A stretch of DNA of 64,000 nt from contig NC_022247.1 in assembly GCF_000463015.1 (NCBI RefSeq), positions 2,108,001-2,172,000 of the forward strand, read 5' to 3'. The DNA comes from Variovorax paradoxus B4. GTDB taxonomy: Bacteria; Pseudomonadota; Gammaproteobacteria; Burkholderiales; Burkholderiaceae_C. This document shows, piece after piece, positions 1 to 64,000 of this stretch; within the stretch, counting starts at the first letter, position 1; each line of letters starts with the position of its first letter. Below the pieces are notes generated by a model. That model was given only the letters and a program-made list of their open reading frames with translations. It made no database searches and was not told the origin of the DNA. The position numbers and the translations under genes were made by a program.

Positions 1-143
1 TGGCATGGGAGCATTACCGAACGATGGATGCCTCCAGGATCTTCGGCCAGGGCCGCGACCAGGTCAGCCAGCAGGTTCAAGGTCTGGCCTCGAAGGCCGC
101 CGAACAGCTGGGACTCTCGAAAGGCGCTTGCTGCGCCCGGTGA
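1..143 (+). CDS. arsI: ArsI/CadI family metalloenzyme, C-terminal fragment (5' end outside window)
   Basis: Only the last 46 codons are present; the frame is open from base 3 to a TGA at 141-143. The fragment begins AWEHYRTMDAS, which resembles the end of the vicinal-oxygen-chelate domain of ArsI/CadI proteins, and it finishes with a Cys pair (GACCAR) like the cysteine-rich tail of that family. ArsI is a C-As lyase that cleaves trivalent methyl- and aryl-arsenicals; CadI relatives are induced by cadmium. The position directly upstream of two arsC genes and arsB supports the call. It rests on a short tail and context, so another metal-binding protein is possible. Confidence 0.6.
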   Translation, partial: AWEHYRTMDASRIFGQGRDQVSQQVQGLASKAAEQLGLSKGACCAR

Positions 144-189
144 CGCTCAGCCGTCGCCCGCGCATCCATCAACCTGCAATCTCAACATC

Positions 190-684
190 ATGACCGACCG
201 AAAACACAACGTCCTGTTCATCTGCACTGGCAACTCCGCCCGCTCGATCCTGGCCGAGGGCATCCTCGAGCAGTTGGGCTCAAATCGCTTTGCCGCCTAC
301 TCGGCCGGCAGCCACCCCAAGGGCGCCGTGCATCCGTTGGCGCTGGCCACGTTGCGCCAGCTGCGCTACCGGGACACCGGCTACCGGAGCAAGAGCTGGG
401 GCGAATACGCCAAGGACGACGCGGCTCAGATGGATTTTGTGATCACCGTCTGCGACCAGGCCGCCGGCGAGGTCTGTCCCATCTGGCCAGGCCAACCCAT
501 CACCGCCCATTGGGGACTGCCCGACCCAGCTGCCGTCGAAGGCTCGGATGAGATCAAGCACCGCGCCTTCATGGACGCCGCCGTCACGCTCAAGCGCCGG
601 ATCGAGTTCCTTCTCTCGCTACCCCTGGCCAAGCTCGAGACCCTGGCCATCCAGCGCGAAGTGCGCGACATCGGAACCCGCTGA
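190..684 (+). CDS. arsC: Arsenate reductase ArsC, low-molecular-weight phosphatase fold (copy 1)
   Basis: This 164-residue protein should reduce arsenate to arsenite in the cytoplasm so that ArsB can export it. The phosphatase P-loop is at the N-terminus (Cys12 to Arg18, CTGNSARS). Cys88 and Cys96 flank the CDxxxxExCPxWP segment typical of arsenate reductases of this fold, and an Asp in the HWGLPDP loop is the likely general acid. ATG190 is chosen because the P-loop starts a few residues later, as in the family; an upstream in-frame extension has no family likeness. One base separates the stop from the next arsC start, so the two are probably co-translated. Confidence 0.9.
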   Translation: MTDRKHNVLFICTGNSARSILAEGILEQLGSNRFAAYSAGSHPKGAVHPLALATLRQLRYRDTGYRSKSWGEYAKDDAAQMDFVITVCDQAAGEVCPIWPGQPITAHWGLPDPAAVEGSDEIKHRAFMDAAVTLKRRIEFLLSLPLAKLETLAIQREVRDIGTR

Positions 685-685
685 C

Positions 686-1171
686 ATGACGACGAATATC
701 CTGATCCTCTGCACTCACAACTCGGCACGCAGCGTGCTGGCGGAGGGCATGTTCAATCACTGGGCGCAAGAACTGGGTGTCGACGCGCGGGCCTACAGTG
801 CCGGCAGCGCGCCCAGCGGCCGCATCAATCCGATGGCGATCGAAGTGCTCCAGAACGCGGGCATCGACACGTCGAGCTACCGCAGCAAGAGTTGGGACGA
901 ATTCACGCAGGCCGGTGCGCCCACCATGCGGGTGGTCATCACCGTCTGCGACAGCGCCGCGCAGGAAACCTGCCCCTATTGGCCCGGCTCACCTGTGAAG
1001 ATTCATTGGGGGTACCCGGATCCGTCCAATGTCGGGACGAACGCGGACGAGAAGCGGGAGGCCTTCGAATCCACCCGCCAGGCCATCGGCGAACGGATGC
1101 GCAAGCTGGCGCAAGTGCCCTTCGACACGCTGGATGACACGCAGCTGCGCGCAACCCTCGAAGCCATCTGA
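686..1171 (+). CDS. arsC: Arsenate reductase ArsC, low-molecular-weight phosphatase fold (copy 2)
   Basis: A 161-residue paralog of the preceding gene. Its P-loop runs from Cys9 to Arg15 (CTHNSARS), and the second redox pair, Cys88 and Cys96, sits in CDSAAQETCPYWP. It should carry out the same arsenate-to-arsenite reduction, probably drawing electrons from thioredoxin or a glutathione system. The two copies differ over much of their length, so this is an old duplication. ATG686 starts one base after the previous stop, and arsB begins about 90 bases downstream. Confidence 0.9.
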   Translation: MTTNILILCTHNSARSVLAEGMFNHWAQELGVDARAYSAGSAPSGRINPMAIEVLQNAGIDTSSYRSKSWDEFTQAGAPTMRVVITVCDSAAQETCPYWPGSPVKIHWGYPDPSNVGTNADEKREAFESTRQAIGERMRKLAQVPFDTLDDTQLRATLEAI

Positions 1172-1258
1172 TCCACAACGGCTCGATTTCCGACCTCATG
1201 CAGCGGGCCGGCAGTGCCCGCCTGTGCATCGCCAATTCAAACCAAGAAAAACTCTCCA

Positions 1259-2545
<1,287 letters not shown>

Positions 2546-2580
2546 AGCGAACCATCCACCCTCCACACGCTTGAGATCTC

Positions 2581-3012
2581 ATGAGCGACGTCACCATCTA
2601 TCACAATCCCGCCTGCGGCACGTCCCGGAACGTGCTCGCGCTGATCCGCAACACGGGCGAGGAGCCCACGGTCATCGAGTACCTGAAGACGCCGCCCGAT
2701 CGGGCCACGCTGAAGCAGTTGATCGCGGCGATGGGCACGCCGGTGCGCGACGTCCTGCGTCAGAAGGGAACGCCGTACGACGAGCTGGGCCTCGACGATC
2801 CGAAGTGGACCGACGACCAGCTGATCGACTTCATGCTGCAGCATCCGATCCTCATCAACCGGCCGATCGTGGTGACGCCAATCGGCACGCGTCTGTGCCG
2901 CCCCTCCGAAGCGGTGCTCGACATCCTGCCGCGTCCCCAACAGGGCGCGTTTTCCAAGGAAGACGGCGAAGCCGTGATCGATGCGAAAGGCCAACGTGTC
3001 GCTCAGTCCTGA
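2581..3012 (+). CDS. arsC: Arsenate reductase ArsC, glutaredoxin-coupled type
   Basis: A 143-residue protein of the thioredoxin-fold ArsC family, unrelated in fold to the two upstream arsC products. Catalytic Cys12 lies in [10 protein letters not shown]. Arg60, Arg94 and Arg107 fall at the same positions as the substrate-binding arginines of the E. coli plasmid ArsC. The enzyme reduces arsenate with glutathione and glutaredoxin. Its last 32 bases overlap the start of arsH, which points to translational coupling. Confidence 0.95.
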
Positions 3013-3715
3013 ACTCCCCAACCTCGATCCCGAAGCCTTTCACGGGCCGGATCTGCAGCGCCTGCTTCCAACCGTGCGGGCGACACACGCGCCGCGCATT
3101 CTGCTGCTTTACGGCTCCGTGCGTGAACGCTCCTACAGCCGGCTCCTGACAGAAGAAGCGGCTCGGCTGCTGCGGAGGATGGGCGCTGAAACACGCATCT
3201 TCGACCCGCGTGGACTGCCCCTGCCGGACGGCGCGCCCGAGGATCATCCGAAGGTCCGGGAACTGCGCGATCTGGCGCAGTGGTCCGAGGGCATGGTCTG
3301 GTGCTCGCCCGAACGCCACGGCGCCATGACCGGGATCATGAAGGCACAGATCGATTGGATCCCGCTGTCGGTCGGCTCGGTGCGTCCCACCCAGGGCAAG
3401 ACGCTGGCGGTCATGGAGGTGTCGGGCGGCTCGCAGTCCTTCAATGCCGTGAACCAGCTGCGCGTGCTCGGCCGCTGGATGCGGATGATCACCATCCCCA
3501 ACCAGTCGTCGGTGGCCAAGGCTTTTCTCGAGTTCGAGGAAAACGGGCGCATGAAGCCCTCGCCGTACTACGAGCGCGTGGTCGACGTCATGGAAGAACT
3601 CGTGAAGTTCACGCTGCTCACGCGTGACTGCGCGGACTACCTGGTCGACCGTTACAGCGAACGGCGCGAGAGCGCGGAGGCCCTTTCGAAACGCGTCAAC
3701 CTGCGAAGCATCTGA
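2981..3715 (+). CDS. arsH: ArsH, NADPH-dependent FMN reductase / organoarsenical oxidase
   Basis: A 244-residue flavodoxin-like protein. The FMN phosphate-binding loop [12 protein letters not shown] (about residues 41-52) and the [20 protein letters not shown] stretch are ArsH hallmarks. ArsH oxidises trivalent methyl- and aryl-arsenicals to less toxic pentavalent forms and also acts as an NADPH:FMN reductase. Together with an ArsI-like enzyme upstream and ArsO downstream, it widens the operon to organic arsenicals. The start overlaps the glutaredoxin-type arsC, and the MFS gene follows after 14 bases. Confidence 0.93.
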
Positions 3716-3729
3716 GGGAGCAAGCCAAG

Positions 3730-4929
3730 GTGCAGAGCAGGACCACGACGACGGTGATGCTGGGGGTGGCGCAGACCCTGGCATGGGCATCGTCGTACTA
3801 CCTTCCTGCGGTCCTGGCCGGCGCCATCAGCAGGGACATCGGCACTTCGACCTCCACGGTCTTCGGTGCATTCTCGGTGGCGCTGCTTGTCGCGGCCGCG
3901 ATCGGGCCTTACTCGGGCCGGCTCATCGATCGCCTGGGTGGGCGACCGATTCTCATGGCCAGCAATCTGGTGTTCGCCGCCGGCCTGGCACTTCTGAGCC
4001 AAGCCGTCCACCCTGGCCACGTCTTTGCAGCCTGGGCCTTGATGGGCCTGGCAATGGGCAGCGGCCTCTACGAAGCCGCCTTCGCCACCGTGGTGCGCCT
4101 GCACGGCCAGAACGCGCGCAGAGCCATCACCGGCATCACGCTGTTCGCAGGCTTTGCGAGCACCGTGGGGTGGCCGCTGTCGGCCTACCTGGAAAGCACG
4201 GTGGGATGGCGCGGCGCCTGTCTTGCGTGGGCCGCGTTGCATCTGGTGGTCGGCCTGCCGCTCAATGCGCTGTTGCCTCGCGCTTCCCGCGCCGATTCGG
4301 CATCGAAGGAGACCGCGACCTCCGAGAAGGACGCCGGCCCCGGTCTCGCGCCCGCGCAACAGCGCCGTGCCGCAGTCCTGATGGCCTATGTGTTTGCAGT
4401 GACCTGGTTCATCAGCACGGCCATGGCCGCGCACCTGCCCGAGCTGCTGCTGGCCAGCGGCGCCACGCTCGCCGCGGCAGTGGGAATTGCCGCGCTGGTC
4501 GGGCCGGCGCAGGTGGCGGGACGGCTGATCGAGTTCACATTTCTGAAGCGCGCGCACCCCTTGCTGTCGGCCAGGCTGGCCACGCTGGCGCATCCGCTGG
4601 GCGCACTTTGTCTTGGCCTGTTCGGCACCTCGGCCGCCGCTGCCTTCGCTGTGCTCCACGGCTTGGGCAACGGCATTCTGACCATCGCCATCGGGACGCT
4701 TCCGCTCCTGATCTTCGGCGCCAAGGGCTACGGCCAGCGACAGGGGTTTCTGATGGTGCCGGCACGCCTCGTGCAGGCGGCCGCGCCATTCCTGTTCGGC
4801 ATGGCCGTGGAGCGGTGGGGCGACGGTGCGCTGTGGTTTTCCGCCGGACTCGGCCTGTCCGCCTGCCTTGCGCTGGTGATCATGACCACCAGCATCAGGA
4901 CGGCTCCGCATGCCGCGGAGGCGCATTGA
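3730..4929 (+). CDS. MFS transporter of the arsenic operon
   Basis: A 399-residue protein with about 12 predicted membrane segments and an MFS loop after helix 2 (SGRLIDRLGGRP). The start is GTG3730, which follows GGGAGCAAGCC. It sits between arsH and arsO in the same strand and unit, so a role in exporting arsenite, an organoarsenical or another oxyanion is likely. MFS proteins in ars operons have been called ArsK or ArsJ. ArsJ is normally paired with a glyceraldehyde-3-phosphate dehydrogenase, which is absent here, so an ArsK-like role fits better, but the substrate cannot be read from sequence. Confidence 0.8.
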   Translation: MQSRTTTTVMLGVAQTLAWASSYYLPAVLAGAISRDIGTSTSTVFGAFSVALLVAAAIGPYSGRLIDRLGGRPILMASNLVFAAGLALLSQAVHPGHVFAAWALMGLAMGSGLYEAAFATVVRLHGQNARRAITGITLFAGFASTVGWPLSAYLESTVGWRGACLAWAALHLVVGLPLNALLPRASRADSASKETATSEKDAGPGLAPAQQRRAAVLMAYVFAVTWFISTAMAAHLPELLLASGATLAAAVGIAALVGPAQVAGRLIEFTFLKRAHPLLSARLATLAHPLGALCLGLFGTSAAAAFAVLHGLGNGILTIAIGTLPLLIFGAKGYGQRQGFLMVPARLVQAAAPFLFGMAVERWGDGALWFSAGLGLSACLALVIMTTSIRTAPHAAEAH

Positions 4930-4950
4930 AACCGGTGGCCTGACAGTCGA

Positions 4951-6000
4951 ATGACCTACGACGTGATCATCATCGGCGGTGGCCAGGCGGCGCTCTCGGT
5001 GGCGTACTTCCTGCGACGTACGCAACGCTCGTTCCTGATTCTGGACGCCGAAGAACGCGGCGGCGGCGCCTGGCAGCACGGATGGGATTCATTGCGTCTG
5101 TTTTCACCGGCGGCTTGGAGTTCGATCGCGGGGTGGCCAATGCCGAGCGCAGGTACAACCTATCCCGGTCGCGACCATGTGGTGAATTACCTGCGGGACT
5201 ACGAAAAGCGCTACGCACTCCCGATCGAGCGGCCGGTATTCGTATCCTCGATCACGCGCGATGCGCGGGGCTTCAGCGTGCAGGCCGCCGGCAGGACCTG
5301 GACGGCGCGAACGGTCGTCAGCGCAACGGGCACTTGGCGCAAACCTTTCATGCCCGTCTATCCGGGCATGCAGGATTTCGCCGGCCGCCAGCTCCACTCG
5401 GCGCACTACCGGAGTCCGGACGAATTCAGGGGCCAGCGGATCATGATCGTGGGCGGTGGAAACTCCGGTGCGCAGATCCTGGCCGAAGTGTCGCTCTCGG
5501 CAGACGAGACCGTGTGGGTCACGGAAGACGAGCCCACCTTTCTGCCAGATGACGTGGACGGCCGTGTGCTGTTCGAGCGTGCGACGGCGCGATGGCGTGC
5601 GCTGCAGGAAGGGCGAAGCATCGATGCGCTTCCTGGCGGATTCGGCGACATCGTCATGGTGCCGCCGGTGATGGACGCCCGTGCACGCGGGGTGCTGTCG
5701 TCCGTCAGACCTTTCCGTCGGATGACGTCCGAAGGCGCACTCTGGGACGACGGCACCGTTCGCGAATTCGATGCGGTGATCTGGTGCACAGGCTTTCGCG
5801 CGGCGTTGGACCATCTCATACCGCTCGACGCTGTCGAAGACGGAAGGGTCCCTGTCACCGGGACTTGCTCGCGAGATGTACCCGGACTCTGGCTGGTGGG
5901 CTATGGAGAATGGACCGGGCCGGCGTCGGCAACGCTCATCGGGGTGATGCGCACCGCAAGAAGCACAGCGGCCGAGGTCGACGAGTCCCTAAGAAGCTGA
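4951..6000 (+). CDS. arsO: ArsO-type flavin-containing monooxygenase
   Basis: A 349-residue FAD/NADPH oxidoreductase. The FAD dinucleotide fold is at the N-terminus ([11 protein letters not shown], residues 5-15) and a second NADPH-type glycine motif ([10 protein letters not shown]) lies near residue 168. A terminal FAD-binding block ([15 protein letters not shown]) is also present. Proteins of this type are repeatedly encoded in ars operons and are named ArsO; their exact reaction is not well settled. It is the last gene of the arsenic unit, 21 bases after the MFS stop. Confidence 0.82.
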
Positions 6001-6112
6001 ACGGATGCGCGTCTGTCGCGTGCGCGGAACCAGAGTGGGTCGGTAGAGAACATTGATCGTCCAACTCGTGCGAGGCCGGCAGCGAATGCCTACGACGACA
6101 ACGCACAGCACT

Positions 6113-7171
6113 TCACCTCTCGACGGACTGACCCCGCGGTAGCTCGATGCTCGCTCTCAACCCTGCGCCCGGGCGATTTTCGAGAATCAACCGCCCACCG
6201 TGATAGGCCGCTGCGTCACGCGCGATGGCAAGGCCTAGTCCTACTCCTCCGCTCTCGAGGCTACGCGACGAGTCCAATCGAACAAAGGGTTCGACAACGC
6301 GCGTCAAGTCTGCGCCGGGTATGCCGGGCCCGTTGTCTTCAATCACCACGCGGACCGTACTTGGAGAGTCGTCGATTCGGACTTCCACCGTATCACCGTG
6401 GACTGCGGCGTTGTCGATCAGATTGACCACCGCACGCTTCAGTATCGACAGCTTTCCGACGTAGGGAGCCGATGGGACGCGCCTCAACCCCGACGATGGC
6501 ACGAGACGGACCTTTCGTCCCAGAGCCTGCTCATCCTCGACAATGCTGGACAACAGCGCCTCCATGTTGATTGGCTGGAGGGGTTCGGCATCCTCAAGCC
6601 CACCCAGATAGGACAACACGCTGTTGACCATGCTCCGCATCGCGTCGATGTCGGCATTGAGCTTGTTCTGCAAGCCTGGGTCCTCCACCAGTTCAGTGCG
6701 CAACCGCATACGGGTGAGCGGCGTGCGCAGGTCGTGGGAGACGGCTGCGAGCGCTCTGCCGCGCTCGACCACCAGTTGGCGCAGACGCCGCTGCATGAAG
6801 TTGAAGGCTTCTGCGGCCCGGCGTACCTCGGTCGGCCCGACTTCCTCCAGCGGCGCGGCGTTGAGGTCGTGCGCGAAGGCGGTCGCCGCCGCGGCCATCT
6901 GCTCCAGCGGCCGCGTCGCCCAGCGCACGGCCACCAGCGACACCACGACGACCGCGCCGAGGGTCAGCGACACGTGCCAGAGAAAGCGCAACGGCAACGC
7001 GTCGAAGGCTGGCATCCCAGGATGGACGCGCCCGGCCGCCATCATGGCCGAACGGTCCTGCAGATGCAGCACCAGGCTGACCACCTGCGCGACGAACAGG
7101 CCGAGCACGAGGATCAGCGTCATTCGCCCAGACAGCGAACGCGGCACTAACTTGATGAGTTTCAGGTGCAT
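6113..7171 (-). CDS. EnvZ-like sensor histidine kinase
   Basis: A 352-residue membrane kinase. Two membrane segments (about residues 17-37 and 64-83) enclose a short periplasmic loop of roughly 25 residues. A HAMP-like linker follows, then the H-box with His146 (AAVSHDLRTPLTR), an N-box (NLIDNAA), and the G-boxes DNGPGIP and GVGLGLAIA. The short loop suggests sensing within the membrane or through a partner protein. Its start overlaps the end of the response-regulator gene by 10 bases, so the pair is one operon. The divergent His/Met-rich secreted proteins are plausible regulon members. Confidence 0.92.
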   Translation of the reverse strand: MHLKLIKLVPRSLSGRMTLILVLGLFVAQVVSLVLHLQDRSAMMAAGRVHPGMPAFDALPLRFLWHVSLTLGAVVVVSLVAVRWATRPLEQMAAAATAFAHDLNAAPLEEVGPTEVRRAAEAFNFMQRRLRQLVVERGRALAAVSHDLRTPLTRMRLRTELVEDPGLQNKLNADIDAMRSMVNSVLSYLGGLEDAEPLQPINMEALLSSIVEDEQALGRKVRLVPSSGLRRVPSAPYVGKLSILKRAVVNLIDNAAVHGDTVEVRIDDSPSTVRVVIEDNGPGIPGADLTRVVEPFVRLDSSRSLESGGVGLGLAIARDAAAYHGGRLILENRPGAGLRASIELPRGQSVER

Positions 7172-7893
7172 GACGGCAAGCCCTCCACCGCAGCAGCCAA
7201 CACGTAGCCTTCGCCGCGCACGGTCTTGATCAGCCGGGCTTCGCGTCCGTCGTCCTGCAGTCGCTGGCGCAGGCGGCTCACCTGGACATCGATGGCGCGG
7301 TCGTAAGGCTCGGCTTCGCGGCCATGGATCAGTTCCACCAGTTGATCGCGATTGAGCACCCGGTTGGGGTGATCGAGCAGGATGCGCAGCAGGCGGTACT
7401 CGGCACCCGACAACGGCGTCACCACGCCATCGGGCCCCGTGAGCGCCCGGGTGGCGGTGTCGAGCTTCCAGCCGGCGAAGACCAGGCAGCGCTGGGTATC
7501 GGGCTTGAGGTTGGGCGGCAACGCACGCGTGCGACGCAGGATGCCTTTGATGCGTGCCAGCAACTCGCGCGGGCTGAACGGCTTGACCAGGTAGTCGTCA
7601 GCGCCCATCTCGATGCCGAGGATGCGATCCGTCTCCTCGCCGCGCGCGGTGAGCATCAAGACGGGCAGGTTCGACTTCGCGCGCAGGTCGCGGCACAGCG
7701 TCAGCCCATCCGCGTCGGGGAGCATCAGGTCCAGCACGACCAAATCGACAGCGTGCTTGTTCAGCACTTGCCACAGTTCCCGGCCGCTGGCGGCCGGCAC
7801 GGCGTCGAAACCATTGCGGGCCAGGTAATCCACCAGCAACTGCCGGATATCTGGGTCATCGTCGACGATCAGGATGCGGTCTTTGTGGTCCAT
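7162..7893 (-). CDS. OmpR/PhoB-family response regulator
   Basis: A 243-residue two-domain regulator. The receiver domain has the acidic pair at Asp11-Asp12, phospho-acceptor Asp55 (LVVLDLMLPD) and the conserved Lys in DDYLVKPFSPREL. The C-terminal winged helix ends in the usual VRGEGYVL turn. ATG7893 is preferred because it places the receiver at the N-terminus; the frame continues upstream without family likeness. It is transcribed away from the secreted protein gene at 8125, with about 230 bases of shared intergenic DNA that could hold its target sites. Confidence 0.93.
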   Translation of the reverse strand: MDHKDRILIVDDDPDIRQLLVDYLARNGFDAVPAASGRELWQVLNKHAVDLVVLDLMLPDADGLTLCRDLRAKSNLPVLMLTARGEETDRILGIEMGADDYLVKPFSPRELLARIKGILRRTRALPPNLKPDTQRCLVFAGWKLDTATRALTGPDGVVTPLSGAEYRLLRILLDHPNRVLNRDQLVELIHGREAEPYDRAIDVQVSRLRQRLQDDGREARLIKTVRGEGYVLAAAVEGLPSCT

Positions 7894-8124
7894 GGCATGA
7901 GCGTCGTCCCGTACCGGACTCGGACGCGGCGAGTTTTGTATCGTAGTGTTGCATGACCCCAATCCGGCGGTTGGCGATGCAATTCCATGCTTGGCAGCAA
8001 TCTACCGGAAGGGCCTCGCGCTTCCAATACGGGTCGTGGCCACATGCACGACATCGCGCAAGAGGTCATGTCAACGCCTTTCAACGCTGGAAGGTGCCCA
8101 CTCGGTTCAGCATGGAGACTCAAG

Positions 8125-8790
8125 ATGAAGCGTGCTCTCAAACTCTCAGTCGGCAGCATCGCCGCCGCGCTGGCGCTGGGTCTGACCGCGGCCACGGCGC
8201 TCGGTCAACCTTTTGGCGCGGGTCACGGCCCGATGCGTGGCATGGGCCAAGGCGTCGGGGCGGCCAGTCACGGCCGGATGGCCGGGCCGACCGCGATGCT
8301 GACGAAGCAGGATGCCGGATCGGCCGAAGACATGAACCTCGTGCACGACCTGCTGGCCAATAACACCAAGATCAAGCGCACTGTGACGATGCTGCCCGAC
8401 GGCATACGCACGGTCACCGAATCCGATGATCCGCAGGTTGCACAGGCCATCAAGGCTCATGTGGCCAGCATGTCGCAGCGACTGCAGGATGGGCGCGAGT
8501 TCAACATTTTCAGCGGCACCCTGCCGGTGCTGTTCGAGAACCGGGAAAAGATCGCCGCAAAAGTCGAAACGACCGAGAAAGGCGCAGTCGTCACTCGCAC
8601 CTCCACGGACGCCAAAGTGGTGGCCGCCCTGCAGGGACACGCCGGCGAGGTGACCGAACTGGTCCGCGATGGCATGGCGGCCATGCGCCGAGGCATGATG
8701 AGCCGCATCGCGATGGGCCCGGGCGGGATGGGTTCGAGCATGGGCCCCGGTTCTGACCGGCGCGGCGCGACGCCCGATCACACGCACTGA
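8125..8790 (+). CDS. Periplasmic Met/His-rich protein of unknown function
   Basis: A 221-residue protein with a clear signal peptide (MKRALKLSVGSIAAALALGL, cleavage likely after TALG). The mature N-terminus is rich in Gly, Met and His, and the C-terminus has repeated Met/Gly pairs and ends DHTH, which suggests soft-metal binding. The central part (about residues 75-185) carries DGIRTVTESDDPQVAQAI, which resembles a segment of the protein at 9115, so both look like members of one small periplasmic domain family. ATG8125 is chosen for the signal peptide. Metal sensing or buffering alongside the two-component pair is an inference; the function is unknown. Confidence 0.7.
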   Translation: MKRALKLSVGSIAAALALGLTAATALGQPFGAGHGPMRGMGQGVGAASHGRMAGPTAMLTKQDAGSAEDMNLVHDLLANNTKIKRTVTMLPDGIRTVTESDDPQVAQAIKAHVASMSQRLQDGREFNIFSGTLPVLFENREKIAAKVETTEKGAVVTRTSTDAKVVAALQGHAGEVTELVRDGMAAMRRGMMSRIAMGPGGMGSSMGPGSDRRGATPDHTH

Positions 8791-9114
8791 TCCGACCGCG
8801 AAAGGCGCCTGTCGCCGAGCAGGGCGGAGCCTCGGCGCTGCGCAATCTTGCCCATCCAGAATGCTCGCTCACTTCTCTTCGGCGAGCGACCGGAAGGCCA
8901 TTGCTTCCCTGGACCGGCGACGCGCAGGTCTTGCGACAGACGCATATCGCCATCGTTGTTTTGTCGGCCAGCGTAGCCATCGCCCCGCCGCCAAAAGGCG
9001 ATACAAGACGGATGCTCACGCAATCTCGTCCCTGGCCTTCGCTGATCGGATGGGCATTGGCACCGAACGCGTCCGCCGGTAGCACCTCGGGCCTCATTGA
9101 ATCGGAGAAACGCA
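8791..9114 (+). other. Intergenic stretch without a recognisable gene
   Basis: These 324 bases separate two related secreted-protein genes. Several short frames are open on both strands, but none has a ribosome-binding site, signal peptide or family likeness. A GGAGAAACGCA element just before 9115 is the ribosome-binding site of the next gene. No terminator or repeat was recognised. Confidence 0.5.
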
Positions 9115-9606
9115 ATGCATCAACTCGTCGCAGCCGCTGCAGCTGCCTTGATAGGGGTATCGGTTACTTCAGCGGCCGAGCCTGCGGTCACGACATCCCG
9201 GCAGGAGGACGTGGCCCACAAGGGGGCCTCGGTGATGCCCTTCGATCTGGCGCGCACGACCCACTTCTTCGACGACACCCCGGACGGTGGCGTCGAAACC
9301 ATCACGGCCAACGACCCGAAGGACGTGCGCCAGACCGCCCTCATTCGCTCGCATCTGGCGATCGAGGCAAGGCGCTTCGCCCGCGGCGACTTTTCTGACC
9401 CGGCGCGGATTCATGGGCAGGACATGGCTGGACTCACGGATCTGGCGCACGCTGGCGACAGGTTGCGGGTGTCGTATGCGAATGTTCCGGCCGGCGCACG
9501 CCTCACATTTGCGAGCGATGACCCTGCCGTGGTGACAGCCATCCACACCTGGTTCGCCGCCCAGCGTTCCGACCACGGCGCACATATGCATCTTCACCAC
9601 AAATAG
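9115..9606 (+). CDS. Small secreted protein related to the one at 8125
   Basis: A 163-residue protein with a signal peptide (MHQLVAAAAAALIGVSVTSA) and a His-rich tail (GAHMHLHHK). It has FDLARTTHFF, then DGGVETITANDPKDVRQTALI, and later FASDDPAVVTAIHTWF; the second block parallels DGIRTVTESDDPQV in the neighbour. Similar small proteins in public genomes are sometimes mislabelled aspartate carbamoyltransferase, but no catalytic motif of that enzyme is visible. ATG9115 has a good ribosome-binding site (GGAG, about 10 bases upstream). A periplasmic metal-binding role is an inference from composition and context. Confidence 0.7.
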   Translation: MHQLVAAAAAALIGVSVTSAAEPAVTTSRQEDVAHKGASVMPFDLARTTHFFDDTPDGGVETITANDPKDVRQTALIRSHLAIEARRFARGDFSDPARIHGQDMAGLTDLAHAGDRLRVSYANVPAGARLTFASDDPAVVTAIHTWFAAQRSDHGAHMHLHHK

Positions 9607-9711
9607 CGCGCAGCCTCGCAGGATCGGCCTTGCTTGATCCACGTCAATGTCTACCGCTGACGCGCCCGGATACTCGAGCGACCTGTTCGGCTTCGCCACG
9701 GAGATGTTTCG

Positions 9712-9882
9712 ATGAGATACGTTCCCAGTCCGGCTTTCGCGCTGCCGAAATCGCTGGCGTCGATCAGGATGGTCATCCTGGCCATCAGGTCGGACGCGAC
9801 CGCCGCGGGCACGAAGAGCAAAGGCGGGCGGCGGATCGAGCTTGGCGAGGGCGCCAACGGCGCAGCGCTGGGGCGCAAATGA
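9712..9882 (+). CDS. Possible 56-residue ORF coupled to the ABC ATPase gene
   Basis: A short frame starts at ATG9712 and ends in the ATGA that opens the ABC ATPase gene (9879-9882). GGAG lies about 7 bases upstream. The product would begin MRYVPSPAFALPKSLASIR and turn basic and Gly/Ala-rich toward the end; no signal peptide or known domain is seen. The start-stop overlap and ribosome-binding site argue for translation, perhaps as a coupling leader. It may equally be chance in GC-rich DNA. Confidence 0.3.
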   Translation: MRYVPSPAFALPKSLASIRMVILAIRSDATAAGTKSKGGRRIELGEGANGAALGRK

Positions 9883-10628
9883 ACGCGCCCGTCACGCGCG
9901 TTCAGTTCGCATCGCCCGCGCCGTTGATCCGCGCCGAGCACCTGGTCAAGACCTACCGCGCTGGCGAGGTCGAGGTGCAGGCGATCAAGGGCGTCGACTT
10001 CACGATCGAGGCGCGATCCTTCGTCGCGTTCGTCGGCCCTTCGGGCAGCGGCAAGAGCACGCTGCTGAACATGATCGGCTGCCTCGACCACGCGACGAGC
10101 GGAACGCTCACGGTGCTTGGCAAGGACATTGGCAAGATGGATCGCCGTGCGGCCGCCGAATTCCGCGGGCAACACATCGGCTTCGTCTTTCAGAATTTCA
10201 ACCTGATTCCGGTGCTCACCGTCTACGAGAACGTCGAGTACCCGCTCATCATGGTGCAGGACTGGCCCGAGGCGAAACGGCGCCAGCAGGTCGAACGACT
10301 GCTCGACGCCGTGGGTATGCGCGAACAGGCAGGGCAGCGCCCGGACCAGATCTCGGGGGGGCAGAAGCAGCGGGTGGCGGTTGCACGGGCGCTGGCGACC
10401 AACGCGCAACTTGTGCTGGCCGACGAGCCTACGGCCAACTTGGACCACGACACGGCACTGCGCGTCATCGAGCTGATGAAGAAGATGCGCGACGAGCTGG
10501 GCACCACCTTCGTCTTCTCGACCCACGACCCGAAGATCATGGACGAGGCGGAAGTCATCTTCGAGCTCGAGGACGGCCGGATCCGCCGTCAATCGCAGCC
10601 GGAAAGAAAGGCGTCCCTCCATGTTTAA
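9879..10628 (+). CDS. ABC transporter ATP-binding protein (LolD/MacB type)
   Basis: A 249-residue ATPase. It has Walker A GPSGSGKST (about residues 53-61), a Q-loop (FVFQNFNLIP), the signature ISGGQKQRVAVARAL, Walker B VLADEPTANLD and the switch His in STHDP. It belongs to the LolD/MacB group, which drives FtsX-like permeases that act mechanically across the envelope rather than as channels. The next gene, overlapping by 8 bases, is such a permease. ATG9879 is chosen because the upstream in-frame extension is Arg-rich and lacks family likeness. Confidence 0.93.
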   Translation: MNAPVTRVQFASPAPLIRAEHLVKTYRAGEVEVQAIKGVDFTIEARSFVAFVGPSGSGKSTLLNMIGCLDHATSGTLTVLGKDIGKMDRRAAAEFRGQHIGFVFQNFNLIPVLTVYENVEYPLIMVQDWPEAKRRQQVERLLDAVGMREQAGQRPDQISGGQKQRVAVARALATNAQLVLADEPTANLDHDTALRVIELMKKMRDELGTTFVFSTHDPKIMDEAEVIFELEDGRIRRQSQPERKASLHV

Positions 10629-11907
10629 GGTCTTGAAGATCGCGGCTCGCAGCCTCATGCGGTTTGGCCGGCGCACCTTTCTCACCTCGGCCTTGATCAC
10701 GCTTGGGATCGTGGCGGTGCTGCTGTTCGTCGCCACCACCGGCTCGTTCAAGAGCATCATGATCGGCCAGTTCACCGATTCGATGCTGGGCCATCTGGAG
10801 GTGCACCGCAAAGGCTACGTCGCGTCGATCGACAGCCTGCCGCTGAACCTGAACATGCGGCCCCAGACAGTCAACAGGGTGGAGCAGACCCTGAAGGGCA
10901 TGGATGCTGTGGAGGCCTACGCGCCGCGCGTCAAGCTGGGCGCCATGTTCAGCAACTTCACCGAAACCACGAGCGTGCGCATCAACGGCGTGGACCCGGC
11001 CAAGGAAGCCGCCACCACGCCCTTGCTTCCCGGGCGGTTGATCGGTGCGAAGCGGGAGGGTGTCCTGCTGACGCCGGGCGAGATCCTCATCCCCGAGCTG
11101 ATCGCACGAGGGCTGAAGGTGAAGGTCGGCGACACGGTGGTCCTGGTTGCCACCAACGGCGATGGCTCGGTCAACGGCAAGACCTTCACAGTCGGTGGCG
11201 TGGTGCAGAGCGCGACCGGCCCGGGCGGCAAGGACGGCTACATCTCCATTGAAGACGCGCGTGCCCTGCTTCGCATGAAGGAGGCCGAGGTCAGCGAATT
11301 CGCGATCCGGCTCAAGGAGCCGGCACAACTCGACAAGGTTTACGCGGACCTGAGTCGCGCGCTGGGCGCGTCAGTCGGCAAGCCCACCGAGCCGAATGAT
11401 GGGGTTGGTGGTGGGTCGGGGAGCGGTCCGGGCCTGGAAGTGCACACCTGGGCGGATCTGTCGCCGTTTTCGAGCATCGTGCGCATGATCGATCTGCTGG
11501 CGATCTTCATCAAGGTCATGCTGGTCTCGATCGTTCTGATCAGCGTGATGAACGTGATGATGATGGCGGTCTACGAACGGATCCGCGAGATCGGGACCCT
11601 CTCCGCCATCGGCACGCCGCCGCGGAGAATCCTCTCGCTGTTTCTGACCGAAGGACTGCTGCTCGGGCTGGGCGGGACGGCGATCGGCACGGCGATCAGC
11701 CTCGTGGCCATCTACGCGCTGAACATCTGGAAGCCGGCCTTCCGTTTCGGTATGCAGTCGGCGCCCGTGACGTTGTCTCCCTCCGTGACCGTCGGTGACG
11801 TGGGGATCATCGCCGCATTGGTGATTGTCATGTCGGCGCTCGCCAGCCTGCAGCCGGCCTGGAAGGCCTCGCGCATGGACCCGGTGACGGCGCTGGGCCA
11901 CGTGTGA
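10621..11907 (+). CDS. FtsX-like ABC transporter permease (MacB/LolC type)
   Basis: A 428-residue inner-membrane protein. One N-terminal membrane helix (about residues 19-40) is followed by a large periplasmic domain (about 45-285). Three C-terminal helices with the FtsX signature (VMNVMMMAVYERIREIGTL, about residues 303-321) follow. It pairs with the upstream ATPase. With the downstream LolA-like protein and outer-membrane barrel it suggests an envelope-spanning route for a hydrophobic or lipid-like cargo. A Gly/Ser-rich insertion (near residue 260) splits the periplasmic domain from the membrane half. Confidence 0.9.
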   Translation: MFKVLKIAARSLMRFGRRTFLTSALITLGIVAVLLFVATTGSFKSIMIGQFTDSMLGHLEVHRKGYVASIDSLPLNLNMRPQTVNRVEQTLKGMDAVEAYAPRVKLGAMFSNFTETTSVRINGVDPAKEAATTPLLPGRLIGAKREGVLLTPGEILIPELIARGLKVKVGDTVVLVATNGDGSVNGKTFTVGGVVQSATGPGGKDGYISIEDARALLRMKEAEVSEFAIRLKEPAQLDKVYADLSRALGASVGKPTEPNDGVGGGSGSGPGLEVHTWADLSPFSSIVRMIDLLAIFIKVMLVSIVLISVMNVMMMAVYERIREIGTLSAIGTPPRRILSLFLTEGLLLGLGGTAIGTAISLVAIYALNIWKPAFRFGMQSAPVTLSPSVTVGDVGIIAALVIVMSALASLQPAWKASRMDPVTALGHV

Positions 11908-11922
11908 ATCGACAGGACCATC

Positions 11923-12651
11923 ATGAAGAAACTGCTGTACCTTGCTCTGTGTCTGCTTGCACTGCCGGCGATGGCGCTCGATGGGACGCAGATTCTCCAG
12001 CAGGTCGATCGCAACCTCGAGCCCGAGTCCTACGAGTCCTATCGCAAGCTGATCGACATCCAGCCCGACGGCAGCCAGAAGGAATCAGTGCTCTACACCA
12101 TGAAGAAGGGCCGGGACAAGGTCGTGGCACTGTTTCTCCTGCCGCCCAGCGACAAGGGGCGAGTCACCCTGCGGTTGGAAGAGAACATGTGGCTGTACAT
12201 GCCCGACGTGGGCCGCGCGATCCGCATCACGAGCCTGCAGTCGGTCACGGGCAGCGTCTTCAACAATGCCGACATCATGCGCATCGATTACGGAGCCGAG
12301 TACAACGTGGAATCGCTCGACGAGCAGAAGGACGCGCTGGTGCTGTCGCTGAAGGCGAAGACCGGCGAGATCGCCTACGATCGGCTGAAGATGTGGGTGG
12401 ACAGGCAGCTCCTGCTGCCGGTGACCATCGAATGCTACGCGGCCAGCGGTCTGCTGATCAAGACTCTGCGCTTCAAGGACGTCAAGGATTTCGGCGGCGG
12501 CATCAAGCGCCCGGCGACGCTGGAGACGGACAGCCCGCTGCAGAAGGGCTACAAGTCGGTGATGTTGTGGTCGGGCCTCAAAAAGCGTGAATTCCCTGAC
12601 GAGATATTCACGCTCAACTATCTGCCGCGGGTCCAAGAGTTGAGGAAATGA
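11923..12651 (+). CDS. LolA-like outer-membrane lipoprotein-sorting family protein
   Basis: A 242-residue protein with a signal peptide (MKKLLYLALCLLALPAMA). The mature part resembles the LolA/LolB-like fold of proteins annotated as outer membrane lipoprotein-sorting protein, including the segment GRVTLRLEENMWLYMPDVGR. Such proteins often sit beside RND or FtsX-type exporters and probably shuttle a hydrophobic ligand through the periplasm. It starts 15 bases after the permease stop, and its TGA overlaps the ATG of the barrel gene (ATGA at 12648). Confidence 0.85.
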   Translation: MKKLLYLALCLLALPAMALDGTQILQQVDRNLEPESYESYRKLIDIQPDGSQKESVLYTMKKGRDKVVALFLLPPSDKGRVTLRLEENMWLYMPDVGRAIRITSLQSVTGSVFNNADIMRIDYGAEYNVESLDEQKDALVLSLKAKTGEIAYDRLKMWVDRQLLLPVTIECYAASGLLIKTLRFKDVKDFGGGIKRPATLETDSPLQKGYKSVMLWSGLKKREFPDEIFTLNYLPRVQELRK

Positions 12652-13952
12652 CCGTCGCAAGGAAGCTGCGCGTCGGAGCCGTCGTTCCGCTGCTGGCATG
12701 GACGGCACTCGGGCACGCGCAAGAGTACAGCTTCGATGCTTCCGAGTTCGAGAAGAAACCGTTCGAACTGGGCGGCTATGTGCAGTTCAAGCAGGAGAGC
12801 TTCTCGTTCAGCCGCGACACGGCCTTCTACAAGCTCGGCTTCTACAACCAGGCTCAGCGAGAAAGCCTGGACCGCAGTTCCGCAACGCTGCAGTTGGCCG
12901 GCAAGCTGCGCAAGGGTATGGGTACCTTCGACTTCCGGCTCAACGCAGATGTGCAACGCGACCAGCTTGCGCACGGTCACAACAACAGCGTTTACGAGGC
13001 CGCCTACTCGATTCGTCCCACCCCGGGCTTGACGCTGGAAGTCGGCAAGCGTTCGCTCAAGTGGGGCAAGGGCTACGCATGGAATCCGGTCGGCTTTGTC
13101 GAGCGGCCCAAGGACCCGAACGACCCCCAGCTCGCGCGCGAGGGCTTCGTGATGGCGAACGCCGACTGGATCGCGAGCCCGGGCGGCGACCTCCAGACGA
13201 TTGCCTTCACGCCGGTCCTGCTGCCTGTGAGCGGCGGTGTCAACCAAGACTTCGGGGCCCCAGGCCACTTGAATCCCGCCGCCAAGCTCTACTTGCTCTA
13301 CCGCGATACCGACATTGATTTTGTATGGCAGGGCAAGGGCAGCCGACCGGCCCGTTTCGGCATGGATTTCTCGCGCAACCTTGCGTCGAACATCGAGATC
13401 CACGGCGAATGGGCACGCATCCGGAAGTTCACCCGGCCTGTCACCACCGCCGCCGGCACCGTGACGAACGAGGTCGGAAACGCCACCAGCTACCTGATCG
13501 GGCTGCGCTATCTCACTGCGAACGACACCACGTATATCGTCGAGTACTACCGCAACGGCGCCGGATACGCCGAGCCCGAAGCGCGCCAGTTCTACGAGCT
13601 GGTGGACACGGGGTACGGGCAACTGCAGCGCACGGGCAGCAGTCCCCTGTTCCAGAAGGCGCTGTCGCTGGCCCAGGGCAGCTACGGTCGGCCGAATGCC
13701 GGACGAGACTATGTTTACTTCCGCGCGCAGGTGAAAGACGCGCTGGGCATCGTCTACTTCACGCCTTCCCTCACCGCCATCGTGAACCGGCAGGACCGCA
13801 GCTTCCAGATCGCGCCGGAGCTGCAGTACACCGGCATCAAGAACCTCGAGTTGCGTCTGCGGCTGTTGTTTTTGCACGGCCGCAGTGGCACCGATTTCGG
13901 CGAGAAGCAGGTATCGCGCAAGCTTGAGTTCCATGCGCGGTATTACTTTTGA
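12648..13952 (+). CDS. Outer-membrane beta-barrel protein of the ABC exporter operon
   Basis: A 434-residue protein with an N-terminal signal (cleavage likely near GHAQ) and long runs of alternating polar and aromatic residues. It ends in Phe (FHARYYF), as outer-membrane barrels do. A conserved-looking block GKRSLKWGKGYAWNP lies near residue 125. It is the last gene of the ATPase, permease and LolA-like unit and shares ATGA with the latter. An outer-membrane acceptor or exit pore for the cargo is a reasonable inference; no specific family name is certain. Confidence 0.75.
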   Translation: MTVARKLRVGAVVPLLAWTALGHAQEYSFDASEFEKKPFELGGYVQFKQESFSFSRDTAFYKLGFYNQAQRESLDRSSATLQLAGKLRKGMGTFDFRLNADVQRDQLAHGHNNSVYEAAYSIRPTPGLTLEVGKRSLKWGKGYAWNPVGFVERPKDPNDPQLAREGFVMANADWIASPGGDLQTIAFTPVLLPVSGGVNQDFGAPGHLNPAAKLYLLYRDTDIDFVWQGKGSRPARFGMDFSRNLASNIEIHGEWARIRKFTRPVTTAAGTVTNEVGNATSYLIGLRYLTANDTTYIVEYYRNGAGYAEPEARQFYELVDTGYGQLQRTGSSPLFQKALSLAQGSYGRPNAGRDYVYFRAQVKDALGIVYFTPSLTAIVNRQDRSFQIAPELQYTGIKNLELRLRLLFLHGRSGTDFGEKQVSRKLEFHARYYF

Positions 13953-14038
13953 TGCTTTGATGCCGGACGGGGGAAAGCGCGCGCCGCGGGATATCAGACA
14001 TCACGATTGCCCATTCCTGCCGCCATTCAGTATTTGGG

Positions 14039-14822
14039 CTATACCAGACCGGTCGCCAGTCCAACGCCGATCAGCAGCATCGCCCCAGTCACCGCGATCT
14101 GCACAGCGCGCAGCGTCACTTTTTGAAGCATGCGCTTGCCCATGAATGAACCGACAAAAGCGCAGATCGTGCCCACCGCAACAGGCGCGAGCAGTTCCTG
14201 CGACTGAGCAAGGTTGCTCGCCATGAAGCTGGCGCCATAAACCACCAGTCGCGCAGCGTCGACGATGACGGCTGAAACGACGCCTGTAGCGACGAACGCC
14301 TCTTTCGATAGGCCACTTTTCAACAGGAAGGCCGAGCGCAGTGCGCCTTGGTTCCCTGACAGGCCACCGAAGAAACCGGACAGCGCGCCTCCCAGTGGCA
14401 GCCAACTCGGCGGGAACGCCAGCGCTTGAAAGCGGGGTGACAACTCCAAGAGGGCGAATGCCACGATCAGGGAGCCTATGACGGCCTTGATCATGGTGAT
14501 CTCGAATGTCGATTCGCCAACGGCGTAACTCGCAATGACCGGCATCTTGTCGAACAGATGGATGAGACTTGCCCCCGCCAAGGCGGCGATAGCGGCAGGC
14601 ACACTGAAGCGTGCCACGACCCGCCAGTCAGCCTGCTTGGCCATCAAGCCGAACTTGAAAATGTTGTTGGCGAAATGCACAACAGCGGTGGCTGCGATCG
14701 CCAGCGGCAACGGGAAGAACAACGCGAAAACCGGCATCAGAACTGTGCCAAGACCGAAGCCGGAAAAAAAGTGTCAGGCCAGAGATGAGTAGCGCCGAGA
14801 CGCCAATCAAGACAAGTTCCAT
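14039..14822 (-). pseudogene. TauE/SafE family anion exporter, frameshifted near the 5' end
   Basis: The first 20 codons (MELVLIGVSALLISGL) read from 14822. The frame is lost at a run of seven A on the + strand (14764-14770) and resumes as TVLMPVFALFFPLPLAIA to 14039. Removing one A would rejoin them as LTLFSGFGLGTVLMPV, the usual start of a TauE/SafE (DUF81) permease of about 260 residues. The rest has the expected membrane helices and the GGLSGNQGALRSAFLL motif. These carriers move sulfite, sulfonates or related anions. The shift may be a real slippage mutation or a base-calling error in the homopolymer. It is divergent from chrA. Confidence 0.8.
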
Positions 14823-14852
14823 TCCCGAGCCTCCGTCAAATAATTGAATTTC

Positions 14853-14864
14853 AATATCGATATT
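14853..14864. promoter_or_regulatory. AT-rich 12-bp palindrome in the chrA / TauE intergenic region
   Basis: AATATCGATATT is a perfect palindrome lying in an AT-rich stretch (14840-14880) that stands out from the GC-rich surroundings. It is about 42 bases before chrA ATG14906 and about 30 before the divergent TauE/SafE start. The PadR-family regulator encoded just after chrA is the obvious candidate to bind it, but this is inference. Confidence 0.45.
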
Positions 14865-14905
14865 CGATTATTATGAACCGATCCCTTTTGAAATCAAAGG
14901 AACCG

Positions 14906-16111
14906 ATGACCAACACGCACACTGGCGACCGCAACCCGGGGTCTGTTTTTCTTATCTTTCTGCGTCTTGGGTTGACCTCTTTCGGCGGTCCCATCGCACA
15001 CTTGGGCTACTTTCGCGATGAGTTCGTCACACGGCGGCGCTGGTTGTCCGAGCGCAGCTATGCAGACTTGGTGGCGCTGTGCCAATTCCTGCCGGGGCCT
15101 GCAAGCAGCCAGGTCGGCATGGCATTGGGCCTGTCCCGGTCGGGCTACGCCGGGGCGCTGGCCGCCTGGGCCGGCTTCACACTGCCTTCAGCCGTTGCCT
15201 TGATCCTGTTCGCGCTGGGCATTTCCACCTACGGCAATGCCATATCGCCAGGCGCGCTGCATGGTCTGAAAGTGGTGGCAGTCGCGGTCGTCGCCCAGGC
15301 GGTATGGGGCATGGCACGCAACCTCTGTACGGATGTGCCGCGTATCACCATCATGGCGATTGCGACCTGTGTCGTTCTGCTTGTCCCGTCCGCATGGGGG
15401 CAGGTCGGCATGATTGCTGCTGCGGGCATCGCTGGACTGCTGCTGTTCAAGCCTGCTCAGGACGGCGCACATGATCCGCTGCCGATCACGGTCAGCCGCC
15501 GTGTCGGCGCGATCTGGTTGACGCTGTTCTTCGCTCTGCTGGTCGGTCTGCCGGTTTTGGCTCAACTGATGCCAAGTCAACCCATGGCCGTGGTGGACGC
15601 TTTCTTCCGTGCCGGGTCACTGGTTTTCGGCGGTGGCCACGTCGTGCTGCCGCTGCTGCAAGCTGAGGTGGTGCCCTCCGGCTGGGTCAGCAATGACGCC
15701 TTCCTGGCGGGGTACGGTGCTGCGCAGGCGGTGCCCGGCCCCCTGTTCACGTTCGCCTCGTTTCTTGGGGCCTCCATGAGCACAACGCCTTCCGGATGGA
15801 TCGGCGGCACGATCTGCCTGCTGGCGATCTTTGCGCCGTCATTCTTGCTGGTCGTCGGTGCTTTGCCTTTTTGGGAGCGGCTGCGGCACAGCATGCGCAC
15901 TCAAGCGGCGCTGGCCGGGGTCAATGCTGCCGTGGTCGGTCTCCTGCTGGCTGCGCTCTATCAGCCGGTATGGACGAGCGCCATTCATCAGCCCCGAGAT
16001 TTCGGGCTGGCTCTGGTGGCCCTCGTCGCACTGATGTTCTGGAAGCTCCCGCCCTGGTTGGTCGTCATCGGTAGCGGTGCGGCAGGCTGGTTGCTGAGTG
16101 CCGTTCTGTGA
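14906..16111 (+). CDS. chrA: Chromate transporter ChrA
   Basis: A 401-residue membrane protein with two homologous halves, as in long-chain CHR proteins. The N-half has LRLGLTSFGGPIAHLGYFR and QFLPGPASSQ. The C-half has FFRAGSLVFGGGHVVLPLL and GYGAAQAVPGPLFTFA. CHR proteins export chromate from the cytoplasm. ATG14906 is preferred over an in-frame ATG at 14873 because AAAGG lies 6 bases upstream. The PadR regulator gene starts 9 bases after the stop, so the two form one unit. Confidence 0.92.
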   Translation: MTNTHTGDRNPGSVFLIFLRLGLTSFGGPIAHLGYFRDEFVTRRRWLSERSYADLVALCQFLPGPASSQVGMALGLSRSGYAGALAAWAGFTLPSAVALILFALGISTYGNAISPGALHGLKVVAVAVVAQAVWGMARNLCTDVPRITIMAIATCVVLLVPSAWGQVGMIAAAGIAGLLLFKPAQDGAHDPLPITVSRRVGAIWLTLFFALLVGLPVLAQLMPSQPMAVVDAFFRAGSLVFGGGHVVLPLLQAEVVPSGWVSNDAFLAGYGAAQAVPGPLFTFASFLGASMSTTPSGWIGGTICLLAIFAPSFLLVVGALPFWERLRHSMRTQAALAGVNAAVVGLLLAALYQPVWTSAIHQPRDFGLALVALVALMFWKLPPWLVVIGSGAAGWLLSAVL

Positions 16112-16120
16112 GACTGTGCC

Positions 16121-16426
16121 ATGACCGATAAAGACCTCTACGGCGGCCTGATCCGCCTGCACATCCTGCACCTCGCAGCCGTGGAACCGATCTTCGGACT
16201 CGGCATCATTGAGGAGCTACGGCATCACGGATATGAGATGAGCGCCGGAACGCTGTACCCGATGCTGCATGGACTGGAGAAAAAGGGTTATCTGACGTCG
16301 CGTCACGAGCGTACTGGGCGGCGGGGGCGGCGCGTCTACGAGATCACCGGGCAAGGCCGGATTGCGCTTGCCGAGGCGCGAGCGAAGGTCAAGGAACTGT
16401 TCGGGGAACTGATCGAGGGTCACTGA
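16121..16426 (+). CDS. PadR-family transcriptional regulator
   Basis: A 101-residue winged-helix protein. The PadR signature is present: GLGIIEELRHHGYEMSAGTL, then LYPMLHGLEKKGYLTS, and a wing (GRRGRRVYEITGQGR). It follows chrA directly and probably regulates it, acting at the palindrome in front of chrA or nearby. Its last 38 bases overlap the antiparallel 3' end of the CDF exporter gene. Confidence 0.88.
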   Translation: MTDKDLYGGLIRLHILHLAAVEPIFGLGIIEELRHHGYEMSAGTLYPMLHGLEKKGYLTSRHERTGRRGRRVYEITGQGRIALAEARAKVKELFGELIEGH

Positions 16427-17333
16427 GCCTGGTGTTATCGTCAGATCGAGCGCAGGGGGTGGTGAACGGGACGCGCATCACCTGCAGCGTGACGTGCTCG
16501 ATTCCGAAGCGGTCGTGCAGTTGCCCGGTTGCCCGCTGCAGGAAGGCATCGTCTGCATGGCCCTCGGGCATCACCAGGTGCGCGGTCATGGCGATCTCGG
16601 ACGTTCCCATGGCCCACACGTGCAGGTCGTGCACCCGCGCCACGCCGGGCAGGGCCTCGAGCAGGGCCTGCACCTCATGGAGGTCCACGCTTTCGGGCAC
16701 GCCATCGAACAAGAGGTGCAGGGATTGCTTGAACAGGCTGGCGGTGCCAACGACGATGACGGCGGCGATCACCAGGCTGGCCACTGGGTCGAGCCAGGTC
16801 CAGCCGAACCACAGCGTCAGGCTGCCGGCCACCACCACGCCGGCCGATACCAGCGCGTCGGCCGCCATGTGAAGGAAGGCGCCGCGGATGTTGAGATCGC
16901 CCTCGCGGCCGCGCATGAACAGCAGCGCGGTGATCGTGTTGACGACGATGCCGACGCCGGCGACCAGCATGATCGTGAGGCCATCAATGGGTTCGGGTGA
17001 CTGCAGCCTGTGCACCGCCTCCCAGGCCAGGGATCCCATCGCCACCAGCAACAGCAGCGCATTGATGAAGGCGGCCAGGATGCTTGCGCGCTTCCACCCA
17101 TAGGTGTGGCGTGCATTGGGTCGCAGCCGGCTGGCCAGGGCTGCGCCCCAGGCCAGAACAAGGCCAATGACGTCGCTCAGGTTGTGCCCTGCGTCGGCCA
17201 GCAGGGCCAGGGAATTGATCCTCCAGCCGTAGAAGGCCTCGACGACAACGAATGCCATGTTCAGGCCAATGCCGATGGCAAAGGCGGCATTGAAACCGGC
17301 CGCGCCGTGGCCGTGGTCATGCCCTGTGCTCAC
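16389..17333 (-). CDS. Cation diffusion facilitator (CzcD-like Zn/Co/Cd exporter)
   Basis: A 314-residue protein with a His-rich N-terminus (MSTGHDHGHG) and six membrane segments. The metal-site motif LLADAGHNLSDVIGL lies in helix 2 and HMAADALVSAGVV in helix 5, each with the HxxxD pattern typical of zinc-type CDFs. A cytoplasmic C-terminal domain follows (VHDLHVWAMGTSEIAMTAH). It exchanges metal for protons at the inner membrane. The start overlaps the OsmC gene stop by 4 bases. The last ~25 residues, which overlap the PadR gene, look less conserved. Confidence 0.92.
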   Translation of the reverse strand: MSTGHDHGHGAAGFNAAFAIGIGLNMAFVVVEAFYGWRINSLALLADAGHNLSDVIGLVLAWGAALASRLRPNARHTYGWKRASILAAFINALLLLVAMGSLAWEAVHRLQSPEPIDGLTIMLVAGVGIVVNTITALLFMRGREGDLNIRGAFLHMAADALVSAGVVVAGSLTLWFGWTWLDPVASLVIAAVIVVGTASLFKQSLHLLFDGVPESVDLHEVQALLEALPGVARVHDLHVWAMGTSEIAMTAHLVMPEGHADDAFLQRATGQLHDRFGIEHVTLQVMRVPFTTPCARSDDNTRLSDPRSVPRTVP

Positions 17334-17749
17334 GGAGGGGGCTCCTTCCGCCGCAGGACGCCCGACAACGCGGTACCGGGCGCCACGGTGTTGAACACCG
17401 TGCCGTACTTCTTCACGTTTTCATGGAGAAGATCGAGCCGCCTGTCGGACTCGTCGGTGTCGACCACAATTTCGTAGGTGATGGATTCCAGGCGCGGCGG
17501 CACATCCTGCCGCACGCCGTGCACGCGAACGTCGACGCCCTGCAATTTGAACTTCAAGATCGGAGCGACACGCTCGATGCCTTTGATCATGCAGGCCGAC
17601 AGGGCCGCCAGCAGCAGTTCTGCTGGATTGAAAGCCTTTGGGTTGCCGGCCAGGTCGGTGTCCAGCGACACGGTGGCCTCTTTGCAGCGAGCCTCGCTGA
17701 GCTGTGCGCTCAGGCGAACCGCAACGACGTCGAACTGCATCTTGCCCAT
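17330..17749 (-). CDS. OsmC family peroxiredoxin-like protein
   Basis: A 139-residue OsmC-fold protein. The family motif around the N-terminal part of the central helix is seen in NPAELLLAALSACM, which carries the redox Cys (about residue 53). The second family Cys, usually about 60 residues later, is not evident, so peroxidase activity is doubtful. It lies between the mini-thioredoxin gene and the CDF gene and overlaps the latter by 4 bases, so it belongs to the leftward metal/redox unit. Confidence 0.85.
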   Translation of the reverse strand: MGKMQFDVVAVRLSAQLSEARCKEATVSLDTDLAGNPKAFNPAELLLAALSACMIKGIERVAPILKFKLQGVDVRVHGVRQDVPPRLESITYEIVVDTDESDRRLDLLHENVKKYGTVFNTVAPGTALSGVLRRKEPPP

Positions 17750-17825
17750 GGGCTGAGCGGTTCAAAGGCACTTGCCGCAGGAAACCGGCGGCGGCAGATT
17801 GACCTGATCATTCATCGAGCGCTTC

Positions 17826-18059
17826 TCAGGCCGTCAGCCATTGTTCGATCTTGTTGCGCCGGGGCACGCCGCCCGCGTGCACCACCTTGCCGTCGATCAC
17901 GACGCCGGGCGTGCTCATCACGCCATAGCCCATGATGTCGCGCAATTCCTCCACCTTGCTCAGCGTGATGAGCACGCCTTTGTCTTTGGCGATCTGCTCG
18001 ATGAGCGCGATGGTGCTCTTGCAGTTGGCACAACCCGTGCCGAGTACCTTGATGTCCAT
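17826..18059 (-). CDS. Small thioredoxin-fold redox protein (MTH895/TM0996 type)
   Basis: A 77-residue protein with an active-site motif GTGCANCKS near the N-terminus (Cys10 and Cys13) and the cis-Pro segment VMSTPGVVIDGKVV. Such mini-thioredoxins are usually encoded next to YraQ/ArsP-type permeases, as here. They are thought to pass reducing power or metal-thiol cargo to them. ATG18059 follows AAGGAGCTTTC (read on this strand); the in-frame extension upstream is Arg-rich and not family-like. Confidence 0.9.
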   Translation of the reverse strand: MDIKVLGTGCANCKSTIALIEQIAKDKGVLITLSKVEELRDIMGYGVMSTPGVVIDGKVVHAGGVPRRNKIEQWLTA

Positions 18060-18087
18060 GAAAGCTCCTTGAGACTGAAAATTCAAA

Positions 18088-18102
18088 CGGCCGGTTCGGC
18101 CG
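18088..18102 (-). terminator. Weak hairpin before the mini-thioredoxin gene
   Basis: CGGCCG, a 3-base loop and CGGCCG make a perfect 6-bp GC stem. On the - strand it is followed by TTTGAATTTTC. It lies between the broken DsrE-like gene and the thioredoxin-fold gene, about 29 bases before the latter's start. It could be a weak terminator or attenuator inside the unit, but the T-run is interrupted. Confidence 0.25.
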
Positions 18103-18167
18103 CCGACCCGATATGACCGTGCGCGCCGGCGCCAAGCGCGCCGCGGTCGAGGCCGAGACAGAAGCAC

Positions 18168-18535
18168 TCATGGCTGTGCTGCTCGGCAGGGGCCGTGGGT
18201 CCAGTGTCGACATGGAGTGGCCGCTTCGGCAGCGAAGCGCGGAAATGCCACCGCGGCCGACTCGAGGGCCGGACCGCGGTCGCGAAACGCCGCGTCGGCG
18301 CCCGCCAGCTGTGCCAAGCCGATGCATGTGGTGATTCGATTCGCACCCCGAGCTTCACCTGCGCATCGATGCGACCGTTGAATTCGGCCCGGTCGTTCGC
18401 CGATCGCGCACCTTCGGCCGGTCCGAAGATGTAGACCTCCAGCGCTGGCCGGCGTGTGTCGTGTGCCTGGTGCGTGGGCACAGTGGACAGCGCAGCAGGG
18501 TCGTTGTGAAAGAGATGCAGAACAAGTTCGGGCAT
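18168..18535 (-). pseudogene. DsrE-like protein, frameshifted by a 5-bp tandem duplication
   Basis: The first part (MPELVLHLFHNDPAALST, then ALEVYIFGPAEGARSAN and KLGVRI) reads from 18535. The last part (TTCIGLAQLAGADAAFRDRG, then SAAVAFPRFAAEA) reads in another frame to 18168. At 18333-18342 the + strand has GATTCGATTC. Deleting one 5-base unit joins them as GVRITTCIGLAQ, a plausible DsrE/DsrF-like sequence. A small DsrE-like gene between permease and thioredoxin fits the unit. The duplicate unit makes a true mutation likely. Confidence 0.65.
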
Positions 18536-18572
18536 GAGGGGGCTTTCGCAAGACCGGTGTGCAAAGACGCAG

Positions 18573-19625
18573 TCACAGGACCGCGTTGAATAGGAAGCCC
18601 ACGATGAGGATCCCCATGGCGACCACGCCCGCAAAGGTGACGATCAGCGGGATCTTGAGAACCTTGCGCAGGATGATCATCTCGGGCAGCGACAGCGCGA
18701 TCACGCTCATCATGAAGGCGAGCACGGTGCCCAGCGCGGCGCCCTTGGCCAACAGGGCCTGGACGATGGGAATCACGCCGGCTGCGTTGGTGTACATGGG
18801 AACGCCGAGCAGTACCGCCAGCGGAACCGACCACCACGCGTCCTTGCCCATGATCGATGCCATGAAGTCCTGCGGCACCCAGCCATGAATGGCGCCGCCG
18901 ATGGCGATGCCGACCAGGATGTAGGGCCAGACCTTGCCCACGATCTCGCGCACGCTCGCAAAGCCCGACTCGATGCGCTCGGGCAGCGTCAGTCCGTTCT
19001 CGCCGCCTGCGGCGGCCACCTTGGGCATGTCGCGCACCCAGTCTTCGAGGTAGCTTTCCATCCTGAGCCGGCCGATGACCCAGCCGGCAACGATCGCCAC
19101 CGTCAGCCCCAGCCCCATGTAGAGCAGGGCGATCTTCCAGCCGAACATGCCGAACAGCAGCGCGAGCGCGACCTCGTTGACCATCGGTGCCGAAATGAGG
19201 AAGGAGAAGGTCACGCCCAGCGGGACTCCGGCTTGAACGAACCCGATGAACAGCGGTACCGCCGAGCAGGAGCAAAACGGCGTCACGATGCCCAGGCCGG
19301 CCGCCATCACGTTGGCCATGCCTTCGGCGCGCCCTGCCAGCAGCGCCCGGGTGCGTTCGGGCGTGAAGTAGGAGTTGACCATCCCCATGACGAACACCAC
19401 GGCCGTGAGCAGCAGCAGCACCTTGGGCGTGTCGTAGAGGAAGAACTGGAGCGCGCCGCCGAGCCGGCTGCCGCGCTCCACCGGCAGCGCCGCAACGAGC
19501 GCCTCGGAAACGGAATTGAGCGACTTGTAAAGTGCCCACCAGGCGACAGCCGCCAGCAAGAGGAAGGCGCGAGGGTGCCGCCGGGGCAGCAATTGGGTAC
19601 GTTGGGACAGGGTCAGTTCGGTCAT
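18573..19625 (-). CDS. YraQ/ArsP-like permease
   Basis: A 350-residue membrane protein with about eight hydrophobic segments. The key motif GIVTPFCSCSAVPLFIGF (about residues 106-123) holds the Cys pair typical of this permease family (DUF318/ArsP_1). A matching block, VPMYTNAAGVIPIVQALL, lies in the second half. ArsP members export trivalent organoarsenicals; many relatives, usually paired with a mini-thioredoxin, have unknown metal or sulfur cargo. ATG19625 is chosen because GGAGGATC lies just upstream. An arsenic role here is only contextual. Confidence 0.85.
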   Translation of the reverse strand: MTELTLSQRTQLLPRRHPRAFLLLAAVAWWALYKSLNSVSEALVAALPVERGSRLGGALQFFLYDTPKVLLLLTAVVFVMGMVNSYFTPERTRALLAGRAEGMANVMAAGLGIVTPFCSCSAVPLFIGFVQAGVPLGVTFSFLISAPMVNEVALALLFGMFGWKIALLYMGLGLTVAIVAGWVIGRLRMESYLEDWVRDMPKVAAAGGENGLTLPERIESGFASVREIVGKVWPYILVGIAIGGAIHGWVPQDFMASIMGKDAWWSVPLAVLLGVPMYTNAAGVIPIVQALLAKGAALGTVLAFMMSVIALSLPEMIILRKVLKIPLIVTFAGVVAMGILIVGFLFNAVL

Positions 19626-19771
19626 GGTGGGATCCTCCTGACGAGGAGACGAGGATCCAGGCAAAAGGATGCACCGATGGCGCTGCGGGCGCTTGATGGA
19701 GATCAAACCAGGTCCGCTTGGATGGCCTCGACGCATCTGCCACCTGCGCAATGCGGCGCGGTGGAGTGATC

Positions 19772-20353
19772 TCAGGTGGGGACGTCCGGCCGCGGTATGT
19801 GGCAACAAACGCTGCCGTCGGGTGCAAACCTCACCTGGCATGCCCTTGGGATTCGATCGCGCAGGCGTTGCCGCGCCCGCTGCAGGCGCGACTTTGTTGA
19901 CGCCAGGGTTGCGCTGTGTGACTGCGCAAACGCCAGTTGGGTCTGGCCTTCGATGTCGCAGGCACGCAGGATGGCTGCGTCACCGGCTGAGAGTTCTCCG
20001 AGTGCGCGGTCCAGGCAATCGGCAAGCGCATCCACCGCCGCGAGCGGTTCGTGGGGCACCTCCGGCAAATCGTCAGACAGCGGCTCGGTCGGGCGTGCCA
20101 TGCGAAGCCGGTCCACCAGGGCGTTTCGCGCCACCTGAAACAGCCAAGCGCGCGGATTTTCGAGCGTGCAGAAGCCTGGACCTTGTCGAATGGCCTTCAG
20201 GAGGACATCCTGAAGCACGTCGTCGTCGGCGGCGTCCGCATCCGAGAGCCGGTGTCGCAGATAGCCCCGCAATTCCGCTTCATGCGCCTGCCAGGCAGAC
20301 GTCACGCAGGCAAAGGATCGGCCTGCATCAAGCGTGGTCACGTGCTCGGCCAC
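19772..20353 (-). CDS. ECF-type RNA polymerase sigma factor (SigZ-like)
   Basis: A 193-residue sigma-70 family protein. Region 2 includes DDVLQDVLLKAIRQGP and NPRAWLFQVARNALVDRLR, and region 4 contains the helix-turn-helix (QTQLAFAQSHSATLASTKSRLQRAR). A cysteine-containing tail (ACQVRF, then VCCHIP) resembles SigZ-like factors. It is encoded upstream of and in the same direction as the permease set, 146 bases away, and could direct its transcription. No anti-sigma gene is adjacent. Confidence 0.88.
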   Translation of the reverse strand: MAEHVTTLDAGRSFACVTSAWQAHEAELRGYLRHRLSDADAADDDVLQDVLLKAIRQGPGFCTLENPRAWLFQVARNALVDRLRMARPTEPLSDDLPEVPHEPLAAVDALADCLDRALGELSAGDAAILRACDIEGQTQLAFAQSHSATLASTKSRLQRARQRLRDRIPRACQVRFAPDGSVCCHIPRPDVPT

Positions 20354-20494
20354 GCGCTGCCCGTCGTCGCGGATAACTCGAACGAAACCTCCACGCTCTG
20401 GAGTTCACGATGGACCGTCCAGAAGAAGCAGGGTAGGAAGACCTTTGCGGAAGGGAGAGGGATGCTCTCCCTGCCGCAGTGGCATCGTTGACGC

Positions 20495-21448
20495 TCAGAG
20501 CTTGGCTTCGCGGCGCTGGAGCTCTTCGATCGTCACGCCCACTTCGGCGACGCCACCGAAGACGGTGCCCTTCTTGCCCTTGGCCAGGTGCTCCTCGTTG
20601 TTCTTGTAGGCCCCGAGTTTCTGAAACTCGCCGCGCAACAGCGCGACGACCTGGGCGAGGTCCAGGGCCTCGAGTCGGTTCTTTTTCAGGAAGGCCGCCC
20701 ACTGTCGTTGCTTCGCAGCATCCTGCACGAATGCATCGCTCAAGCCCGAGGGGAGGGTGCTGGGCATCGCGAGTTTCCGCCGATCAAACGTGGCCTCGAC
20801 TGCGCGGCGCAGTTCGGCGGCTTCCAAGGCATCTTCGGCAAGCAGTACCCAGAGATCGAAGTAGTCCTTCATGCGGGTATTGGCCATGCCGAGCAGGCAC
20901 ACCGCATGAAACTTCTCGGCCACCACCGTGTATTTCGGATAGGAGCGCAGTTGTGGGGCGGGCAGGTCTTCGAGCAGCACCGGGTAGCTGACCGTCTCCG
21001 GCGCCGGCGTGACCGCGTCGCCAAAACCGATGTCCACCTGCAGCGCGATGCGCGCACCATCCAGCTTCGCACGCAGGTCGATCCGCACACCGCCGTAGCC
21101 CGCCTCCTTGCGGATCACCGAGCCTTTGACCGAGGCAGGATCGAATGCGATTCCATCCTCCACCTCGATCTGGCAGATCTCGCGGAAGGCCGCCACGGCG
21201 GTGTCGAGATCGTCTGGACCGAAGCCCAGCAGGTCCGCATCCCGCGTCGGCCGATGTGGTTGGTCGTACCACAGCGAAAACAGCAGTGCGCCCTTGAGCA
21301 GGTAATTGGCGGCATGCGGCGAGACTGACAGCCGGTACAGGAGCCGCTCCAACCCATAGTGAGTCAGCGTCAGGTTGAAGTCCTGCTTCGTGGCATCGGC
21401 GCGCTGCTTCAGGCGGGCGCGGATGGAAGCGGCCAGGTTGCGGCTCAT
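20495..21448 (-). CDS. AbiEii-type nucleotidyltransferase toxin
   Basis: A 317-residue protein of the AbiEii/AbiGii toxin family (type IV toxin-antitoxin, phage abortive infection). The nucleotidyltransferase core is visible: YLLKGALLFSLW (residues 49-60) followed by RPTRDADLLG with Asp70 and Asp72, then VAEKFHAV and RMKDYFDLWVL. AbiEii-class toxins transfer nucleotides to RNA targets such as tRNA, which stops growth. ATG21448 overlaps the antitoxin stop (ATGA). A 60-residue C-terminal part (from about DLAQVVALLRG) extends past the catalytic core. Confidence 0.93.
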   Translation of the reverse strand: MSRNLAASIRARLKQRADATKQDFNLTLTHYGLERLLYRLSVSPHAANYLLKGALLFSLWYDQPHRPTRDADLLGFGPDDLDTAVAAFREICQIEVEDGIAFDPASVKGSVIRKEAGYGGVRIDLRAKLDGARIALQVDIGFGDAVTPAPETVSYPVLLEDLPAPQLRSYPKYTVVAEKFHAVCLLGMANTRMKDYFDLWVLLAEDALEAAELRRAVEATFDRRKLAMPSTLPSGLSDAFVQDAAKQRQWAAFLKKNRLEALDLAQVVALLRGEFQKLGAYKNNEEHLAKGKKGTVFGGVAEVGVTIEELQRREAKL

Positions 21449-22056
21449 GCGGTGACGCTTTCCAGATAGGGCCGCATAACATTGACAACGCGATCCATCG
21501 TGGCGTAGTGCCAGAGCGCATCCATGGTCAGCTTGCGCTGTGTCCAGCCATCGCGCAGCGCTTCCAGCGCCACGTCCAGGCCGATCTTGTTGCGGTACTT
21601 GAAACAGTCGGCCACCGTCTTGGCCGCGTTGAACACCGGGACTTTCACGCCGTCGATCTCGACCGGCTCGATGCCCTCGGTCAGAGCGGCGCCCGACATG
21701 CGCACCACGCGCAGGGCAGGCTGGTCCAGCCGGGGTGTGGGCGAGTGATGGGGGATTGCCATCCAGACCTCGAAGGGCGCCTGCGTGCCGATGCCATGGA
21801 CGCGAAGCGCCGACAGCAGGCACACGACACCCCGCGGCACACGCAGGGCTACCTCGGCCAGAGACCGGTGCTCGCTGAGCGCGCGTCCTGGCAGGCTGTA
21901 GACGCCACGGGCGATGCGCTCAAGCTTGCCGGCTGCAACCAGCCGGCTGAGCACCACGGTCGGAAGGCCCTGCTCAGCCAGATCTCGCGCGCGCAGCAGT
22001 GGCCGACGTCCGGCGAACGCGAGGACGGCTTGTTCGAGCGTGGAGTCCGAGCCCAT
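21445..22056 (-). CDS. AbiEi-type antitoxin / transcriptional repressor
   Basis: A 203-residue protein with an N-terminal winged helix (LEQAVLAFAGRRPLLRARDL, then LVAAGKLERIARGVYSLPG) and the AbiEi C-terminal domain (KVPVFNAAKTVADCFKYRNK). It counters AbiEii and usually represses its own operon. ATG22056 is preferred over an in-frame TTG at 22074. The ATGA overlap with the toxin gene (21445-21448) couples their translation. Confidence 0.92.
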   Translation of the reverse strand: MGSDSTLEQAVLAFAGRRPLLRARDLAEQGLPTVVLSRLVAAGKLERIARGVYSLPGRALSEHRSLAEVALRVPRGVVCLLSALRVHGIGTQAPFEVWMAIPHHSPTPRLDQPALRVVRMSGAALTEGIEPVEIDGVKVPVFNAAKTVADCFKYRNKIGLDVALEALRDGWTQRKLTMDALWHYATMDRVVNVMRPYLESVTA

Positions 22057-22079
22057 CCCTGAAGTATGTTGCAATAATT

Positions 22080-22101
22080 AGTCATTTGTCAATAAACGAC
22101 T
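22080..22101. promoter_or_regulatory. Inverted repeat upstream of the AbiE pair
   Basis: AGTCATTT and AAACGACT form imperfect 8-bp arms (one mismatch) around a 6-base centre, in an AT-rich stretch 24 bases before the antitoxin start. AbiEi antitoxins are known to bind inverted repeats in their own promoter, so this is a good operator candidate. Confidence 0.45.
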
Positions 22102-22718
22102 AGCTAACGCAATGCCATTGAAGGCTACCTGGAAATGCCGAAGGTGCGAGTTCGGAACAGCGCTCCCACCGCGTAAGGCGAACCCATCCCAGAAGCCGGG
22201 TAGGACACCCTGCCTGCGCCGTCTTGCAGCCAGCGCGTTTAACGCGGGCAAAATAGAGCCTCGGTGCTGGCGATCGTTGACGATTGATAGGCAGGAGTAG
22301 CTTCCCCGCAAACCGAGTCCATCTCCCGCGCCAGTAAAAGCGCTCGTTTTTCGACGGTAGAAGTGACGGTAAAGTACGATGTCCCAACCCAACAAAGCTA
22401 GCATTCATGCGGGTTTTCGGCCCTCGGAAACCATTGAGTGGGCCAGCAGGTTATAGCGTACTTGAGCGCGCCACATCGTATTTCAACTGTGTCGCTCAGA
22501 CCTGCCTCGTTTTGTAAAAGCCCGCCGAACGTAACAGCGTGAATGTCAACATCGTGCACAAGTGGCAACGGCTGGCTGGAAGCCTCGAGCTCCCGCGACC
22601 GACTCCGTCCTTGAGTTCGTCAAGCGGGTGATGACGACGTGATCTCGCCAGCGATCGTGAGCTGGCGAAAGCGGCCTTGAAGACTGGCCCATCCGACCGA
22701 ATGCCGGTCAGCGTCTTG
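22102..22718. other. Gene-poor stretch with a possible transposase scrap
   Basis: No intact gene is recognised in these 617 bases. At 22521-22580 the + strand reads PAERNSVNVNIVHKWQRLAG, which recalls the helix-turn-helix of IS66/IS3-type accessory transposase proteins (NANLVHKWR), but nothing else of such an element is seen. A hairpin with 8-bp arms (TCGCCAGC / GCTGGCGA) lies at 22645-22668 without a following T-run. The remainder is lower in GC than its neighbours and looks like decayed mobile DNA. Confidence 0.35.
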
Positions 22719-23459
22719 TTACGCTCGGTTGTGTTGTGCCATCAGTCCTGCGCTTCGAGCAAACGATGCAATCGCTCGAGATGAGCCCGCATCTCCCGGA
22801 CCGCACCGTCGGCGTCGCGCGCGCATGAGCTTTAGCACATTGCGCCGCACGCCGATTACATCGCTGCGCGGCACCGGGCTCGCTTTGGCCAGCAGCGTAC
22901 GGGTCAATTCCGAGAGTGACTCCACCAGCATCACCATGACTTGGTTGTGCGTTGCCTGTGCAAGGATGCGGTAGAACTCGGTGATGTAGGTGTTGCGTCG
23001 CGTGAAGTCGCCGCGAACGGTCAGCTGCTCGGCACGGTCGATGTCCCGCTCGATCGCCATGAAATCCTCTTCGGTCGCGCGTTCGCAGGCCATGCGGATC
23101 GCCTGTTCGGTAAGGATGATGCGCACCTCGGTCACGCTGTGCGAGGGAATCTGTCCCAGCATGACCATGTCGCCGACGGCCTGGGTCACGGCCATGGAGT
23201 CGCGCTCGCGAATGAAGGCGCCGCCGCCCATGCCTTGCTGGCACTGCACGATGCCGGCGTTCTCCAGGCTGCGCATCGCCTCGCGGATGGCGGTGCGGCT
23301 GACGCCGAGCTGCTCGGCGAATTCGCGCTCAGGCGGCAGGCGGTCGCCCGGTTTCAATGTGCCCAGTGCCACCTCGCGGCGGATCTGCTCGCACACCGCC
23401 TCGAAGGCGCGCTTGGCCTTGATCGGCGCGAAGTTCGGGCTTGGCCGCAATGTCGCCAC
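22719..23459 (-). CDS. FadR/GntR-family regulator with a shifted C-terminus
   Basis: A roughly 246-residue regulator. The GntR winged helix is clear (LPPEREFAEQLGVSRTAIREAMRSLENAGIVQ), and the all-helical FCD effector domain follows with its metal-ligand pattern. After NVLKLMRAR the reading changes to Arg/Gly-rich residues. The other frame gives DADGAVREMRAHLERLHRLL and stops at 22742, which is how the family normally ends. The shift lies in a CG dinucleotide run at 22816-22824. No good ATG is near the start; GTG23459 is provisional because the N-terminus abuts a recombinase remnant. The last ~20 residues are therefore abnormal. Confidence 0.72.
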   Translation of the reverse strand: MATLRPSPNFAPIKAKRAFEAVCEQIRREVALGTLKPGDRLPPEREFAEQLGVSRTAIREAMRSLENAGIVQCQQGMGGGAFIRERDSMAVTQAVGDMVMLGQIPSHSVTEVRIILTEQAIRMACERATEEDFMAIERDIDRAEQLTVRGDFTRRNTYITEFYRILAQATHNQVMVMLVESLSELTRTLLAKASPVPRSDVIGVRRNVLKLMRARRRRCGPGDAGSSRAIASFARSAGLMAQHNRA

Positions 23460-23462
23460 TGG

Positions 23463-23730
23463 TTCCGCCCCCACACGCCGAACCGCGAGCGCAAGAGGAT
23501 GATCGACCTCATCATCGAAGATGCCACCTTGATCAGGCTGCCTGCAGAGGGAATCACCAAGGTTCACGTGCGCTTCAAGGGCGGCAAAACGCAGACGATC
23601 ACGACGGTGAATCGCAGATCGTCGGCACAGCAAGTTAAGACACAGCCGAAGGTCGTCGAACTCGTCGACATGCTGCTCGAGCAGCACACTCACGCCGAGA
23701 TTGCCGAACTGCTCGAGCCAAAACTACAGC
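23463..23730 (+). pseudogene. C-terminal remnant of a large serine recombinase
   Basis: An open frame reads PNRERKRMIDLIIEDATLI, then KVHVRFKGGKTQTIT, AQQVKTQPKVVELVDMLL and HTHAEIAELLEP. This is the conserved region near the C-terminus of large serine recombinases (resolvase/invertase clan). There is no N-terminal catalytic or DNA-binding domain upstream; the FadR gene takes that place. The end runs into the antiparallel XRE gene. It marks a past mobile-element insertion and deletion. Confidence 0.7.
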
Positions 23731-23984
23731 TTCGCGGCCGACATCAATTCGGCAACGGACACACCAAGCGTCGCGCAGATACGCACCAGGGTCATCACGC
23801 CTACGTTCTGCATACCGCGCTCAATACTGCTCATGTACGAGCGCTCGATCTGACTCTGGAGGGCGAGATCTTCTTGAGAAAACCCGCGCACCAGCCGGAT
23901 GCCTCTGATGGCGACGCCCAACGATACGAGCGCCGGATCGGACGCGTACTTTGGGGACGGGTTGGGCATGGACGAATGGTCCAT
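23724..23984 (-). CDS. Small XRE-family DNA-binding protein
   Basis: An 86-residue helix-turn-helix protein. The XRE/Cro fold is visible in IRGIRLVRGFSQEDLALQ, SQIERSYMSSIERGMQN and LVRICATLGVSVAELM. It consists of little more than the HTH domain. ATG23984 is chosen; a GTG at 24005 is also in frame but falls in the direct repeats. It is divergent from the larger XRE-cupin gene at 24069. Confidence 0.85.
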   Translation of the reverse strand: MDHSSMPNPSPKYASDPALVSLGVAIRGIRLVRGFSQEDLALQSQIERSYMSSIERGMQNVGVMTLVRICATLGVSVAELMSAAKL

Positions 23985-23990
23985 GTGCGA

Positions 23991-24014
23991 GTACGATAAA
24001 ACCACGTACGATAA
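23991..24014. repeat. Two direct repeats of GTACGATAA between divergent XRE genes
   Basis: GTACGATAA occurs at 23991-23999 and again at 24006-24014, 15 bases apart, just upstream of the small XRE gene (start 23984) and about 55 bases before the XRE-cupin gene. The spacing and place suggest an operator for one of the two regulators, or promoter elements. This is inference from position only. Confidence 0.4.
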
Positions 24015-24068
24015 GACCCATGAAGTCTCAGCCTCACTGGTCGACGCTTCATCTTCCTTGCGACGAGT

Positions 24069-24740
24069 GTGATGAAAGAACTGCGCGGCGCCTCCCCTTT
24101 TCCGACTGCTCGCCCTTTCCGGCTGCCGGCGTCTGTCGTGCGCACGCGTATACCTGCCTCAGCACCCACTCGCAGCGACTCTGCCTTCCGTATTGGCCAC
24201 CAGATCCGGGCGCTGCGCGTTGCATCCGGCGCCTCAGGAGGGGATCTCGCCGTCATTTCCGGCGTCTCCCGCTCCATGCTCTCGCGCATCGAGCGCGGCT
24301 TGGTCTCCCCCTCCGTCGAAACGCTCGACCGCATCGCCCGCGGCCTGGGGGTGCCAGTCTCCCGTTTCTTCGGTGATCAGACCAGTCGCACGGACTTGTC
24401 CTATGTCCCCGCGGGCAAGGGAATACTGGTCGAGCGCGTCGGCGCCGTAGCCGGCTACCGCTACGAACTCCTGGGCCATCAGCTCTCGGGCAACCTGTTC
24501 GTTGAGCCTTACTTGGTCACCCTACTGCCGCAAGCGGAGCCTTACGTGACCTTCCAGCACCCCGGTGTGAAGTTCCTGCACCTTCTCACTGGCCACGTCA
24601 CCTATCGCTACGGCACCAAGGTGGTGAAGCTGGCCCCGGGCGATTCACTGCAGTTCGACGCCACCGCCCTGCATGGAATTGATTCAATCGAGGAAAGTCC
24701 GGTGAGCTACCTGTCGGTCGTATTCACGATGCGGGAGTAG
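24069..24740 (+). CDS. XRE-cupin transcriptional regulator
   Basis: A 223-residue two-domain regulator. The HTH lies at about residues 41-100 (IGHQIRALRVASG, VISGVSRSMLSRIERGLVSP, LDRIARGLGVPVSRFF). A C-terminal cupin domain follows (GVKFLHLLTGHVTYRYG and LAPGDSLQFDATALHGI), which senses a small ligand in related regulators of amino-acid and polyamine genes. Two ATG codons lie at the start (24069 and 24072). It is divergent from the small XRE gene, with the direct repeats between them. Confidence 0.88.
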   Translation: MMKELRGASPFPTARPFRLPASVVRTRIPASAPTRSDSAFRIGHQIRALRVASGASGGDLAVISGVSRSMLSRIERGLVSPSVETLDRIARGLGVPVSRFFGDQTSRTDLSYVPAGKGILVERVGAVAGYRYELLGHQLSGNLFVEPYLVTLLPQAEPYVTFQHPGVKFLHLLTGHVTYRYGTKVVKLAPGDSLQFDATALHGIDSIEESPVSYLSVVFTMRE

Positions 24741-24954
24741 GGCGGGCCAAGGCCCTGAACGTCGACCACAAGGTGCCAAAACGCGCTCCCATCATGCTGG
24801 TTTCGGTTTTTTTCCACCACAGATTGTGGTGATCACCAGCAACAATGCGCCAAGCAGCACAGCAGAGCAACTTGCCTACGAGGTCGCCGTCGCGGCTCTT
24901 CGCGGCAGCGTCTGACCGCTGCGGCCATCCGCAGACCTTCACAGATGCATGTCT

Positions 24955-25536
24955 TGCGTCGCGCGGGCGCCTGTGTCTGGACGGTCATCGGCACGAACGA
25001 AGGCGTCAGCCGGGTGGCGTACGCGTGCGCGCGGCCCATCGCGAGCACCTGCGCATGCAGCAGCGCGTCCAGGAGTGGCTGCTCATCGAGTGGCCCGAAG
25101 GCCACAAGGAGCCGATGAAGTACTGGCTGTCCACGCTGGCTGAGGATCTGCCGCTTGAGCGCATGGTGCTGGAGGCCAAGATGCGCTGGCGCATTGAGCG
25201 CGACTACCAGGACCTCAAGCAGGAACTGGGGCTGGGCCACTACGAAGGCCGGGGCTGGCGGGGGTTCCATCACCACGCCAGCCTGAGCATCGCCGCTTAC
25301 GGCTTCTTGATGGCGCGGCAACTGCGGCATCCCGAGGGAGCCGGTAAAAAAAAACTCCGCACGAAGCAAAGAATCTGCCCTGCCCACGCATTACAAGCCT
25401 CGCGGCAGCCCAGCGCACGCAGCGCCACGTGCCATCGTCCATCACGACTTTGCGGCTGCTTATCGCCGCAGCCTTGCTCAAGACGCTGCCCCGATGTCCG
25501 TGCTGCCTGCGCGAAAACACAAGGCTACGCTTGTGA
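24955..25536 (+). mobile_element. Degraded IS4/IS701-like transposase
   Basis: The C-terminal transposase half is well preserved in one frame: EEWLLIEWP-like EWLLIEWPEGHKEPMKYWL, then ERDYQDLKQELGLGHYEGRG and HHHASLSIAAYGFLM, which matches the DDE-clan IS701-type end with its YREK-like helix. Upstream the sequence changes frame near 25015. Downstream a run of A (around 25347-25355) shifts the frame again before SSITTLRLLIAAALLKTLPR and a stop at 25536. No N-terminal half or terminal inverted repeats were found, so it is an inactive fragment. Confidence 0.72.
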
Positions 25537-25754
25537 CACAGTAAGAATAGGGCTTCTGCTGCGCCACTCCGCGCACTGGCCCGACCTTTCTGTAGTCATC
25601 GAGGTTGCGATACGCTCGGTGCTTCGTCAGGACTACCGTACCGCGGATATCCGATGCAGCAGCACCCGACTGGTTGGAACGGAACGCATGGGCGACCTCA
25701 TCGCCGACGCTGTAGGAAGTGGGTCGAGGCCCGCCGCCACCGAGCACTGAAGCC

Positions 25755-26426
25755 ATGATTACTTTGCACCATTGCGTGAGCGCACGTTCGTTTCGTCCCT
25801 TGTGGATGCTCGAGGAGATCGGGGTTGCGTACGAGCTGAAGATGATGCCGTTCCCGCCCCGCGCGCTGGCCCGGCCGTACCTGGAGATCAATCCCCTGGG
25901 AACCGTGCCGGCCATGTTCGACGGGACGGTTCGCATGACCGAGTCGTCTGCCATCTGCCAGTATTTGGCGGCACGCTTTTCTCCGGGAAAGCTCGATGTG
26001 GGCATCGATGAGCCGGCCTTTGGCGCCTACCTGAATTACCTGCATTTCGGTGAAGCGACCTTGACGTTCCCGCAGACACTGGTGCTGCGTTATCTGCACT
26101 TCGAAACGGGCGAACGGCGCCAGCCCCAGGTGGCCCACGATTACGGCAAGTGGTTCCTCGCGAGGTTGCGGACACTGGAACCGCTCTTGTCGGAGCAGGC
26201 GTTCCTTTGTGCGGATCGTTTCACCGCCGCCGATGTTTCGGTCGGCTACGCGCTGCTGCTGGCCCGGCATCTCGGCCTCGACCAGCAATTCACGCCGTCG
26301 GTTCGCGCCTATTGGGAACGCCTGCAGGCGAGGCCTGCTTACCGGCGCGCGATGGTGGCCCAGAACGGTGCCGCCATCTCGCAGGGGGTGCCCACGATTG
26401 CGTCGCCCGACATCAGGCCCGAATAG
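25755..26426 (+). CDS. Glutathione S-transferase family protein
   Basis: A 223-residue GST. The N-terminal thioredoxin-like domain has CVSARSFRPLWMLEEIGVAYEL with the probable catalytic Ser/Cys near residues 7-12, the cis-Pro (NPLGTVPAMFDG) and the glutathione-gamma-Glu site (MTESSAICQYLA). The helical C-terminal domain carries the N-capping motif FTAADVSVGYAL. It conjugates or reduces electrophiles with glutathione in the cytoplasm. It stands alone between a transposase scrap and the convergent porin gene. Confidence 0.9.
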   Translation: MITLHHCVSARSFRPLWMLEEIGVAYELKMMPFPPRALARPYLEINPLGTVPAMFDGTVRMTESSAICQYLAARFSPGKLDVGIDEPAFGAYLNYLHFGEATLTFPQTLVLRYLHFETGERRQPQVAHDYGKWFLARLRTLEPLLSEQAFLCADRFTAADVSVGYALLLARHLGLDQQFTPSVRAYWERLQARPAYRRAMVAQNGAAISQGVPTIASPDIRPE

Positions 26427-26609
26427 CTCGGTTGCACGTCGGTGTCCGGACGGGCGCGAACAATGTCAGGGTGCTGATTCCGGCCGGCCCGGCGAACGAT
26501 AGATCCAGGAATCCCGAACGATGCTTCTTCGACGAGGCGCCCGCAAGCTGACCAAGCACGCGAGCCTGCGTGTCGCAGGCCTCGTCGGCGATGAGCGTGC
26601 CGGGCTTGC

Positions 26610-27848
26610 TCAAAAGACCATGCGTACGCCGACGTCGTACCCCAGCGCGCTGCGCGGCTGCATGCCGCCGGTGGTTGCATAGGTCGGCTGCGGAAAGATC
26701 GCCGGGTTGCTCAACACCAGCGGCGTCACGCCCATCACGGACGGGTTGTTGCGGCCATTGCCGATGTGGATGCGCGCCACCGAGGCATACAGCGCCGTGC
26801 GCTTCGACAGGTTATGCACATAGCCCAGCGCGAGCTTGTTCACCGACGAATTGCCGTCCGGCAGTCCGAGGCCGTTCAGGAAGCGCACGCGGGCGTAGGA
26901 GGCGCGCAGCATGCCGGCGCCCAGCGGCACGTTGATGCCGGCCATGAGGCCGTCGTAGCGGTCGCTCAGGCGCATGGCCCCGGCGGGAAGGCCGCTGTTG
27001 CTGCTGCGCACGTCGCGCACGCGCGACCATTCACCGAACAGCTTCACCGGCCCGAAATCGTACGAAGCGCCGAGGTTCAGGCTCTTGATTTTCTCGCCTT
27101 GGGAGGCGGTGCTGGCCAGGGTGCTCTCCCCGTAGCCCAGGGCCACGTCGGCCGGGCCGCTGGCCCAGCCGATGCGACCGCCCACGTAGCGGCCGCGCTG
27201 CGAGGGGCTGTCCGGCAGGTTGTCGATCTTCACGTTCTCGTGCAGCGCGTACTGCACCTGGCCGTAGAAGCCGCCCAGGTTCGGCGGCAGGAAATAGCTG
27301 AGGGCGTTGCTGGTGCGCAGGTAGCTGTCGGTGCCCGCCGAGAGGCCTCCGTTGAGCAGACCGCCGGTCGCCAGCGCGCGCGAAGCCGCGATGTTGCTGT
27401 TGACGACGGCAATCAGGTTCGTGCCCACGCCGTTGACGCTGAACGGGTCGAACACCGCGTCGTTCCAGAACGAGGCGGTGTAGTCGCGGCCCAGGCGCAG
27501 TTCGCCGAAAGGCCCGCTCAGGCTGAGCGTGGAACGGCGTCCGAAGTTCGCGATGCCGCCGCCTGTGTCGTTGTTCAGCGGCGCCTCGAGCCAGAAGCTT
27601 GCGGCCAGCCCGCCGCCGAGGTCTTCGGTGCCGCGAAAGCCCAGGCGGCTCGAGGCATTGCCCGACGGGGACAGCACGGTCTGGCTCTGCCGCAGCTCGG
27701 CCGGGCGCAGCGGGTTCCACGAACTGCTCGTGGTGCGGTAGTGGCTGACGCCTGCATCGACCACGCCGAACAGCGTGAGCGACGACTGGGCGAGGCAATG
27801 GCCGGCGACCAGGGCGGCCGCGGCGGCGGCGAGGGTCTTCTTCTTCAT
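26610..27848 (-). CDS. Gram-negative porin (porin_4 type), copy 1
   Basis: A 412-residue outer-membrane porin with a signal peptide ([20 protein letters not shown]). The mature start QSSLTLFGVVDAGV is that of beta-proteobacterial trimeric porins, and the C-terminal Phe (DVGVRMVF) is the barrel-assembly signal. Long blocks such as SSRLGFRGTEDLGGGLAASF and SFWNDAVFDP are shared with the porin at 38194, in opposite orientation. ATG27848 overlaps the stop of the CoA ligase gene (ATGA), so it is the last gene of a catabolic operon and probably admits its substrate. Confidence 0.93.
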   Translation of the reverse strand: MKKKTLAAAAAALVAGHCLAQSSLTLFGVVDAGVSHYRTTSSSWNPLRPAELRQSQTVLSPSGNASSRLGFRGTEDLGGGLAASFWLEAPLNNDTGGGIANFGRRSTLSLSGPFGELRLGRDYTASFWNDAVFDPFSVNGVGTNLIAVVNSNIAASRALATGGLLNGGLSAGTDSYLRTSNALSYFLPPNLGGFYGQVQYALHENVKIDNLPDSPSQRGRYVGGRIGWASGPADVALGYGESTLASTASQGEKIKSLNLGASYDFGPVKLFGEWSRVRDVRSSNSGLPAGAMRLSDRYDGLMAGINVPLGAGMLRASYARVRFLNGLGLPDGNSSVNKLALGYVHNLSKRTALYASVARIHIGNGRNNPSVMGVTPLVLSNPAIFPQPTYATTGGMQPRSALGYDVGVRMVF

Positions 27849-29500
27849 GGTCTTGTCTCCTGCTTGTTGTGTTTGTCTTCGTCCAGCAGATGGTCGCGCC
27901 AGGCGTCTCTCAGCAGGTTCTTCTGCACCTTGCCGGTCGCGCCGAGCGGGATGCTGTCGACGAACACCACGTCGTCCGGCGTCCACCACTTGGCGATCTT
28001 GCCGTCGTAGAAGCGCAGCAGTTCGTCGCGCGCGAGCGCCTGCCCGGGCTTGCGCACCACCACCAGCAGCGGCCGCTCGTCCCACTTCGGATGGCGCGCC
28101 GCGATGCAGGCGGCCATCGCCACGGCGGGGTGGGCCATCGCGATGTTCTCCAAGTCGATCGAGCCGATCCACTCGCCGCCGGACTTGATCACGTCCTTGC
28201 TGCGGTCGGTGATCTGCATGAAGCCGTCGGCGTCGATGGTGGACACGTCGCCGGTGGGAAACCAGCCGTTCACCAGCGGACCGTCGCCTTCGCCCTTGAA
28301 GTAGCGCGAGAGGATCCACGGGCCGCGCACCATCAGTTCGCCCGCGCTGCGGCCGTCGTGGGGCAGGGCGGTGCCGTCGGCGTCGACGATCTTCATCTCG
28401 ACGCCGTACACCGCGCGGCCCTGCTTCGACTGGATGGCCAGGCGCTGTTCGGCGTCGAGCGCATGGTGCGCGGGCTTGAGCGCGCCGGCGGTGCCCAGCG
28501 GGCTCATCTCGGTCATGCCCCAGGCATGCAGCACCTGCACGCCGTGGCGCTCCTGGAAGGCGCGCATCATCGCGGGCGGGCAGGCCGAGCCGCCGACGAT
28601 GGTGCGGCGCATGGTCGAGAACTTCAGGCCGTGGCTTTCCACGTGCGTCAGCAGGCCCTGCCACACGGTGGGCACGCCGGCGGAGACGGTCACGCCCTCG
28701 GCTTCGAACAGGTCGTGCAGCGACTTGCCGTCGAGCGACGGGCCGGGGAACACCAGCTTGGCGCCCACCATGCATGCGATGTACGGCAGGCCCCAGGCGT
28801 TCACATGGAACATCGGCACCACGGGCAGGATGGTGTCGGCGCTGGCGCAGTTGAGCGCGTCGGGCAGGGCCGCCGCGTAGCTGTGCAGCACCGTGGAGCG
28901 GTGGCTGTACAGCACGCCCTTGGGGTTGCCGGTGGTGCCCGAGGTGTAGCACAGCGACGAGGCGGTGCGTTCGTCGAAATCCGGCCACTCGAAGCGGGGC
29001 GATTGCGCGTCGAGCAGGTCCTCGTAGCACAGCAGGTTCGGGATCGCCGAAGACGCGGGCATGTGCGCCCGGTCGGACATCGCGACGAAGGCCTTCACGG
29101 TGGCCACGTGCGGGGCGATGGCCTCGACCAGCGGCAGGAAGCTCAGGTCGAAGCACAGCACGCGGTCTTCCGCGTGATCGACGATCCAGCGCACCTGGTC
29201 CGGGTGCAGGCGCGGGTTCAGCGTGTGCAGCACGGCACCGGAGCCCGAGACCGCGTAGTACAGCTCCATGTGGCGGTGGCCGTTCCAGGCCAGCGTGGCC
29301 ACGCGGTCGCCGTGCGCGACGCCCAGTGCCGCCAGCGCATTGGCCAGCTGGCGCGCGCGCTGGCCCAGCGCGCGGTAGGTGGTGCGGTGCAGGTCGCCTT
29401 CGACGCGGCGCGAGACGATCTCCTGTTCGCCGTGCTGGGTTTCCGCGTGCGTCAGCAGGGAGGAGATCAGCAGCGGCCGATCCATCATCAATCCGTTCAT
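27845..29500 (-). CDS. Acyl-CoA synthetase (AMP-forming)
   Basis: A 551-residue member of the ANL superfamily. The ATP/AMP-binding P-loop [11 protein letters not shown] lies near residue 187, the A5-type motif [10 protein letters not shown] near 333, the hinge region [15 protein letters not shown] near 425 and the catalytic Lys segment [11 protein letters not shown] near the C-terminus. It resembles medium/long-chain and 3-methylmercaptopropionyl (DmdB-like) CoA ligases; the true acid is unknown. Within the operon it would activate a carboxylic acid released by, or entering, the pathway. Its stop overlaps the porin start. Confidence 0.9.
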
Positions 29501-29539
29501 GGGAGGGGGCTCTTCGTTCGCTTGTTCGTTGTTCTTCGT

Positions 29540-30487
29540 TCAGGGCACGAGCACGGTGGCGCCGGTGGTCTTGCGGCCTTCGAGCGCGCGGTGCGCCTCG
29601 ACCGCGTCGGCGAGCGCAAAGCTCTGCTGCGGTTCGCTCACGATGCGCCCGGCCAGCACGTGGCCGAACAGCTCCTCGGCCATGGCCAGCATGTGCGAAC
29701 GCGGCTGGATGTAATGCACCATCGCCGGGCGCGTGAGCCAGAGCGAGCCCTTGGCCGCCAGCAGCTTGGTGTCGATCACCACCGAGCCCGAAGAAGTGCC
29801 GTTGCTCACCAGCGAGCCGCGCGGCTGCAGGCAGTCGAGCGACGCTTCCAATGTGTCCTTGCCCACCGAGTCGTAGACCACCGGCACGCCCTTGCCCTCG
29901 GTGATCTCGCGCACGCGCTGGGCGATGTTCTCGCGCGAGGTCACGATCGTGTGCGCGCAGCCGTTGGCCTTGGCGATGGCCGCCTTCTCGTCGGTGCTGA
30001 CCGTGCCGATCATCGTCACGCCCAGGGCACGGGCCCACTGGCAGGCGATCAGGCCCACGCCGCCGGCGGCCGCGTGATAAAGAATGGTCTCGCCGCCCTG
30101 GAGCGGATAGACCTGGCGGAACAGGTACTGCGCCGTCATGCCCTTCATCATGAGCGTGGCGGCGGTGCGGTCGGAGATGCCCTCGGGCAGCGGAATCAGC
30201 ACATCGGCCGGCATCACGCGCACCTGCGAGTAGGCACCTTGCGGCCCGATGAGATAGCCCACGCGGTCGCCCACGCGGATGTCGGTCACGTCCGGGCCCA
30301 CGGCCTCCACCACGCCCACGGCGTCGGAGCCGAGGCCGTTGGGCAGGGCGAGCGGATAGCGCCCGGTGCGAAAGTAGATGTCGATGAAGTTGACGGCAAT
30401 GAGGCTGTGGCGCACGCGCGCCTGGCCGGGACCGGGTTCGCCGACCTCGACGTGTTCGAGCTTCAGGACGTCGGCGCCGCCGGTCTC
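29540..30487. repeat. 948-bp direct repeat, copy A (partner 39458-40405)
   Basis: Reading both stretches base by base I saw no difference from the stop codon of qor (29540) to position 30487, where copy A has G and copy B has A. Synonymous sites are also identical. Outside the block, including the first codons of both genes, the sequences diverge at once. This indicates a very recent copy or gene conversion limited to the qor coding region. Confidence 0.85.
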
Positions 30488-30511
30488 GTGGAAGCGGATG
30501 GCTTTGACCAT
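29540..30511 (-). CDS. Zeta-crystallin-like quinone/enone oxidoreductase, copy 1
   Basis: A 323-residue zinc-free medium-chain dehydrogenase/reductase. The N-terminal catalytic domain contains VNFIDIYFRTGRYPL and GSDAVGVVEAVGPDV. The Rossmann motif AAAGGVG (about residues 147-153) marks NADPH binding. Family members reduce quinones or activated alkenes. Apart from its first ~10 codons it is identical to the copy at 39458-40429. It lies between the RBBP9-like hydrolase and the CoA ligase in the same leftward operon. ATG30511 is chosen by alignment with the second copy. Confidence 0.93.
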   Translation of the reverse strand: MVKAIRFHETGGADVLKLEHVEVGEPGPGQARVRHSLIAVNFIDIYFRTGRYPLALPNGLGSDAVGVVEAVGPDVTDIRVGDRVGYLIGPQGAYSQVRVMPADVLIPLPEGISDRTAATLMMKGMTAQYLFRQVYPLQGGETILYHAAAGGVGLIACQWARALGVTMIGTVSTDEKAAIAKANGCAHTIVTSRENIAQRVREITEGKGVPVVYDSVGKDTLEASLDCLQPRGSLVSNGTSSGSVVIDTKLLAAKGSLWLTRPAMVHYIQPRSHMLAMAEELFGHVLAGRIVSEPQQSFALADAVEAHRALEGRKTTGATVLVP

Positions 30512-30551
30512 GATGTGTTTCTTTCTCGGTGCAAGGGGCGGCGAGATGGGC

Positions 30552-31109
30552 TCAGCCCGCCGCGAGTTCGTCGAGGAATGCCTGCGCGCCCGGCCACTCG
30601 CCGTAGCCCGAAGCGGGGTTGAGGTGGCCGACCGCGCCAAGGTCGACCAGCCGGCTGCCCCAGCCCTGCGCCATCTGCGCCACGCGCTCGAAGGACGCCA
30701 GCGGGTCGTCGCGGCTGGCCACCACGATGCTCGGGAACGGCAGCGGCCCGGTCGGCACCGGCAGCCAGCCGCCTGCGCGCAAGGCCTCGACGCTCGGGTA
30801 GCCCTCGGGCATCGGCCGTTCGAAATCGGGCGGCGTGGCCAGCAGCGCGCCGCGCACCGGCCGGCGCGTGCGCTGCGCCCAGTGCGCCAGCATCACCACG
30901 CCGCCGCTGTGCGCCACGACGATCAGCGGGCCGTCGACCGCCTGCGCCTCGCGCTCGATGGCTTCGACGCGCGCGGTGCAGTCGAGGTCTTCGCGGCCCA
31001 TCGGCGGCACCGCGCGCACGCGTGGCAGGCGCGCCGCAAGCAGGGTTTGCCAGTGGCTGGCGACGGCGTCGCGCAGGCCGGGAACGATCAGGACGGTGGG
31101 AGCGGTCAT
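30552..31109 (-). CDS. RBBP9/YdeN-like serine hydrolase
   Basis: A 185-residue compact alpha/beta hydrolase. The nucleophile elbow VVAHSGGVVML carries the Ser (about residue 68). An Asp segment (VVASRDDPLASFERV) and the late His (VGHLNPASGYGEW) complete the triad in the RBBP9/YdeN pattern. The substrate is unknown. It lies 24 bases after the Bug gene and 40 before qor copy 1, so it is an operon member that could hydrolyse an ester or lactone intermediate. The second module lacks this gene. Confidence 0.88.
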   Translation of the reverse strand: MTAPTVLIVPGLRDAVASHWQTLLAARLPRVRAVPPMGREDLDCTARVEAIEREAQAVDGPLIVVAHSGGVVMLAHWAQRTRRPVRGALLATPPDFERPMPEGYPSVEALRAGGWLPVPTGPLPFPSIVVASRDDPLASFERVAQMAQGWGSRLVDLGAVGHLNPASGYGEWPGAQAFLDELAAG

Positions 31110-31133
31110 GTGCAGGGGAATGGAGGGTGGGGA

Positions 31134-32105
31134 TCAGTTCAGCTGGATGCCGAAGCTCTTCACGATCTCGGCGTTGCGGCCGTGCTCTTCGCGCAGTTCG
31201 GTCGCGGCCTGCTCCAGCGAGCGCGGACCGACCGGCTCGAAGCCGGCGCTCACGAGGCGCCCGCGGAAGGCCGGGGTGGCGGCGACTTTCTCGAGCACCG
31301 CATGGATCTTTTCGATCAGCGTGGCGGGCATCTGCGACGAGGCGATCACGCCGGTCCAGTTGCTGAAGTTCAGGTCGGGGTAGCCGATCTCCGCCATCGT
31401 CGGCACGTTCGGAAAGTCCGGCAGGCGCGTCTTGTAGGCCACGCCCAGCAGGCGCACCCGTCCGCCGGCGACCAGGTTCTTCGAGGTGACCGTGCCGTCG
31501 AACATGAGCGGAATCTGCCCGCCCATGACCTGCGCCAGCGCGGGCGCCGAGCCGGCGAAGGGCACGTGCTGCATGTCGAGCTGCGCCTTCTGGTTCAGGA
31601 TCGCGCCTGCGTAGTGCGAGGCGGTGCCCGCGCTGTACGAGGCGTACGACACCTGCCCCGGATGCGCCTTCACGTAGGCGATGGCCTCCTTGGCGTCCTT
31701 GGCCGGAAACTGCGGCGCCGCGATGAACAGCAGCGCCGAGCGCGCCATGATGCCGACCGGCTTCACGTCCTTCAGCGGGTCGAAACCGGTCTTCATCACG
31801 TGGGGAATCTCGGACAGCACGTTGCTGGCCGTCACCATCAGCGTCTGCCCGTCGGCGGGCTGCGAGAGCATGTACTTGACGGCGATCGCACCGCCCGCGC
31901 CGGGCTTGTTCTCGACCACGACGGGCTGCTTGATCTCCTGCGCCAACTGGTCGCCGATGATGCGCGCGATCACGTCGATGGTGCCGCCCGGCGGCGCGGG
32001 CACGATCAGGTGAACCGGCTTGTCGATGAAGGCGAAGCCGGCTGGCGCGTACAGCGCGGCGGCAACGGCCATCGTCAGAGAAGCGAGGCGCGGAAGAAGT
32101 GTCAT
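31134..32105 (-). CDS. Bug family (TctC-like) solute-binding protein, module 1
   Basis: A 323-residue periplasmic protein with a signal peptide (cleavage likely at GFAFIDKP). The mature start is followed by the Bug signature HLIVPAPPGGTIDVIAR, and a later block ENKPGAGGAIAVKYM binds the ligand carboxylate in this family. Bug proteins deliver organic acids to TctAB permeases or signal to regulators. No tctA or tctB is in the window, so it would depend on a permease elsewhere. It lies between the BKACE and hydrolase genes. Confidence 0.93.
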   Translation of the reverse strand: MTLLPRLASLTMAVAAALYAPAGFAFIDKPVHLIVPAPPGGTIDVIARIIGDQLAQEIKQPVVVENKPGAGGAIAVKYMLSQPADGQTLMVTASNVLSEIPHVMKTGFDPLKDVKPVGIMARSALLFIAAPQFPAKDAKEAIAYVKAHPGQVSYASYSAGTASHYAGAILNQKAQLDMQHVPFAGSAPALAQVMGGQIPLMFDGTVTSKNLVAGGRVRLLGVAYKTRLPDFPNVPTMAEIGYPDLNFSNWTGVIASSQMPATLIEKIHAVLEKVAATPAFRGRLVSAGFEPVGPRSLEQAATELREEHGRNAEIVKSFGIQLN

Positions 32106-32136
32106 GGGAGTGCCTGGAGTGAGGTGGGGAGAGGGC

Positions 32137-33195
32137 TCAGGCCGCCTTGCGCAGGAAGCCCTGCTGGCCGCCGTTGCGGTTGGGCGCGAAGCCGTTGGCC
32201 AGCAGCGATTCTTCTGCCGTGTCGTAGAAGACGCCGATCCTGGAGATCTCGCGCGCCTGCTTGGCCGTGGCGATCGGGCGACCGAACTGCCGCGAGATCT
32301 GCACCAGCTGCTCGACCTGCGCCACCGTGCCTATCTTCCCGGAGCGCGACTGGTTCCAGAGGTTGTCCTCGATGCCGCAGCGCACGTGCAGGCCCATGGC
32401 GATGCCCATCATGTTCACGGGCAGCACGTTGCGCATGGAGCTTTCCACCGTGAGCACCGCGCCGTCGGGCACCGCACGCACGAAGTTGGCCAGGCTGTAG
32501 ATGTTGGGCACGTCCATGCCGCCGCCGATGGCCACCCAGTTCATCACCAGCGGGCCCTTGTAGACGCCGCGGCGCATCAGCCGTTCGACCGAGTCGAAGC
32601 TGTTGATGTTGTAGCACTGGAAGGCGCTCTGGATGCCGGCCTTGCTGAGGCGGCGGATGTGCTCCTCGGCCCAGCCCGGCTGCGCCGGCACCGTCATTTC
32701 CTTGTAGGCGCGGTAGACCTCGGGGTCTTCCATCGAGGTGCCCTTGACGTCGGCGTCTTCCCAGTGCTCGACCACGTTCATCTGCGAGGTGTTGATGGTC
32801 ACCGTCACCTGGTCGGGCGTGGGCTCCAGCTCGGCCAGCATGTGGCGCGTGTCGTCCGACAGCCACTTGGCAGCGGCGCCTTCGCTCTCGGGCGCGAAGC
32901 TGATCGAGCCGCCCACCTGAATGATCATTTCGGGCACGCGTGCGCGCACGCCGGCGATCAGCTCGTTGAACTTGGACAGCCGCTTGCTGCCCTTGCCGTC
33001 GAGTTCGCGTACATGCAGGTGCAGCACGGTGGCGCCGGCGTTGTAGCAATCGACCGCCTTCTGGATCTGCTGCTCCATCGTGACCGGGATGTCCTCGGGG
33101 AAGTCGGCGGGCACCCACGACGGCGCGTAGGGCGCGGCGGTGATGATCAGCGGCTGCTGGTTTTCGGGGAACAGATGGCCGTCGAGAAAGTTCAT
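32137..33195 (-). CDS. BKACE (DUF849) beta-keto acid cleavage enzyme, copy 1
   Basis: A 352-residue TIM-barrel protein. The metal ligands HLHVRE (His59 and His61) and the block VGGSISFAPE match the 3-keto-5-aminohexanoate cleavage enzyme family. BKACEs use acetyl-CoA to split a beta-keto acid into acetoacetate and a new acyl-CoA. This copy is about 80-90% like those at 42520 and 45975 by eye. All three share the MNFLDGHL start and the NGFAPNRNG tail and are longer than the classical Kce (about 275 residues). It follows the TauD gene by 57 bases. Confidence 0.92.
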   Translation of the reverse strand: MNFLDGHLFPENQQPLIITAAPYAPSWVPADFPEDIPVTMEQQIQKAVDCYNAGATVLHLHVRELDGKGSKRLSKFNELIAGVRARVPEMIIQVGGSISFAPESEGAAAKWLSDDTRHMLAELEPTPDQVTVTINTSQMNVVEHWEDADVKGTSMEDPEVYRAYKEMTVPAQPGWAEEHIRRLSKAGIQSAFQCYNINSFDSVERLMRRGVYKGPLVMNWVAIGGGMDVPNIYSLANFVRAVPDGAVLTVESSMRNVLPVNMMGIAMGLHVRCGIEDNLWNQSRSGKIGTVAQVEQLVQISRQFGRPIATAKQAREISRIGVFYDTAEESLLANGFAPNRNGGQQGFLRKAA

Positions 33196-33252
33196 GGCAA
33201 AACCTCGGTAGAAAGGAAGAAGGGGATAAGGAAGGCGCAGGGCTGCGCCCGC

Positions 33253-34161
33253 TCAGAAGACCGCTTCGCCGACGATGCCGGCGCGTTCCATCTTTCGATG
33301 GCAGGGCGGGTAGTCCATGACCGCGTAGTGCTGGGTCGAACGGTTGTCCCACATCGTCACGTCGCCCGGCTGCCAGCGCCAGCGCACCTGGTACTCGGGG
33401 ATCTGGGCCTGGCTCACGAGGTACGCGAGCAGCATGGCGGCGCCGGGCTGGTAGTCCTGCCCGTAGCGCACGTTGGCCGGCGTGTGGAAGTTGGTGAAGT
33501 GGGTCGTGAAGCCGTTGACGAACAGGATCTTCTCGCCCGTGTCGGGGTGCGTGCGCACCACGGGGTGCTCGGCGTCGGGGAACTGGGCCTTCAGCGCCAG
33601 GCGCTTCTCGATCGGCATCGCGGCGCCGAAGGTGGCCTCGATGCTGTGGCGTGCGCGCAGCCCGGCGATCTGCTGGCGGATGTGCGCGGGCAGATTCTCG
33701 AAGGCCAGCGCCATGTTGGCCCACATCGTGTCGCCGCCCACCGGCGGGCATTCGACGCAGCGCAGCACGCAGCCGAAGGGCGGCTTCTCGCGCCAGGTGG
33801 CGTCGGTGTGCCAGCTGTTCTCGTAGCGGTCGACCGGGGTGTCGGGGTTCTTGTAGATGCGCACCAGCCCGGGGTGCTCGGGGTCGCTGCCGACCACCGG
33901 GTGGTCTTCGAGCTCGCCGAAGTGGCGGGCGAAGGCGACATGCTCGGCGCGCGTGAGCTCCTGCTGGCGGAAGAACAGCACCTTGTGCTTGATGAGGAGC
34001 GCGCGGATCTCGGCCGCCAGGCCGGCGTCGCGCGAGGCCTCGGCCAGCGACACCTGGCGCAGTTCGGCGCCGATCGCGCAGGTCACGGGGTGGACCTGGA
34101 TGCCGCGCGTCAGCACGGCGGGTGCCCCATTCGAGGGGGCTGGCTGGTTCATGGAACCCAT
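33253..34161 (-). CDS. TauD/TfdA-family 2-oxoglutarate dioxygenase, copy 1
   Basis: A 302-residue Fe(II)/2-oxoglutarate enzyme. His118 and Asp120 (SWHTDATW) and His278 (STQHYAV) form the iron triad. Arg289 and Arg293 follow at +11 and +15, as the 2-oxoglutarate-binding arginines do in TauD. Substrates in the family include sulfonates, phenoxyacids and gamma-butyrobetaine-like acids; none can be assigned here. ATG34161 is preferred because GGAGACAAAACC precedes it; an ATG at 34152 is also possible. It heads the leftward operon. Confidence 0.92.
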   Translation of the reverse strand: MGSMNQPAPSNGAPAVLTRGIQVHPVTCAIGAELRQVSLAEASRDAGLAAEIRALLIKHKVLFFRQQELTRAEHVAFARHFGELEDHPVVGSDPEHPGLVRIYKNPDTPVDRYENSWHTDATWREKPPFGCVLRCVECPPVGGDTMWANMALAFENLPAHIRQQIAGLRARHSIEATFGAAMPIEKRLALKAQFPDAEHPVVRTHPDTGEKILFVNGFTTHFTNFHTPANVRYGQDYQPGAAMLLAYLVSQAQIPEYQVRWRWQPGDVTMWDNRSTQHYAVMDYPPCHRKMERAGIVGEAVF

Positions 34162-34303
34162 GGTTTTGTCTCCTTCGCCCGGTCGTCTGGCGCCGCTGTC
34201 CGGCGGTGACCGTGTGGGAAGGAAGAATAGGTCGCGAACCCTTCCCGCGCCCCCTCCTTGCAGAAGGGGGCGCCCGGTCCGGGAGGGGAGGGAGAACCCT
34301 CGC

Positions 34304-37045
34304 TCAGCGCTCGGGGCCGAGCAGTCCCAGGATGCGCGCGCGCTGGACCACCTGCGTGCGGGTGCCGGCATCCAGCTTGGCGAACAGATTCTTGACGTGC
34401 CACTTGATGGTGGTCTCGCCCACCTGCATGGCGCGTCCGATTTCCTTGTTCGACAGGTTGCGGGCCAGCAGCGACAGCACCTCGCCCTCCTTGGGCGTGA
34501 GCACCGCGCCGTGCGTCGCGGGGAGCGCGGGCGGCGGCGCGGCGGCGCTGGCGACCGTGATCTCGGGCTGCGCGCTCTCGGCCGCGAGCGTGCCGACCCA
34601 GGCGCCGAGGTCGGGGTGCGCGTCGGAGAACACGCGCTGCAGCCCGTAGGCGCGCGCCAGGTCCATCGCTTCGCGCAGCAGCGCCTGCGAGGGCTGGCCG
34701 CAGCGCTCTTGCGCCAGCGCGCGCAGGCCGAGCAGCTCGATGTGCAGGCCGCCCTGCTTGCGCTGGCGGGCCTGGTCGTCGGCACGCGCCAGCTGCGCGA
34801 GGGCGTCCGGCCAGTCGCGCGTCGCAATGGCCGCATGGGCGCGGGCCACGTCGCGCAGCGTCTCCACGCCGCGCCGCCAGAGCGGGCCCTGCGGCAGCGC
34901 GGGGTCGGCCAGTTGTGCGTCGATGCGCTCGCACAGTTCGCGGCAGGTCTGGGCGCGGTGGCGCTGCGCGTGCAGGCGCACCTGCTCGGCGAGGCTGGCG
35001 ATGCGCAGCCGCGGCAGGCGCCGCGCGGCGCCGACCGCGTCCAATGCGGTCAGCAGTTCCAGCGCGCGGTGTTCGGCGCCTTCGGCCGCCGCGATGCGCG
35101 CGGCGGTCCGATAGGCCAGCAGCAGCGATTCCGGCAGGCCGCTGTGCTCCAGCACGTCGAGGCGGTCGGCCAGCAGCGTCGCAGCGTCGCCCGGCAGGTC
35201 GCGATCCCAGGCCACCGCGGCGAGCAGCGCAGCCAGGTTGCAGCTGAAGCGGTGGCGCCGGCCCAGCTCGGCCTCGGCGCCCGCCACGGCGGGCCGCAGC
35301 AGTTGCTCGGCCAGCAGCACCTGGCCCTCCCAGGCGTAGCTGAGGCCGATGACCAGCTCGCTCCAGCGCCGGATGTAGTCGATGCCGTGACCCGGGTGCC
35401 CGCGCATGGCCTGCTGCTGGCGCAGGCGCGCCAGCGCCGGTTCGCCTTCGAGCAGCGCGCGGTAGGCCATGCGGTTGGCGTGCGACTGCAGCAGCAGCGG
35501 GTCTGTCAGCGGCACGGCCTCGGTCCACGGCGCGTGCAGTTCGACGAAACGGTCGGGGTCGTCCGCGAACACGGCGGCGCTGCCGAGGATCAGCGCGCAT
35601 TCGCAGCGCAGGGCATCGCCGACGTCGGGCTGCGCCAGGATGCGTGCCACGAAGCGGCCGGCCTCCTCGTGCCGCTCGCTCGACGCGAGCGTCCACGCCG
35701 CTGCCAGCAGCAGGCGCGGGCGCCGGTCGAGTTCGTCGGCGGGCATCTGCGCGAGCCATTCGAGCACGGCCGCCTGCCGGCCGCGCCGCATGAGGGACTC
35801 GTACAGGCTGCGCTCCGCCAGCTCGTAGGCCGTCTGGTGCTGGCCCGCGCTCAGCGCATGGTGCGCCGCCTCGTCGAACAGGTCGTGTGCCGCCAGCCAC
35901 TGCGCCGCGCGCGCATGCACCGCGACCTGCTCGGCGGTGTCCAGCGCGCCGAAGCGCTGGCGCAGCACGTCGCGCGCCAGCGCATGCATGCGCAGCCAGT
36001 CGCCTCCTTCTGCTGCGGCGAACACCGGCGTGTCGTTGTTCAGCCGCGCCAGCCGCGCCGCGGCGTCTTCGGCACCGGACACGGCCCGGCACAGATCCGG
36101 ATGCAGCAGGTCGAGCACGGCGATGCGCACCAGGAAATCGCGATCGTCCGGGTCCAGGTTGACCAGCAGCAGCCGCACCAGCTCGCCCTGCAGTTCGCCG
36201 GCCGCCGCCGTCATGCCGGAGAGGGCAGCGTGGGCATCGGCGCCGCGCGAGATGATCGTCATCGCCAGCTGCAGGCCCAGCGGCCAGCCTTCCGTCAGCT
36301 CGTGCAGCCGGGCGGCCGTGTTGCGGTCGACGCGCGCGCCGAAGCGGGCGTGCACGAGCTGCAGGGTTTCGTCGAGGCTGAACTTCAGCAGCGCCGGACC
36401 GATCTCCACGCACTGCCCGTAGGCCACGAGGTCCTCGATGTCGAGCCGGCCGTCGGGGCGCGTGGCGATCAGCGTGCGCACGTTGGGCGGTGCGTTGCGC
36501 AGCAGGTAGGCCAGCGCCTCGCGCGAGGCCGGCGGCAGCCGCTCGGCCTCGTCGATGACCAGCACCACATCCAGCGCCGCCTGCGTCAGCTCGGACAGCA
36601 GGGCCGTGACGCTCCCGAGGTTGCCGGGCCGGTCGTCCTCGAGCACGCTGCGGCCGAAGGCAGGGCGCCCCATGGCAACGCGCAGCGCCAGCGCCAGGCT
36701 CTGAACCAGCCGGCCCGGATCGTCGTGGTTCTGCGCCGAGACCCAGGCGACCGGCATGCCCATGCCCAGGTACTCCAGCCGCCACTGCGCCAGCAGCGAG
36801 GTCTTGCCGAAGCCCGACGGTGCCTGCACCACGAACACCGCGTGGTCGCGCAGCGCATCGGCGCTGGCCAGCAGCCGGGCGCGCGACACCAGGTGGCGCG
36901 GCACGCGCGGCGGCGTCACCTTGAGCAGCAGGTCGCGGGGGGCGCCGGTCGCACCGGTCGACGGGAAGGTGGCCAAGGGTCGTTCGTGTCCGTGGTGTCT
37001 GCGGGAAGGAGGTCGGCGCCGATTTTCCGCGTCAATCCCGAGCAT
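34304..37045 (-). CDS. MalT/LAL-type LuxR transcriptional regulator
   Basis: A 913-residue STAND-class regulator. Walker A APSGFGKTS is at residues 75-83 and Walker B VVLVIDEAERL at about 160-170. A long helical repeat region (about 420-840) follows, and the LuxR HTH is at the C-terminus (LTPKEGEVLSLLARNLSNKEIG). Such proteins act as ligand- and ATP-dependent activators. It lies upstream of and in the same direction as the TauD-to-porin operon, so it is its likely activator. ATG37045 overlaps the AraC gene end by 14 bases; a TTG near 36976 is an alternative. Confidence 0.9.
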   Translation of the reverse strand: MLGIDAENRRRPPSRRHHGHERPLATFPSTGATGAPRDLLLKVTPPRVPRHLVSRARLLASADALRDHAVFVVQAPSGFGKTSLLAQWRLEYLGMGMPVAWVSAQNHDDPGRLVQSLALALRVAMGRPAFGRSVLEDDRPGNLGSVTALLSELTQAALDVVLVIDEAERLPPASREALAYLLRNAPPNVRTLIATRPDGRLDIEDLVAYGQCVEIGPALLKFSLDETLQLVHARFGARVDRNTAARLHELTEGWPLGLQLAMTIISRGADAHAALSGMTAAAGELQGELVRLLLVNLDPDDRDFLVRIAVLDLLHPDLCRAVSGAEDAAARLARLNNDTPVFAAAEGGDWLRMHALARDVLRQRFGALDTAEQVAVHARAAQWLAAHDLFDEAAHHALSAGQHQTAYELAERSLYESLMRRGRQAAVLEWLAQMPADELDRRPRLLLAAAWTLASSERHEEAGRFVARILAQPDVGDALRCECALILGSAAVFADDPDRFVELHAPWTEAVPLTDPLLLQSHANRMAYRALLEGEPALARLRQQQAMRGHPGHGIDYIRRWSELVIGLSYAWEGQVLLAEQLLRPAVAGAEAELGRRHRFSCNLAALLAAVAWDRDLPGDAATLLADRLDVLEHSGLPESLLLAYRTAARIAAAEGAEHRALELLTALDAVGAARRLPRLRIASLAEQVRLHAQRHRAQTCRELCERIDAQLADPALPQGPLWRRGVETLRDVARAHAAIATRDWPDALAQLARADDQARQRKQGGLHIELLGLRALAQERCGQPSQALLREAMDLARAYGLQRVFSDAHPDLGAWVGTLAAESAQPEITVASAAAPPPALPATHGAVLTPKEGEVLSLLARNLSNKEIGRAMQVGETTIKWHVKNLFAKLDAGTRTQVVQRARILGLLGPER

Positions 37046-38072
37046 GCAGCGCGGCCGTCCGGCGGCGCCCCGCGCTGCGCTTCGCGCGGCTTTCCTTCGC
37101 GCTGCAGCCGAACTGCGCGTGGAACCAGCGCGACAGCCCGCTGGGCGCGGAGAAGCCGAGCAGCGCCGCCACCTCGGCCAGCGGACGGTCGCTTTCCAGC
37201 ACGTGGCGCGTGGCGAGTTCCTTGCGCACGTCGTTGACGATCGACGAGAAGGTCTGCCCTTCATCGGCGAGCCGGCGCTGGACCGTGCGGCACACCACGC
37301 CCACGTGGTCCGACACCTGCTCGATGGTGCAGCGCCCGCTGGGCAACAGCTGCAGTACCGCGCGCCGCACGTCGTCGTGCAGGGCTTCGACGGGCGGCCG
37401 GGCCGAGGCATCGAGCAGCTGCTGCGCGTAGCGCGCCATGGCCGGGTCGGCCGACGGGTTGGGCGCGGCCAGGTCTTCCTTGGCGCAGACGATGCAGTTG
37501 AAGTCGTGATCGAACTCGACGGCCGGGCCCATCACCCGGCGGTGCGTGCGCAGGTCGCGCGGCGCCGGGTGCGCGAGGCACACGCGTCGCGGCTGCCAGT
37601 CGGCGCCGAGGAACTGCCGCATGATGCGCAGCATCACGCCCAGCGCGAGCTCGATGCGCTGGCGCGTGGCGCGGTTTTCCTTGCCGGGCTTCACTTCCTC
37701 GCGGATGACCACCACCTGGTCGAAGGCCTCGATCATCAGCGACAGTGAGCCGTTCAGCAGCGGCAGGTAGCGCATCAGCACATCGAGCGAATCGCGCAGC
37801 GTGGGTTGTTCGCGCACCAGCAGGCCGACGGCCCCGAGGTTGGACAGGCGCCGCGACTCCGCCATGCACAGGCCGAAGCTCTCGTTGCCGGAACGCGCGG
37901 CCGACGACTGCAGCAGCGAGGCCACGCTCTCGACGGGAATCATCAGGTCGGGTTCGTCCAGCACGCTCGGGTTCAGCCCGGCATCGAGCAGCATGCGCAC
38001 CGGGTCCAGTCCACTGGCACGGGCGACTTCGCTGTAGTTGGTGAGACTTGCCGCGCGGACCAAGGAAGACAT
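37032..38072 (-). CDS. AraC-family regulator with N-terminal ligand-binding domain, copy 1
   Basis: A 346-residue regulator of the OruR/ArgR-like AraC group. An N-terminal sensing domain (about residues 20-210) is followed by two HTH units, ending in the family signature PLAEVAALLGFSAPSGLSRW. ATG38072 is chosen because the upstream extension is not family-like. It is divergent from porin copy 2 (122 bases between starts) and overlaps the MalT-type gene, so it could regulate either side. It is related to the AraC at 43670. Confidence 0.9.
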   Translation of the reverse strand: MSSLVRAASLTNYSEVARASGLDPVRMLLDAGLNPSVLDEPDLMIPVESVASLLQSSAARSGNESFGLCMAESRRLSNLGAVGLLVREQPTLRDSLDVLMRYLPLLNGSLSLMIEAFDQVVVIREEVKPGKENRATRQRIELALGVMLRIMRQFLGADWQPRRVCLAHPAPRDLRTHRRVMGPAVEFDHDFNCIVCAKEDLAAPNPSADPAMARYAQQLLDASARPPVEALHDDVRRAVLQLLPSGRCTIEQVSDHVGVVCRTVQRRLADEGQTFSSIVNDVRKELATRHVLESDRPLAEVAALLGFSAPSGLSRWFHAQFGCSAKESRAKRSAGRRRTAALHARD

Positions 38073-38193
38073 CGAAAACCTGAGCACTGGAGTGGCATCG
38101 AAGGGTAAGTGGCTGGCGCGCAAAGTCAATCGGGAGAACACCGCCGTCACCAGAATCCAGGGCACCGAACAACAGCCATCGGAGACACCAGGC

Positions 38194-39429
38194 ATGCTCA
38201 GACCTTTCATTCTTGTTGCGGGATCTTTTTGCGCCGCCGGCGCGAGTGCCCAATCCTCACTGACCGTGTTCGGTGTCGTCGACGCGGGGATCAGTCGCTA
38301 TTCGACGAAGAGTTCGACCTACGGCTCCGCCGCGCTCTTCGGGCCGCGCACGATGCGCCAGAGCCAGACGGTGTTGTCGCCCTCGGGCTTGAGTTCGAGC
38401 CGCCTGGGCTTCCGGGGCACCGAAGACCTCGGCGGCGGCCTGGCTGCGAGCTTCTGGCTCGAGGCGCCGTTGAGCAACGACACGGGCGGCGGCATCTCCA
38501 ACTTCGGACGCCGCTCCACGCTCAGCCTGAGCGGGCCCTTCGGCGAACTGCGCCTGGGCCGCGACTACACCGCCTCGTTCTGGAACGACGCGGTGTTCGA
38601 TCCGATGACCGTCAACGGCGTGGGCACGAACCTGATCGCCGTCGTCAACAGCAACATCGCGGCCTCGCGTGCACTGGCGACCGGCGGCCTGCTCAACGGA
38701 GGCCTCTCGGCGGGCACCGACAGCTACCTGCGCACCAGCAACGCCGTCAGCTACTTCCTGCCGCCGAATCTGGGCGGCTTCTACGGCCAGGTGCAGTACG
38801 CGCTGCCGGAGAACATCAAGGTCGAAGGCGCGTCCGCCCCGGACGGCACGGGCCGCCGCGGGCGCTATGCGGGCGCACGCGCCGGCTGGTCGAACGGGGC
38901 CGTTGACGTGGCGCTGGCCTACGGCGAGAGCACGGTGGCCGACACCTTGCTCAACAAGGAGCGCATCAAGACCGTCAATCTCGGCGCGTCCTACGACTTC
39001 GGGTGGGCCAAGCTGTTCGGCGAACTGTCGCGCGTGAAGGACGTGAAGGAACGGCCGCTGACCGCCGCGGTCAGCGGCCGGTACGACGGCGCCTTGCTCG
39101 GCCTCACGGTGCCGGTCGGCCCGGGGCTGATTCGCGTCTCCTACGCCACGGTGAAGTTCGACAATGGATCGACGGTGCCCGATGCGGACGCCCGCACCAA
39201 CAAGCTCGCAGTCGGCTATGTGCATCACCTGTCGAAGCGGACGGCGCTGTACGCGTCGGTGGCCCGCATCCGCATCCGGGACGGCCACAACAACCCGACC
39301 GTGATGGGCGTGACGCCGCTGGTGCTGAGCCTGCCTGCCATCTTTCCGCAGCCGGGCTTCACCACCTCGGGCGGCTTCCAGCCCCGCGGCGCGATGGGCT
39401 ACGACGTCGGCATCCGGCACACGTTCTGA
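38194..39429 (+). CDS. Gram-negative porin (porin_4 type), copy 2
   Basis: A 411-residue trimeric-type porin with a signal peptide (MLRPFILVAGSFCAAGASA), mature start QSSLTVFGVVDAGI and terminal Phe (DVGIRHTF). It closely resembles porin copy 1, above all from SSRLGFRGTEDLGGG to the end of SYFLPPNLGGFYGQVQYAL, while the C-terminal third differs more. ATG38194 follows GGAGACACCAGGC. It converges on qor copy 2 with a 28-base gap. It probably serves uptake for module 2. Confidence 0.93.
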   Translation: MLRPFILVAGSFCAAGASAQSSLTVFGVVDAGISRYSTKSSTYGSAALFGPRTMRQSQTVLSPSGLSSSRLGFRGTEDLGGGLAASFWLEAPLSNDTGGGISNFGRRSTLSLSGPFGELRLGRDYTASFWNDAVFDPMTVNGVGTNLIAVVNSNIAASRALATGGLLNGGLSAGTDSYLRTSNAVSYFLPPNLGGFYGQVQYALPENIKVEGASAPDGTGRRGRYAGARAGWSNGAVDVALAYGESTVADTLLNKERIKTVNLGASYDFGWAKLFGELSRVKDVKERPLTAAVSGRYDGALLGLTVPVGPGLIRVSYATVKFDNGSTVPDADARTNKLAVGYVHHLSKRTALYASVARIRIRDGHNNPTVMGVTPLVLSLPAIFPQPGFTTSGGFQPRGAMGYDVGIRHTF

Positions 39430-39457
39430 GCGCCGGGCGGCGCTGCTTGTTCGTTGC

Positions 39458-40405
39458 TCAGGGCACGAGCACGGTGGCGCCGGTGGTCTTGCGGCCTTCG
39501 AGCGCGCGGTGCGCCTCGACCGCGTCGGCGAGCGCAAAGCTCTGCTGCGGTTCGCTCACGATGCGCCCGGCCAGCACGTGGCCGAACAGCTCCTCGGCCA
39601 TGGCCAGCATGTGCGAACGCGGCTGGATGTAATGCACCATCGCCGGGCGCGTGAGCCAGAGCGAGCCCTTGGCCGCCAGCAGCTTGGTGTCGATCACCAC
39701 CGAGCCCGAAGAAGTGCCGTTGCTCACCAGCGAGCCGCGCGGCTGCAGGCAGTCGAGCGACGCTTCCAATGTGTCCTTGCCCACCGAGTCGTAGACCACC
39801 GGCACGCCCTTGCCCTCGGTGATCTCGCGCACGCGCTGGGCGATGTTCTCGCGCGAGGTCACGATCGTGTGCGCGCAGCCGTTGGCCTTGGCGATGGCCG
39901 CCTTCTCGTCGGTGCTGACCGTGCCGATCATCGTCACGCCCAGGGCACGGGCCCACTGGCAGGCGATCAGGCCCACGCCGCCGGCGGCCGCGTGATAAAG
40001 AATGGTCTCGCCGCCCTGGAGCGGATAGACCTGGCGGAACAGGTACTGCGCCGTCATGCCCTTCATCATGAGCGTGGCGGCGGTGCGGTCGGAGATGCCC
40101 TCGGGCAGCGGAATCAGCACATCGGCCGGCATCACGCGCACCTGCGAGTAGGCACCTTGCGGCCCGATGAGATAGCCCACGCGGTCGCCCACGCGGATGT
40201 CGGTCACGTCCGGGCCCACGGCCTCCACCACGCCCACGGCGTCGGAGCCGAGGCCGTTGGGCAGGGCGAGCGGATAGCGCCCGGTGCGAAAGTAGATGTC
40301 GATGAAGTTGACGGCAATGAGGCTGTGGCGCACGCGCGCCTGGCCGGGACCGGGTTCGCCGACCTCGACGTGTTCGAGCTTCAGGACGTCGGCGCCGCCG
40401 GTCTC
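39458..40405. repeat. 948-bp direct repeat, copy B (partner 29540-30487)
   Basis: This block is the second copy of the qor coding region, in the same orientation as copy A and 9918 bases away. Identity ends at 40405, inside codon 7-8 of the gene, and at the stop codon on the other side. It gives a substrate for deletion or duplication of the intervening 10 kb by recombination. Confidence 0.85.
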
Positions 40406-40429
40406 ATAGAAGCGGATGGCCTGGTTCAT
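39458..40429 (-). CDS. Zeta-crystallin-like quinone/enone oxidoreductase, copy 2
   Basis: A 323-residue protein identical to copy 1 except in the first residues (MNQAIRFYETGG against MVKAIRFHETGG). The AAAGGVG NADPH motif and MDR fold are the same. Unlike copy 1 it stands alone, antiparallel to the genes around it and divergent from Bug module 2 (197 bases between starts). This orientation suggests that it was inserted or rearranged on its own. Confidence 0.92.
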   Translation of the reverse strand: MNQAIRFYETGGADVLKLEHVEVGEPGPGQARVRHSLIAVNFIDIYFRTGRYPLALPNGLGSDAVGVVEAVGPDVTDIRVGDRVGYLIGPQGAYSQVRVMPADVLIPLPEGISDRTAATLMMKGMTAQYLFRQVYPLQGGETILYHAAAGGVGLIACQWARALGVTMIGTVSTDEKAAIAKANGCAHTIVTSRENIAQRVREITEGKGVPVVYDSVGKDTLEASLDCLQPRGSLVSNGTSSGSVVIDTKLLAAKGSLWLTRPAMVHYIQPRSHMLAMAEELFGHVLAGRIVSEPQQSFALADAVEAHRALEGRKTTGATVLVP

Positions 40430-40626
40430 GGTGCGTCTCCTGGAGTGTCTGGGTGCATGGAAGCGCTCATTCTTGCGGCGTGCCGCGGCGACCGGAAGCA
40501 CCGCCGCGGCGATGTCCCAAATCGACAAGCAGACGCCCCAATAAAGCAAGAACAGAGGGCGGGGTGCGCCGGATACTGGCGGTGTTGGCCCACCGAGGCC
40601 TGCATGACAAGAACCGGAGACAACCC

Positions 40627-41595
40627 ATGAAACTGCTGCACTTTGCACGCGCCGCGGCGGCGCTGGTCGGATGCTCGATGGCCCTCGGGGCCTGGGCGCT
40701 GGGCGACAAGCCCGTGAAGCTCATCGTTCCCGCGCCGCCGGGCGGCACGATGGACATCGTCGCCCGCGTCGTCGGGCAACAGATGGCACTGGACATCGGC
40801 CGGCCCGTGATCATCGAGAACCGCCCCGGCGCCGGCGGCTCGATCGGCCTGCAGGCCATGCTGCAGGCGGCGCCCGACGGCAACACCATCGTGCTGGCTG
40901 CGAGCAACGTGCTGGCGGAGACGCCGCAGGTGGTGAAGATGCCGTTCGACCCGCTCAAGGACGTGGTGCCCATCGCGTCGGTGGCGCGGTCGGGCGTGGT
41001 GCTCGTGTCGGCGGCCAGCTACCCGGCCAAGGACTTCCAGGGCCTGATCGCCGAGCTGAAGGCGCGCAAGGGCAAGGCCAGCTTCGCCAGCTACAGCCCC
41101 GGCACCGTCTCGCAATACGCCGGGCTGATCCTCAACGACGGCGCCGGGCTGGACATGCAGCACGTTGGCTACCCCGGCTCACCGCCCGCGCTGCAGGACC
41201 TGCTCGGCGGCCAGGTCGACATCATGTTCGACGGCATGCTGACCTCGACGCCGCTCATCAAGGCCGGCAAGCTGCGCCCCTATGCCTTCACCGGCAAGAC
41301 CCGCTCGCGCTTCCTGTCCGACGTGCCGACCACGACCGAACTCGGCTACCCGGACCTCCAGTTCCGTGGCTGGGTCGGCTTCATCGGCTCCAGCAAGCTG
41401 CCGGCCGACGTGCTGGCCAAGCTGCATGCCGTGATCGAGAAGGCCGGCCAGGCCCCCGCCGTGCAGCAGAAGCTGATCGACGTGGGGCTGGAGCCCGAAC
41501 TCAGCGTCGACACGCCCGCGCTCATCGCCGAGACCCGGGCGCTGTCGGAGCGCAACGCCGCCATCGTCAAGAAGTACCGCATCCAGGCGAACTGA
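40627..41595 (+). CDS. Bug family (TctC-like) solute-binding protein, module 2
   Basis: A 322-residue periplasmic protein with a signal peptide (MKLLHFARAAAALVGCS, cleavage near AWALG). The mature start KLIVPAPPGGTMDIVAR and the ENRPGAGGSIGLQAM block are Bug hallmarks. It is clearly related to the protein at 31134 (shared FDPLKDV, FASYS and DMQHV segments). It heads a + strand unit with TauD copy 2 and BKACE copy 2. No membrane permease accompanies it. Confidence 0.93.
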   Translation: MKLLHFARAAAALVGCSMALGAWALGDKPVKLIVPAPPGGTMDIVARVVGQQMALDIGRPVIIENRPGAGGSIGLQAMLQAAPDGNTIVLAASNVLAETPQVVKMPFDPLKDVVPIASVARSGVVLVSAASYPAKDFQGLIAELKARKGKASFASYSPGTVSQYAGLILNDGAGLDMQHVGYPGSPPALQDLLGGQVDIMFDGMLTSTPLIKAGKLRPYAFTGKTRSRFLSDVPTTTELGYPDLQFRGWVGFIGSSKLPADVLAKLHAVIEKAGQAPAVQQKLIDVGLEPELSVDTPALIAETRALSERNAAIVKKYRIQAN

Positions 41596-41626
41596 CCTGC
41601 ACCCGCCATTCCAACGGAGACCTCTC

Positions 41627-42469
41627 ATGAAGATCAGACCCGTCACGCCCTCCCTCGGGGCGGAAGTCACCGACGTTCACCTGGGCGAGGCTTCGCGCGA
41701 CCCCGAGCGCTTTGCGCCCATCCGCGCTGCGCTGCTCAAGCACAAGGTGCTGTTCTTTCGCGGCCAGGACATCACGCGCGCCGAGCACGTGGCCTTTGCC
41801 AAGCGCTTCGGCCCGCTGGAAGACCATCCGGTGCTCGGCTCCGACCCCGATCACCCGGGGCTGGTGCTCATCCATCGCAGCGACAACAAGCACAGCTACG
41901 AGAACACCTACCACTGCGACGGCCTGTGGCGCCCGACCCCGCCGCTGGGCTCGGTGCTGCGCTGCATCGAATGCCCCGAGATCGGCGGCGACACCATCTG
42001 GGTGAACATGGTGCAGGCGCACGACGAGCTGCCCGAAGAGATCAAGCAGAAGATCGCCAAGCTGCGCGCCAAGGCCAGCATCGAGCATTCGTTCGGCGCC
42101 GTCATGCCGATGGAAGCCCGCCTCAAGCTGGGCCAGGACAACCCGCCCGTGGAGCACCCCGTGGTGCGCACGCACCCCGAGACCGGCGAGAAGGTGCTCT
42201 ATGTGGGCAGCTTCACCACGCACTTCGTGAATTACAGCACCCCCGAGAACGTGCGGCACGGCATCGACAAGACGCCGGGCGCGGCGCTTCTTTTGAACTA
42301 CCTGCTCAGCCGGGCCACCATTCCCGAGTACCAGGTGCGCTGGTCGTGGCAGCCGGGTGACGTGGTCGTCTGGGACAACCGCAGCACGCAGCACTACGCG
42401 CTGAACGACTACTGGCCCGCGCCGCGAAAGATGGAACGCGCCGGCATCGTGGGCGACGTGCCGTACTGA
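41627..42469 (+). CDS. TauD/TfdA-family 2-oxoglutarate dioxygenase, copy 2
   Basis: A 280-residue paralog of the enzyme at 33253. The iron ligands are His96 and Asp98 (TYHCDGLW) and His256 (STQHYAL), with Arg267 and Arg271 for 2-oxoglutarate. It lacks the ~20-residue N-terminal extension of copy 1. The residue after the first His is Cys instead of Thr, and the region after it differs (RPTPPLGS), so the substrate may not be the same. It lies 31 bases after the Bug gene and 50 before BKACE copy 2. Confidence 0.92.
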   Translation: MKIRPVTPSLGAEVTDVHLGEASRDPERFAPIRAALLKHKVLFFRGQDITRAEHVAFAKRFGPLEDHPVLGSDPDHPGLVLIHRSDNKHSYENTYHCDGLWRPTPPLGSVLRCIECPEIGGDTIWVNMVQAHDELPEEIKQKIAKLRAKASIEHSFGAVMPMEARLKLGQDNPPVEHPVVRTHPETGEKVLYVGSFTTHFVNYSTPENVRHGIDKTPGAALLLNYLLSRATIPEYQVRWSWQPGDVVVWDNRSTQHYALNDYWPAPRKMERAGIVGDVPY

Positions 42470-42519
42470 GCCGTGCGCTTCCTTCCGATATCCGCATTGC
42501 AACCAGAAGACGCCACGCC

Positions 42520-43578
42520 ATGAACTTCCTCGACGGCCACCTCTTTCCCGAAAACCAGCAGCCGCTGATCATCACCGCTGCCCCCTATGCACCGGGCTGG
42601 CTTCCCTCCGACTTCCCGGGCGAGATCCCGGTCACGATGGAGGAGCAGATCCAGAAGGCGGTCGATTGCTACAACGCCGGCGCCACCGTGCTGCACCTGC
42701 ACGTACGCGAACTCGACGGCAAGGGCAGCAAGCGGCTGTCCAAGTTCAACGAGCTGATCGCCGGCGTGCGCGCACGCGTGCCCGAAATGATCATCCAGGT
42801 GGGCGGCTCGATCAGCTTCGCACCGGAGAGCGAAGGCGCCGCCGCCAAGTGGCTGAGCGACGACACGCGCCACATGCTGGCCGAACTGGAGCCGACGCCC
42901 GACCAGGTGACGGTGACGGTCAACACCTCGCAGATGAACGTCACGGAGCATGCCGAACTGGCGGACTTCAAGGGCACCTCGCGCGAAATCCCGGCCATCT
43001 TCGAGGCCTACAAGGAAATGACGGTGCCGGCGCAGCCCGGCTGGGTCGAGGAGCACATCCGCCGTCTCACCAAGGCCGGCATCCAGAGCGCCTTCCAGTG
43101 CTACAACATCAACAGCTTCGAGTCGGTCGAGCGGCTCATGCGCCGCGGCGTCTACAAGGGCCCGCTGGTGATGAACTGGGTGGCGATCAGCGGCGGCATG
43201 GACGCGCCGAACATCTACAACCTCGCCAACTTCGTGCGTGCGGTGCCCGACGGCGCGGTGCTTACCGTGGAAAGCTCGGTGCGCAACGTGCTGCCTGTGA
43301 ACATGATGGGCATCGCCATGGGCCTGCACGTGCGCTGCGGCACCGAGGACGTGCTGTGGAACCAGACGCGCTCGGCCAAGATCGGCACCGTGGCGCAGAT
43401 CGGGCAGCTGGTGGAAATCTCGCGCCAGTTCGGCCGCCCGATCGCCACGGCGCAGCAGGCGCGCGAGATCTCGAAGATCGGCGTGTTCTACGAGACGGCC
43501 GAAGAATCGCTGGCGGCCAACGGCTTCGCGCCGAATCGCAACGGGGCCAACCAGGGCTTCCTGCGCAAGGCGGCCTGA
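42520..43578 (+). CDS. BKACE (DUF849) beta-keto acid cleavage enzyme, copy 2
   Basis: A 352-residue enzyme with the HLHVRE metal site (His59 and His61) and the same start (MNFLDGHLFPENQQP) as copy 1. Differences from copy 1 cluster around residues 140-165 (EHAELADFKGTSREIPAIFE). It ends the Bug-TauD-BKACE unit. Its reaction should convert a beta-keto acid plus acetyl-CoA to acetoacetate and an acyl-CoA; the acid is unknown. Confidence 0.92.
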   Translation: MNFLDGHLFPENQQPLIITAAPYAPGWLPSDFPGEIPVTMEEQIQKAVDCYNAGATVLHLHVRELDGKGSKRLSKFNELIAGVRARVPEMIIQVGGSISFAPESEGAAAKWLSDDTRHMLAELEPTPDQVTVTVNTSQMNVTEHAELADFKGTSREIPAIFEAYKEMTVPAQPGWVEEHIRRLTKAGIQSAFQCYNINSFESVERLMRRGVYKGPLVMNWVAISGGMDAPNIYNLANFVRAVPDGAVLTVESSVRNVLPVNMMGIAMGLHVRCGTEDVLWNQTRSAKIGTVAQIGQLVEISRQFGRPIATAQQAREISKIGVFYETAEESLAANGFAPNRNGANQGFLRKAA

Positions 43579-43669
43579 GAGAGCGCATCGCGATGACGAG
43601 GCGTTTCACGCACGCGTTCTGGCGCCTGCTGGAGGACATGTCGCATGCCCTGCGCTTCGAAGACCTGGC

Positions 43670-44710
43670 TCAGAACGCGCGCACCGCGCCCTGAGCCACC
43701 GCGCCGGCCGTCTGCTTGCTCCACTGCGAGGCGCTGCAGCCGAAGTGATTGCGGAACCAGTGGCTGAAGCTGCTGGGCCCCGAGAAGCCCAGCAGTTCGG
43801 CCACCTCGCTCAGCGGCAGGTCGCTGTCGCGCAGGTGGCGCTTGACGAGGTCGGAGCGCACGTGGTCGAGCAGGCTGCTGAAGGTGAAGCCTTCGGCCTC
43901 GAGCCGGCGGTGCAGCGTGCGGCGGTCCACGCGCAGGTGCCGCGCCACCTCCTGCGCCGTGCAGCCGCCGCCGGGCATCAGCGCCAGGATGAGTTCGCGG
44001 CAGGCTTCGCGCGTGCTCTCGCCGCGGTCCTTCAGTGCCGCATCCAGGTACTCGCGCGCGAAACGCGCCGCGCCCTGGTCGCCCGATTCGCGCGGCTTGC
44101 GCAGGTCGGCCGCCAGGCAGACCAAGCCATTGAAATCCTGGTTGAACTTGACGTGGCGCCCGAAGAAGGCCCGGTGCGCCGACACGTCCGCCGGCGGGCG
44201 GTGCGTGAAGCACACCTGGAGCGGGCGCCACTGCGGATCGATCAGCTCGCCGAGGATGCGGAACATGATGCCCACGGCCAGCTCCATCGACTGGCGCATC
44301 GGCAACCCGGGGCTGGGCAGCAGGTCTTCCTGGATGATGACCATGTCGCCCGTGTCTTCGAGGCGAAAGCTCAGCGAGGCGTTCACCAGCTTGAGGTAGC
44401 GGCCCAGCGTGTCGAGCGCATCGCGCGGCGTGGGCTCTTCCTTCAGCACGACGCTGATGGGGCCGAGCGCGGAGAGCTTGCGCTGCGCCGCGAGCCGCAG
44501 AGCGAAATCTTCGGTGCGCGTGGCGCGCGCGGTGATCTCGAGCAGTTCGCGCACCGCGTCGCCCGGGATCAGCGTCTCGGGATGTTCGAGCAGCTGGGCC
44601 TTCAGCCCCACGGTGCGCATGAAGGCATGCGGGTCCCGGCCGAGCGACTGCACCAGCTCCACGTAGCCGCTGAGGCTCGCGCTGCGCATCAGTCGACCGA
44701 GGTGTTTCAT
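43670..44710 (-). CDS. AraC-family regulator with N-terminal ligand-binding domain, copy 2
   Basis: A 346-residue AraC regulator. The N-terminal sensing domain (about 20-210) resembles that of the protein at 37032, and the C-terminal HTH pair ends in PLSEVAELLGFSGPSSFSHW. It converges on BKACE copy 2 and lies just downstream of Bug module 3 on the same strand (25-base gap), so the two are probably co-transcribed. It may regulate the divergent BKACE copy 3 or the flanking module. Confidence 0.9.
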   Translation of the reverse strand: MKHLGRLMRSASLSGYVELVQSLGRDPHAFMRTVGLKAQLLEHPETLIPGDAVRELLEITARATRTEDFALRLAAQRKLSALGPISVVLKEEPTPRDALDTLGRYLKLVNASLSFRLEDTGDMVIIQEDLLPSPGLPMRQSMELAVGIMFRILGELIDPQWRPLQVCFTHRPPADVSAHRAFFGRHVKFNQDFNGLVCLAADLRKPRESGDQGAARFAREYLDAALKDRGESTREACRELILALMPGGGCTAQEVARHLRVDRRTLHRRLEAEGFTFSSLLDHVRSDLVKRHLRDSDLPLSEVAELLGFSGPSSFSHWFRNHFGCSASQWSKQTAGAVAQGAVRAF

Positions 44711-44735
44711 GGCTGGCTTTTTTGGGGCCCCGCGC

Positions 44736-45722
44736 TCACTCGGGGCTGATCTTGAGTTGCAGTTTCTCGATGATGGCCCGATTGTGGGCGGTCGTGGCGT
44801 CCAGCGTCTGGCGCAGCTGCGGCAGCGACATGTCGCGGGGCGGATCGTAATTCTGCGCGAGCAGGGCCTCGCGGAATTTCGGCGACTGCACGGCCTTGGC
44901 CACCTCGGCGCGGATTTTCTCCTGCAGCGGCAGCGGCATGCTGCTCAGCACGAACACGCCGACGCTCGCGTCCGGCAGCACGAAGTCGGGCAGGCCCAGT
45001 TCGCCGAAGGTGGGCACGTCGGGCAGGAAGCGAGAGCGCTTGGACGACGCCACGGCCAGGGCCTTGATCTTGCCGCTGCGGATCAGCGAAGTGACGTTGC
45101 TCACGACCTCGAAGGTCAGTTGCACCTGGTCACCCATCAGGTCGACCAGCGCCGGCGCCGAGCCCTTGTACGGCACCACGAGGATGTCGTTGCCGCTTCG
45201 CTCTCTGAGCATCTCGCCCAGCAGGTTGGAGCGCGTGCCCGCGCTCAGGTTGGCCACGCTCACCGAGCGCGGATGCTGCCTGGCATGCGCCAGCAGTTCC
45301 TTGACCGTGTTCGGCGCAAAGCCGGTGTTGGCCACCAGCACATGGAACATGCCCGTCACCTCGCCGACGTAGGTGAAGGTCTTCAGCGGGTCGAAAGGCG
45401 TCTTCACGGTGAGCGGAATGTCGGACAGCACGCTCGACGGTCCCACCATCAGCGTGTACCCATCGGCCGGCGCGGCCATCAGCGCGCGCTCGGCGATGAC
45501 GGCGGAGCCGCCCGGCTTGTTCTCCACCAGCAGGGTCTGGCCGAGGTTGACGCGCAGTTGCTCGGCGAGCAGCCGCGCCGACGCGTCGGAGATGCCGCCG
45601 GGCGGCGCGGGAACGATCAGCCGGATGGGCTTGTCGGGCCAGGGCTGGGCCGCGGCGGGGGCCACGGCGCAGCACAAGGCGGCCAGGGAGATCAGGGGGG
45701 GCCGCAGCAGATGCAGAAACAT
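44736..45722 (-). CDS. Bug family (TctC-like) solute-binding protein, module 3
   Basis: A 328-residue periplasmic protein with a signal peptide (cleavage near APAAAQPWPDKP). It has the RLIVPAPPGGISDASAR signature and the ENKPGGSAVIAERAL block. It is more distant from the module 1 and 2 proteins than those are from each other. It is divergent from BKACE copy 3 (about 250 bases between starts), which suggests a shared promoter region and substrate. Confidence 0.92.
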   Translation of the reverse strand: MFLHLLRPPLISLAALCCAVAPAAAQPWPDKPIRLIVPAPPGGISDASARLLAEQLRVNLGQTLLVENKPGGSAVIAERALMAAPADGYTLMVGPSSVLSDIPLTVKTPFDPLKTFTYVGEVTGMFHVLVANTGFAPNTVKELLAHARQHPRSVSVANLSAGTRSNLLGEMLRERSGNDILVVPYKGSAPALVDLMGDQVQLTFEVVSNVTSLIRSGKIKALAVASSKRSRFLPDVPTFGELGLPDFVLPDASVGVFVLSSMPLPLQEKIRAEVAKAVQSPKFREALLAQNYDPPRDMSLPQLRQTLDATTAHNRAIIEKLQLKISPE

Positions 45723-45974
45723 GACGGTTCATCCTCAGGTGAAAGGGGCAAGCGGAAGACGCGGGAGCATGCGAATTTTCCGGCGCCACGTCCTCCCAAT
45801 GCTTGGCGACAGGCGCCGATCACTTACCGAATCGCGACACCGGAATCGATGTCGGCGCGCGACGCGCCATTGCCCCAAAAAGACAAAACCTCGCCCCAGA
45901 TGAGCAAGAAGTTTTCCCAAGTGCACCAGACACTTTCGGCGTCAGAGACCCCTTCCCACCGGAGACACATCACC

Positions 45975-47033
45975 ATGAACTTCCTCGACGGCCACCTCTA
46001 TCCCGAGAACCAGCAACCCCTGATCATCACGGCCGCCCCCTATGCGCCGGGGTGGATTCCTGCCGACTTTCCGGAAGACATTCCGGTCACGATGGAAGAG
46101 CAGATCCAGAAGGCGGTCGACTGCTACGAAGCCGGCGCCACCGTGCTGCACCTGCATGTGCGCGAAGCCAATGGCAAGGGCAGCAAGCGCCTGTCGATGT
46201 TCAACGAACTGATCGCCGGCGTGCGCGCCCGCGTGCCGGAGATGGTCATCCAGGTGGGCGGCTCCATCAGCTTCGCGCCCGAGGATGACGGTTCCGCGGC
46301 CAAGTGGCTCAGCGACGACACGCGGCACATGCTGGCCGAGCTCACGCCCAAGCCCGACCAGGTGACCGTGACCGTCAACACCACGCAGATGAACGTGACC
46401 GAGCACGCCGGCCTGGACGACTTCAAGGGCCTGTCGCGCGGCGACCCGCGGCTGTATTCGACGTACAAGGACATGATCGTGCCCTCGAACCCCAGCTGGG
46501 TGGAGGAGCACATCCGCCGCCTGACGGCCGCAGGCATCCAGAGCGAGTTCCAGTGCTACAACATCAACAGCTTCGAAACCATCGAGCGGATGATCCGCCG
46601 CGGCGCCTACAAGGGCCCGCTGGTGATGAACTGGGTGGCGATCAGCGGCGGCATGGACCAGGCCAACATCTACAACCTGGCCAACTTCCTGCGCGCCGCA
46701 CCCGACGGCTCTGTGGTCACTGTCGAGAGCTCCGTGCTCAACGTGCTGCCCGTGAACATGATCGGCATCGCCCTGGGCCTTCATGTGCGCTGCGGCATCG
46801 AGGATGTGCTTTGGAACCAGACGCGCACGGGCAAGATGAGCTCGGTCGAACAGATCAAGCAGCTGGTGCGCATCTCGACCGAGTTCGGCCGCCCCATCGC
46901 CACCGCGCAGCAGGCGCGCGAGATCATGAAGATCGGCGTCTTCTACGAGACCGCCGAAGAGACGCTGCAGGCCAACGGCTTCGCGCCCAACCGCAACGGC
47001 GCCCAGCAGGGCTTCCTTCGCAAACCGACCTGA
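45975..47033 (+). CDS. BKACE (DUF849) beta-keto acid cleavage enzyme, copy 3
   Basis: A 352-residue member of the same subgroup (MNFLDGHLYPENQQP start, HLHVRE with His59 and His61). It differs from copies 1 and 2 in the REANGKGSKRLSMF and LDDFKGLSRGDPRLYSTYKD stretches. No TauD gene accompanies it; the Bug protein and AraC regulator on the opposite strand are its partners. ATG45975 follows GGAGACACATCACC. Confidence 0.92.
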   Translation: MNFLDGHLYPENQQPLIITAAPYAPGWIPADFPEDIPVTMEEQIQKAVDCYEAGATVLHLHVREANGKGSKRLSMFNELIAGVRARVPEMVIQVGGSISFAPEDDGSAAKWLSDDTRHMLAELTPKPDQVTVTVNTTQMNVTEHAGLDDFKGLSRGDPRLYSTYKDMIVPSNPSWVEEHIRRLTAAGIQSEFQCYNINSFETIERMIRRGAYKGPLVMNWVAISGGMDQANIYNLANFLRAAPDGSVVTVESSVLNVLPVNMIGIALGLHVRCGIEDVLWNQTRTGKMSSVEQIKQLVRISTEFGRPIATAQQAREIMKIGVFYETAEETLQANGFAPNRNGAQQGFLRKPT

Positions 47034-47053
47034 CGCACAAGGAGGCGTTGATG

Positions 47054-47073
47054 TACCGACTGGTCAGTCGGTA
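47054..47073. promoter_or_regulatory. TetR-like 20-bp palindrome
   Basis: TACCGACTG-GT-CAGTCGGTA has 9-bp perfect arms around a 2-base centre, the shape of many TetR/AcrR-family operators. It follows BKACE copy 3 by 20 bases and precedes the truncated Rieske gene. No tetR gene is in the window, so it appears to be an orphan operator left by a deletion. Confidence 0.5.
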
Positions 47074-47130
47074 GATTGCGAGCGATCACCCCTCGACGGG
47101 CGCGCGGACGCACAAGGGCAGGGCGACCGG

Positions 47131-47370
47131 GTGCCGGTCGGCCAGTACACCGACGAGGCCATCGCGCGCCAGGAACTGCGCCTGCTGCGCCGGCATCCGC
47201 AACCGGTGGCTGCCAGCGCGTCGCTCGCGGCGCCGGGCGCGTGGCTGTCGCTGACGTACGTCGGCGTGCCGCTGCTGCTGGTGCGCCAGGAGAAGGGGCA
47301 GGTCCAGGCCTTCCGGAACGTCTGCCGCCATCGCGGCGCCCGCGTGGTGCCCGAGGGCAGCGGGAGCGGC
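47131..47370 (+). pseudogene. N-terminal remnant of a Rieske oxygenase alpha subunit
   Basis: The frame reads PVGQYTDEAIARQELRLLRR, then AAPGAWLSLTYVGVPLLLVR and FRNVCRHRGARVV, the start of a Rieske domain with the first CxH ligand pair. After about 47367 the family likeness stops; the second CxxH pair and the whole catalytic domain are missing. The frame stays open to 47520 with unrelated residues. The start is unclear (GTG47131 is one option). Confidence 0.6.
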
Positions 47371-47379
47371 GCCTCGTGG

Positions 47380-47505
47380 CCGGTCTTGGTGGTGGCGGTG
47401 ACGGCGGGCAGCTCGCGTTCCTTCAGCCAGGCGCGTATCTCGGGTTCTTTCAAGCTGCCCAGCAGCGCCTTGCCGCTCGAATTCCAGAGACAGGCGGGGG
47501 GCATG
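47380..47505 (-). pseudogene. Fragment of an IclR-family regulator
   Basis: On the - strand the sequence reads SSGKALLGSLKEPEIRAWLKERELPAVTATTKT in pieces. This recalls the effector domain of IclR regulators around the conserved GKALLA helix and the TPxT segment. No HTH domain precedes it and the frame is unrelated beyond about 47380, where it meets the Rieske remnant. The call rests on about 40 residues. Confidence 0.4.
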
Positions 47506-47552
47506 ATGAGAGTCTGTTGAGGGGCGGAAAGCCGTCCGCTCGTTTTCGACCT

Positions 47553-48770
47553 TCAGAGCTTGGAAAGAGGGACCTGGAGGTCGGCGAGTTGATGGGGATC
47601 GACGCTCGTGCGACGCTCGATCAGGCGTCGCGCAAAACGCAGATCGCGCGCCGCGTTCGGCCCGAGCGCCGCGGCAACTTTGTCTGCATCGAGAAAGAAC
47701 ATGACAAAGCTGTTGGAGTCCACGTCGCCGCGCACGACCACCTGGTGCCTGGGTGTCGGAACGCCGAAGATCTGCAGATTGACGTCGTATTGGTCGGACC
47801 AGAACCACGGCAGCGGCTGATGGTTCACCGTGGCTCCCAGCGCGGCGCGCGCGGCCGCGATCCCTTGCTCCTGGGCGTTCTGCCAGGACTCCAGTCGCAT
47901 GCGCCGGGCAGCCCAGTCGCAGTGCCAGATCGCGACGTCGCCAGCGGCAAGGATGTCCGGATCCGAGGTCCGGCACTGGGAATCGACCAGGACGCCGCCT
48001 TCACATGCCAGACCCGCTTCGCGTGCGAGTTCATCGTTCGCGATCAATCCAACGCCGAAGAGAACCACGTCGCAAGCCAGCTCCCGTCCGTCGCTGAGGG
48101 TTGCCGTCAGGTCTTCGCCCGGCCCTTGGGCCAACTGCTCGATCCCCGCACCCAACTCGACCTGAACGCCATGCGCGGTGTGAAGCCGCAGCAGGTAGCT
48201 GGAAATCTCCGCAGGAACCGTGCGCTCGCACAGCCGACCCATGGCCTCGACGACGGTGACGTCCAGGCCCTTCTTCCGGGCGGTCGCCGCGACCTCCAGC
48301 CCGATCCATCCGCCGCCTACGACAAGCAGCCGCTTTCCGGCAACGAGCGCCGCACCGAGCGCTGCCGCATCGCCGATGCTGCGCAGGGTGAAGATGCCAG
48401 GCAGATCGGAACCCGGGATGCCCAAACGGCGCGCCCGTCCTCCGGTGCAGAGGATCAAGCTGTCGTAGTGAATCGGCTCGCCGTGGCTCAGATGCAGTCG
48501 TTTCGCGGTCCTGTCGATGCGCGTTGCGCTGACATCGGGGCGCCAGTCGAGGTTCAGCGCATCGAACGCTTCCGATTTCTGCAGGTAGGTCGTGTCCGGA
48601 TGCGCATCGCCTGCGAGCACCGCCTTTGACAGGGGCGGCCTTTCGTAGGGGCGGTGAGGTTCGTCGCCGATCAGCACCACCCGGCCATCGAAGCCGTCGC
48701 TGCGCAGCGTCTGCGCAGCCCATCCTCCGGCCTGGCCACTGCCCACGATCACGATCGTCCGATCACTCAT
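47553..48770 (-). CDS. Ferredoxin reductase (BphA4-like FAD enzyme)
   Basis: A 405-residue flavoprotein. FAD binds at VIVGSGQAGGWAA (residues 6-18) and NAD(P)H at VVGGGWIGLEVA (about 149-160). The FAD ribityl segment is ILAAGDVAIW. It passes electrons from NAD(P)H to the Rieske ferredoxin encoded next to it. The classical NagAa is an iron-sulfur flavoprotein of another type, so this set has a different reductase. It is the last gene of the leftward salicylate-hydroxylase-like operon. Confidence 0.9.
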   Translation of the reverse strand: MSDRTIVIVGSGQAGGWAAQTLRSDGFDGRVVLIGDEPHRPYERPPLSKAVLAGDAHPDTTYLQKSEAFDALNLDWRPDVSATRIDRTAKRLHLSHGEPIHYDSLILCTGGRARRLGIPGSDLPGIFTLRSIGDAAALGAALVAGKRLLVVGGGWIGLEVAATARKKGLDVTVVEAMGRLCERTVPAEISSYLLRLHTAHGVQVELGAGIEQLAQGPGEDLTATLSDGRELACDVVLFGVGLIANDELAREAGLACEGGVLVDSQCRTSDPDILAAGDVAIWHCDWAARRMRLESWQNAQEQGIAAARAALGATVNHQPLPWFWSDQYDVNLQIFGVPTPRHQVVVRGDVDSNSFVMFFLDADKVAAALGPNAARDLRFARRLIERRTSVDPHQLADLQVPLSKL

Positions 48771-48837
48771 GGGGCCTCCGGGCCGTTGCGGAACGGTGTG
48801 TCTGGGCTCGGTGCGCGAGCATTGCCATGCAGCTGAA

Positions 48838-49161
48838 TCAGCCCAGTGAAAGAAACACCCGGCCGCCTTCGATCTTCACCGGATAGGAGCGGATCGCTTC
48901 CGTCACGGGGGCGCACATCGGTGCGCCATTGCGCACGTCGAACTTGCCCTGGTGCAGAGGGCATTCGATCTCGTGCCCCTCCAGGAAGCCCTCGCACAGG
49001 CGGGCGTGCCCGTGGGTGCAGATGTTGTCGGTTGCATAGATCTGGCCGTCTACGCCGTACAGGGCAATGTCGCGTCCGTCGACGAGCATGCCCACGACAT
49101 CGTCTGTCGGTACTTCATCGACCGGAGCCGCGTCGGTCCATTGGAAATCAGGATCGCTCAT
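48838..49161 (-). CDS. Rieske [2Fe-2S] ferredoxin
   Basis: A 107-residue Rieske ferredoxin. The cluster ligands are seen in CTHGHARLC (Cys and His) and CPLHQGKFD (Cys and His), about 17 residues apart. It shuttles electrons from the reductase to the oxygenase alpha subunit and fits NagAb-like partners. ATG49161 is preferred over one 12 bases upstream because the family usually starts close to the FQWTDAA segment. The beta-subunit gene ends 8 bases upstream. Confidence 0.92.
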
Positions 49162-49169
49162 GGGTTGCC

Positions 49170-49640
49170 TCACAACGGGTAGATGACGGAGTTCGGGATC
49201 ATTTCGCTGTCATAGATGACCTGCCGCGAAGCGAATTTCAGTCCCTGTTCGGTCCGTACGACGACGTCGATGTAGCGCCCGACGCTGAAGACTGTTGAAA
49301 GCTCGGAGAGCTTGGTGCGAAACACCGCGTAGTTGGCCTCCGACTCGAAGCGATTGGCTTCGGCCTTCAGCACAACCGGTGTTCCGACAATGTGGCGCTG
49401 GTAGTAGGGGTCGTGAAACAGGGTTTCGCGAATCCCGTAGACACGGTCCTTGAGCATCCCCTTGCTCTCGAACGAGAGCGTCGCCAGCGGAAAGCCGCGG
49501 TCGTAGTTCTCTCGTGGCTGAAGCCTGTAGATGCAGTCTTCCGTGAAGAATTCGGGCCAGAGTTCCCATTGGCTGGAGCTGACGGCCTGGGCATAGCTGG
49601 CGTAGAGCTGAGACAGTTCGAAGTAGTCTTTGAAGTCCAC
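49170..49640 (-). CDS. nagH: Salicylate 5-hydroxylase-like small (beta) subunit
   Basis: A 156-residue ring-hydroxylating oxygenase beta subunit with the cystatin/NTF2-like fold. The segments [37 protein letters not shown] and [14 protein letters not shown] closely match NagH of Ralstonia U2 as I recall it. It has no catalytic metal and stabilises the alpha-beta hexamer. One base separates its start from the alpha stop. Confidence 0.85.
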
Positions 49641-49641
49641 G

Positions 49642-50907
49642 TCAAGCCTCCATCACCTTGCGCCAGTACTCGTACATGCCCCGGATCAGGGTCTCGGTGA
49701 CCATGTGATCCGTGTCGCCGACCTCGCGTCCGCCAAGCTCGGCGAGCGTGCGATGAAAAGGCTTCTGCTCAAAACCCTTTTGCGACAACTCGATCACTTC
49801 ACCGTCGTCCGCGGACACGAATCCGGCGGGTCCGAAGAGATTGGCCTGACGCAGCCGGCGCTGCGTCATTTCTTCGGTATCGTCCTCGAATCCGAAGTGG
49901 GTCCAAACAAAATCGAAGGCACCGGGGCCGCTCGGTTGGATGTGGCGCGTAGAGACACTGTTGACCTGCTGTTGAAAGATCACGCTCGGGAACAGCGTCA
50001 TCATCACAGCCGTCGGTCCGCCCCACCAGGGCTCCGGCACGATGTCGAGGAAGCGGGGGTCGTTGAGCTGCATGCTTTCCTTGAAGCTCGACACCTGGGT
50101 GACCTGGTCGGCCTTGCCGCTCGCACCACGCGTTGAAATCATGGCGGCATGCCGATGGTGCCGATCCATCTTGAGCTCCGACTTGTTGTCGGCACGCCAG
50201 AGACCGAAGGTGACGAACCAGGTGTGCAGCAGGCCCGGGTGGTATGGGTCCTTGATGTTCTCCTGCATCAGCTTCCAGTTGCCCGGAATGCGCTGGCGGT
50301 TGTAGCCGAGGATCTTCAGCTTTCGGCCGTTGAACAGCCGATCGAAATAACCCAGGATCTCCGGCCCCATGAAGTCTTCGAGCGATTCGACGTCGGGGTC
50401 GAAGGATGCAAAGACGACACCCCCGCGGGTCGCGACCTTGAGTTTGTTCAGGCCATGCTCGGCGGGCTTGAAGTCGGCGGGCATCCCGCCGTTGACTTTT
50501 CCATCCTGTTTGACGCCCCGGCGGAAGGGCACTCCCTGCAGGTCGCCGGTGAGCGTGTAGTTCCACTGGTGATAAGGGCAGGTGAACCCCTCCGCCTTGC
50601 GGCTCCCATGGCGCTCGCGGCAGAACTGCATGCCCCGGTGAGCGCACACGTTCTCGACGACGCTGATGGAATCCGCGGCGTCGCGCACCATGATCACGGA
50701 GCGTTCGCCGACGACCGTTCGCTTGAAGTCCCCGATCTCCGGAACCTCGGCCTCGAGGCCGACGTAGCACCAGTGGTTTCGATAGAAGAAGCGCTCCAGC
50801 TCTTGTCGATGCTGATCGGCCTCGGTGTAGGCCATGAAGGGGATCCGGCTGGTGCCTTGGCTTTCCCAGTGGATCTTCTGGGGGAAGACGGCCGATGTGT
50901 CGTCCAT
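49642..50907 (-). CDS. nagG: Salicylate 5-hydroxylase-like large (alpha) subunit
   Basis: A 421-residue Rieske oxygenase alpha subunit. The Rieske site is CAHRGMQFC and CPYHQWNY. The catalytic iron triad begins in [12 protein letters not shown], with two His. Long stretches such as [19 protein letters not shown] resemble NagG, which converts salicylate to gentisate. Other monocyclic aromatic acids such as substituted salicylates are possible. ATG50907 is chosen because GGAGACACAAGAC precedes it. It heads the operon and is divergent from the LysR pseudogene. Gentisate dioxygenase genes are not in the window. Confidence 0.88.
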
Positions 50908-50997
50908 GTCTTGTGTCTCCTGTGCTGCCGTAGGGGAACAGCGTCTTGTGTGCAGCAATGATCGCCATTCCGGTGCCATCGCTCAATAGAATATGGG

Positions 50998-51016
50998 GAA
51001 TAGTTCAGATTGATTC
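50998..51016. promoter_or_regulatory. Candidate LysR-type binding site between nagG and the regulator
   Basis: GAAT-N11-ATTC (GAATAGTTCAGATTGATTC) is an interrupted dyad with the T-N11-A form used by LysR regulators. It lies 18 bases before the LysR start and about 90 before nagG. NahR/NagR sites also contain a TTCA...TGAT core, which is present here. The assignment is by pattern and position. Confidence 0.45.
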
Positions 51017-51033
51017 CGCGAATGTGAGGCGTC

Positions 51034-51949
51034 ATGGAGCTCAAAGACATCGACCTCAACCTTCTGGTCGTTTTCCATCAGTTGCTCGTCGATCGGCGCG
51101 TCTCGAAGGCGGCCAGTCAGCCTTGGTCTTTCCCAGCCGGGCGTGAGCAACGCGCTGGCTCGACTGCGCAAGCTCACCGATGACCAGTTGTTCCTTCGAA
51201 CGCCCAACGGCATGGAGCCGACGCCGTATGCACAGCAGCTTGCGGGACCCACCGCGAGCGCATTGCAAGTCATCCACGCGGCGATCAACCAGAAGGCGTC
51301 GTTCGACCCGTCGACTTCGAAGCGCGCCTTCACGGTGGGCATGACGGACATCGGCGAGATCTACTTCCTGCCCAAGCTGATGAAGGAAGTGGCACGTCTT
51401 GCGCCGAATGTGTCCATCAGCACCGTTCGCAACACGGCCGTGAACCTGCAGGATGAGATGGAAGCGGGCCATGTGAACCTTGCGATCGGCCTGTTGCCGC
51501 AGCTCAAGGCGGGGTACTTTCAGCGGCGGCTGTTCAAGCAGCAGTACGTCTGCATGTTCCGGCGTGGGCATCCCCTCGACAAGAAGACGGTTTCATTGAG
51601 CGAGTTTTCCTCGGCCGATCACGTCGTCGTGATCTCCGCGGGAACGGGCCACGGCAACGCCGACGAAATCCTCGGCCGGAAGAAGGTGGTGCGAAAGGTG
51701 GTCCTCACCGTTCCGCACTATGTCGCCGTGGGCCACATCCTTCACGACTCCGACCTGGTCGCGACCGTTCCGGAGCGGCTCGCGCAGGCTTTGGCGGGGC
51801 CTTTCGAACTGTCCTACATCCGTCACCCGGCCAAGCTGCCCGAGATTGCGATCAACCTGTTCTGGCATGGTCGCTTTCACAAGGACCCGGCCATCACGTG
51901 GCTGCGCTCGCTGATCGTCGGGCTGCATGGGGAAGGCGCGCCCGACTAG
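51034..51949 (+). pseudogene. nagR: NagR/NahR-like LysR regulator with a 1-base frameshift
   Basis: ATG51034 opens MELKDIDLNLLVVFHQLLVD, the typical NahR/NagR start, and reads to RRVSKAASQ. At 51121-51122 (CC) the frame is lost. With one C removed it continues QLGLSQPGVSNALARLRK into the downstream frame, which runs intact to 51949 with MTDIGEIYFLPKLMKEV and SAGTGHGNADE. The missing stretch is the HTH recognition region. An internal GTG/ATG at 51143 would give a protein lacking most of the HTH. Either a true inactivation or a sequencing error is possible. Confidence 0.85.
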
Positions 51950-51971
51950 GGCTTTGAAGGTCGGCGCCTCG

Positions 51972-52769
51972 CTAGGCTTTCCGAATCTCCAACGCGGCGA
52001 GGGCGGCTTTCACATTCCCTGAGAGCTGGAGCAGCGGGCCTGCGAGCATCGACTCAGTCTCCGCAATGCCGGCCTTCGTCGTGACGCTCGCGTTGAGCAC
52101 GTAGACAGGGCGGTCTTCCACCGCGATCGGCGTCGCGAGGGCGACCACCTCCGGTTGCCAGGAAGCGGTACAAAAGCCGCGCTCAGCCACGCTTCGGGCT
52201 GCGCTTCTGATCTCGTCACGAATCTGGTTCCAGCCGCTTTGGCGTCTTTCGCGGAACTGTGCCATGAGAGCGCGCCGCCGGGGCTCGTCGGCGACCGCCA
52301 GGTAGGCCCGGCCAAGCGAAGTGAGCTCCATCGGCACCCGCTGGCCCGCAACGACGTTGCGCAGCGAAACCCTCCGGTTGTAGCGGACCGATTCGAGGTA
52401 GACCATTTCGTCCCGGTCCGGAACAGCCAGGCCGACATTGATGCGAAGTTTCTCCGCCAGGGCTCGCATCAGCGGGGCGACCGTGTTCAACACCGGGGAG
52501 CCGGCGCGCATGGCGTGGGCAAAGCTCAATACCGGCGCGGCAAGCCGGTAGGCCCGAAGGCTCCGATCATGCTCGAGCATTCCGGTTTCGACCAATGTCT
52601 GGGTCAGGCGGCTGACGGTGGCGCGCGAAAGCCCGGTGCGCTCCGCGATCTCGCCGTTTCCCAGCAGGTCGGCACCGGGCCTGAAGGCCCGGAGGATCTC
52701 GATCCCCCGCTCGAGAGATCGATTCAGCGTCGGCTCTTCGAAATGTTGGCGTCTGGTGGACATGAACAT
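51972..52769 (-). CDS. IclR-family transcriptional regulator
   Basis: A 265-residue regulator. The N-terminal HTH reads LGNGEIAERTGLSRATVSRLTQTL (in part), followed by the IclR effector domain with VAGQRVPMELTSLGRAYLA and VVALATPIAV. It is divergent from the Bug-enoyl-CoA hydratase operon (160 bases between starts) and is its probable local regulator. ATG52769 and ATG52763 are both possible starts. Confidence 0.9.
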   Translation of the reverse strand: MFMSTRRQHFEEPTLNRSLERGIEILRAFRPGADLLGNGEIAERTGLSRATVSRLTQTLVETGMLEHDRSLRAYRLAAPVLSFAHAMRAGSPVLNTVAPLMRALAEKLRINVGLAVPDRDEMVYLESVRYNRRVSLRNVVAGQRVPMELTSLGRAYLAVADEPRRRALMAQFRERRQSGWNQIRDEIRSAARSVAERGFCTASWQPEVVALATPIAVEDRPVYVLNASVTTKAGIAETESMLAGPLLQLSGNVKAALAALEIRKA

Positions 52770-52928
52770 GGGGTTCGGGGTTGAAGGGATCGCGCAGTGT
52801 AATTCCATTGATTGGAAATAGGGGGGTGCGCAAGGTGCTCCGGGAACCTAAGCTGGAGGCACTCGATGAGAAGACCCAAGCCGCCATCGATCCTGCTTCC
52901 TTCGACCTTCTTCCATTTGGAGACAATC

Positions 52929-53927
52929 ATGCAAAAAGGCCTGCTCTCGGCATGCTTCAGGACCGTCTCGGTCTTTTTTTCGATCGCAGCGGCGACCGCT
53001 GCAATCCCGACGCCGGCACTCGCCGCGTTCCCCGACAAGCCCGTCAAGATCGTCGTGCCGTTTGCACCGGGCGGCGGCACCGATCTGGTCGCCCGCACCA
53101 TGGGCATCGCGATGGGCCAGGAACTGGGTCAGCCGGTCATCATCGACAACAAGCCCGGCGCCGGCACGATCATCGGAACGGACGCGGTGGCGAAGGCTGC
53201 ACCCGACGGCTACACGATGGTGATGGCCACCGTTGCGCATGTGGTGAACCCCAGCATCCAGAGCAAGCTGCCCTACGACTACGAGAAGGCCTTCGCGCCG
53301 GTCATGCTCGTCGGGGTTTCTCCGAATGTGCTGGTGGTGCGGACAGACAGCCCGCTCAAATCGGTCAAGGATCTCATCAACGCAGCCAAGGCAAATCCGG
53401 GCAAGCTCTCGTTCGCATCGCAAGGCGCAGGCACTTCGGCGCACCTTGCCGGTGAACTCTTCAAGAACCTGACGAAGACGAACATCACCCACATTCCCTA
53501 CCGGGGCGCCGGTCCGGCCATCACCGATCTGTTGGGCGGCCAGGTGGACGTCATGTTCGCAACCGCGGCTGCAGTGGGCACCTTCGTCGAAAGCGGCAAG
53601 CTGCGCGCGCTTGCAGTCACCACGGCCACGCGATCGTCCTCCCACGCGCTTGCCAAGGTGCCGACGATTGCGGAAAGCGGCGTGCCTGGCTACGTGGCCG
53701 ACAGCTGGTACGGCCTGTATGTGCCTGCCGGCACTCCCGCTGACGTCATCGCCCGCCTGAACGCCGCCGCCAAGAAGGCCGTCCAGACGGAGGCCTTTCG
53801 CAAGCGCGTGGAAGGGGAGGGCCTCGTGATCAACGGGGGCTCGCCGGCGGACTTCGACAAGTACGCCAAGGGCGAGGAAGCGCGTTGGCGCAAGGTCGTC
53901 AAGGAAAACAACATCACCAACGAATGA
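52929..53927 (+). CDS. Bug family (TctC-like) solute-binding protein, module 4
   Basis: A 332-residue periplasmic protein with a signal peptide (cleavage near ALAAFPDKP). The signature KIVVPFAPGGGTDLVAR and the DNKPGAGTIIGTDAV block are clear. It resembles the protein at 59036 more than those of modules 1-3. ATG52929 has TTGGAGACA upstream. It heads a unit with CoA-metabolising enzymes, which suggests that the imported acid is processed as a CoA thioester. Confidence 0.93.
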   Translation: MQKGLLSACFRTVSVFFSIAAATAAIPTPALAAFPDKPVKIVVPFAPGGGTDLVARTMGIAMGQELGQPVIIDNKPGAGTIIGTDAVAKAAPDGYTMVMATVAHVVNPSIQSKLPYDYEKAFAPVMLVGVSPNVLVVRTDSPLKSVKDLINAAKANPGKLSFASQGAGTSAHLAGELFKNLTKTNITHIPYRGAGPAITDLLGGQVDVMFATAAAVGTFVESGKLRALAVTTATRSSSHALAKVPTIAESGVPGYVADSWYGLYVPAGTPADVIARLNAAAKKAVQTEAFRKRVEGEGLVINGGSPADFDKYAKGEEARWRKVVKENNITNE

Positions 53928-53940
53928 GGGGAACGGTGAA

Positions 53941-54744
53941 ATGACTGAACAATTGATCGAGCTGGAAGTTGCAGGCGGCATCGCCACCCTGTGGCTGAAC
54001 CGTCCCGAGAAGCGCAACGCCATGAGCGACGACATGCGCACGCAATTCATCGCGGCGCTGGAGCATGTGACATGCGACAAGGCGATTCGCGCATTGGTGC
54101 TCACCGGGCGCGGCAAGGGCTTCTGCGCCGGCGGGGACGTCGCCGGAATGGAACGGCGGATGCAGGCGCCTGCCGGCGAGGTGGGCTTCAACGGCTGGAG
54201 CCGCCAGCAACGTGTGCACCACACCCAATCGCTGCTGCACACCATGCCCAAGCCAACGATCGCTGCCGTCAACGGGGCGGCTTCCGGCCTGGGAGCCGAC
54301 ACGGCCCTGGCCTGCGACTTCATCATCGCTTCGGATGCGGCGAGCTTCACGTGGTCCTACATCCATCGCGGCATCGTTCCCGATGGCGGCGGCATGTACT
54401 TCCTGCCGCGCCGAGTGGGCCTCTCGAAAGCCAAGGAACTGATCTTCAGCGGCCGGAAGGTCGAGCTTGAAGAGGCGCTGCGCCTCGGCATCGCCGATCG
54501 CCAGTCGGATGCCGAGACCCTCGTTGCCGATGCGCAGCGCTGGGCGGCCGAGATGAGCAAGGGATCGGCCACCGCATTGGCCCTCGGAAAGACGATCCTC
54601 AACCAGAGCTTCGAGTTGTCCGCGCACCAGGTGTTCGCACAGGGGAGCCAGGCGCAGGGCATTTGCTACACCAGCACCGAGCATCGCGAGTCGGTGATGG
54701 CCTTCCTGGCCAAGAGCAGCGCGAAAAACGGGACGACGAGATGA
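53941..54744 (+). CDS. Enoyl-CoA hydratase/isomerase family protein
   Basis: A 267-residue crotonase-fold protein. The CoA-binding and oxyanion-hole segments are NRPEKRNAM, GRGKGFCAGGDV and NGAASGLGADTALACDF. The usual catalytic Glu pair of hydratases is not obvious; GIVPDGGGMYFLP carries an Asp instead, as in PaaG-type isomerases, so isomerase or hydrolase chemistry is as likely as hydration. It starts 14 bases after the Bug gene and shares ATGA with the next gene. Confidence 0.88.
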   Translation: MTEQLIELEVAGGIATLWLNRPEKRNAMSDDMRTQFIAALEHVTCDKAIRALVLTGRGKGFCAGGDVAGMERRMQAPAGEVGFNGWSRQQRVHHTQSLLHTMPKPTIAAVNGAASGLGADTALACDFIIASDAASFTWSYIHRGIVPDGGGMYFLPRRVGLSKAKELIFSGRKVELEEALRLGIADRQSDAETLVADAQRWAAEMSKGSATALALGKTILNQSFELSAHQVFAQGSQAQGICYTSTEHRESVMAFLAKSSAKNGTTR

Positions 54745-56831
54745 CCGAACCGAACTCCATCACCAGGCTCCTCAAGCCGCGCAGCGTCGCAGTGATCGGC
54801 GCTTCGGCGGATGCCGCCAAGACCGCCGGCCGCCCGGTGGCCTACCTGCGCAAGCACGGATTCACGGGCGAGATCTACCCGGTCAATCCGCGTGTCGACT
54901 CCATTGGCGGCCTGACCTGCTATCCCGACATCGCCTCGATTCCCGGCACGCCCGATGTTGGCATCGTGCTGCTGGGCGCGGAGCGGGCGCATCAGGCCGT
55001 GCGCGAACTCGCGGCCAAGGGGAGCGCTGCGGCGATCGTGCTCGCCAGCGGCTACACGGAAACCGGGGAGGAGGGCGCGCGTCGCCAGCAGCAACTCATC
55101 GAGGCCGCCGGCAGCATGCGGATCCTCGGCCCCAACACGATCGGACTTGTCAACCTGACCGACAACATCGTGCTCTCCGCCAGCGGCGCGCTCGAGATGG
55201 ATCATTTTCCGGTCGGCGGGATCGGCGTGGTCTCGCAAAGCGGGGGCATCCTCGGCGCATTGCTTTCGCGTGCCGCTGCACGCGGCATCGGCCTGTCGAA
55301 ATTGATCTCGACCAGCAACGAGGTGGATCTGGACCTGGCGGATTTTGTCGATCATCTGGCTGACGACGCGGACACCAAGGTCATTGCACTCTACGTGGAG
55401 AGCGTCCGCAACCCCGGGAAGTTTCGTGCCGCTGCGCTGAAGGCGGCGCGCGCGGGCAAGCCTGTCGTCGCGTTCAAGATCGGTCGCTCCGAAGCCGGCG
55501 CGAAGGCTGCCGTATCGCACACCGGTGCATTGGCGGGGGCCGACAGCATGTACGACGCGTTGTTCAGGCAGGTCGGCGTGATTCGCGCCCAGACCTTTGG
55601 CGACCTGCTCGACATTCCGGTCGCACTGGCCACGGGCCGCAAGCTGCGCGGCAAGCGCGTGGCCATCCTGACCTCGACGGGCGGAGCCGGAACTCTGGTT
55701 TCGGACGATCTGGGCATGCGAGGCTTCGAGACGCCGGCGCCGGACGCTGCGACGGCCGAGGCTTTGCGCGCGCTGCAGACCGGCGATCACGCCGTGCTCG
55801 ACCGCAATCCCATCGACGTGACCTTGGCGGGTCTGCAGCCGGACCTGCTGCGCGGCGCCATCAATATCCTGCTCAAGAGCCCCAGCTACGACGCGCTGGC
55901 GATCATCGTCGGCTCCTCCAGCCTGGCCATGCCGGAACTGATGGCAGGCGCCATCCAGGACTGCCTGCCCCACTCGGACAAGCCGGTGATCGCCTACGTG
56001 AGCCCGCATGCGCCCGAAGTCGCGGCCTTGCTCACGCAGCGCGGTGTGCCCGCATTTGCCGCGGCCGAAAGCTGCACCAGCGCGCTGGGCGCGATGCTGA
56101 ATGTCGGCAGCTGGCAAGAGCCGACGTTCAGCGCGCCCGCGGCGGCCGTGCTCGTCGACGACCTGCCGGCAGGCTCCCTGGACGAAGCCCAGGCCAAGCA
56201 GCTGTTCACCCGTTTCGGCGTGCCCTGCGCGCGCGAGGTGGTCGTGGCCACGCCAACCCAGGCCGAAGCTGCGGCGCGCGAACTGGGCGGCCGAGTCGTG
56301 CTCAAGATTCTGTCGGCCGAGATCACGCACAAGAGCGATGTCGGCGGCGTCGCCGTGAGCCTCACGGCCGAGACGGTGGGGGCGCGCCTGCTGGCAATGG
56401 CCTCTGAAGTCGAGAGCAAGGCAGGCGTGCGGCCCCGGCGCTTCCTGGTGCAGGAAATGGTGGGCGGCGGCACGGAGCTGATCCTGGGCGTGCACCACGA
56501 TGTGCTGGGCACGGCCATCCTGTTGGGCATGGGCGGCATCACGGCCGAGTTGTTCAAGGACACCACGATGCGGCTGTTGCCCGCCCAGGGTGGTCTGAGC
56601 CGCGAGGACGCGCTCTCCATGGCGCGCGAACTGAAGACCTGGCCATTGCTGGACGGTTTCCGCGGCCGCCCCAAGGCCGATGTCGAGGCGCTGGTCGATG
56701 CCATCGTCGCCTTCTCGAAAATGGCGGCCCAGCTCGGCGAGCGCCTGGTCGAAGCCGAGATCAATCCGGTCTTCGTGTTGCCGCAGGGGCAGGGCGTGCG
56801 TGCCGCTGACGGCGTCGTCGTGCTCGCCTGA
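54741..56831 (+). CDS. ADP-forming acyl-CoA synthetase (acetate-CoA ligase family)
   Basis: A 696-residue fused NDP-forming synthetase. The order is CoA-binding Rossmann domain (VAVIGASADAAKTAGR), two ligase-CoA domains with the phospho-His candidate His260 (VSHTGALAG), then a C-terminal ATP-grasp domain (about residues 480-696, ILSAEITHKSDVGGV and EINPVFVLP). It interconverts acid plus CoA plus ATP with acyl-CoA plus ADP and phosphate. ATG54741 overlaps the crotonase stop. The substrate is unknown. Confidence 0.92.
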   Translation: MTEPNSITRLLKPRSVAVIGASADAAKTAGRPVAYLRKHGFTGEIYPVNPRVDSIGGLTCYPDIASIPGTPDVGIVLLGAERAHQAVRELAAKGSAAAIVLASGYTETGEEGARRQQQLIEAAGSMRILGPNTIGLVNLTDNIVLSASGALEMDHFPVGGIGVVSQSGGILGALLSRAAARGIGLSKLISTSNEVDLDLADFVDHLADDADTKVIALYVESVRNPGKFRAAALKAARAGKPVVAFKIGRSEAGAKAAVSHTGALAGADSMYDALFRQVGVIRAQTFGDLLDIPVALATGRKLRGKRVAILTSTGGAGTLVSDDLGMRGFETPAPDAATAEALRALQTGDHAVLDRNPIDVTLAGLQPDLLRGAINILLKSPSYDALAIIVGSSSLAMPELMAGAIQDCLPHSDKPVIAYVSPHAPEVAALLTQRGVPAFAAAESCTSALGAMLNVGSWQEPTFSAPAAAVLVDDLPAGSLDEAQAKQLFTRFGVPCAREVVVATPTQAEAAARELGGRVVLKILSAEITHKSDVGGVAVSLTAETVGARLLAMASEVESKAGVRPRRFLVQEMVGGGTELILGVHHDVLGTAILLGMGGITAELFKDTTMRLLPAQGGLSREDALSMARELKTWPLLDGFRGRPKADVEALVDAIVAFSKMAAQLGERLVEAEINPVFVLPQGQGVRAADGVVVLA

Positions 56832-56856
56832 GCGTTGAAACTGATCGGACCTGACC

Positions 56857-58194
56857 ATGCATGCCACTGAAGTATTTGCCCGCTACGCCACCGAATTCCA
56901 CCAGGCCCGGCTGGATGACGAAGTACTGCACCACGCGAAACGTGCCGTGATCGACTGGTATGCGGCGCTGTTTCCGGGTTTGGCGGTGGCGCCGATGCCG
57001 CAGCTTCGTGCGTTGCTGGCGGACGACCTGGATCGCGGCCGTGCGCGCCTGCCCGACGGCCGTTGTGCAACGCCCCGCGTGGCCGCGCTGCTCAACGGTA
57101 CGGCGGCCCATGCCGCGGAGGTGGACGACAGCTTCCGCGACGCCATGTACCACCCTGGTGCCGCCACCGTGGCGGCGGCGCTTGCCATCGCGCAGGATGG
57201 CAACGCCGCGGGCCTGGACTTCCTGCGCGGCGTGGTGCTCGGCTACGAGGTTTCGACCCGCATCGGCGTGGTGATGGGGCGGCCGCACTATCGCCATTGG
57301 CACAACACGGGAACGGTGGGCACTTTCGGGGCCGCCTCCGCCGCTGCGGGCCTGCTGGGGCTGCAGGGCGCGCCCTTCGCACATGCGCTGGCCACGGCCG
57401 CCACCTTCGCAGCCGGGCTGCAGCAGGCGTTCCGCATGGATTCGATGTCCAAGCCCCTGCACGCGGGCCGCGCCGCCGAGGGCGGCGTGCTCGCCGCGCA
57501 GTTGGCCGCGCAGGGCGTGACGGGCTCGTTGGACGTGCTGGACGGCGAGGCCGGCTTCGGCCGCGCCATGAGCGACGGCCCGGACTGGTCGAAGGTGGGC
57601 GAGACGCTGGGGCGTGACTTCCACGTCACGCGGCTGACCTTCAAGAACCATGTCGGTTGCGGCCACACCTTCGCCGCCATCGACGGTGCTCTGGAACTCG
57701 CACGCCGGTACGGCCTGCGCGCATCGGACATTCGCCACGTCCATGTGGCGACTTACGGCCCCGCGCTCGACATTGCCTGCTACGAAGACCCGCGCACCGA
57801 GAACGAAGCCCGCTTCAGCCTGCGCTTCGTGGTGGCCACGGCGCTGGTGCATGGCAGCGTGCGGCTGGCAGCCTACACGCCCGAGCGGCTGGTGGATGCC
57901 GACACGCGCGCCATGATGGCGCGCATCACGGCCGTGGTCGATCCGGAGCTCGATGCGGCCTTCCCCGGCCGCCGCTCGGCGCGTGTGGAGATCGAGACCG
58001 TCGACGGTCAGCGCCACGCCTGGCTGCAGCCCGACCGCAAGGGCGACCCCGAGCTGCCGCTGTCCGACGCCGAACTGGAGGACAAGTTTCTTGAACTGGC
58101 GATGCCGGTGATCGGTGCCGAACGCGCGCAGGGACTGCTGCAGCGCCTATGGGGCCTGGACCGGGCTGCTGACCTGCAGGGACTGGCGGTCTGA
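56857..58194 (+). CDS. MmgE/PrpD family protein
   Basis: A 445-residue member of the 2-methylcitrate dehydratase fold. LNGTAAHAAEVDD, SMSKPLHAGRAAEGG and NHVGCGHTFAAIDGAL are the typical blocks around the active site. Known members dehydrate 2-methylcitrate, isomerise cis-aconitate or epimerise iminodisuccinate. No other methylcitrate gene is present, so a dehydratase or epimerase acting on another organic acid is more likely. It is the last gene of the + strand operon and converges on the SDR gene with a 20-base gap. Confidence 0.9.
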   Translation: MHATEVFARYATEFHQARLDDEVLHHAKRAVIDWYAALFPGLAVAPMPQLRALLADDLDRGRARLPDGRCATPRVAALLNGTAAHAAEVDDSFRDAMYHPGAATVAAALAIAQDGNAAGLDFLRGVVLGYEVSTRIGVVMGRPHYRHWHNTGTVGTFGAASAAAGLLGLQGAPFAHALATAATFAAGLQQAFRMDSMSKPLHAGRAAEGGVLAAQLAAQGVTGSLDVLDGEAGFGRAMSDGPDWSKVGETLGRDFHVTRLTFKNHVGCGHTFAAIDGALELARRYGLRASDIRHVHVATYGPALDIACYEDPRTENEARFSLRFVVATALVHGSVRLAAYTPERLVDADTRAMMARITAVVDPELDAAFPGRRSARVEIETVDGQRHAWLQPDRKGDPELPLSDAELEDKFLELAMPVIGAERAQGLLQRLWGLDRAADLQGLAV

Positions 58195-58214
58195 GCCCGT
58201 ACTTGCGCGCGTGC

Positions 58215-59024
58215 CTAGCCCCGCTTGCACAGCAGGCCGCCGTCGACCGGCAGCAGCACCCCGGTCAGGTACCGGGCCTCGTCGGAGGCCAGGAATACGG
58301 CGGCGTTCGCAACGTCCCAGCCCGTTCCCATGCGCCGCATGGGCACCAGCGCCTCACGCTCGGCGCGGACCACCTCGCGCGACACGCCGCGTTCCTGCGC
58401 GCGCCGCTCGATGGCCATGGGCGTGTCGATCAGGCCCGGCAGGATGGCGTTGGCGCGCACGCCGTGCGCGGCGTTCTCCATGGCAAGGTGCTGCGTGAAC
58501 GCGTTGACGGCCCCCTTGCTGGTCTTGTAGGTCACGGTCGGTCGCGCGGCCATCGAAGCCGTGGACGAGACGTTGATGATGCTGCCCGCACCTTGCGAGA
58601 CCATCTGCGGCAGCACGTGCTTGCAGGTCATGAACATGCCTTTGAGGTTCATGGCCATGATCTCGTCCCACATGCCGGCGTCCATCTCGGTCGTGCGTCG
58701 GTCGCCCTTGGAACGGCCCACGTTGTTGTGCAGGATGTCGATTCGCCCGTAGCGCTCGATGCACGCGGCGGCAATGGCCCGGCAATCGTCCTCGCGTGTG
58801 ATGTCGGCGCGCAGCACGCTGGCGCGCTGCCCGTACGCCGCAACCGCTTCGTGCGTCGCCTCGGCCAGTTCCTGCTGGATGTCGACCAGCAGCAGCGCTG
58901 CGCCTTCCTGTGCGAAGCGCTCCGCCACGGCGCGGCCATTGCCGACGGTGCCGCCGGGAAGTTGGCCCGCGCCCACGATGATGGCGACCTTGCCTTGCAG
59001 TCGTCCGTTGCCTGCATGTTGCAT
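58215..59024 (-). CDS. SDR family oxidoreductase
   Basis: A 269-residue classical short-chain dehydrogenase. The cofactor loop is a variant (VGAGQLPGGTVGNGRAVAE), followed by NNVG (LHNNVGRSKGD), the Ser of INVSSTASMA, the YxxxK pair in TYKTSKGA and a C-terminal PVDGGLL. It oxidises or reduces a hydroxyl or keto group with NAD(P). ATG59024 is chosen because the loop then falls near residue 17. It is the last gene of the leftward operon, 11 bases after Bug module 5. Confidence 0.92.
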   Translation of the reverse strand: MQHAGNGRLQGKVAIIVGAGQLPGGTVGNGRAVAERFAQEGAALLLVDIQQELAEATHEAVAAYGQRASVLRADITREDDCRAIAAACIERYGRIDILHNNVGRSKGDRRTTEMDAGMWDEIMAMNLKGMFMTCKHVLPQMVSQGAGSIINVSSTASMAARPTVTYKTSKGAVNAFTQHLAMENAAHGVRANAILPGLIDTPMAIERRAQERGVSREVVRAEREALVPMRRMGTGWDVANAAVFLASDEARYLTGVLLPVDGGLLCKRG

Positions 59025-59035
59025 GGGGGTGTTCC

Positions 59036-60034
59036 TCAATCGATGGTGACCTTGCCGTCGACCACGACCTTTCGCCAGCGAGCCTCTTCGGCGCGCATCA
59101 GTCTGGTCATCTGCTCGGGCGTGCCGGCGGCCACGGTCAACCCCTCGTTCGCAAGCCGGTCCCTGTAGGCTGGTGTCTCGGCGGCCTTGCGCAATGCGGC
59201 GTTCAGGGTCGCGATCACGGCAGGCGGCGTGCCGGCCGGCGCGAACAGCGCGTACCAGACGTCGGCTTCGTACCCCGGCAGCGTCTCGGCAATGGTCGGC
59301 ACGTCCTTGTAGGCCGCACTGCGCTTGGCGGACGTGATGCCGATCGGGAGCATCTTGCCGCCGGCCACCAGCTTGGCCACGCCGCCGGCCGTGCCGAACA
59401 GCAGGTCGACCTGGCCGCCGATCAGGTCGTTGTAGGCCGGGCCTGCGCCGCGATAAGGCACGTGCGCGATATCGACCCTTGCCATGTTCTTGAAGAGCTC
59501 GCCGGCCAGGTGCACGGCCGAGCCGTTGCCCGATGAGGCATAGGTCAGCTTGCCCGGCGCGGCCTTGGCCGCGGCGATCACGTCGGCCACGCTTTTGTAC
59601 GGGCTTCCCGCGCGCGTGACCAGCACGTTGGGCCCGGTGCAGATCAGAGCGACCTCGGTGATGTCCTTCTGCGTGTCGTAGGGCAGCTTCTTGACCAGTG
59701 AATCGTTGATCGCGATGGCCGAGGTGGTCATCAGCAGCGTGTAGCCATCGGCTGGCGCCTTGGCCACGATGTCGGTGCCGATGACCGTACCGGCGCCCGG
59801 CTTGTTGTCGATGATCAGGGCCTGGCCGAGCGCGGCCTGCATGCCGACCAGCAGCGTGCGGCCCACCACGTCGGTACCCCCGCCCGGTGTGAACGGCACG
59901 ATGATCCGGATGGTGCGCGAAGGGAATGGTTCGGCGGCCGAGACGCCGAGGCAGGCGAGCGTCAGCCCGGCAGGCGCCAGAGTGCCGGCGCGCAGCAGCT
60001 GGCGGCGCGAAGCTGAAAAGCGAGAGGGGTGCAT
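59036..60034 (-). CDS. Bug family (TctC-like) solute-binding protein, module 5
   Basis: A 332-residue secreted protein. The N-terminus has SRRQLLRAG followed by a hydrophobic stretch, which looks like a Tat-type signal, unusual among the Bug proteins here. The signature RIIVPFTPGGGTDVVGR and the DNKPGAGTVIGTDIV block are present. It resembles the protein at 52929. It lies 18 bases after Bug module 6, a tandem pair on one transcript. Confidence 0.92.
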   Translation of the reverse strand: MHPSRFSASRRQLLRAGTLAPAGLTLACLGVSAAEPFPSRTIRIIVPFTPGGGTDVVGRTLLVGMQAALGQALIIDNKPGAGTVIGTDIVAKAPADGYTLLMTTSAIAINDSLVKKLPYDTQKDITEVALICTGPNVLVTRAGSPYKSVADVIAAAKAAPGKLTYASSGNGSAVHLAGELFKNMARVDIAHVPYRGAGPAYNDLIGGQVDLLFGTAGGVAKLVAGGKMLPIGITSAKRSAAYKDVPTIAETLPGYEADVWYALFAPAGTPPAVIATLNAALRKAAETPAYRDRLANEGLTVAAGTPEQMTRLMRAEEARWRKVVVDGKVTID

Positions 60035-60052
60035 GGTTGGGGCTCCTGCGGC

Positions 60053-61036
60053 TCAGAAATCGATGCGGATGCCCGCGTCCTTCACGGCCTTGCCGATCTT
60101 GACCAGGTCTTCGGAGATCAACTGCTTGAACTCCGCGGGCGTGGACCGCGCAGGCACGAACGACATCTCGGCGAACCTGGCTTTCAGCGACGGGGCCTGC
60201 ACGGCCTTGCCGATCTCGGCGTTGAGCTTCTCCGTGATCGCGGCGGGCAGGTCGGCCGGGCCCCAGATGCCGTACCAGGAGAGCAGTTCGAACCCGGGCA
60301 TGCCGCTCTCGGCCAGCGTGGGCACATCCGGCAGCGACGCGAGGCGCGCCTTGCTTGTCACGGCCAGAGGCCGCAACCGGCCGGCCTGCACGAACGACGT
60401 GACGCCCGGCATGGGCGAGATGGCGGCCGAGACATGGCCGCCGACCACGTCGGTCAGCTGCGGCACGGCGCCCTTGTACGGCACGATCTCCATCTGCAGG
60501 CCCAGTGCGCGGTTGACCATCTCCTCGCTCAGGTGGCTGGTCGTGCCCAAGCCGGACGTGGCCCAGGTGTACTTGCCGGGATTGGCCTTGGCCAACCGCA
60601 CGAACTCGGCCATGTTCCTGGCCGGCACGGCGTTGTTGACCGCAACGATCAGCGGTACGAAGCCGATCTGGCCGATGGGCGTGAAGTCGCGCTCCGCGTC
60701 GTAGGTCTGCTTGGCCACCACCAGCGGCAGATACGCCTGGCTGGACGCGTTGAACAGCAAGGTGTAGCCGTCGGCCTTGGCTTTCTTCACGTTCAATGCG
60801 CCGAGCAGGCCGGAAGCGCCCGGCGTGTTCTCGATCACGATGGGCTGGCCGAGCTGGCGCTGCAGCTGGTCCGCGACCAGGCGCCCCACGTTGTCGATCG
60901 AGCCGCCCGGCGTGTACGGGATGACCATGCGGATCGGCTTGTGGGGGTAGTCCTGCGCGCTGGCGGCGGTGCCCGCGAACAGCGCAGTGCCCGCGAAGGC
61001 GACCGTCATGGCGGTGCGGTGGATGTGCTTGAACAT
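60053..61036 (-). CDS. Bug family (TctC-like) solute-binding protein, module 6
   Basis: A 327-residue periplasmic protein with a Sec signal peptide (cleavage near ASAQDYPHKP). The signature RMVIPYTPGGSIDNVGR and the ENTPGASGLLGALNV block are clear. It is well separated from the tandem neighbour in sequence (Asp-Asn after GGSI). Together the two may bind different acids for the same pathway. The alpha/beta hydrolase gene lies 90 bases upstream. Confidence 0.92.
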   Translation of the reverse strand: MFKHIHRTAMTVAFAGTALFAGTAASAQDYPHKPIRMVIPYTPGGSIDNVGRLVADQLQRQLGQPIVIENTPGASGLLGALNVKKAKADGYTLLFNASSQAYLPLVVAKQTYDAERDFTPIGQIGFVPLIVAVNNAVPARNMAEFVRLAKANPGKYTWATSGLGTTSHLSEEMVNRALGLQMEIVPYKGAVPQLTDVVGGHVSAAISPMPGVTSFVQAGRLRPLAVTSKARLASLPDVPTLAESGMPGFELLSWYGIWGPADLPAAITEKLNAEIGKAVQAPSLKARFAEMSFVPARSTPAEFKQLISEDLVKIGKAVKDAGIRIDF

Positions 61037-61126
61037 GCTTGTCTCCTTTGGAAAATCGAGTGCCTGCCCGCCGGTTCTCCCGGCGGTGCGGCGTGCCGTG
61101 GCGATGGGGCCTGCGGGCCCGCGGTT

Positions 61127-61981
61127 CTATGCCGCGGCCCGGGCGAGATACACGCGGTGCGCGAACGCGCCGATGGCAAGCGACATGGCGCGCGGCTGCT
61201 CGGGTGCCATCGCATGGCCCGCGTCGCGAATCACCTGCACAGTCACGCGCGCTCCCAGGTAGGGCTGCATGACGTTCGGGACCACCACGGCGTCGTGCTC
61301 GGCCTGGAGGTCCAGGATGGGCACCTGCGTGCCTGCCGAGAAGTAGTCGTCCACCGGGGTGTTGATGCGTGCATGGCTTTGCGCCTTGTGCGTGGCCGCA
61401 CTCCAGCCGTCGAGCCACACGCGCGCGTCGTGGCCCGGTGCGAAGAAGGCGCGCTGCAGGCAGTCGAGGCGCTGGTCCTCGGGCAGGTTCATGTCGCCCG
61501 CGCCGTCGATCGCCTCGCGCAGGCGGCTGTAGGGCTTCTCGGTCGATCCGGGCGGCAGCTTGCCGGCGGAGGCCGCCGCCATCACGACGCCGCACACCAG
61601 GTCGGGGCGGTCTGCCGCGAGCATGCGCGCGGGCTGGCTGCCCCAGGCATGGCCAACGACGACGACGGGCCCCGTCTTCTCGTGATCGAGCACGGCGGCC
61701 ACGTCGGCCGCGAAGTCGTGCATGCTCAGCCCGTGCATGGGGCCTTCGCTGCGGCCCATGCCGCGCGGCTCGGGGCGGATCACGCGGAAGCCGTGGAGCT
61801 GCAGCAGCCCGGCGACCTCGTCGTAGTCCCTGCCGGAGCGCGCCAGCGAGGCAAGAATGCAGACCACAGGGCCCGAGCCCTGGTCGGCGTACTCGATCTG
61901 CACGTCGGCGTCTGCGAGCGGCGGGCGGTAGCGCACCAGGAGGCGTGATGCGGCGCTTGTCTCTGTCGTTGCTTGGGTCAT
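61127..61981 (-). CDS. Alpha/beta hydrolase-fold protein with Ala at the nucleophile position
   Basis: A 284-residue alpha/beta-fold protein. The elbow reads VVVGHAWGSQPARM, so the usual Ser or Asp of GHxxG is replaced by Ala. The late His segment (VIRDAGHAMAPEQP) and a possible acidic residue (DLQAEHDAVV) are kept. The fold and the RGMGRSEGP segment are otherwise typical. ATG61981 is chosen. It heads the leftward operon of Bug proteins and an SDR. With no nucleophile, ordinary ester hydrolysis is doubtful; a lyase, binding or cofactor-free role is possible. Confidence 0.82.
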   Translation of the reverse strand: MTQATTETSAASRLLVRYRPPLADADVQIEYADQGSGPVVCILASLARSGRDYDEVAGLLQLHGFRVIRPEPRGMGRSEGPMHGLSMHDFAADVAAVLDHEKTGPVVVVGHAWGSQPARMLAADRPDLVCGVVMAAASAGKLPPGSTEKPYSRLREAIDGAGDMNLPEDQRLDCLQRAFFAPGHDARVWLDGWSAATHKAQSHARINTPVDDYFSAGTQVPILDLQAEHDAVVVPNVMQPYLGARVTVQVIRDAGHAMAPEQPRAMSLAIGAFAHRVYLARAAA

Positions 61982-62051
61982 GCCCGAAGTCTGGTGCTGC
62001 GTCCGCGCGGCGATAAGCAACAAGCGCCTATATCAGCTATGTCTTTTGCCT

Positions 62052-62236
62052 ATCCGGCCTTGTTGTCGACGATCGCGGTGTAGCCGCTCTCGCGCAGGCC
62101 TTCGCCCACGGCGCGCGACCGTGTCTGCGGCACCGCCGGCCGCAAAACTCACGAGCACGCGCAGCGTCTTGTCCTGCGCAACGGAAACGCCGGGCACGCC
62201 GGCAAGGACGGATGCGCCGAGGCATGCCGGAATTCA
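62052..62236 (-). pseudogene. N-terminal scrap of another Bug-type solute-binding protein
   Basis: Read on the - strand, the sequence gives LGASVLAGVPGVSVAQDKTL and then RVLVSFAAGGAADTVAR. In a second frame it continues VGEGLRESGYTAIVDNKAG and stops. These are the signal-peptide end, the Bug signature and the ligand-binding loop start. An extra C around 62117 causes the shift, and the remaining ~250 residues are missing. It overlaps the kinase stop by 3 bases. Confidence 0.55.
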
Positions 62237-63805
62237 ACCTGCGCCGAGCGTTTCTGCGCCTTCTGTTCCAACCGGGAGCTCCAGCGTGAATGCCGCTCCG
62301 GTGCCTGGCCCGTCGCTGTGGGCCGTGAGGGTTCCGCCCATTTCATGCGCGGCGATCACGGCGCTGTGCAGGCCGAATCCGTGGCCGGTCTTTTTCGTGG
62401 TGAACCCGTGCACGAACACCTGGGGCAGGGTTTGCGTCGCAATGCCCACGCCGTTGTCCGCAACGCAGATGCGCAGCCGCTGGCCTGGCATCAGCTCCAC
62501 CCGCAAGGTGAGCCTGGGCTCGCGGTCGGCCACGCCTTCCATGGCCTGTTCGGCGTTGCTGATCAGGTTCACCAGGATCTGCAGTATCCGCCCCTGGTCG
62601 AGCAGCAACTCGGGCACAGGCGCAATCTCCTTTTCCACCACCATCCGGCGCCGCGCCAACGCCTCTGCGTTGATGCGCAATGCATCGTCCACCAGTTTGC
62701 GGATCTGCACCTTCTCCAGGAGCCTGGACGCTCCGGCGTAGGCCTGCTGCGCGGCGATGATCTCCTTGATGTGTTCCACGTTCTTGCCCAGCGCCGCCAG
62801 TTCCTCGATGGCGTCGTTCTGCTCCGCCACCAGCGCGGAAGCCAATTGGCGCAAATAGCCGGGCAGCACCTTGCCCTTGGGGTCCGAAGCGAGGAACGCA
62901 CCCAGATCGTCCGCGTGGTCTTCCATCAGCTGGACGGCCCGCGCCAGCCCCGGGACCTTGGAGGCGCGAACGCGCGAAAGAACGAGCGCCGCAGACACGT
63001 TCACGCTGTTGAGCACATTGCCGACGTTGTGCAGCACATTGGTGGCGATCCTGGCCATGCCGGCCAGGTGCGAGGCCTCGACCAACTGCTTGTGCACCTC
63101 GGCAATCTGGCGCTCGGCCTCCTTCAGATCGGAGATGTTCTTGGTGATGCCGAAGGTTCCGACAATCTGGCCTGCACGGTTTCGCAGAGGCATCTTTGTC
63201 GTCAAGGCCCAGGTGTCGGGCCGCCCGTCGATCCAGGTTTCTCTTTCGACCTTGCCGATCATCGGCAAACCCGTGCGGATGATTTCCTGCTCGTCCTCGA
63301 ACGCCGGGCGCGCGTGGTCTTCGGAAAAGACGTCGAAATCCGACTTTCCCACCAGCCCTTCGGGCGTGGCCATTCCGAACTCCAGGGCCTGGGCCGTGCT
63401 GGTCTTGATGAAACGGGACTGCGCGTCCTTGAAGTAGATATGGTCCGGAGAGTTGTCCAGCAGCGCGCGGAGCAGCTCACGCTCGTTGGCCAGCATTTCG
63501 TCCTCCGGGTTGCGCTCGGGCACCTCGAGCAAGATCCCCTGGCTGCCGATGACCGTTCCATCGGGCCCCAGCACTGCGGACTCGATCACCTGCAGCGAAC
63601 GCGCCTCGTCGGAGGCGATCTCTGCAGGCGTCCGGCCCAGAATCCGTTCTGCAGGCAGGTCCTTGAGTTGACAGAACCGGGCATTGACGAAGGTGAAGCG
63701 CCCCTCGGCGTCCTTGCGAAAAATTCCGACGGGCAACTGCTCGACGATCGGTGCCGTGTCCTCCAGGAGGTTTGCGCTTGCTGCGGAGGCGGGCTGGCTT
63801 TGCAT
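62234..63805 (-). CDS. PAS-domain sensor histidine kinase (cytoplasmic)
   Basis: A 523-residue kinase without membrane helices. Two PAS domains lie at about residues 15-105 and 110-230 (IFRKDAEGRFTFVNARFCQL and IYFKDAQSRFIKTS). A helical dimerisation segment with the His (NVLHNVGNVLNSVN, near residue 265) and an HATPase domain (NLISNAEQAM, DNGVGI and GHGFGLHSAV) follow. The H-box belongs to the HNxGN type rather than the HDLRTP type. No response regulator is adjacent in the window. Confidence 0.9.
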   Translation of the reverse strand: MQSQPASAASANLLEDTAPIVEQLPVGIFRKDAEGRFTFVNARFCQLKDLPAERILGRTPAEIASDEARSLQVIESAVLGPDGTVIGSQGILLEVPERNPEDEMLANERELLRALLDNSPDHIYFKDAQSRFIKTSTAQALEFGMATPEGLVGKSDFDVFSEDHARPAFEDEQEIIRTGLPMIGKVERETWIDGRPDTWALTTKMPLRNRAGQIVGTFGITKNISDLKEAERQIAEVHKQLVEASHLAGMARIATNVLHNVGNVLNSVNVSAALVLSRVRASKVPGLARAVQLMEDHADDLGAFLASDPKGKVLPGYLRQLASALVAEQNDAIEELAALGKNVEHIKEIIAAQQAYAGASRLLEKVQIRKLVDDALRINAEALARRRMVVEKEIAPVPELLLDQGRILQILVNLISNAEQAMEGVADREPRLTLRVELMPGQRLRICVADNGVGIATQTLPQVFVHGFTTKKTGHGFGLHSAVIAAHEMGGTLTAHSDGPGTGAAFTLELPVGTEGAETLGAG

Positions 63806-63878
63806 GGCGATGTGCAGGTTCCCAAAAGTGCTTTATATCCCCTGCTGCGGGCAGGCACTGTTCGCCCGACGCACCCCC

Positions 63879-64000
63879 TCAAACCGCGGCAGCCCCCACA
63901 GGATGCGGAGACCGGTCGCAATACTCGATCAGGAGTTCGGTGAGGACCCGTATCTTCCGTGCGGGATGCTGGCCCGGCGGCCGGACGACATATGCACCTG
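63879..64000 (-). CDS. LysR-family regulator, C-terminal fragment (5' end outside window)
   Basis: The last 39 codons are present; the frame reads AYVVRPPGQHPARKIRVLTE and LLIEYCDRSPH before the stop at 63879-63881. The form (xYPPxRHLxPKVRxFIDFL-like) is that of the end of a LysR effector domain. Too little is visible to name a target. Confidence 0.6.
   Translation of the reverse strand, partial: GAYVVRPPGQHPARKIRVLTELLIEYCDRSPHPVGAAAV

Follow-up and report, generated by a model that had tools for sequence, protein, structure and literature searches.

TauD-BKACE gene modules of Variovorax paradoxus B4, a candidate variant of dissimilatory sulfonate degradation

Closest described systems and gene content of the block

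The gamma-butyrobetaine-carnitine-dehydrocarnitine route combines a TauD-superfamily hydroxylase with a BKACE. The same pairing is found in two paralogous gene modules of Variovorax paradoxus B4, but here the only dehydrogenase candidate is Qor, and relatives of the modules have sulfite-handling partners. A second point of comparison, made by description, is the sulfo-ASDO pathway, in which a 2-oxoglutarate dioxygenase (SqoD) cleaves a C-S bond in catabolism and sulfite is excreted; however, the substrate of SqoD is a sugar (sulfoquinovose), the reductase SquF acts next, and the available part of the source names no BKACE (PMC12890257). Taurine dioxygenase TauD belongs to the same Pfam family as the module dioxygenases, but unlike TauD, the module enzyme is encoded within a run of ligase, hydrolase, and Bug genes.

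The window is the whole 64,000-nucleotide stretch of contig NC_022247.1 that was analyzed (positions 2,108,001 to 2,172,000), and coordinates are counted from its first nucleotide (Table 1). Families were assigned with Pfam and NCBIfam on ten proteins of the block, while the porin, qor, bug, and bkace of module 2 were assigned by identity to their module 1 partners, with PF05853 as additional evidence for bkace2. As the preliminary description had it, module 1 is a single leftward run of seven genes (tauD1, bkace1, bug1, the RBBP9-like gene, qor1, the ligase, and porin1), with intergenic gaps, calculated from the coordinates, of 57, 31, 24, 40, 39, and -4 nt. The five families said to be common to both modules, and the MalT-type and AraC regulators between them, are borne out by coordinates, profiles, and identities. 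All five genes named for module 2 are present, but they do not make up a single operon, because qor2 lies on the minus strand and porin2, bug2, tauD2, and bkace2 on the plus strand. The genes listed earlier are real, although a second AraC regulator, bug3, and bkace3 had gone unmentioned. A PF05853 search found five BKACE genes genome-wide, three of them in this block, and two of the six TauD genes in this genome adjoin a BKACE.

Table 1. Features of the block, in window coordinates
Feature	Position	Strand	Basis
porin1 (Porin_4)	26610..27848	-	PF13609 203 bits; 4-nt overlap with ligase
acyl-CoA ligase, top model 3-(methylthio)propionyl-CoA ligase	27845..29500	-	PRK07008 965 bits vs cut-off 822
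qor1, MDR-type NADPH:quinone/enone reductase	29540..30511	-	Pfam/NCBIfam; 966/972 nt shared with qor2
RBBP9-like serine hydrolase	30552..31109	-	PF06821 142 bits
bug1, TctC/Bug solute-binding protein	31134..32105	-	PF03401 190 bits
bkace1, 352-aa BKACE-clade enzyme, Gln at catalytic-Glu position	32137..33195	-	PF05853; active-site residues; structure model
tauD1, TauD-family 2-oxoglutarate dioxygenase	33253..34161	-	PF02668 217 bits; active-site residues
MalT/LuxR-type regulator (start uncertain, 36976-37042)	34304..37042	-	GerE and MalT models
AraC-family regulator 1 (QhpR-like, under that model's cut-off)	37032..38072	-	Profile matches
porin2	38194..39429	+	Protein 73.3% identical to porin1
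qor2, opposite strand to remaining module 2 genes	39458..40429	-	Identity to qor1
bug2	40627..41595	+	Protein 48.6% identical to bug1
tauD2	41627..42469	+	PF02668 219 bits
bkace2	42520..43578	+	Protein 89.5% identical to bkace1; PF05853
AraC-family regulator 2	43670..44710	-	Protein 41.1% identical to AraC 1
bug3	44736..45722	-	Protein 40.8% identical to bug1
bkace3	45975..47033	+	PF05853; protein 78.1% identical to bkace1

Nucleotide identity between the two modules varied widely among the gene pairs (qor, 99.4%; bkace1 and bkace2, 89.9%; porin, 79.0%; tauD, 72.5%; bug, 68.7%). In the trees, tauD1 and tauD2 and likewise bkace1, bkace2, and bkace3 each cluster with copies from other genomes, which indicates that the paralogy predates this genome. 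Only qor1 and qor2 are mutual nearest relatives, pointing to a recent copying event. Based on these identities and trees, we rejected a recent duplication of the whole module and limit the recent copy to qor.

Linkage of TauD and BKACE genes across genomes

We surveyed 150 genomes of the bacterial family and, separately, a set of 79 related loci. The TauD clade was found in 22 of the 150 genomes and the BKACE clade in 26, and all 22 genomes with the TauD clade also had the BKACE clade (hypergeometric P of 1e-22, relatedness ignored), so that the pairing proposed from this one genome holds beyond it. Within the same sample, 21 of 34 TauD-clade copies lay no more than 300 nt from a BKACE gene on the same strand; given this spacing and the two paired TauD genes in V. 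paradoxus B4, adjacency by chance was rejected. All 17 Qor copies of at least 76% identity had a TauD-clade gene no more than 3 kb away, a count that leaves out nine further copies hand-picked from module contigs. This supports TauD and BKACE as partners in a conserved system that is probably catabolic.

In a class-wide sample, the BKACE clade was found in 1 of 369 genomes, namely, V. paradoxus B4 itself. Loci with the module come from Variovorax, Paraburkholderia, Caballeronia, Pseudomonas, and Delftia, and a MalT-type regulator cluster is present in 8 of the 79 related loci. The Pseudomonas loci carry DUF1329 and MMPL genes, which are cues for a hydrophobic substrate, and the Paraburkholderia loci have CsiD-family or CaiB neighbors; neither set of neighbors pointed to a particular substrate.

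Active sites of the two enzymes

The TauD-clade proteins retain the His-Asp-His Fe ligands, the 2-oxoglutarate Arg, and the equivalents of His70 and Arg270 in 59 of 59 sequences, all features of taurine dioxygenase. In contrast, Tyr73 is kept in none of the 59 and Asn95 in 3, the Asn95 stretch being aligned beside a gap; in taurine dioxygenase, both residues lie near the taurine amine, according to the part of the source available (PMC9304159). The module protein also scored below the cut-off of the NCBIfam taurine dioxygenase model (241 versus 313 bits), and with the amine-side residues replaced, we do not favor taurine as the substrate. Among solved relatives, TauD scored 178 bits and AtsK 149 bits, and PlaO1, with a score equal to that of TauD, shares the His70 and Arg270 equivalents, which weakens the support that these two residues lend to sulfonate cleavage. 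One member of the TauD clade has a solved structure (5VN6).

The preliminary description had the BKACE split a beta-keto acid and proposed comparing its copies with characterized BKACEs. Family membership is clear from the Pfam profile (205 bits against a cut-off of 24.8) and from a structure model whose nearest fold is 2y7f (TM score of 0.90 by target length). Like Kce (2Y7F) and BKACE15 (8RIP), the clade has the fold, Zn ligands, Tyr, Arg, and Asp; the Zn ligands H59, H61, and E276 and the catalytic Tyr Y195 are present in all 95 clade members aligned. It differs from both in length (352 aa versus 269 to 311 residues in their solved chains) and at the published catalytic base, Glu171/Glu143, which is Gln193 in 95 of 95 clade members, while Glu251 is invariant among the same 95. 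In BKACE15, for which the source was available in part, E171 is the catalytic base, with E171L inactive and E171D at 5% (PMC11961710). The chemistry of the clade is thus uncertain.

Another BKACE-family retro-Claisen enzyme is the triacetate acetoacetate-lyase (TAL) of phloroglucinol degradation, an anaerobic route in the part of the source available (PMC10470551). A TAL-like cluster occurs in 8 of the 79 loci, its scanned member matching NF053538 at 540 bits, and all 8 TAL-like proteins retain the catalytic Glu, unlike the 352-aa clade. Only this separate protein meets the TAL model, and we do not favor triacetate or phloroglucinol chemistry for the clade.

Sulfite-handling neighbors and the candidate pathway

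We read the modules as encoding a form of dissimilatory sulfonate degradation that has not been described, with a probability of about 0.5. The imported acid would contain organic sulfur and would most likely be a sulfonate, and the TauD-clade enzyme probably cleaves a C-S bond and leaves a carbonyl, since a subclade of YeiH (sulfite exporter family) and SorT-like sulfite dehydrogenase genes accompany the TauD-BKACE pair, or BKACE alone, in relatives. This makes the earlier proposal, that TauD leaves a hydroxyl in need of oxidation, less likely. The dehydrogenase noted as missing is indeed absent from the modules unless it is Qor, but if C-S cleavage yields the carbonyl directly, none need be missing.

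The YeiH subclade, defined at 61% identity or more, was found in 16 of the 150 genomes, all 16 of them BKACE positive, with 16 of its 19 copies no more than 10 kb from a TauD gene; among the 79 loci, YeiH is present in 14. According to sources available in part, YeiH confers sulfite resistance on Salmonella (PMC12880088) and is termed a sulfite exporter in Hyphomicrobium (PMC12423496). Relatives of the module YeiH at 48 to 51% identity lie in sulfonate-type operons in 2 of 7 regions, with a taurine-binding protein and Xsc in one (L086) and a GD_AH subunit and Ldh_2 in the other (L088); the other 5 were assigned to no sulfonate pathway. It is important to note that the module YeiH scored 139 bits, below the model's cut-off of 232.6, and that its function is taken from related proteins no more than about 50% identical to it. 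It would be in keeping with this that the protein exports another anion and that TauD and BKACE are linked only through co-inheritance, which the tight same-strand spacing of the pair (21 of 34 copies) renders highly improbable.

A SorT-like gene lies within 4 kb of a BKACE gene in 3 of the 79 loci (L009, L017, and L069), compared with roughly 0.04 expected from gene density. In the 150-genome sample, SorT was not enriched (4 of 26 BKACE-positive versus 15 of 124 remaining genomes), and none was near a BKACE among the places listed; thus, SorT as a general partner is not supported by this sample. In V. paradoxus B4 itself, a profile search found no PF03601 (YeiH family) gene, no SorT match was found at E values up to 1e-50, and there is one PF00174 protein. 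The absence of YeiH and SorT here, together with the small share of loci that carry YeiH, weighs against sulfonate degradation, as does the Gln in place of the BKACE catalytic Glu.

None of the three SorT-like loci has a TauD at 60% identity within the stretch examined, nor does L091, which has YeiH and BKACE, so in these loci sulfite would have to come from the action of a different enzyme. The TauD-less stretches of L009, L069, and L091, with a CMD-like protein in L009 and L091, would fit a BKACE-clade substrate that itself bears the sulfonate. C-S cleavage would then come after C-C cleavage or through another enzyme, which could be the CMD-like protein or a TauD that acts on a short product still carrying the sulfonate. 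We consider this clearly unlikely, as nothing in the BKACE pocket points directly to a sulfonate and the L091 BKACE is a sister type of 60% identity that lacks the Tyr as well. Locus L069 also encodes an alkylsulfatase-like MBL protein (PF14863, 77 bits), which, with AtsK among the solved relatives and the NCBI name of YeiH, putative sulfate exporter, would suit a sulfatase role for TauD like that of AtsK, in which a secondary sulfate ester yields a carbonyl and sulfate that YeiH exports. However, TauD outscores AtsK, the SorT substrate is sulfite, and YeiH is linked to sulfite in the available parts of the two studies above, which makes such a sulfatase quite improbable.

A route in which TauD, like gamma-butyrobetaine hydroxylase, adds a hydroxyl to an acid without sulfur and in which Qor, an SDR, or a second TauD turnover then gives the beta-keto acid that BKACE cleaves is rather unlikely. 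Such a route agrees with the adjacency and co-occurrence of TauD and BKACE and with an SDR cluster in 4 of the 79 loci (further SDRs occur in L042, L066, and L091). Yet it leaves unexplained the restriction of the YeiH subclade to BKACE-positive genomes and the SorT-like genes, and within either module, Qor is its sole dehydrogenase candidate.

For sulfonate degradation, we infer sulfite release, the sulfonate position, and the following order of steps from the observed gene content, conservation, co-occurrence, and conserved residues. The porins and Bug proteins would take up the acid, and the TauD-clade enzyme, with O2 and 2-oxoglutarate, would hydroxylate the sulfonate-bearing carbon, the intermediate then collapsing to a carbonyl and sulfite. 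If the sulfonate is beta to the carboxylate, a beta-keto acid would form directly and a separate dehydrogenase would not be needed. The carbonyl product would then pass to the Zn-dependent BKACE-clade enzyme, which probably breaks a C-C bond in it, and what is left may be processed by the hydrolase, Qor, and the CoA ligase. Relatives would get rid of the sulfite by export through a YeiH-type protein or by oxidation with a SorT-like dehydrogenase. A more specific version, in which TauD desulfonates the beta carbon and the divergent BKACE cleaves the resulting beta-keto acid with its base moved from beta-5 (Glu to Gln193) to beta-7 (Glu251), is put forward tentatively and is on balance doubtful.

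Among the matches listed in open PubMed Central, no publication connects sulfite release with both TauD and BKACE. Soil organic sulfur occurs mainly as sulfate esters and sulfonates, according to the part of the source available (PMC4267179). If our reading is correct, it would add a C-S-cleaving carbon pathway with a predictable signature (TauD, BKACE, and Qor, joined in some cases by YeiH or SorT), and a divergent BKACE clade that is at present named by similarity only would become directly testable.

Layout and age of the two modules

The V. paradoxus B4 genome comprises two contigs (7,148,516 bases in all; larger contig, 5,795,261 bases), and the organism degrades mercaptosuccinate. Our genome search recovered five genes for beta-keto acid cleavage enzymes (BKACEs) and six for TauD, of which three and two, respectively, lie in the module block. 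Ten proteins were assigned to families with Pfam and NCBIfam and the remaining ones through identity to those ten. The two gene sets of the preliminary description are both present and their families were confirmed, but qor2 runs against the strand of module 2.

Features of the window and of related loci (window positions unless a locus is named)
Feature	Position	Remarks
Module 1		tauD1, bkace1, bug1, RBBP9-like hydrolase, qor1, CoA ligase, porin1; leftward; gaps of -4 to 57 nt
MalT-type and AraC regulators		precede module 1
Module 2		porin2, qor2, bug2, tauD2, bkace2; qor2 on opposite strand
Further AraC, Bug and BKACE genes		after module 2
qor1	29540-30511	
qor2	39458-40429	
Apparent Rieske ring-hydroxylating dioxygenase set	47553-50979	adjoins the modules
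Rieske alpha subunit	49642-50979	Pfam
LysR regulator	51143-51949	beside the apparent Rieske set
Putative Rieske-set reductase, ferredoxin-size and small-subunit-size ORFs		judged by eye only
TauE/SafE gene (sulfite exporter family)	14039-14737	about 12 kb from module 1
AbiEii nucleotidyl transferase (type IV toxin-antitoxin family) and adjoining upstream ORF	20495-22074	
TAL-like BKACE	L024:12508-13443	in same clusters; also in seven other loci
Alkylsulfatase-like metallo-beta-lactamase protein	L069:1084-2940	in line with ligase, SorT-SorU fusion, RBBP9-like and BKACE genes
Sister BKACE (60% identity) without catalytic Glu and Tyr	L091:7274-8329	adjoins CMD, Bug, SDR and YeiH genes

In trees of related loci (L-numbers denote gene neighborhoods in related genomes), tauD1 clusters with L006/L034 and tauD2 with L025/L032, and bkace1, bkace2, and bkace3 each cluster with copies from other genomes. 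The modules are old, and both have been retained. Nucleotide identity was 68.7 to 89.9% for the paired porin, BKACE, TauD, and Bug genes, against 99.4% (966/972 nt) for the qor pair, whose six differences all fall inside the first 24 nt. The two qor genes are sisters in the tree, and their next relatives are of the module-2 type (L025, L032, and L047). This placement and the near identity point to recent gene conversion or copying of one qor over the other.

Conservation of the TauD-BKACE pair

From 312 confirmed BKACE relatives the 80 best were taken, and these yielded 79 loci, many of which stop at contig ends and several of which share one genome. TauD (≥60% identity) was found within 10 kb of BKACE in 55 of these, and in 37 it was no more than 300 nt away with both genes on one strand. 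Other partners were AraC (64 loci), Qor (47), Bug (41), MFS (29), RBBP9-like (24), and ligase (23) genes and, more rarely, YeiH (14), a triacetate acetoacetate-lyase (TAL)-like BKACE (8), CMD-like (6), and SDR (4) genes. The TAL-like member that was scanned scored 540 bits to the 3,5-dioxohexanoate model (cut-off, 430). Near BKACE in Paraburkholderia we also observed a CsiD-family cluster (L043, L049, L068, L073, and L078), whose scanned member, from L078, corresponds to glutarate dioxygenase GlaH, and CaiB-type CoA transferases (L068, L073, and L078).

Among 150 genomes of the family, which are not independent of the 79 loci because genomes are shared, the TauD clade (E up to 3e-117) occurred in 22 and the BKACE clade (352 residues; E up to 1e-90) in 26. 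The two go together: all 22 TauD-clade genomes carry the BKACE clade (P = 1e-22, relatedness ignored). Nor is their adjacency unique to this genome, which would have spoken against the proposed system; 21 of 34 TauD copies lie within 300 nt of BKACE and 30 within 15 kb, and 4 are on contigs without BKACE. Three weaker TauD matches were kept out of the clade (sampled genomes G079 and G128, 48 to 49% identity and without a BKACE match; one in G082, 44%). An order-wide sample had 22 TauD copies in 14 of 399 genomes, four of them (G000, G070, G087, and G122) overlapping the 150-genome sample; BKACE stood beside 14 copies, in 11 genomes (flanks up to 1.5 kb each side). Class-wide sampling turned up the BKACE clade in 1 of 369 genomes, that of V. 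paradoxus B4 itself.

Active sites of TauD and BKACE

Taurine is bound in TauD by His70 and Arg270, and its amine is positioned by Asp94, Asn95, and Ser158 (excerpt of PMC9304159). All 59 TauD-clade members share with taurine dioxygenase the Fe ligands, the 2-oxoglutarate Arg, and the His70 and Arg270 equivalents, but Tyr73 is replaced in every one, Phe104 is Trp in every one, and Asn95, beside an alignment gap, is retained in three. These residues would fit an acidic substrate other than taurine; they are only permissive, because PlaO1 has the same His and Arg. Structure 5VN6, which its depositors named taurine dioxygenase, lies inside the clade (516 bits to TauD1).

The BKACE model (mean pLDDT, 77) best matched the characterized enzyme Kce (2y7f; TM, 0.90 by target length), and all 95 clade BKACEs retain the Zn ligands, Tyr195, Arg272, and Asp277. 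In BKACE15, another characterized enzyme, E171 is the proposed catalytic base, with E171L inactive and E171D 5% active (excerpt of PMC11961710). An alignment whose numbering recovers E171, Y173, and R254 of BKACE15 places Gln193 at the E171 position; it is Gln in 95/95 clade members, and all eight TAL-like BKACEs of the loci keep Glu. Glu251, where Kce has Ala by alignment, is also invariant (95/95) and sits at the end of strand beta-7 in the model. Our guess is that the base may have moved to Glu251; alternatively, the cleavage reaction may have been lost, and DUF849 includes groups reported not to be BKACE (excerpt of PMC4922564).

Sulfite-handling neighbors and the proposed reaction

A YeiH-type transporter (sulfite exporter family) among the module neighbors matched PF03601 at 226 bits and the YeiH model at 139 bits, under its cut-off of 232.6. 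YeiH-type matches (E up to 1e-20) occurred in 62/150 genomes and its subclade (≥61% identity) in 16, all BKACE positive; for 16 of 19 subclade copies a TauD-clade gene is no more than 10 kb away, and the other 3 are on contigs without one. Two of seven regions (L085 to L090 and L094) around YeiH relatives at 48 to 51% identity held sulfonate-type gene sets, on scans that covered L086, L088, and some genes of L089, L090, and L094. L086 is taurine-operon-like (TIGR01729, 382 bits; Xsc, 1068 bits; both over cut-off). In L088 a GD_AH subunit is encoded together with a dehydrogenase of the Ldh_2 family (184 bits to its best model, L-sulfolactate dehydrogenase, for which the cut-off is 500), a pairing that we take to resemble sulfolactate pathways.

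The 150 genomes hold 19 genes for SorT, a sulfite dehydrogenase, and 6 of these have a YeiH-family gene no farther than 12 kb away. SorT-like genes occur in three BKACE loci: L069 (Parahaliea), where a SorT-SorU fusion (500 and 98 bits, just under cut-offs of 570 and 100) stands in a row with ligase, RBBP9-like, and BKACE genes; L009, with BKACE, CMD, and Bug genes; and L017, the last two calls resting on 47 to 48% identity to L069. About 0.04 such loci would be expected, a rough figure from SorT density in the 150 genomes, in a test made only after L069 had been seen. Against a sulfite reading, BKACE-positive genomes show no excess of SorT (4/26 versus 15/124), and the B4 genome yielded no PF03601 gene by profile search and no SorT match (E up to 1e-50); its one PF00174 protein is known at family level, and none of its nine TauE-family genes adjoins the modules. 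The three SorT loci and L091 have no TauD within the stretch examined, and therefore another enzyme would be needed for C-S cleavage there.

If sulfite is released, TauD would be the obvious catalyst, hydroxylating the carbon that bears the sulfonate so that the product collapses to a carbonyl and sulfite, as is known for TauD. SqoD performs the same conversion (excerpt of PMC12890257). Were the sulfonate in the beta position to a carboxylate, as we infer, a beta-keto acid would form directly, which would explain the missing dehydrogenase. Among the open PubMed Central matches listed, as judged by titles and abstract beginnings, we saw no description of such modules. The modules are real and conserved, and their most likely role, to which we give a probability of about one half, is a variant of dissimilatory sulfonate degradation.
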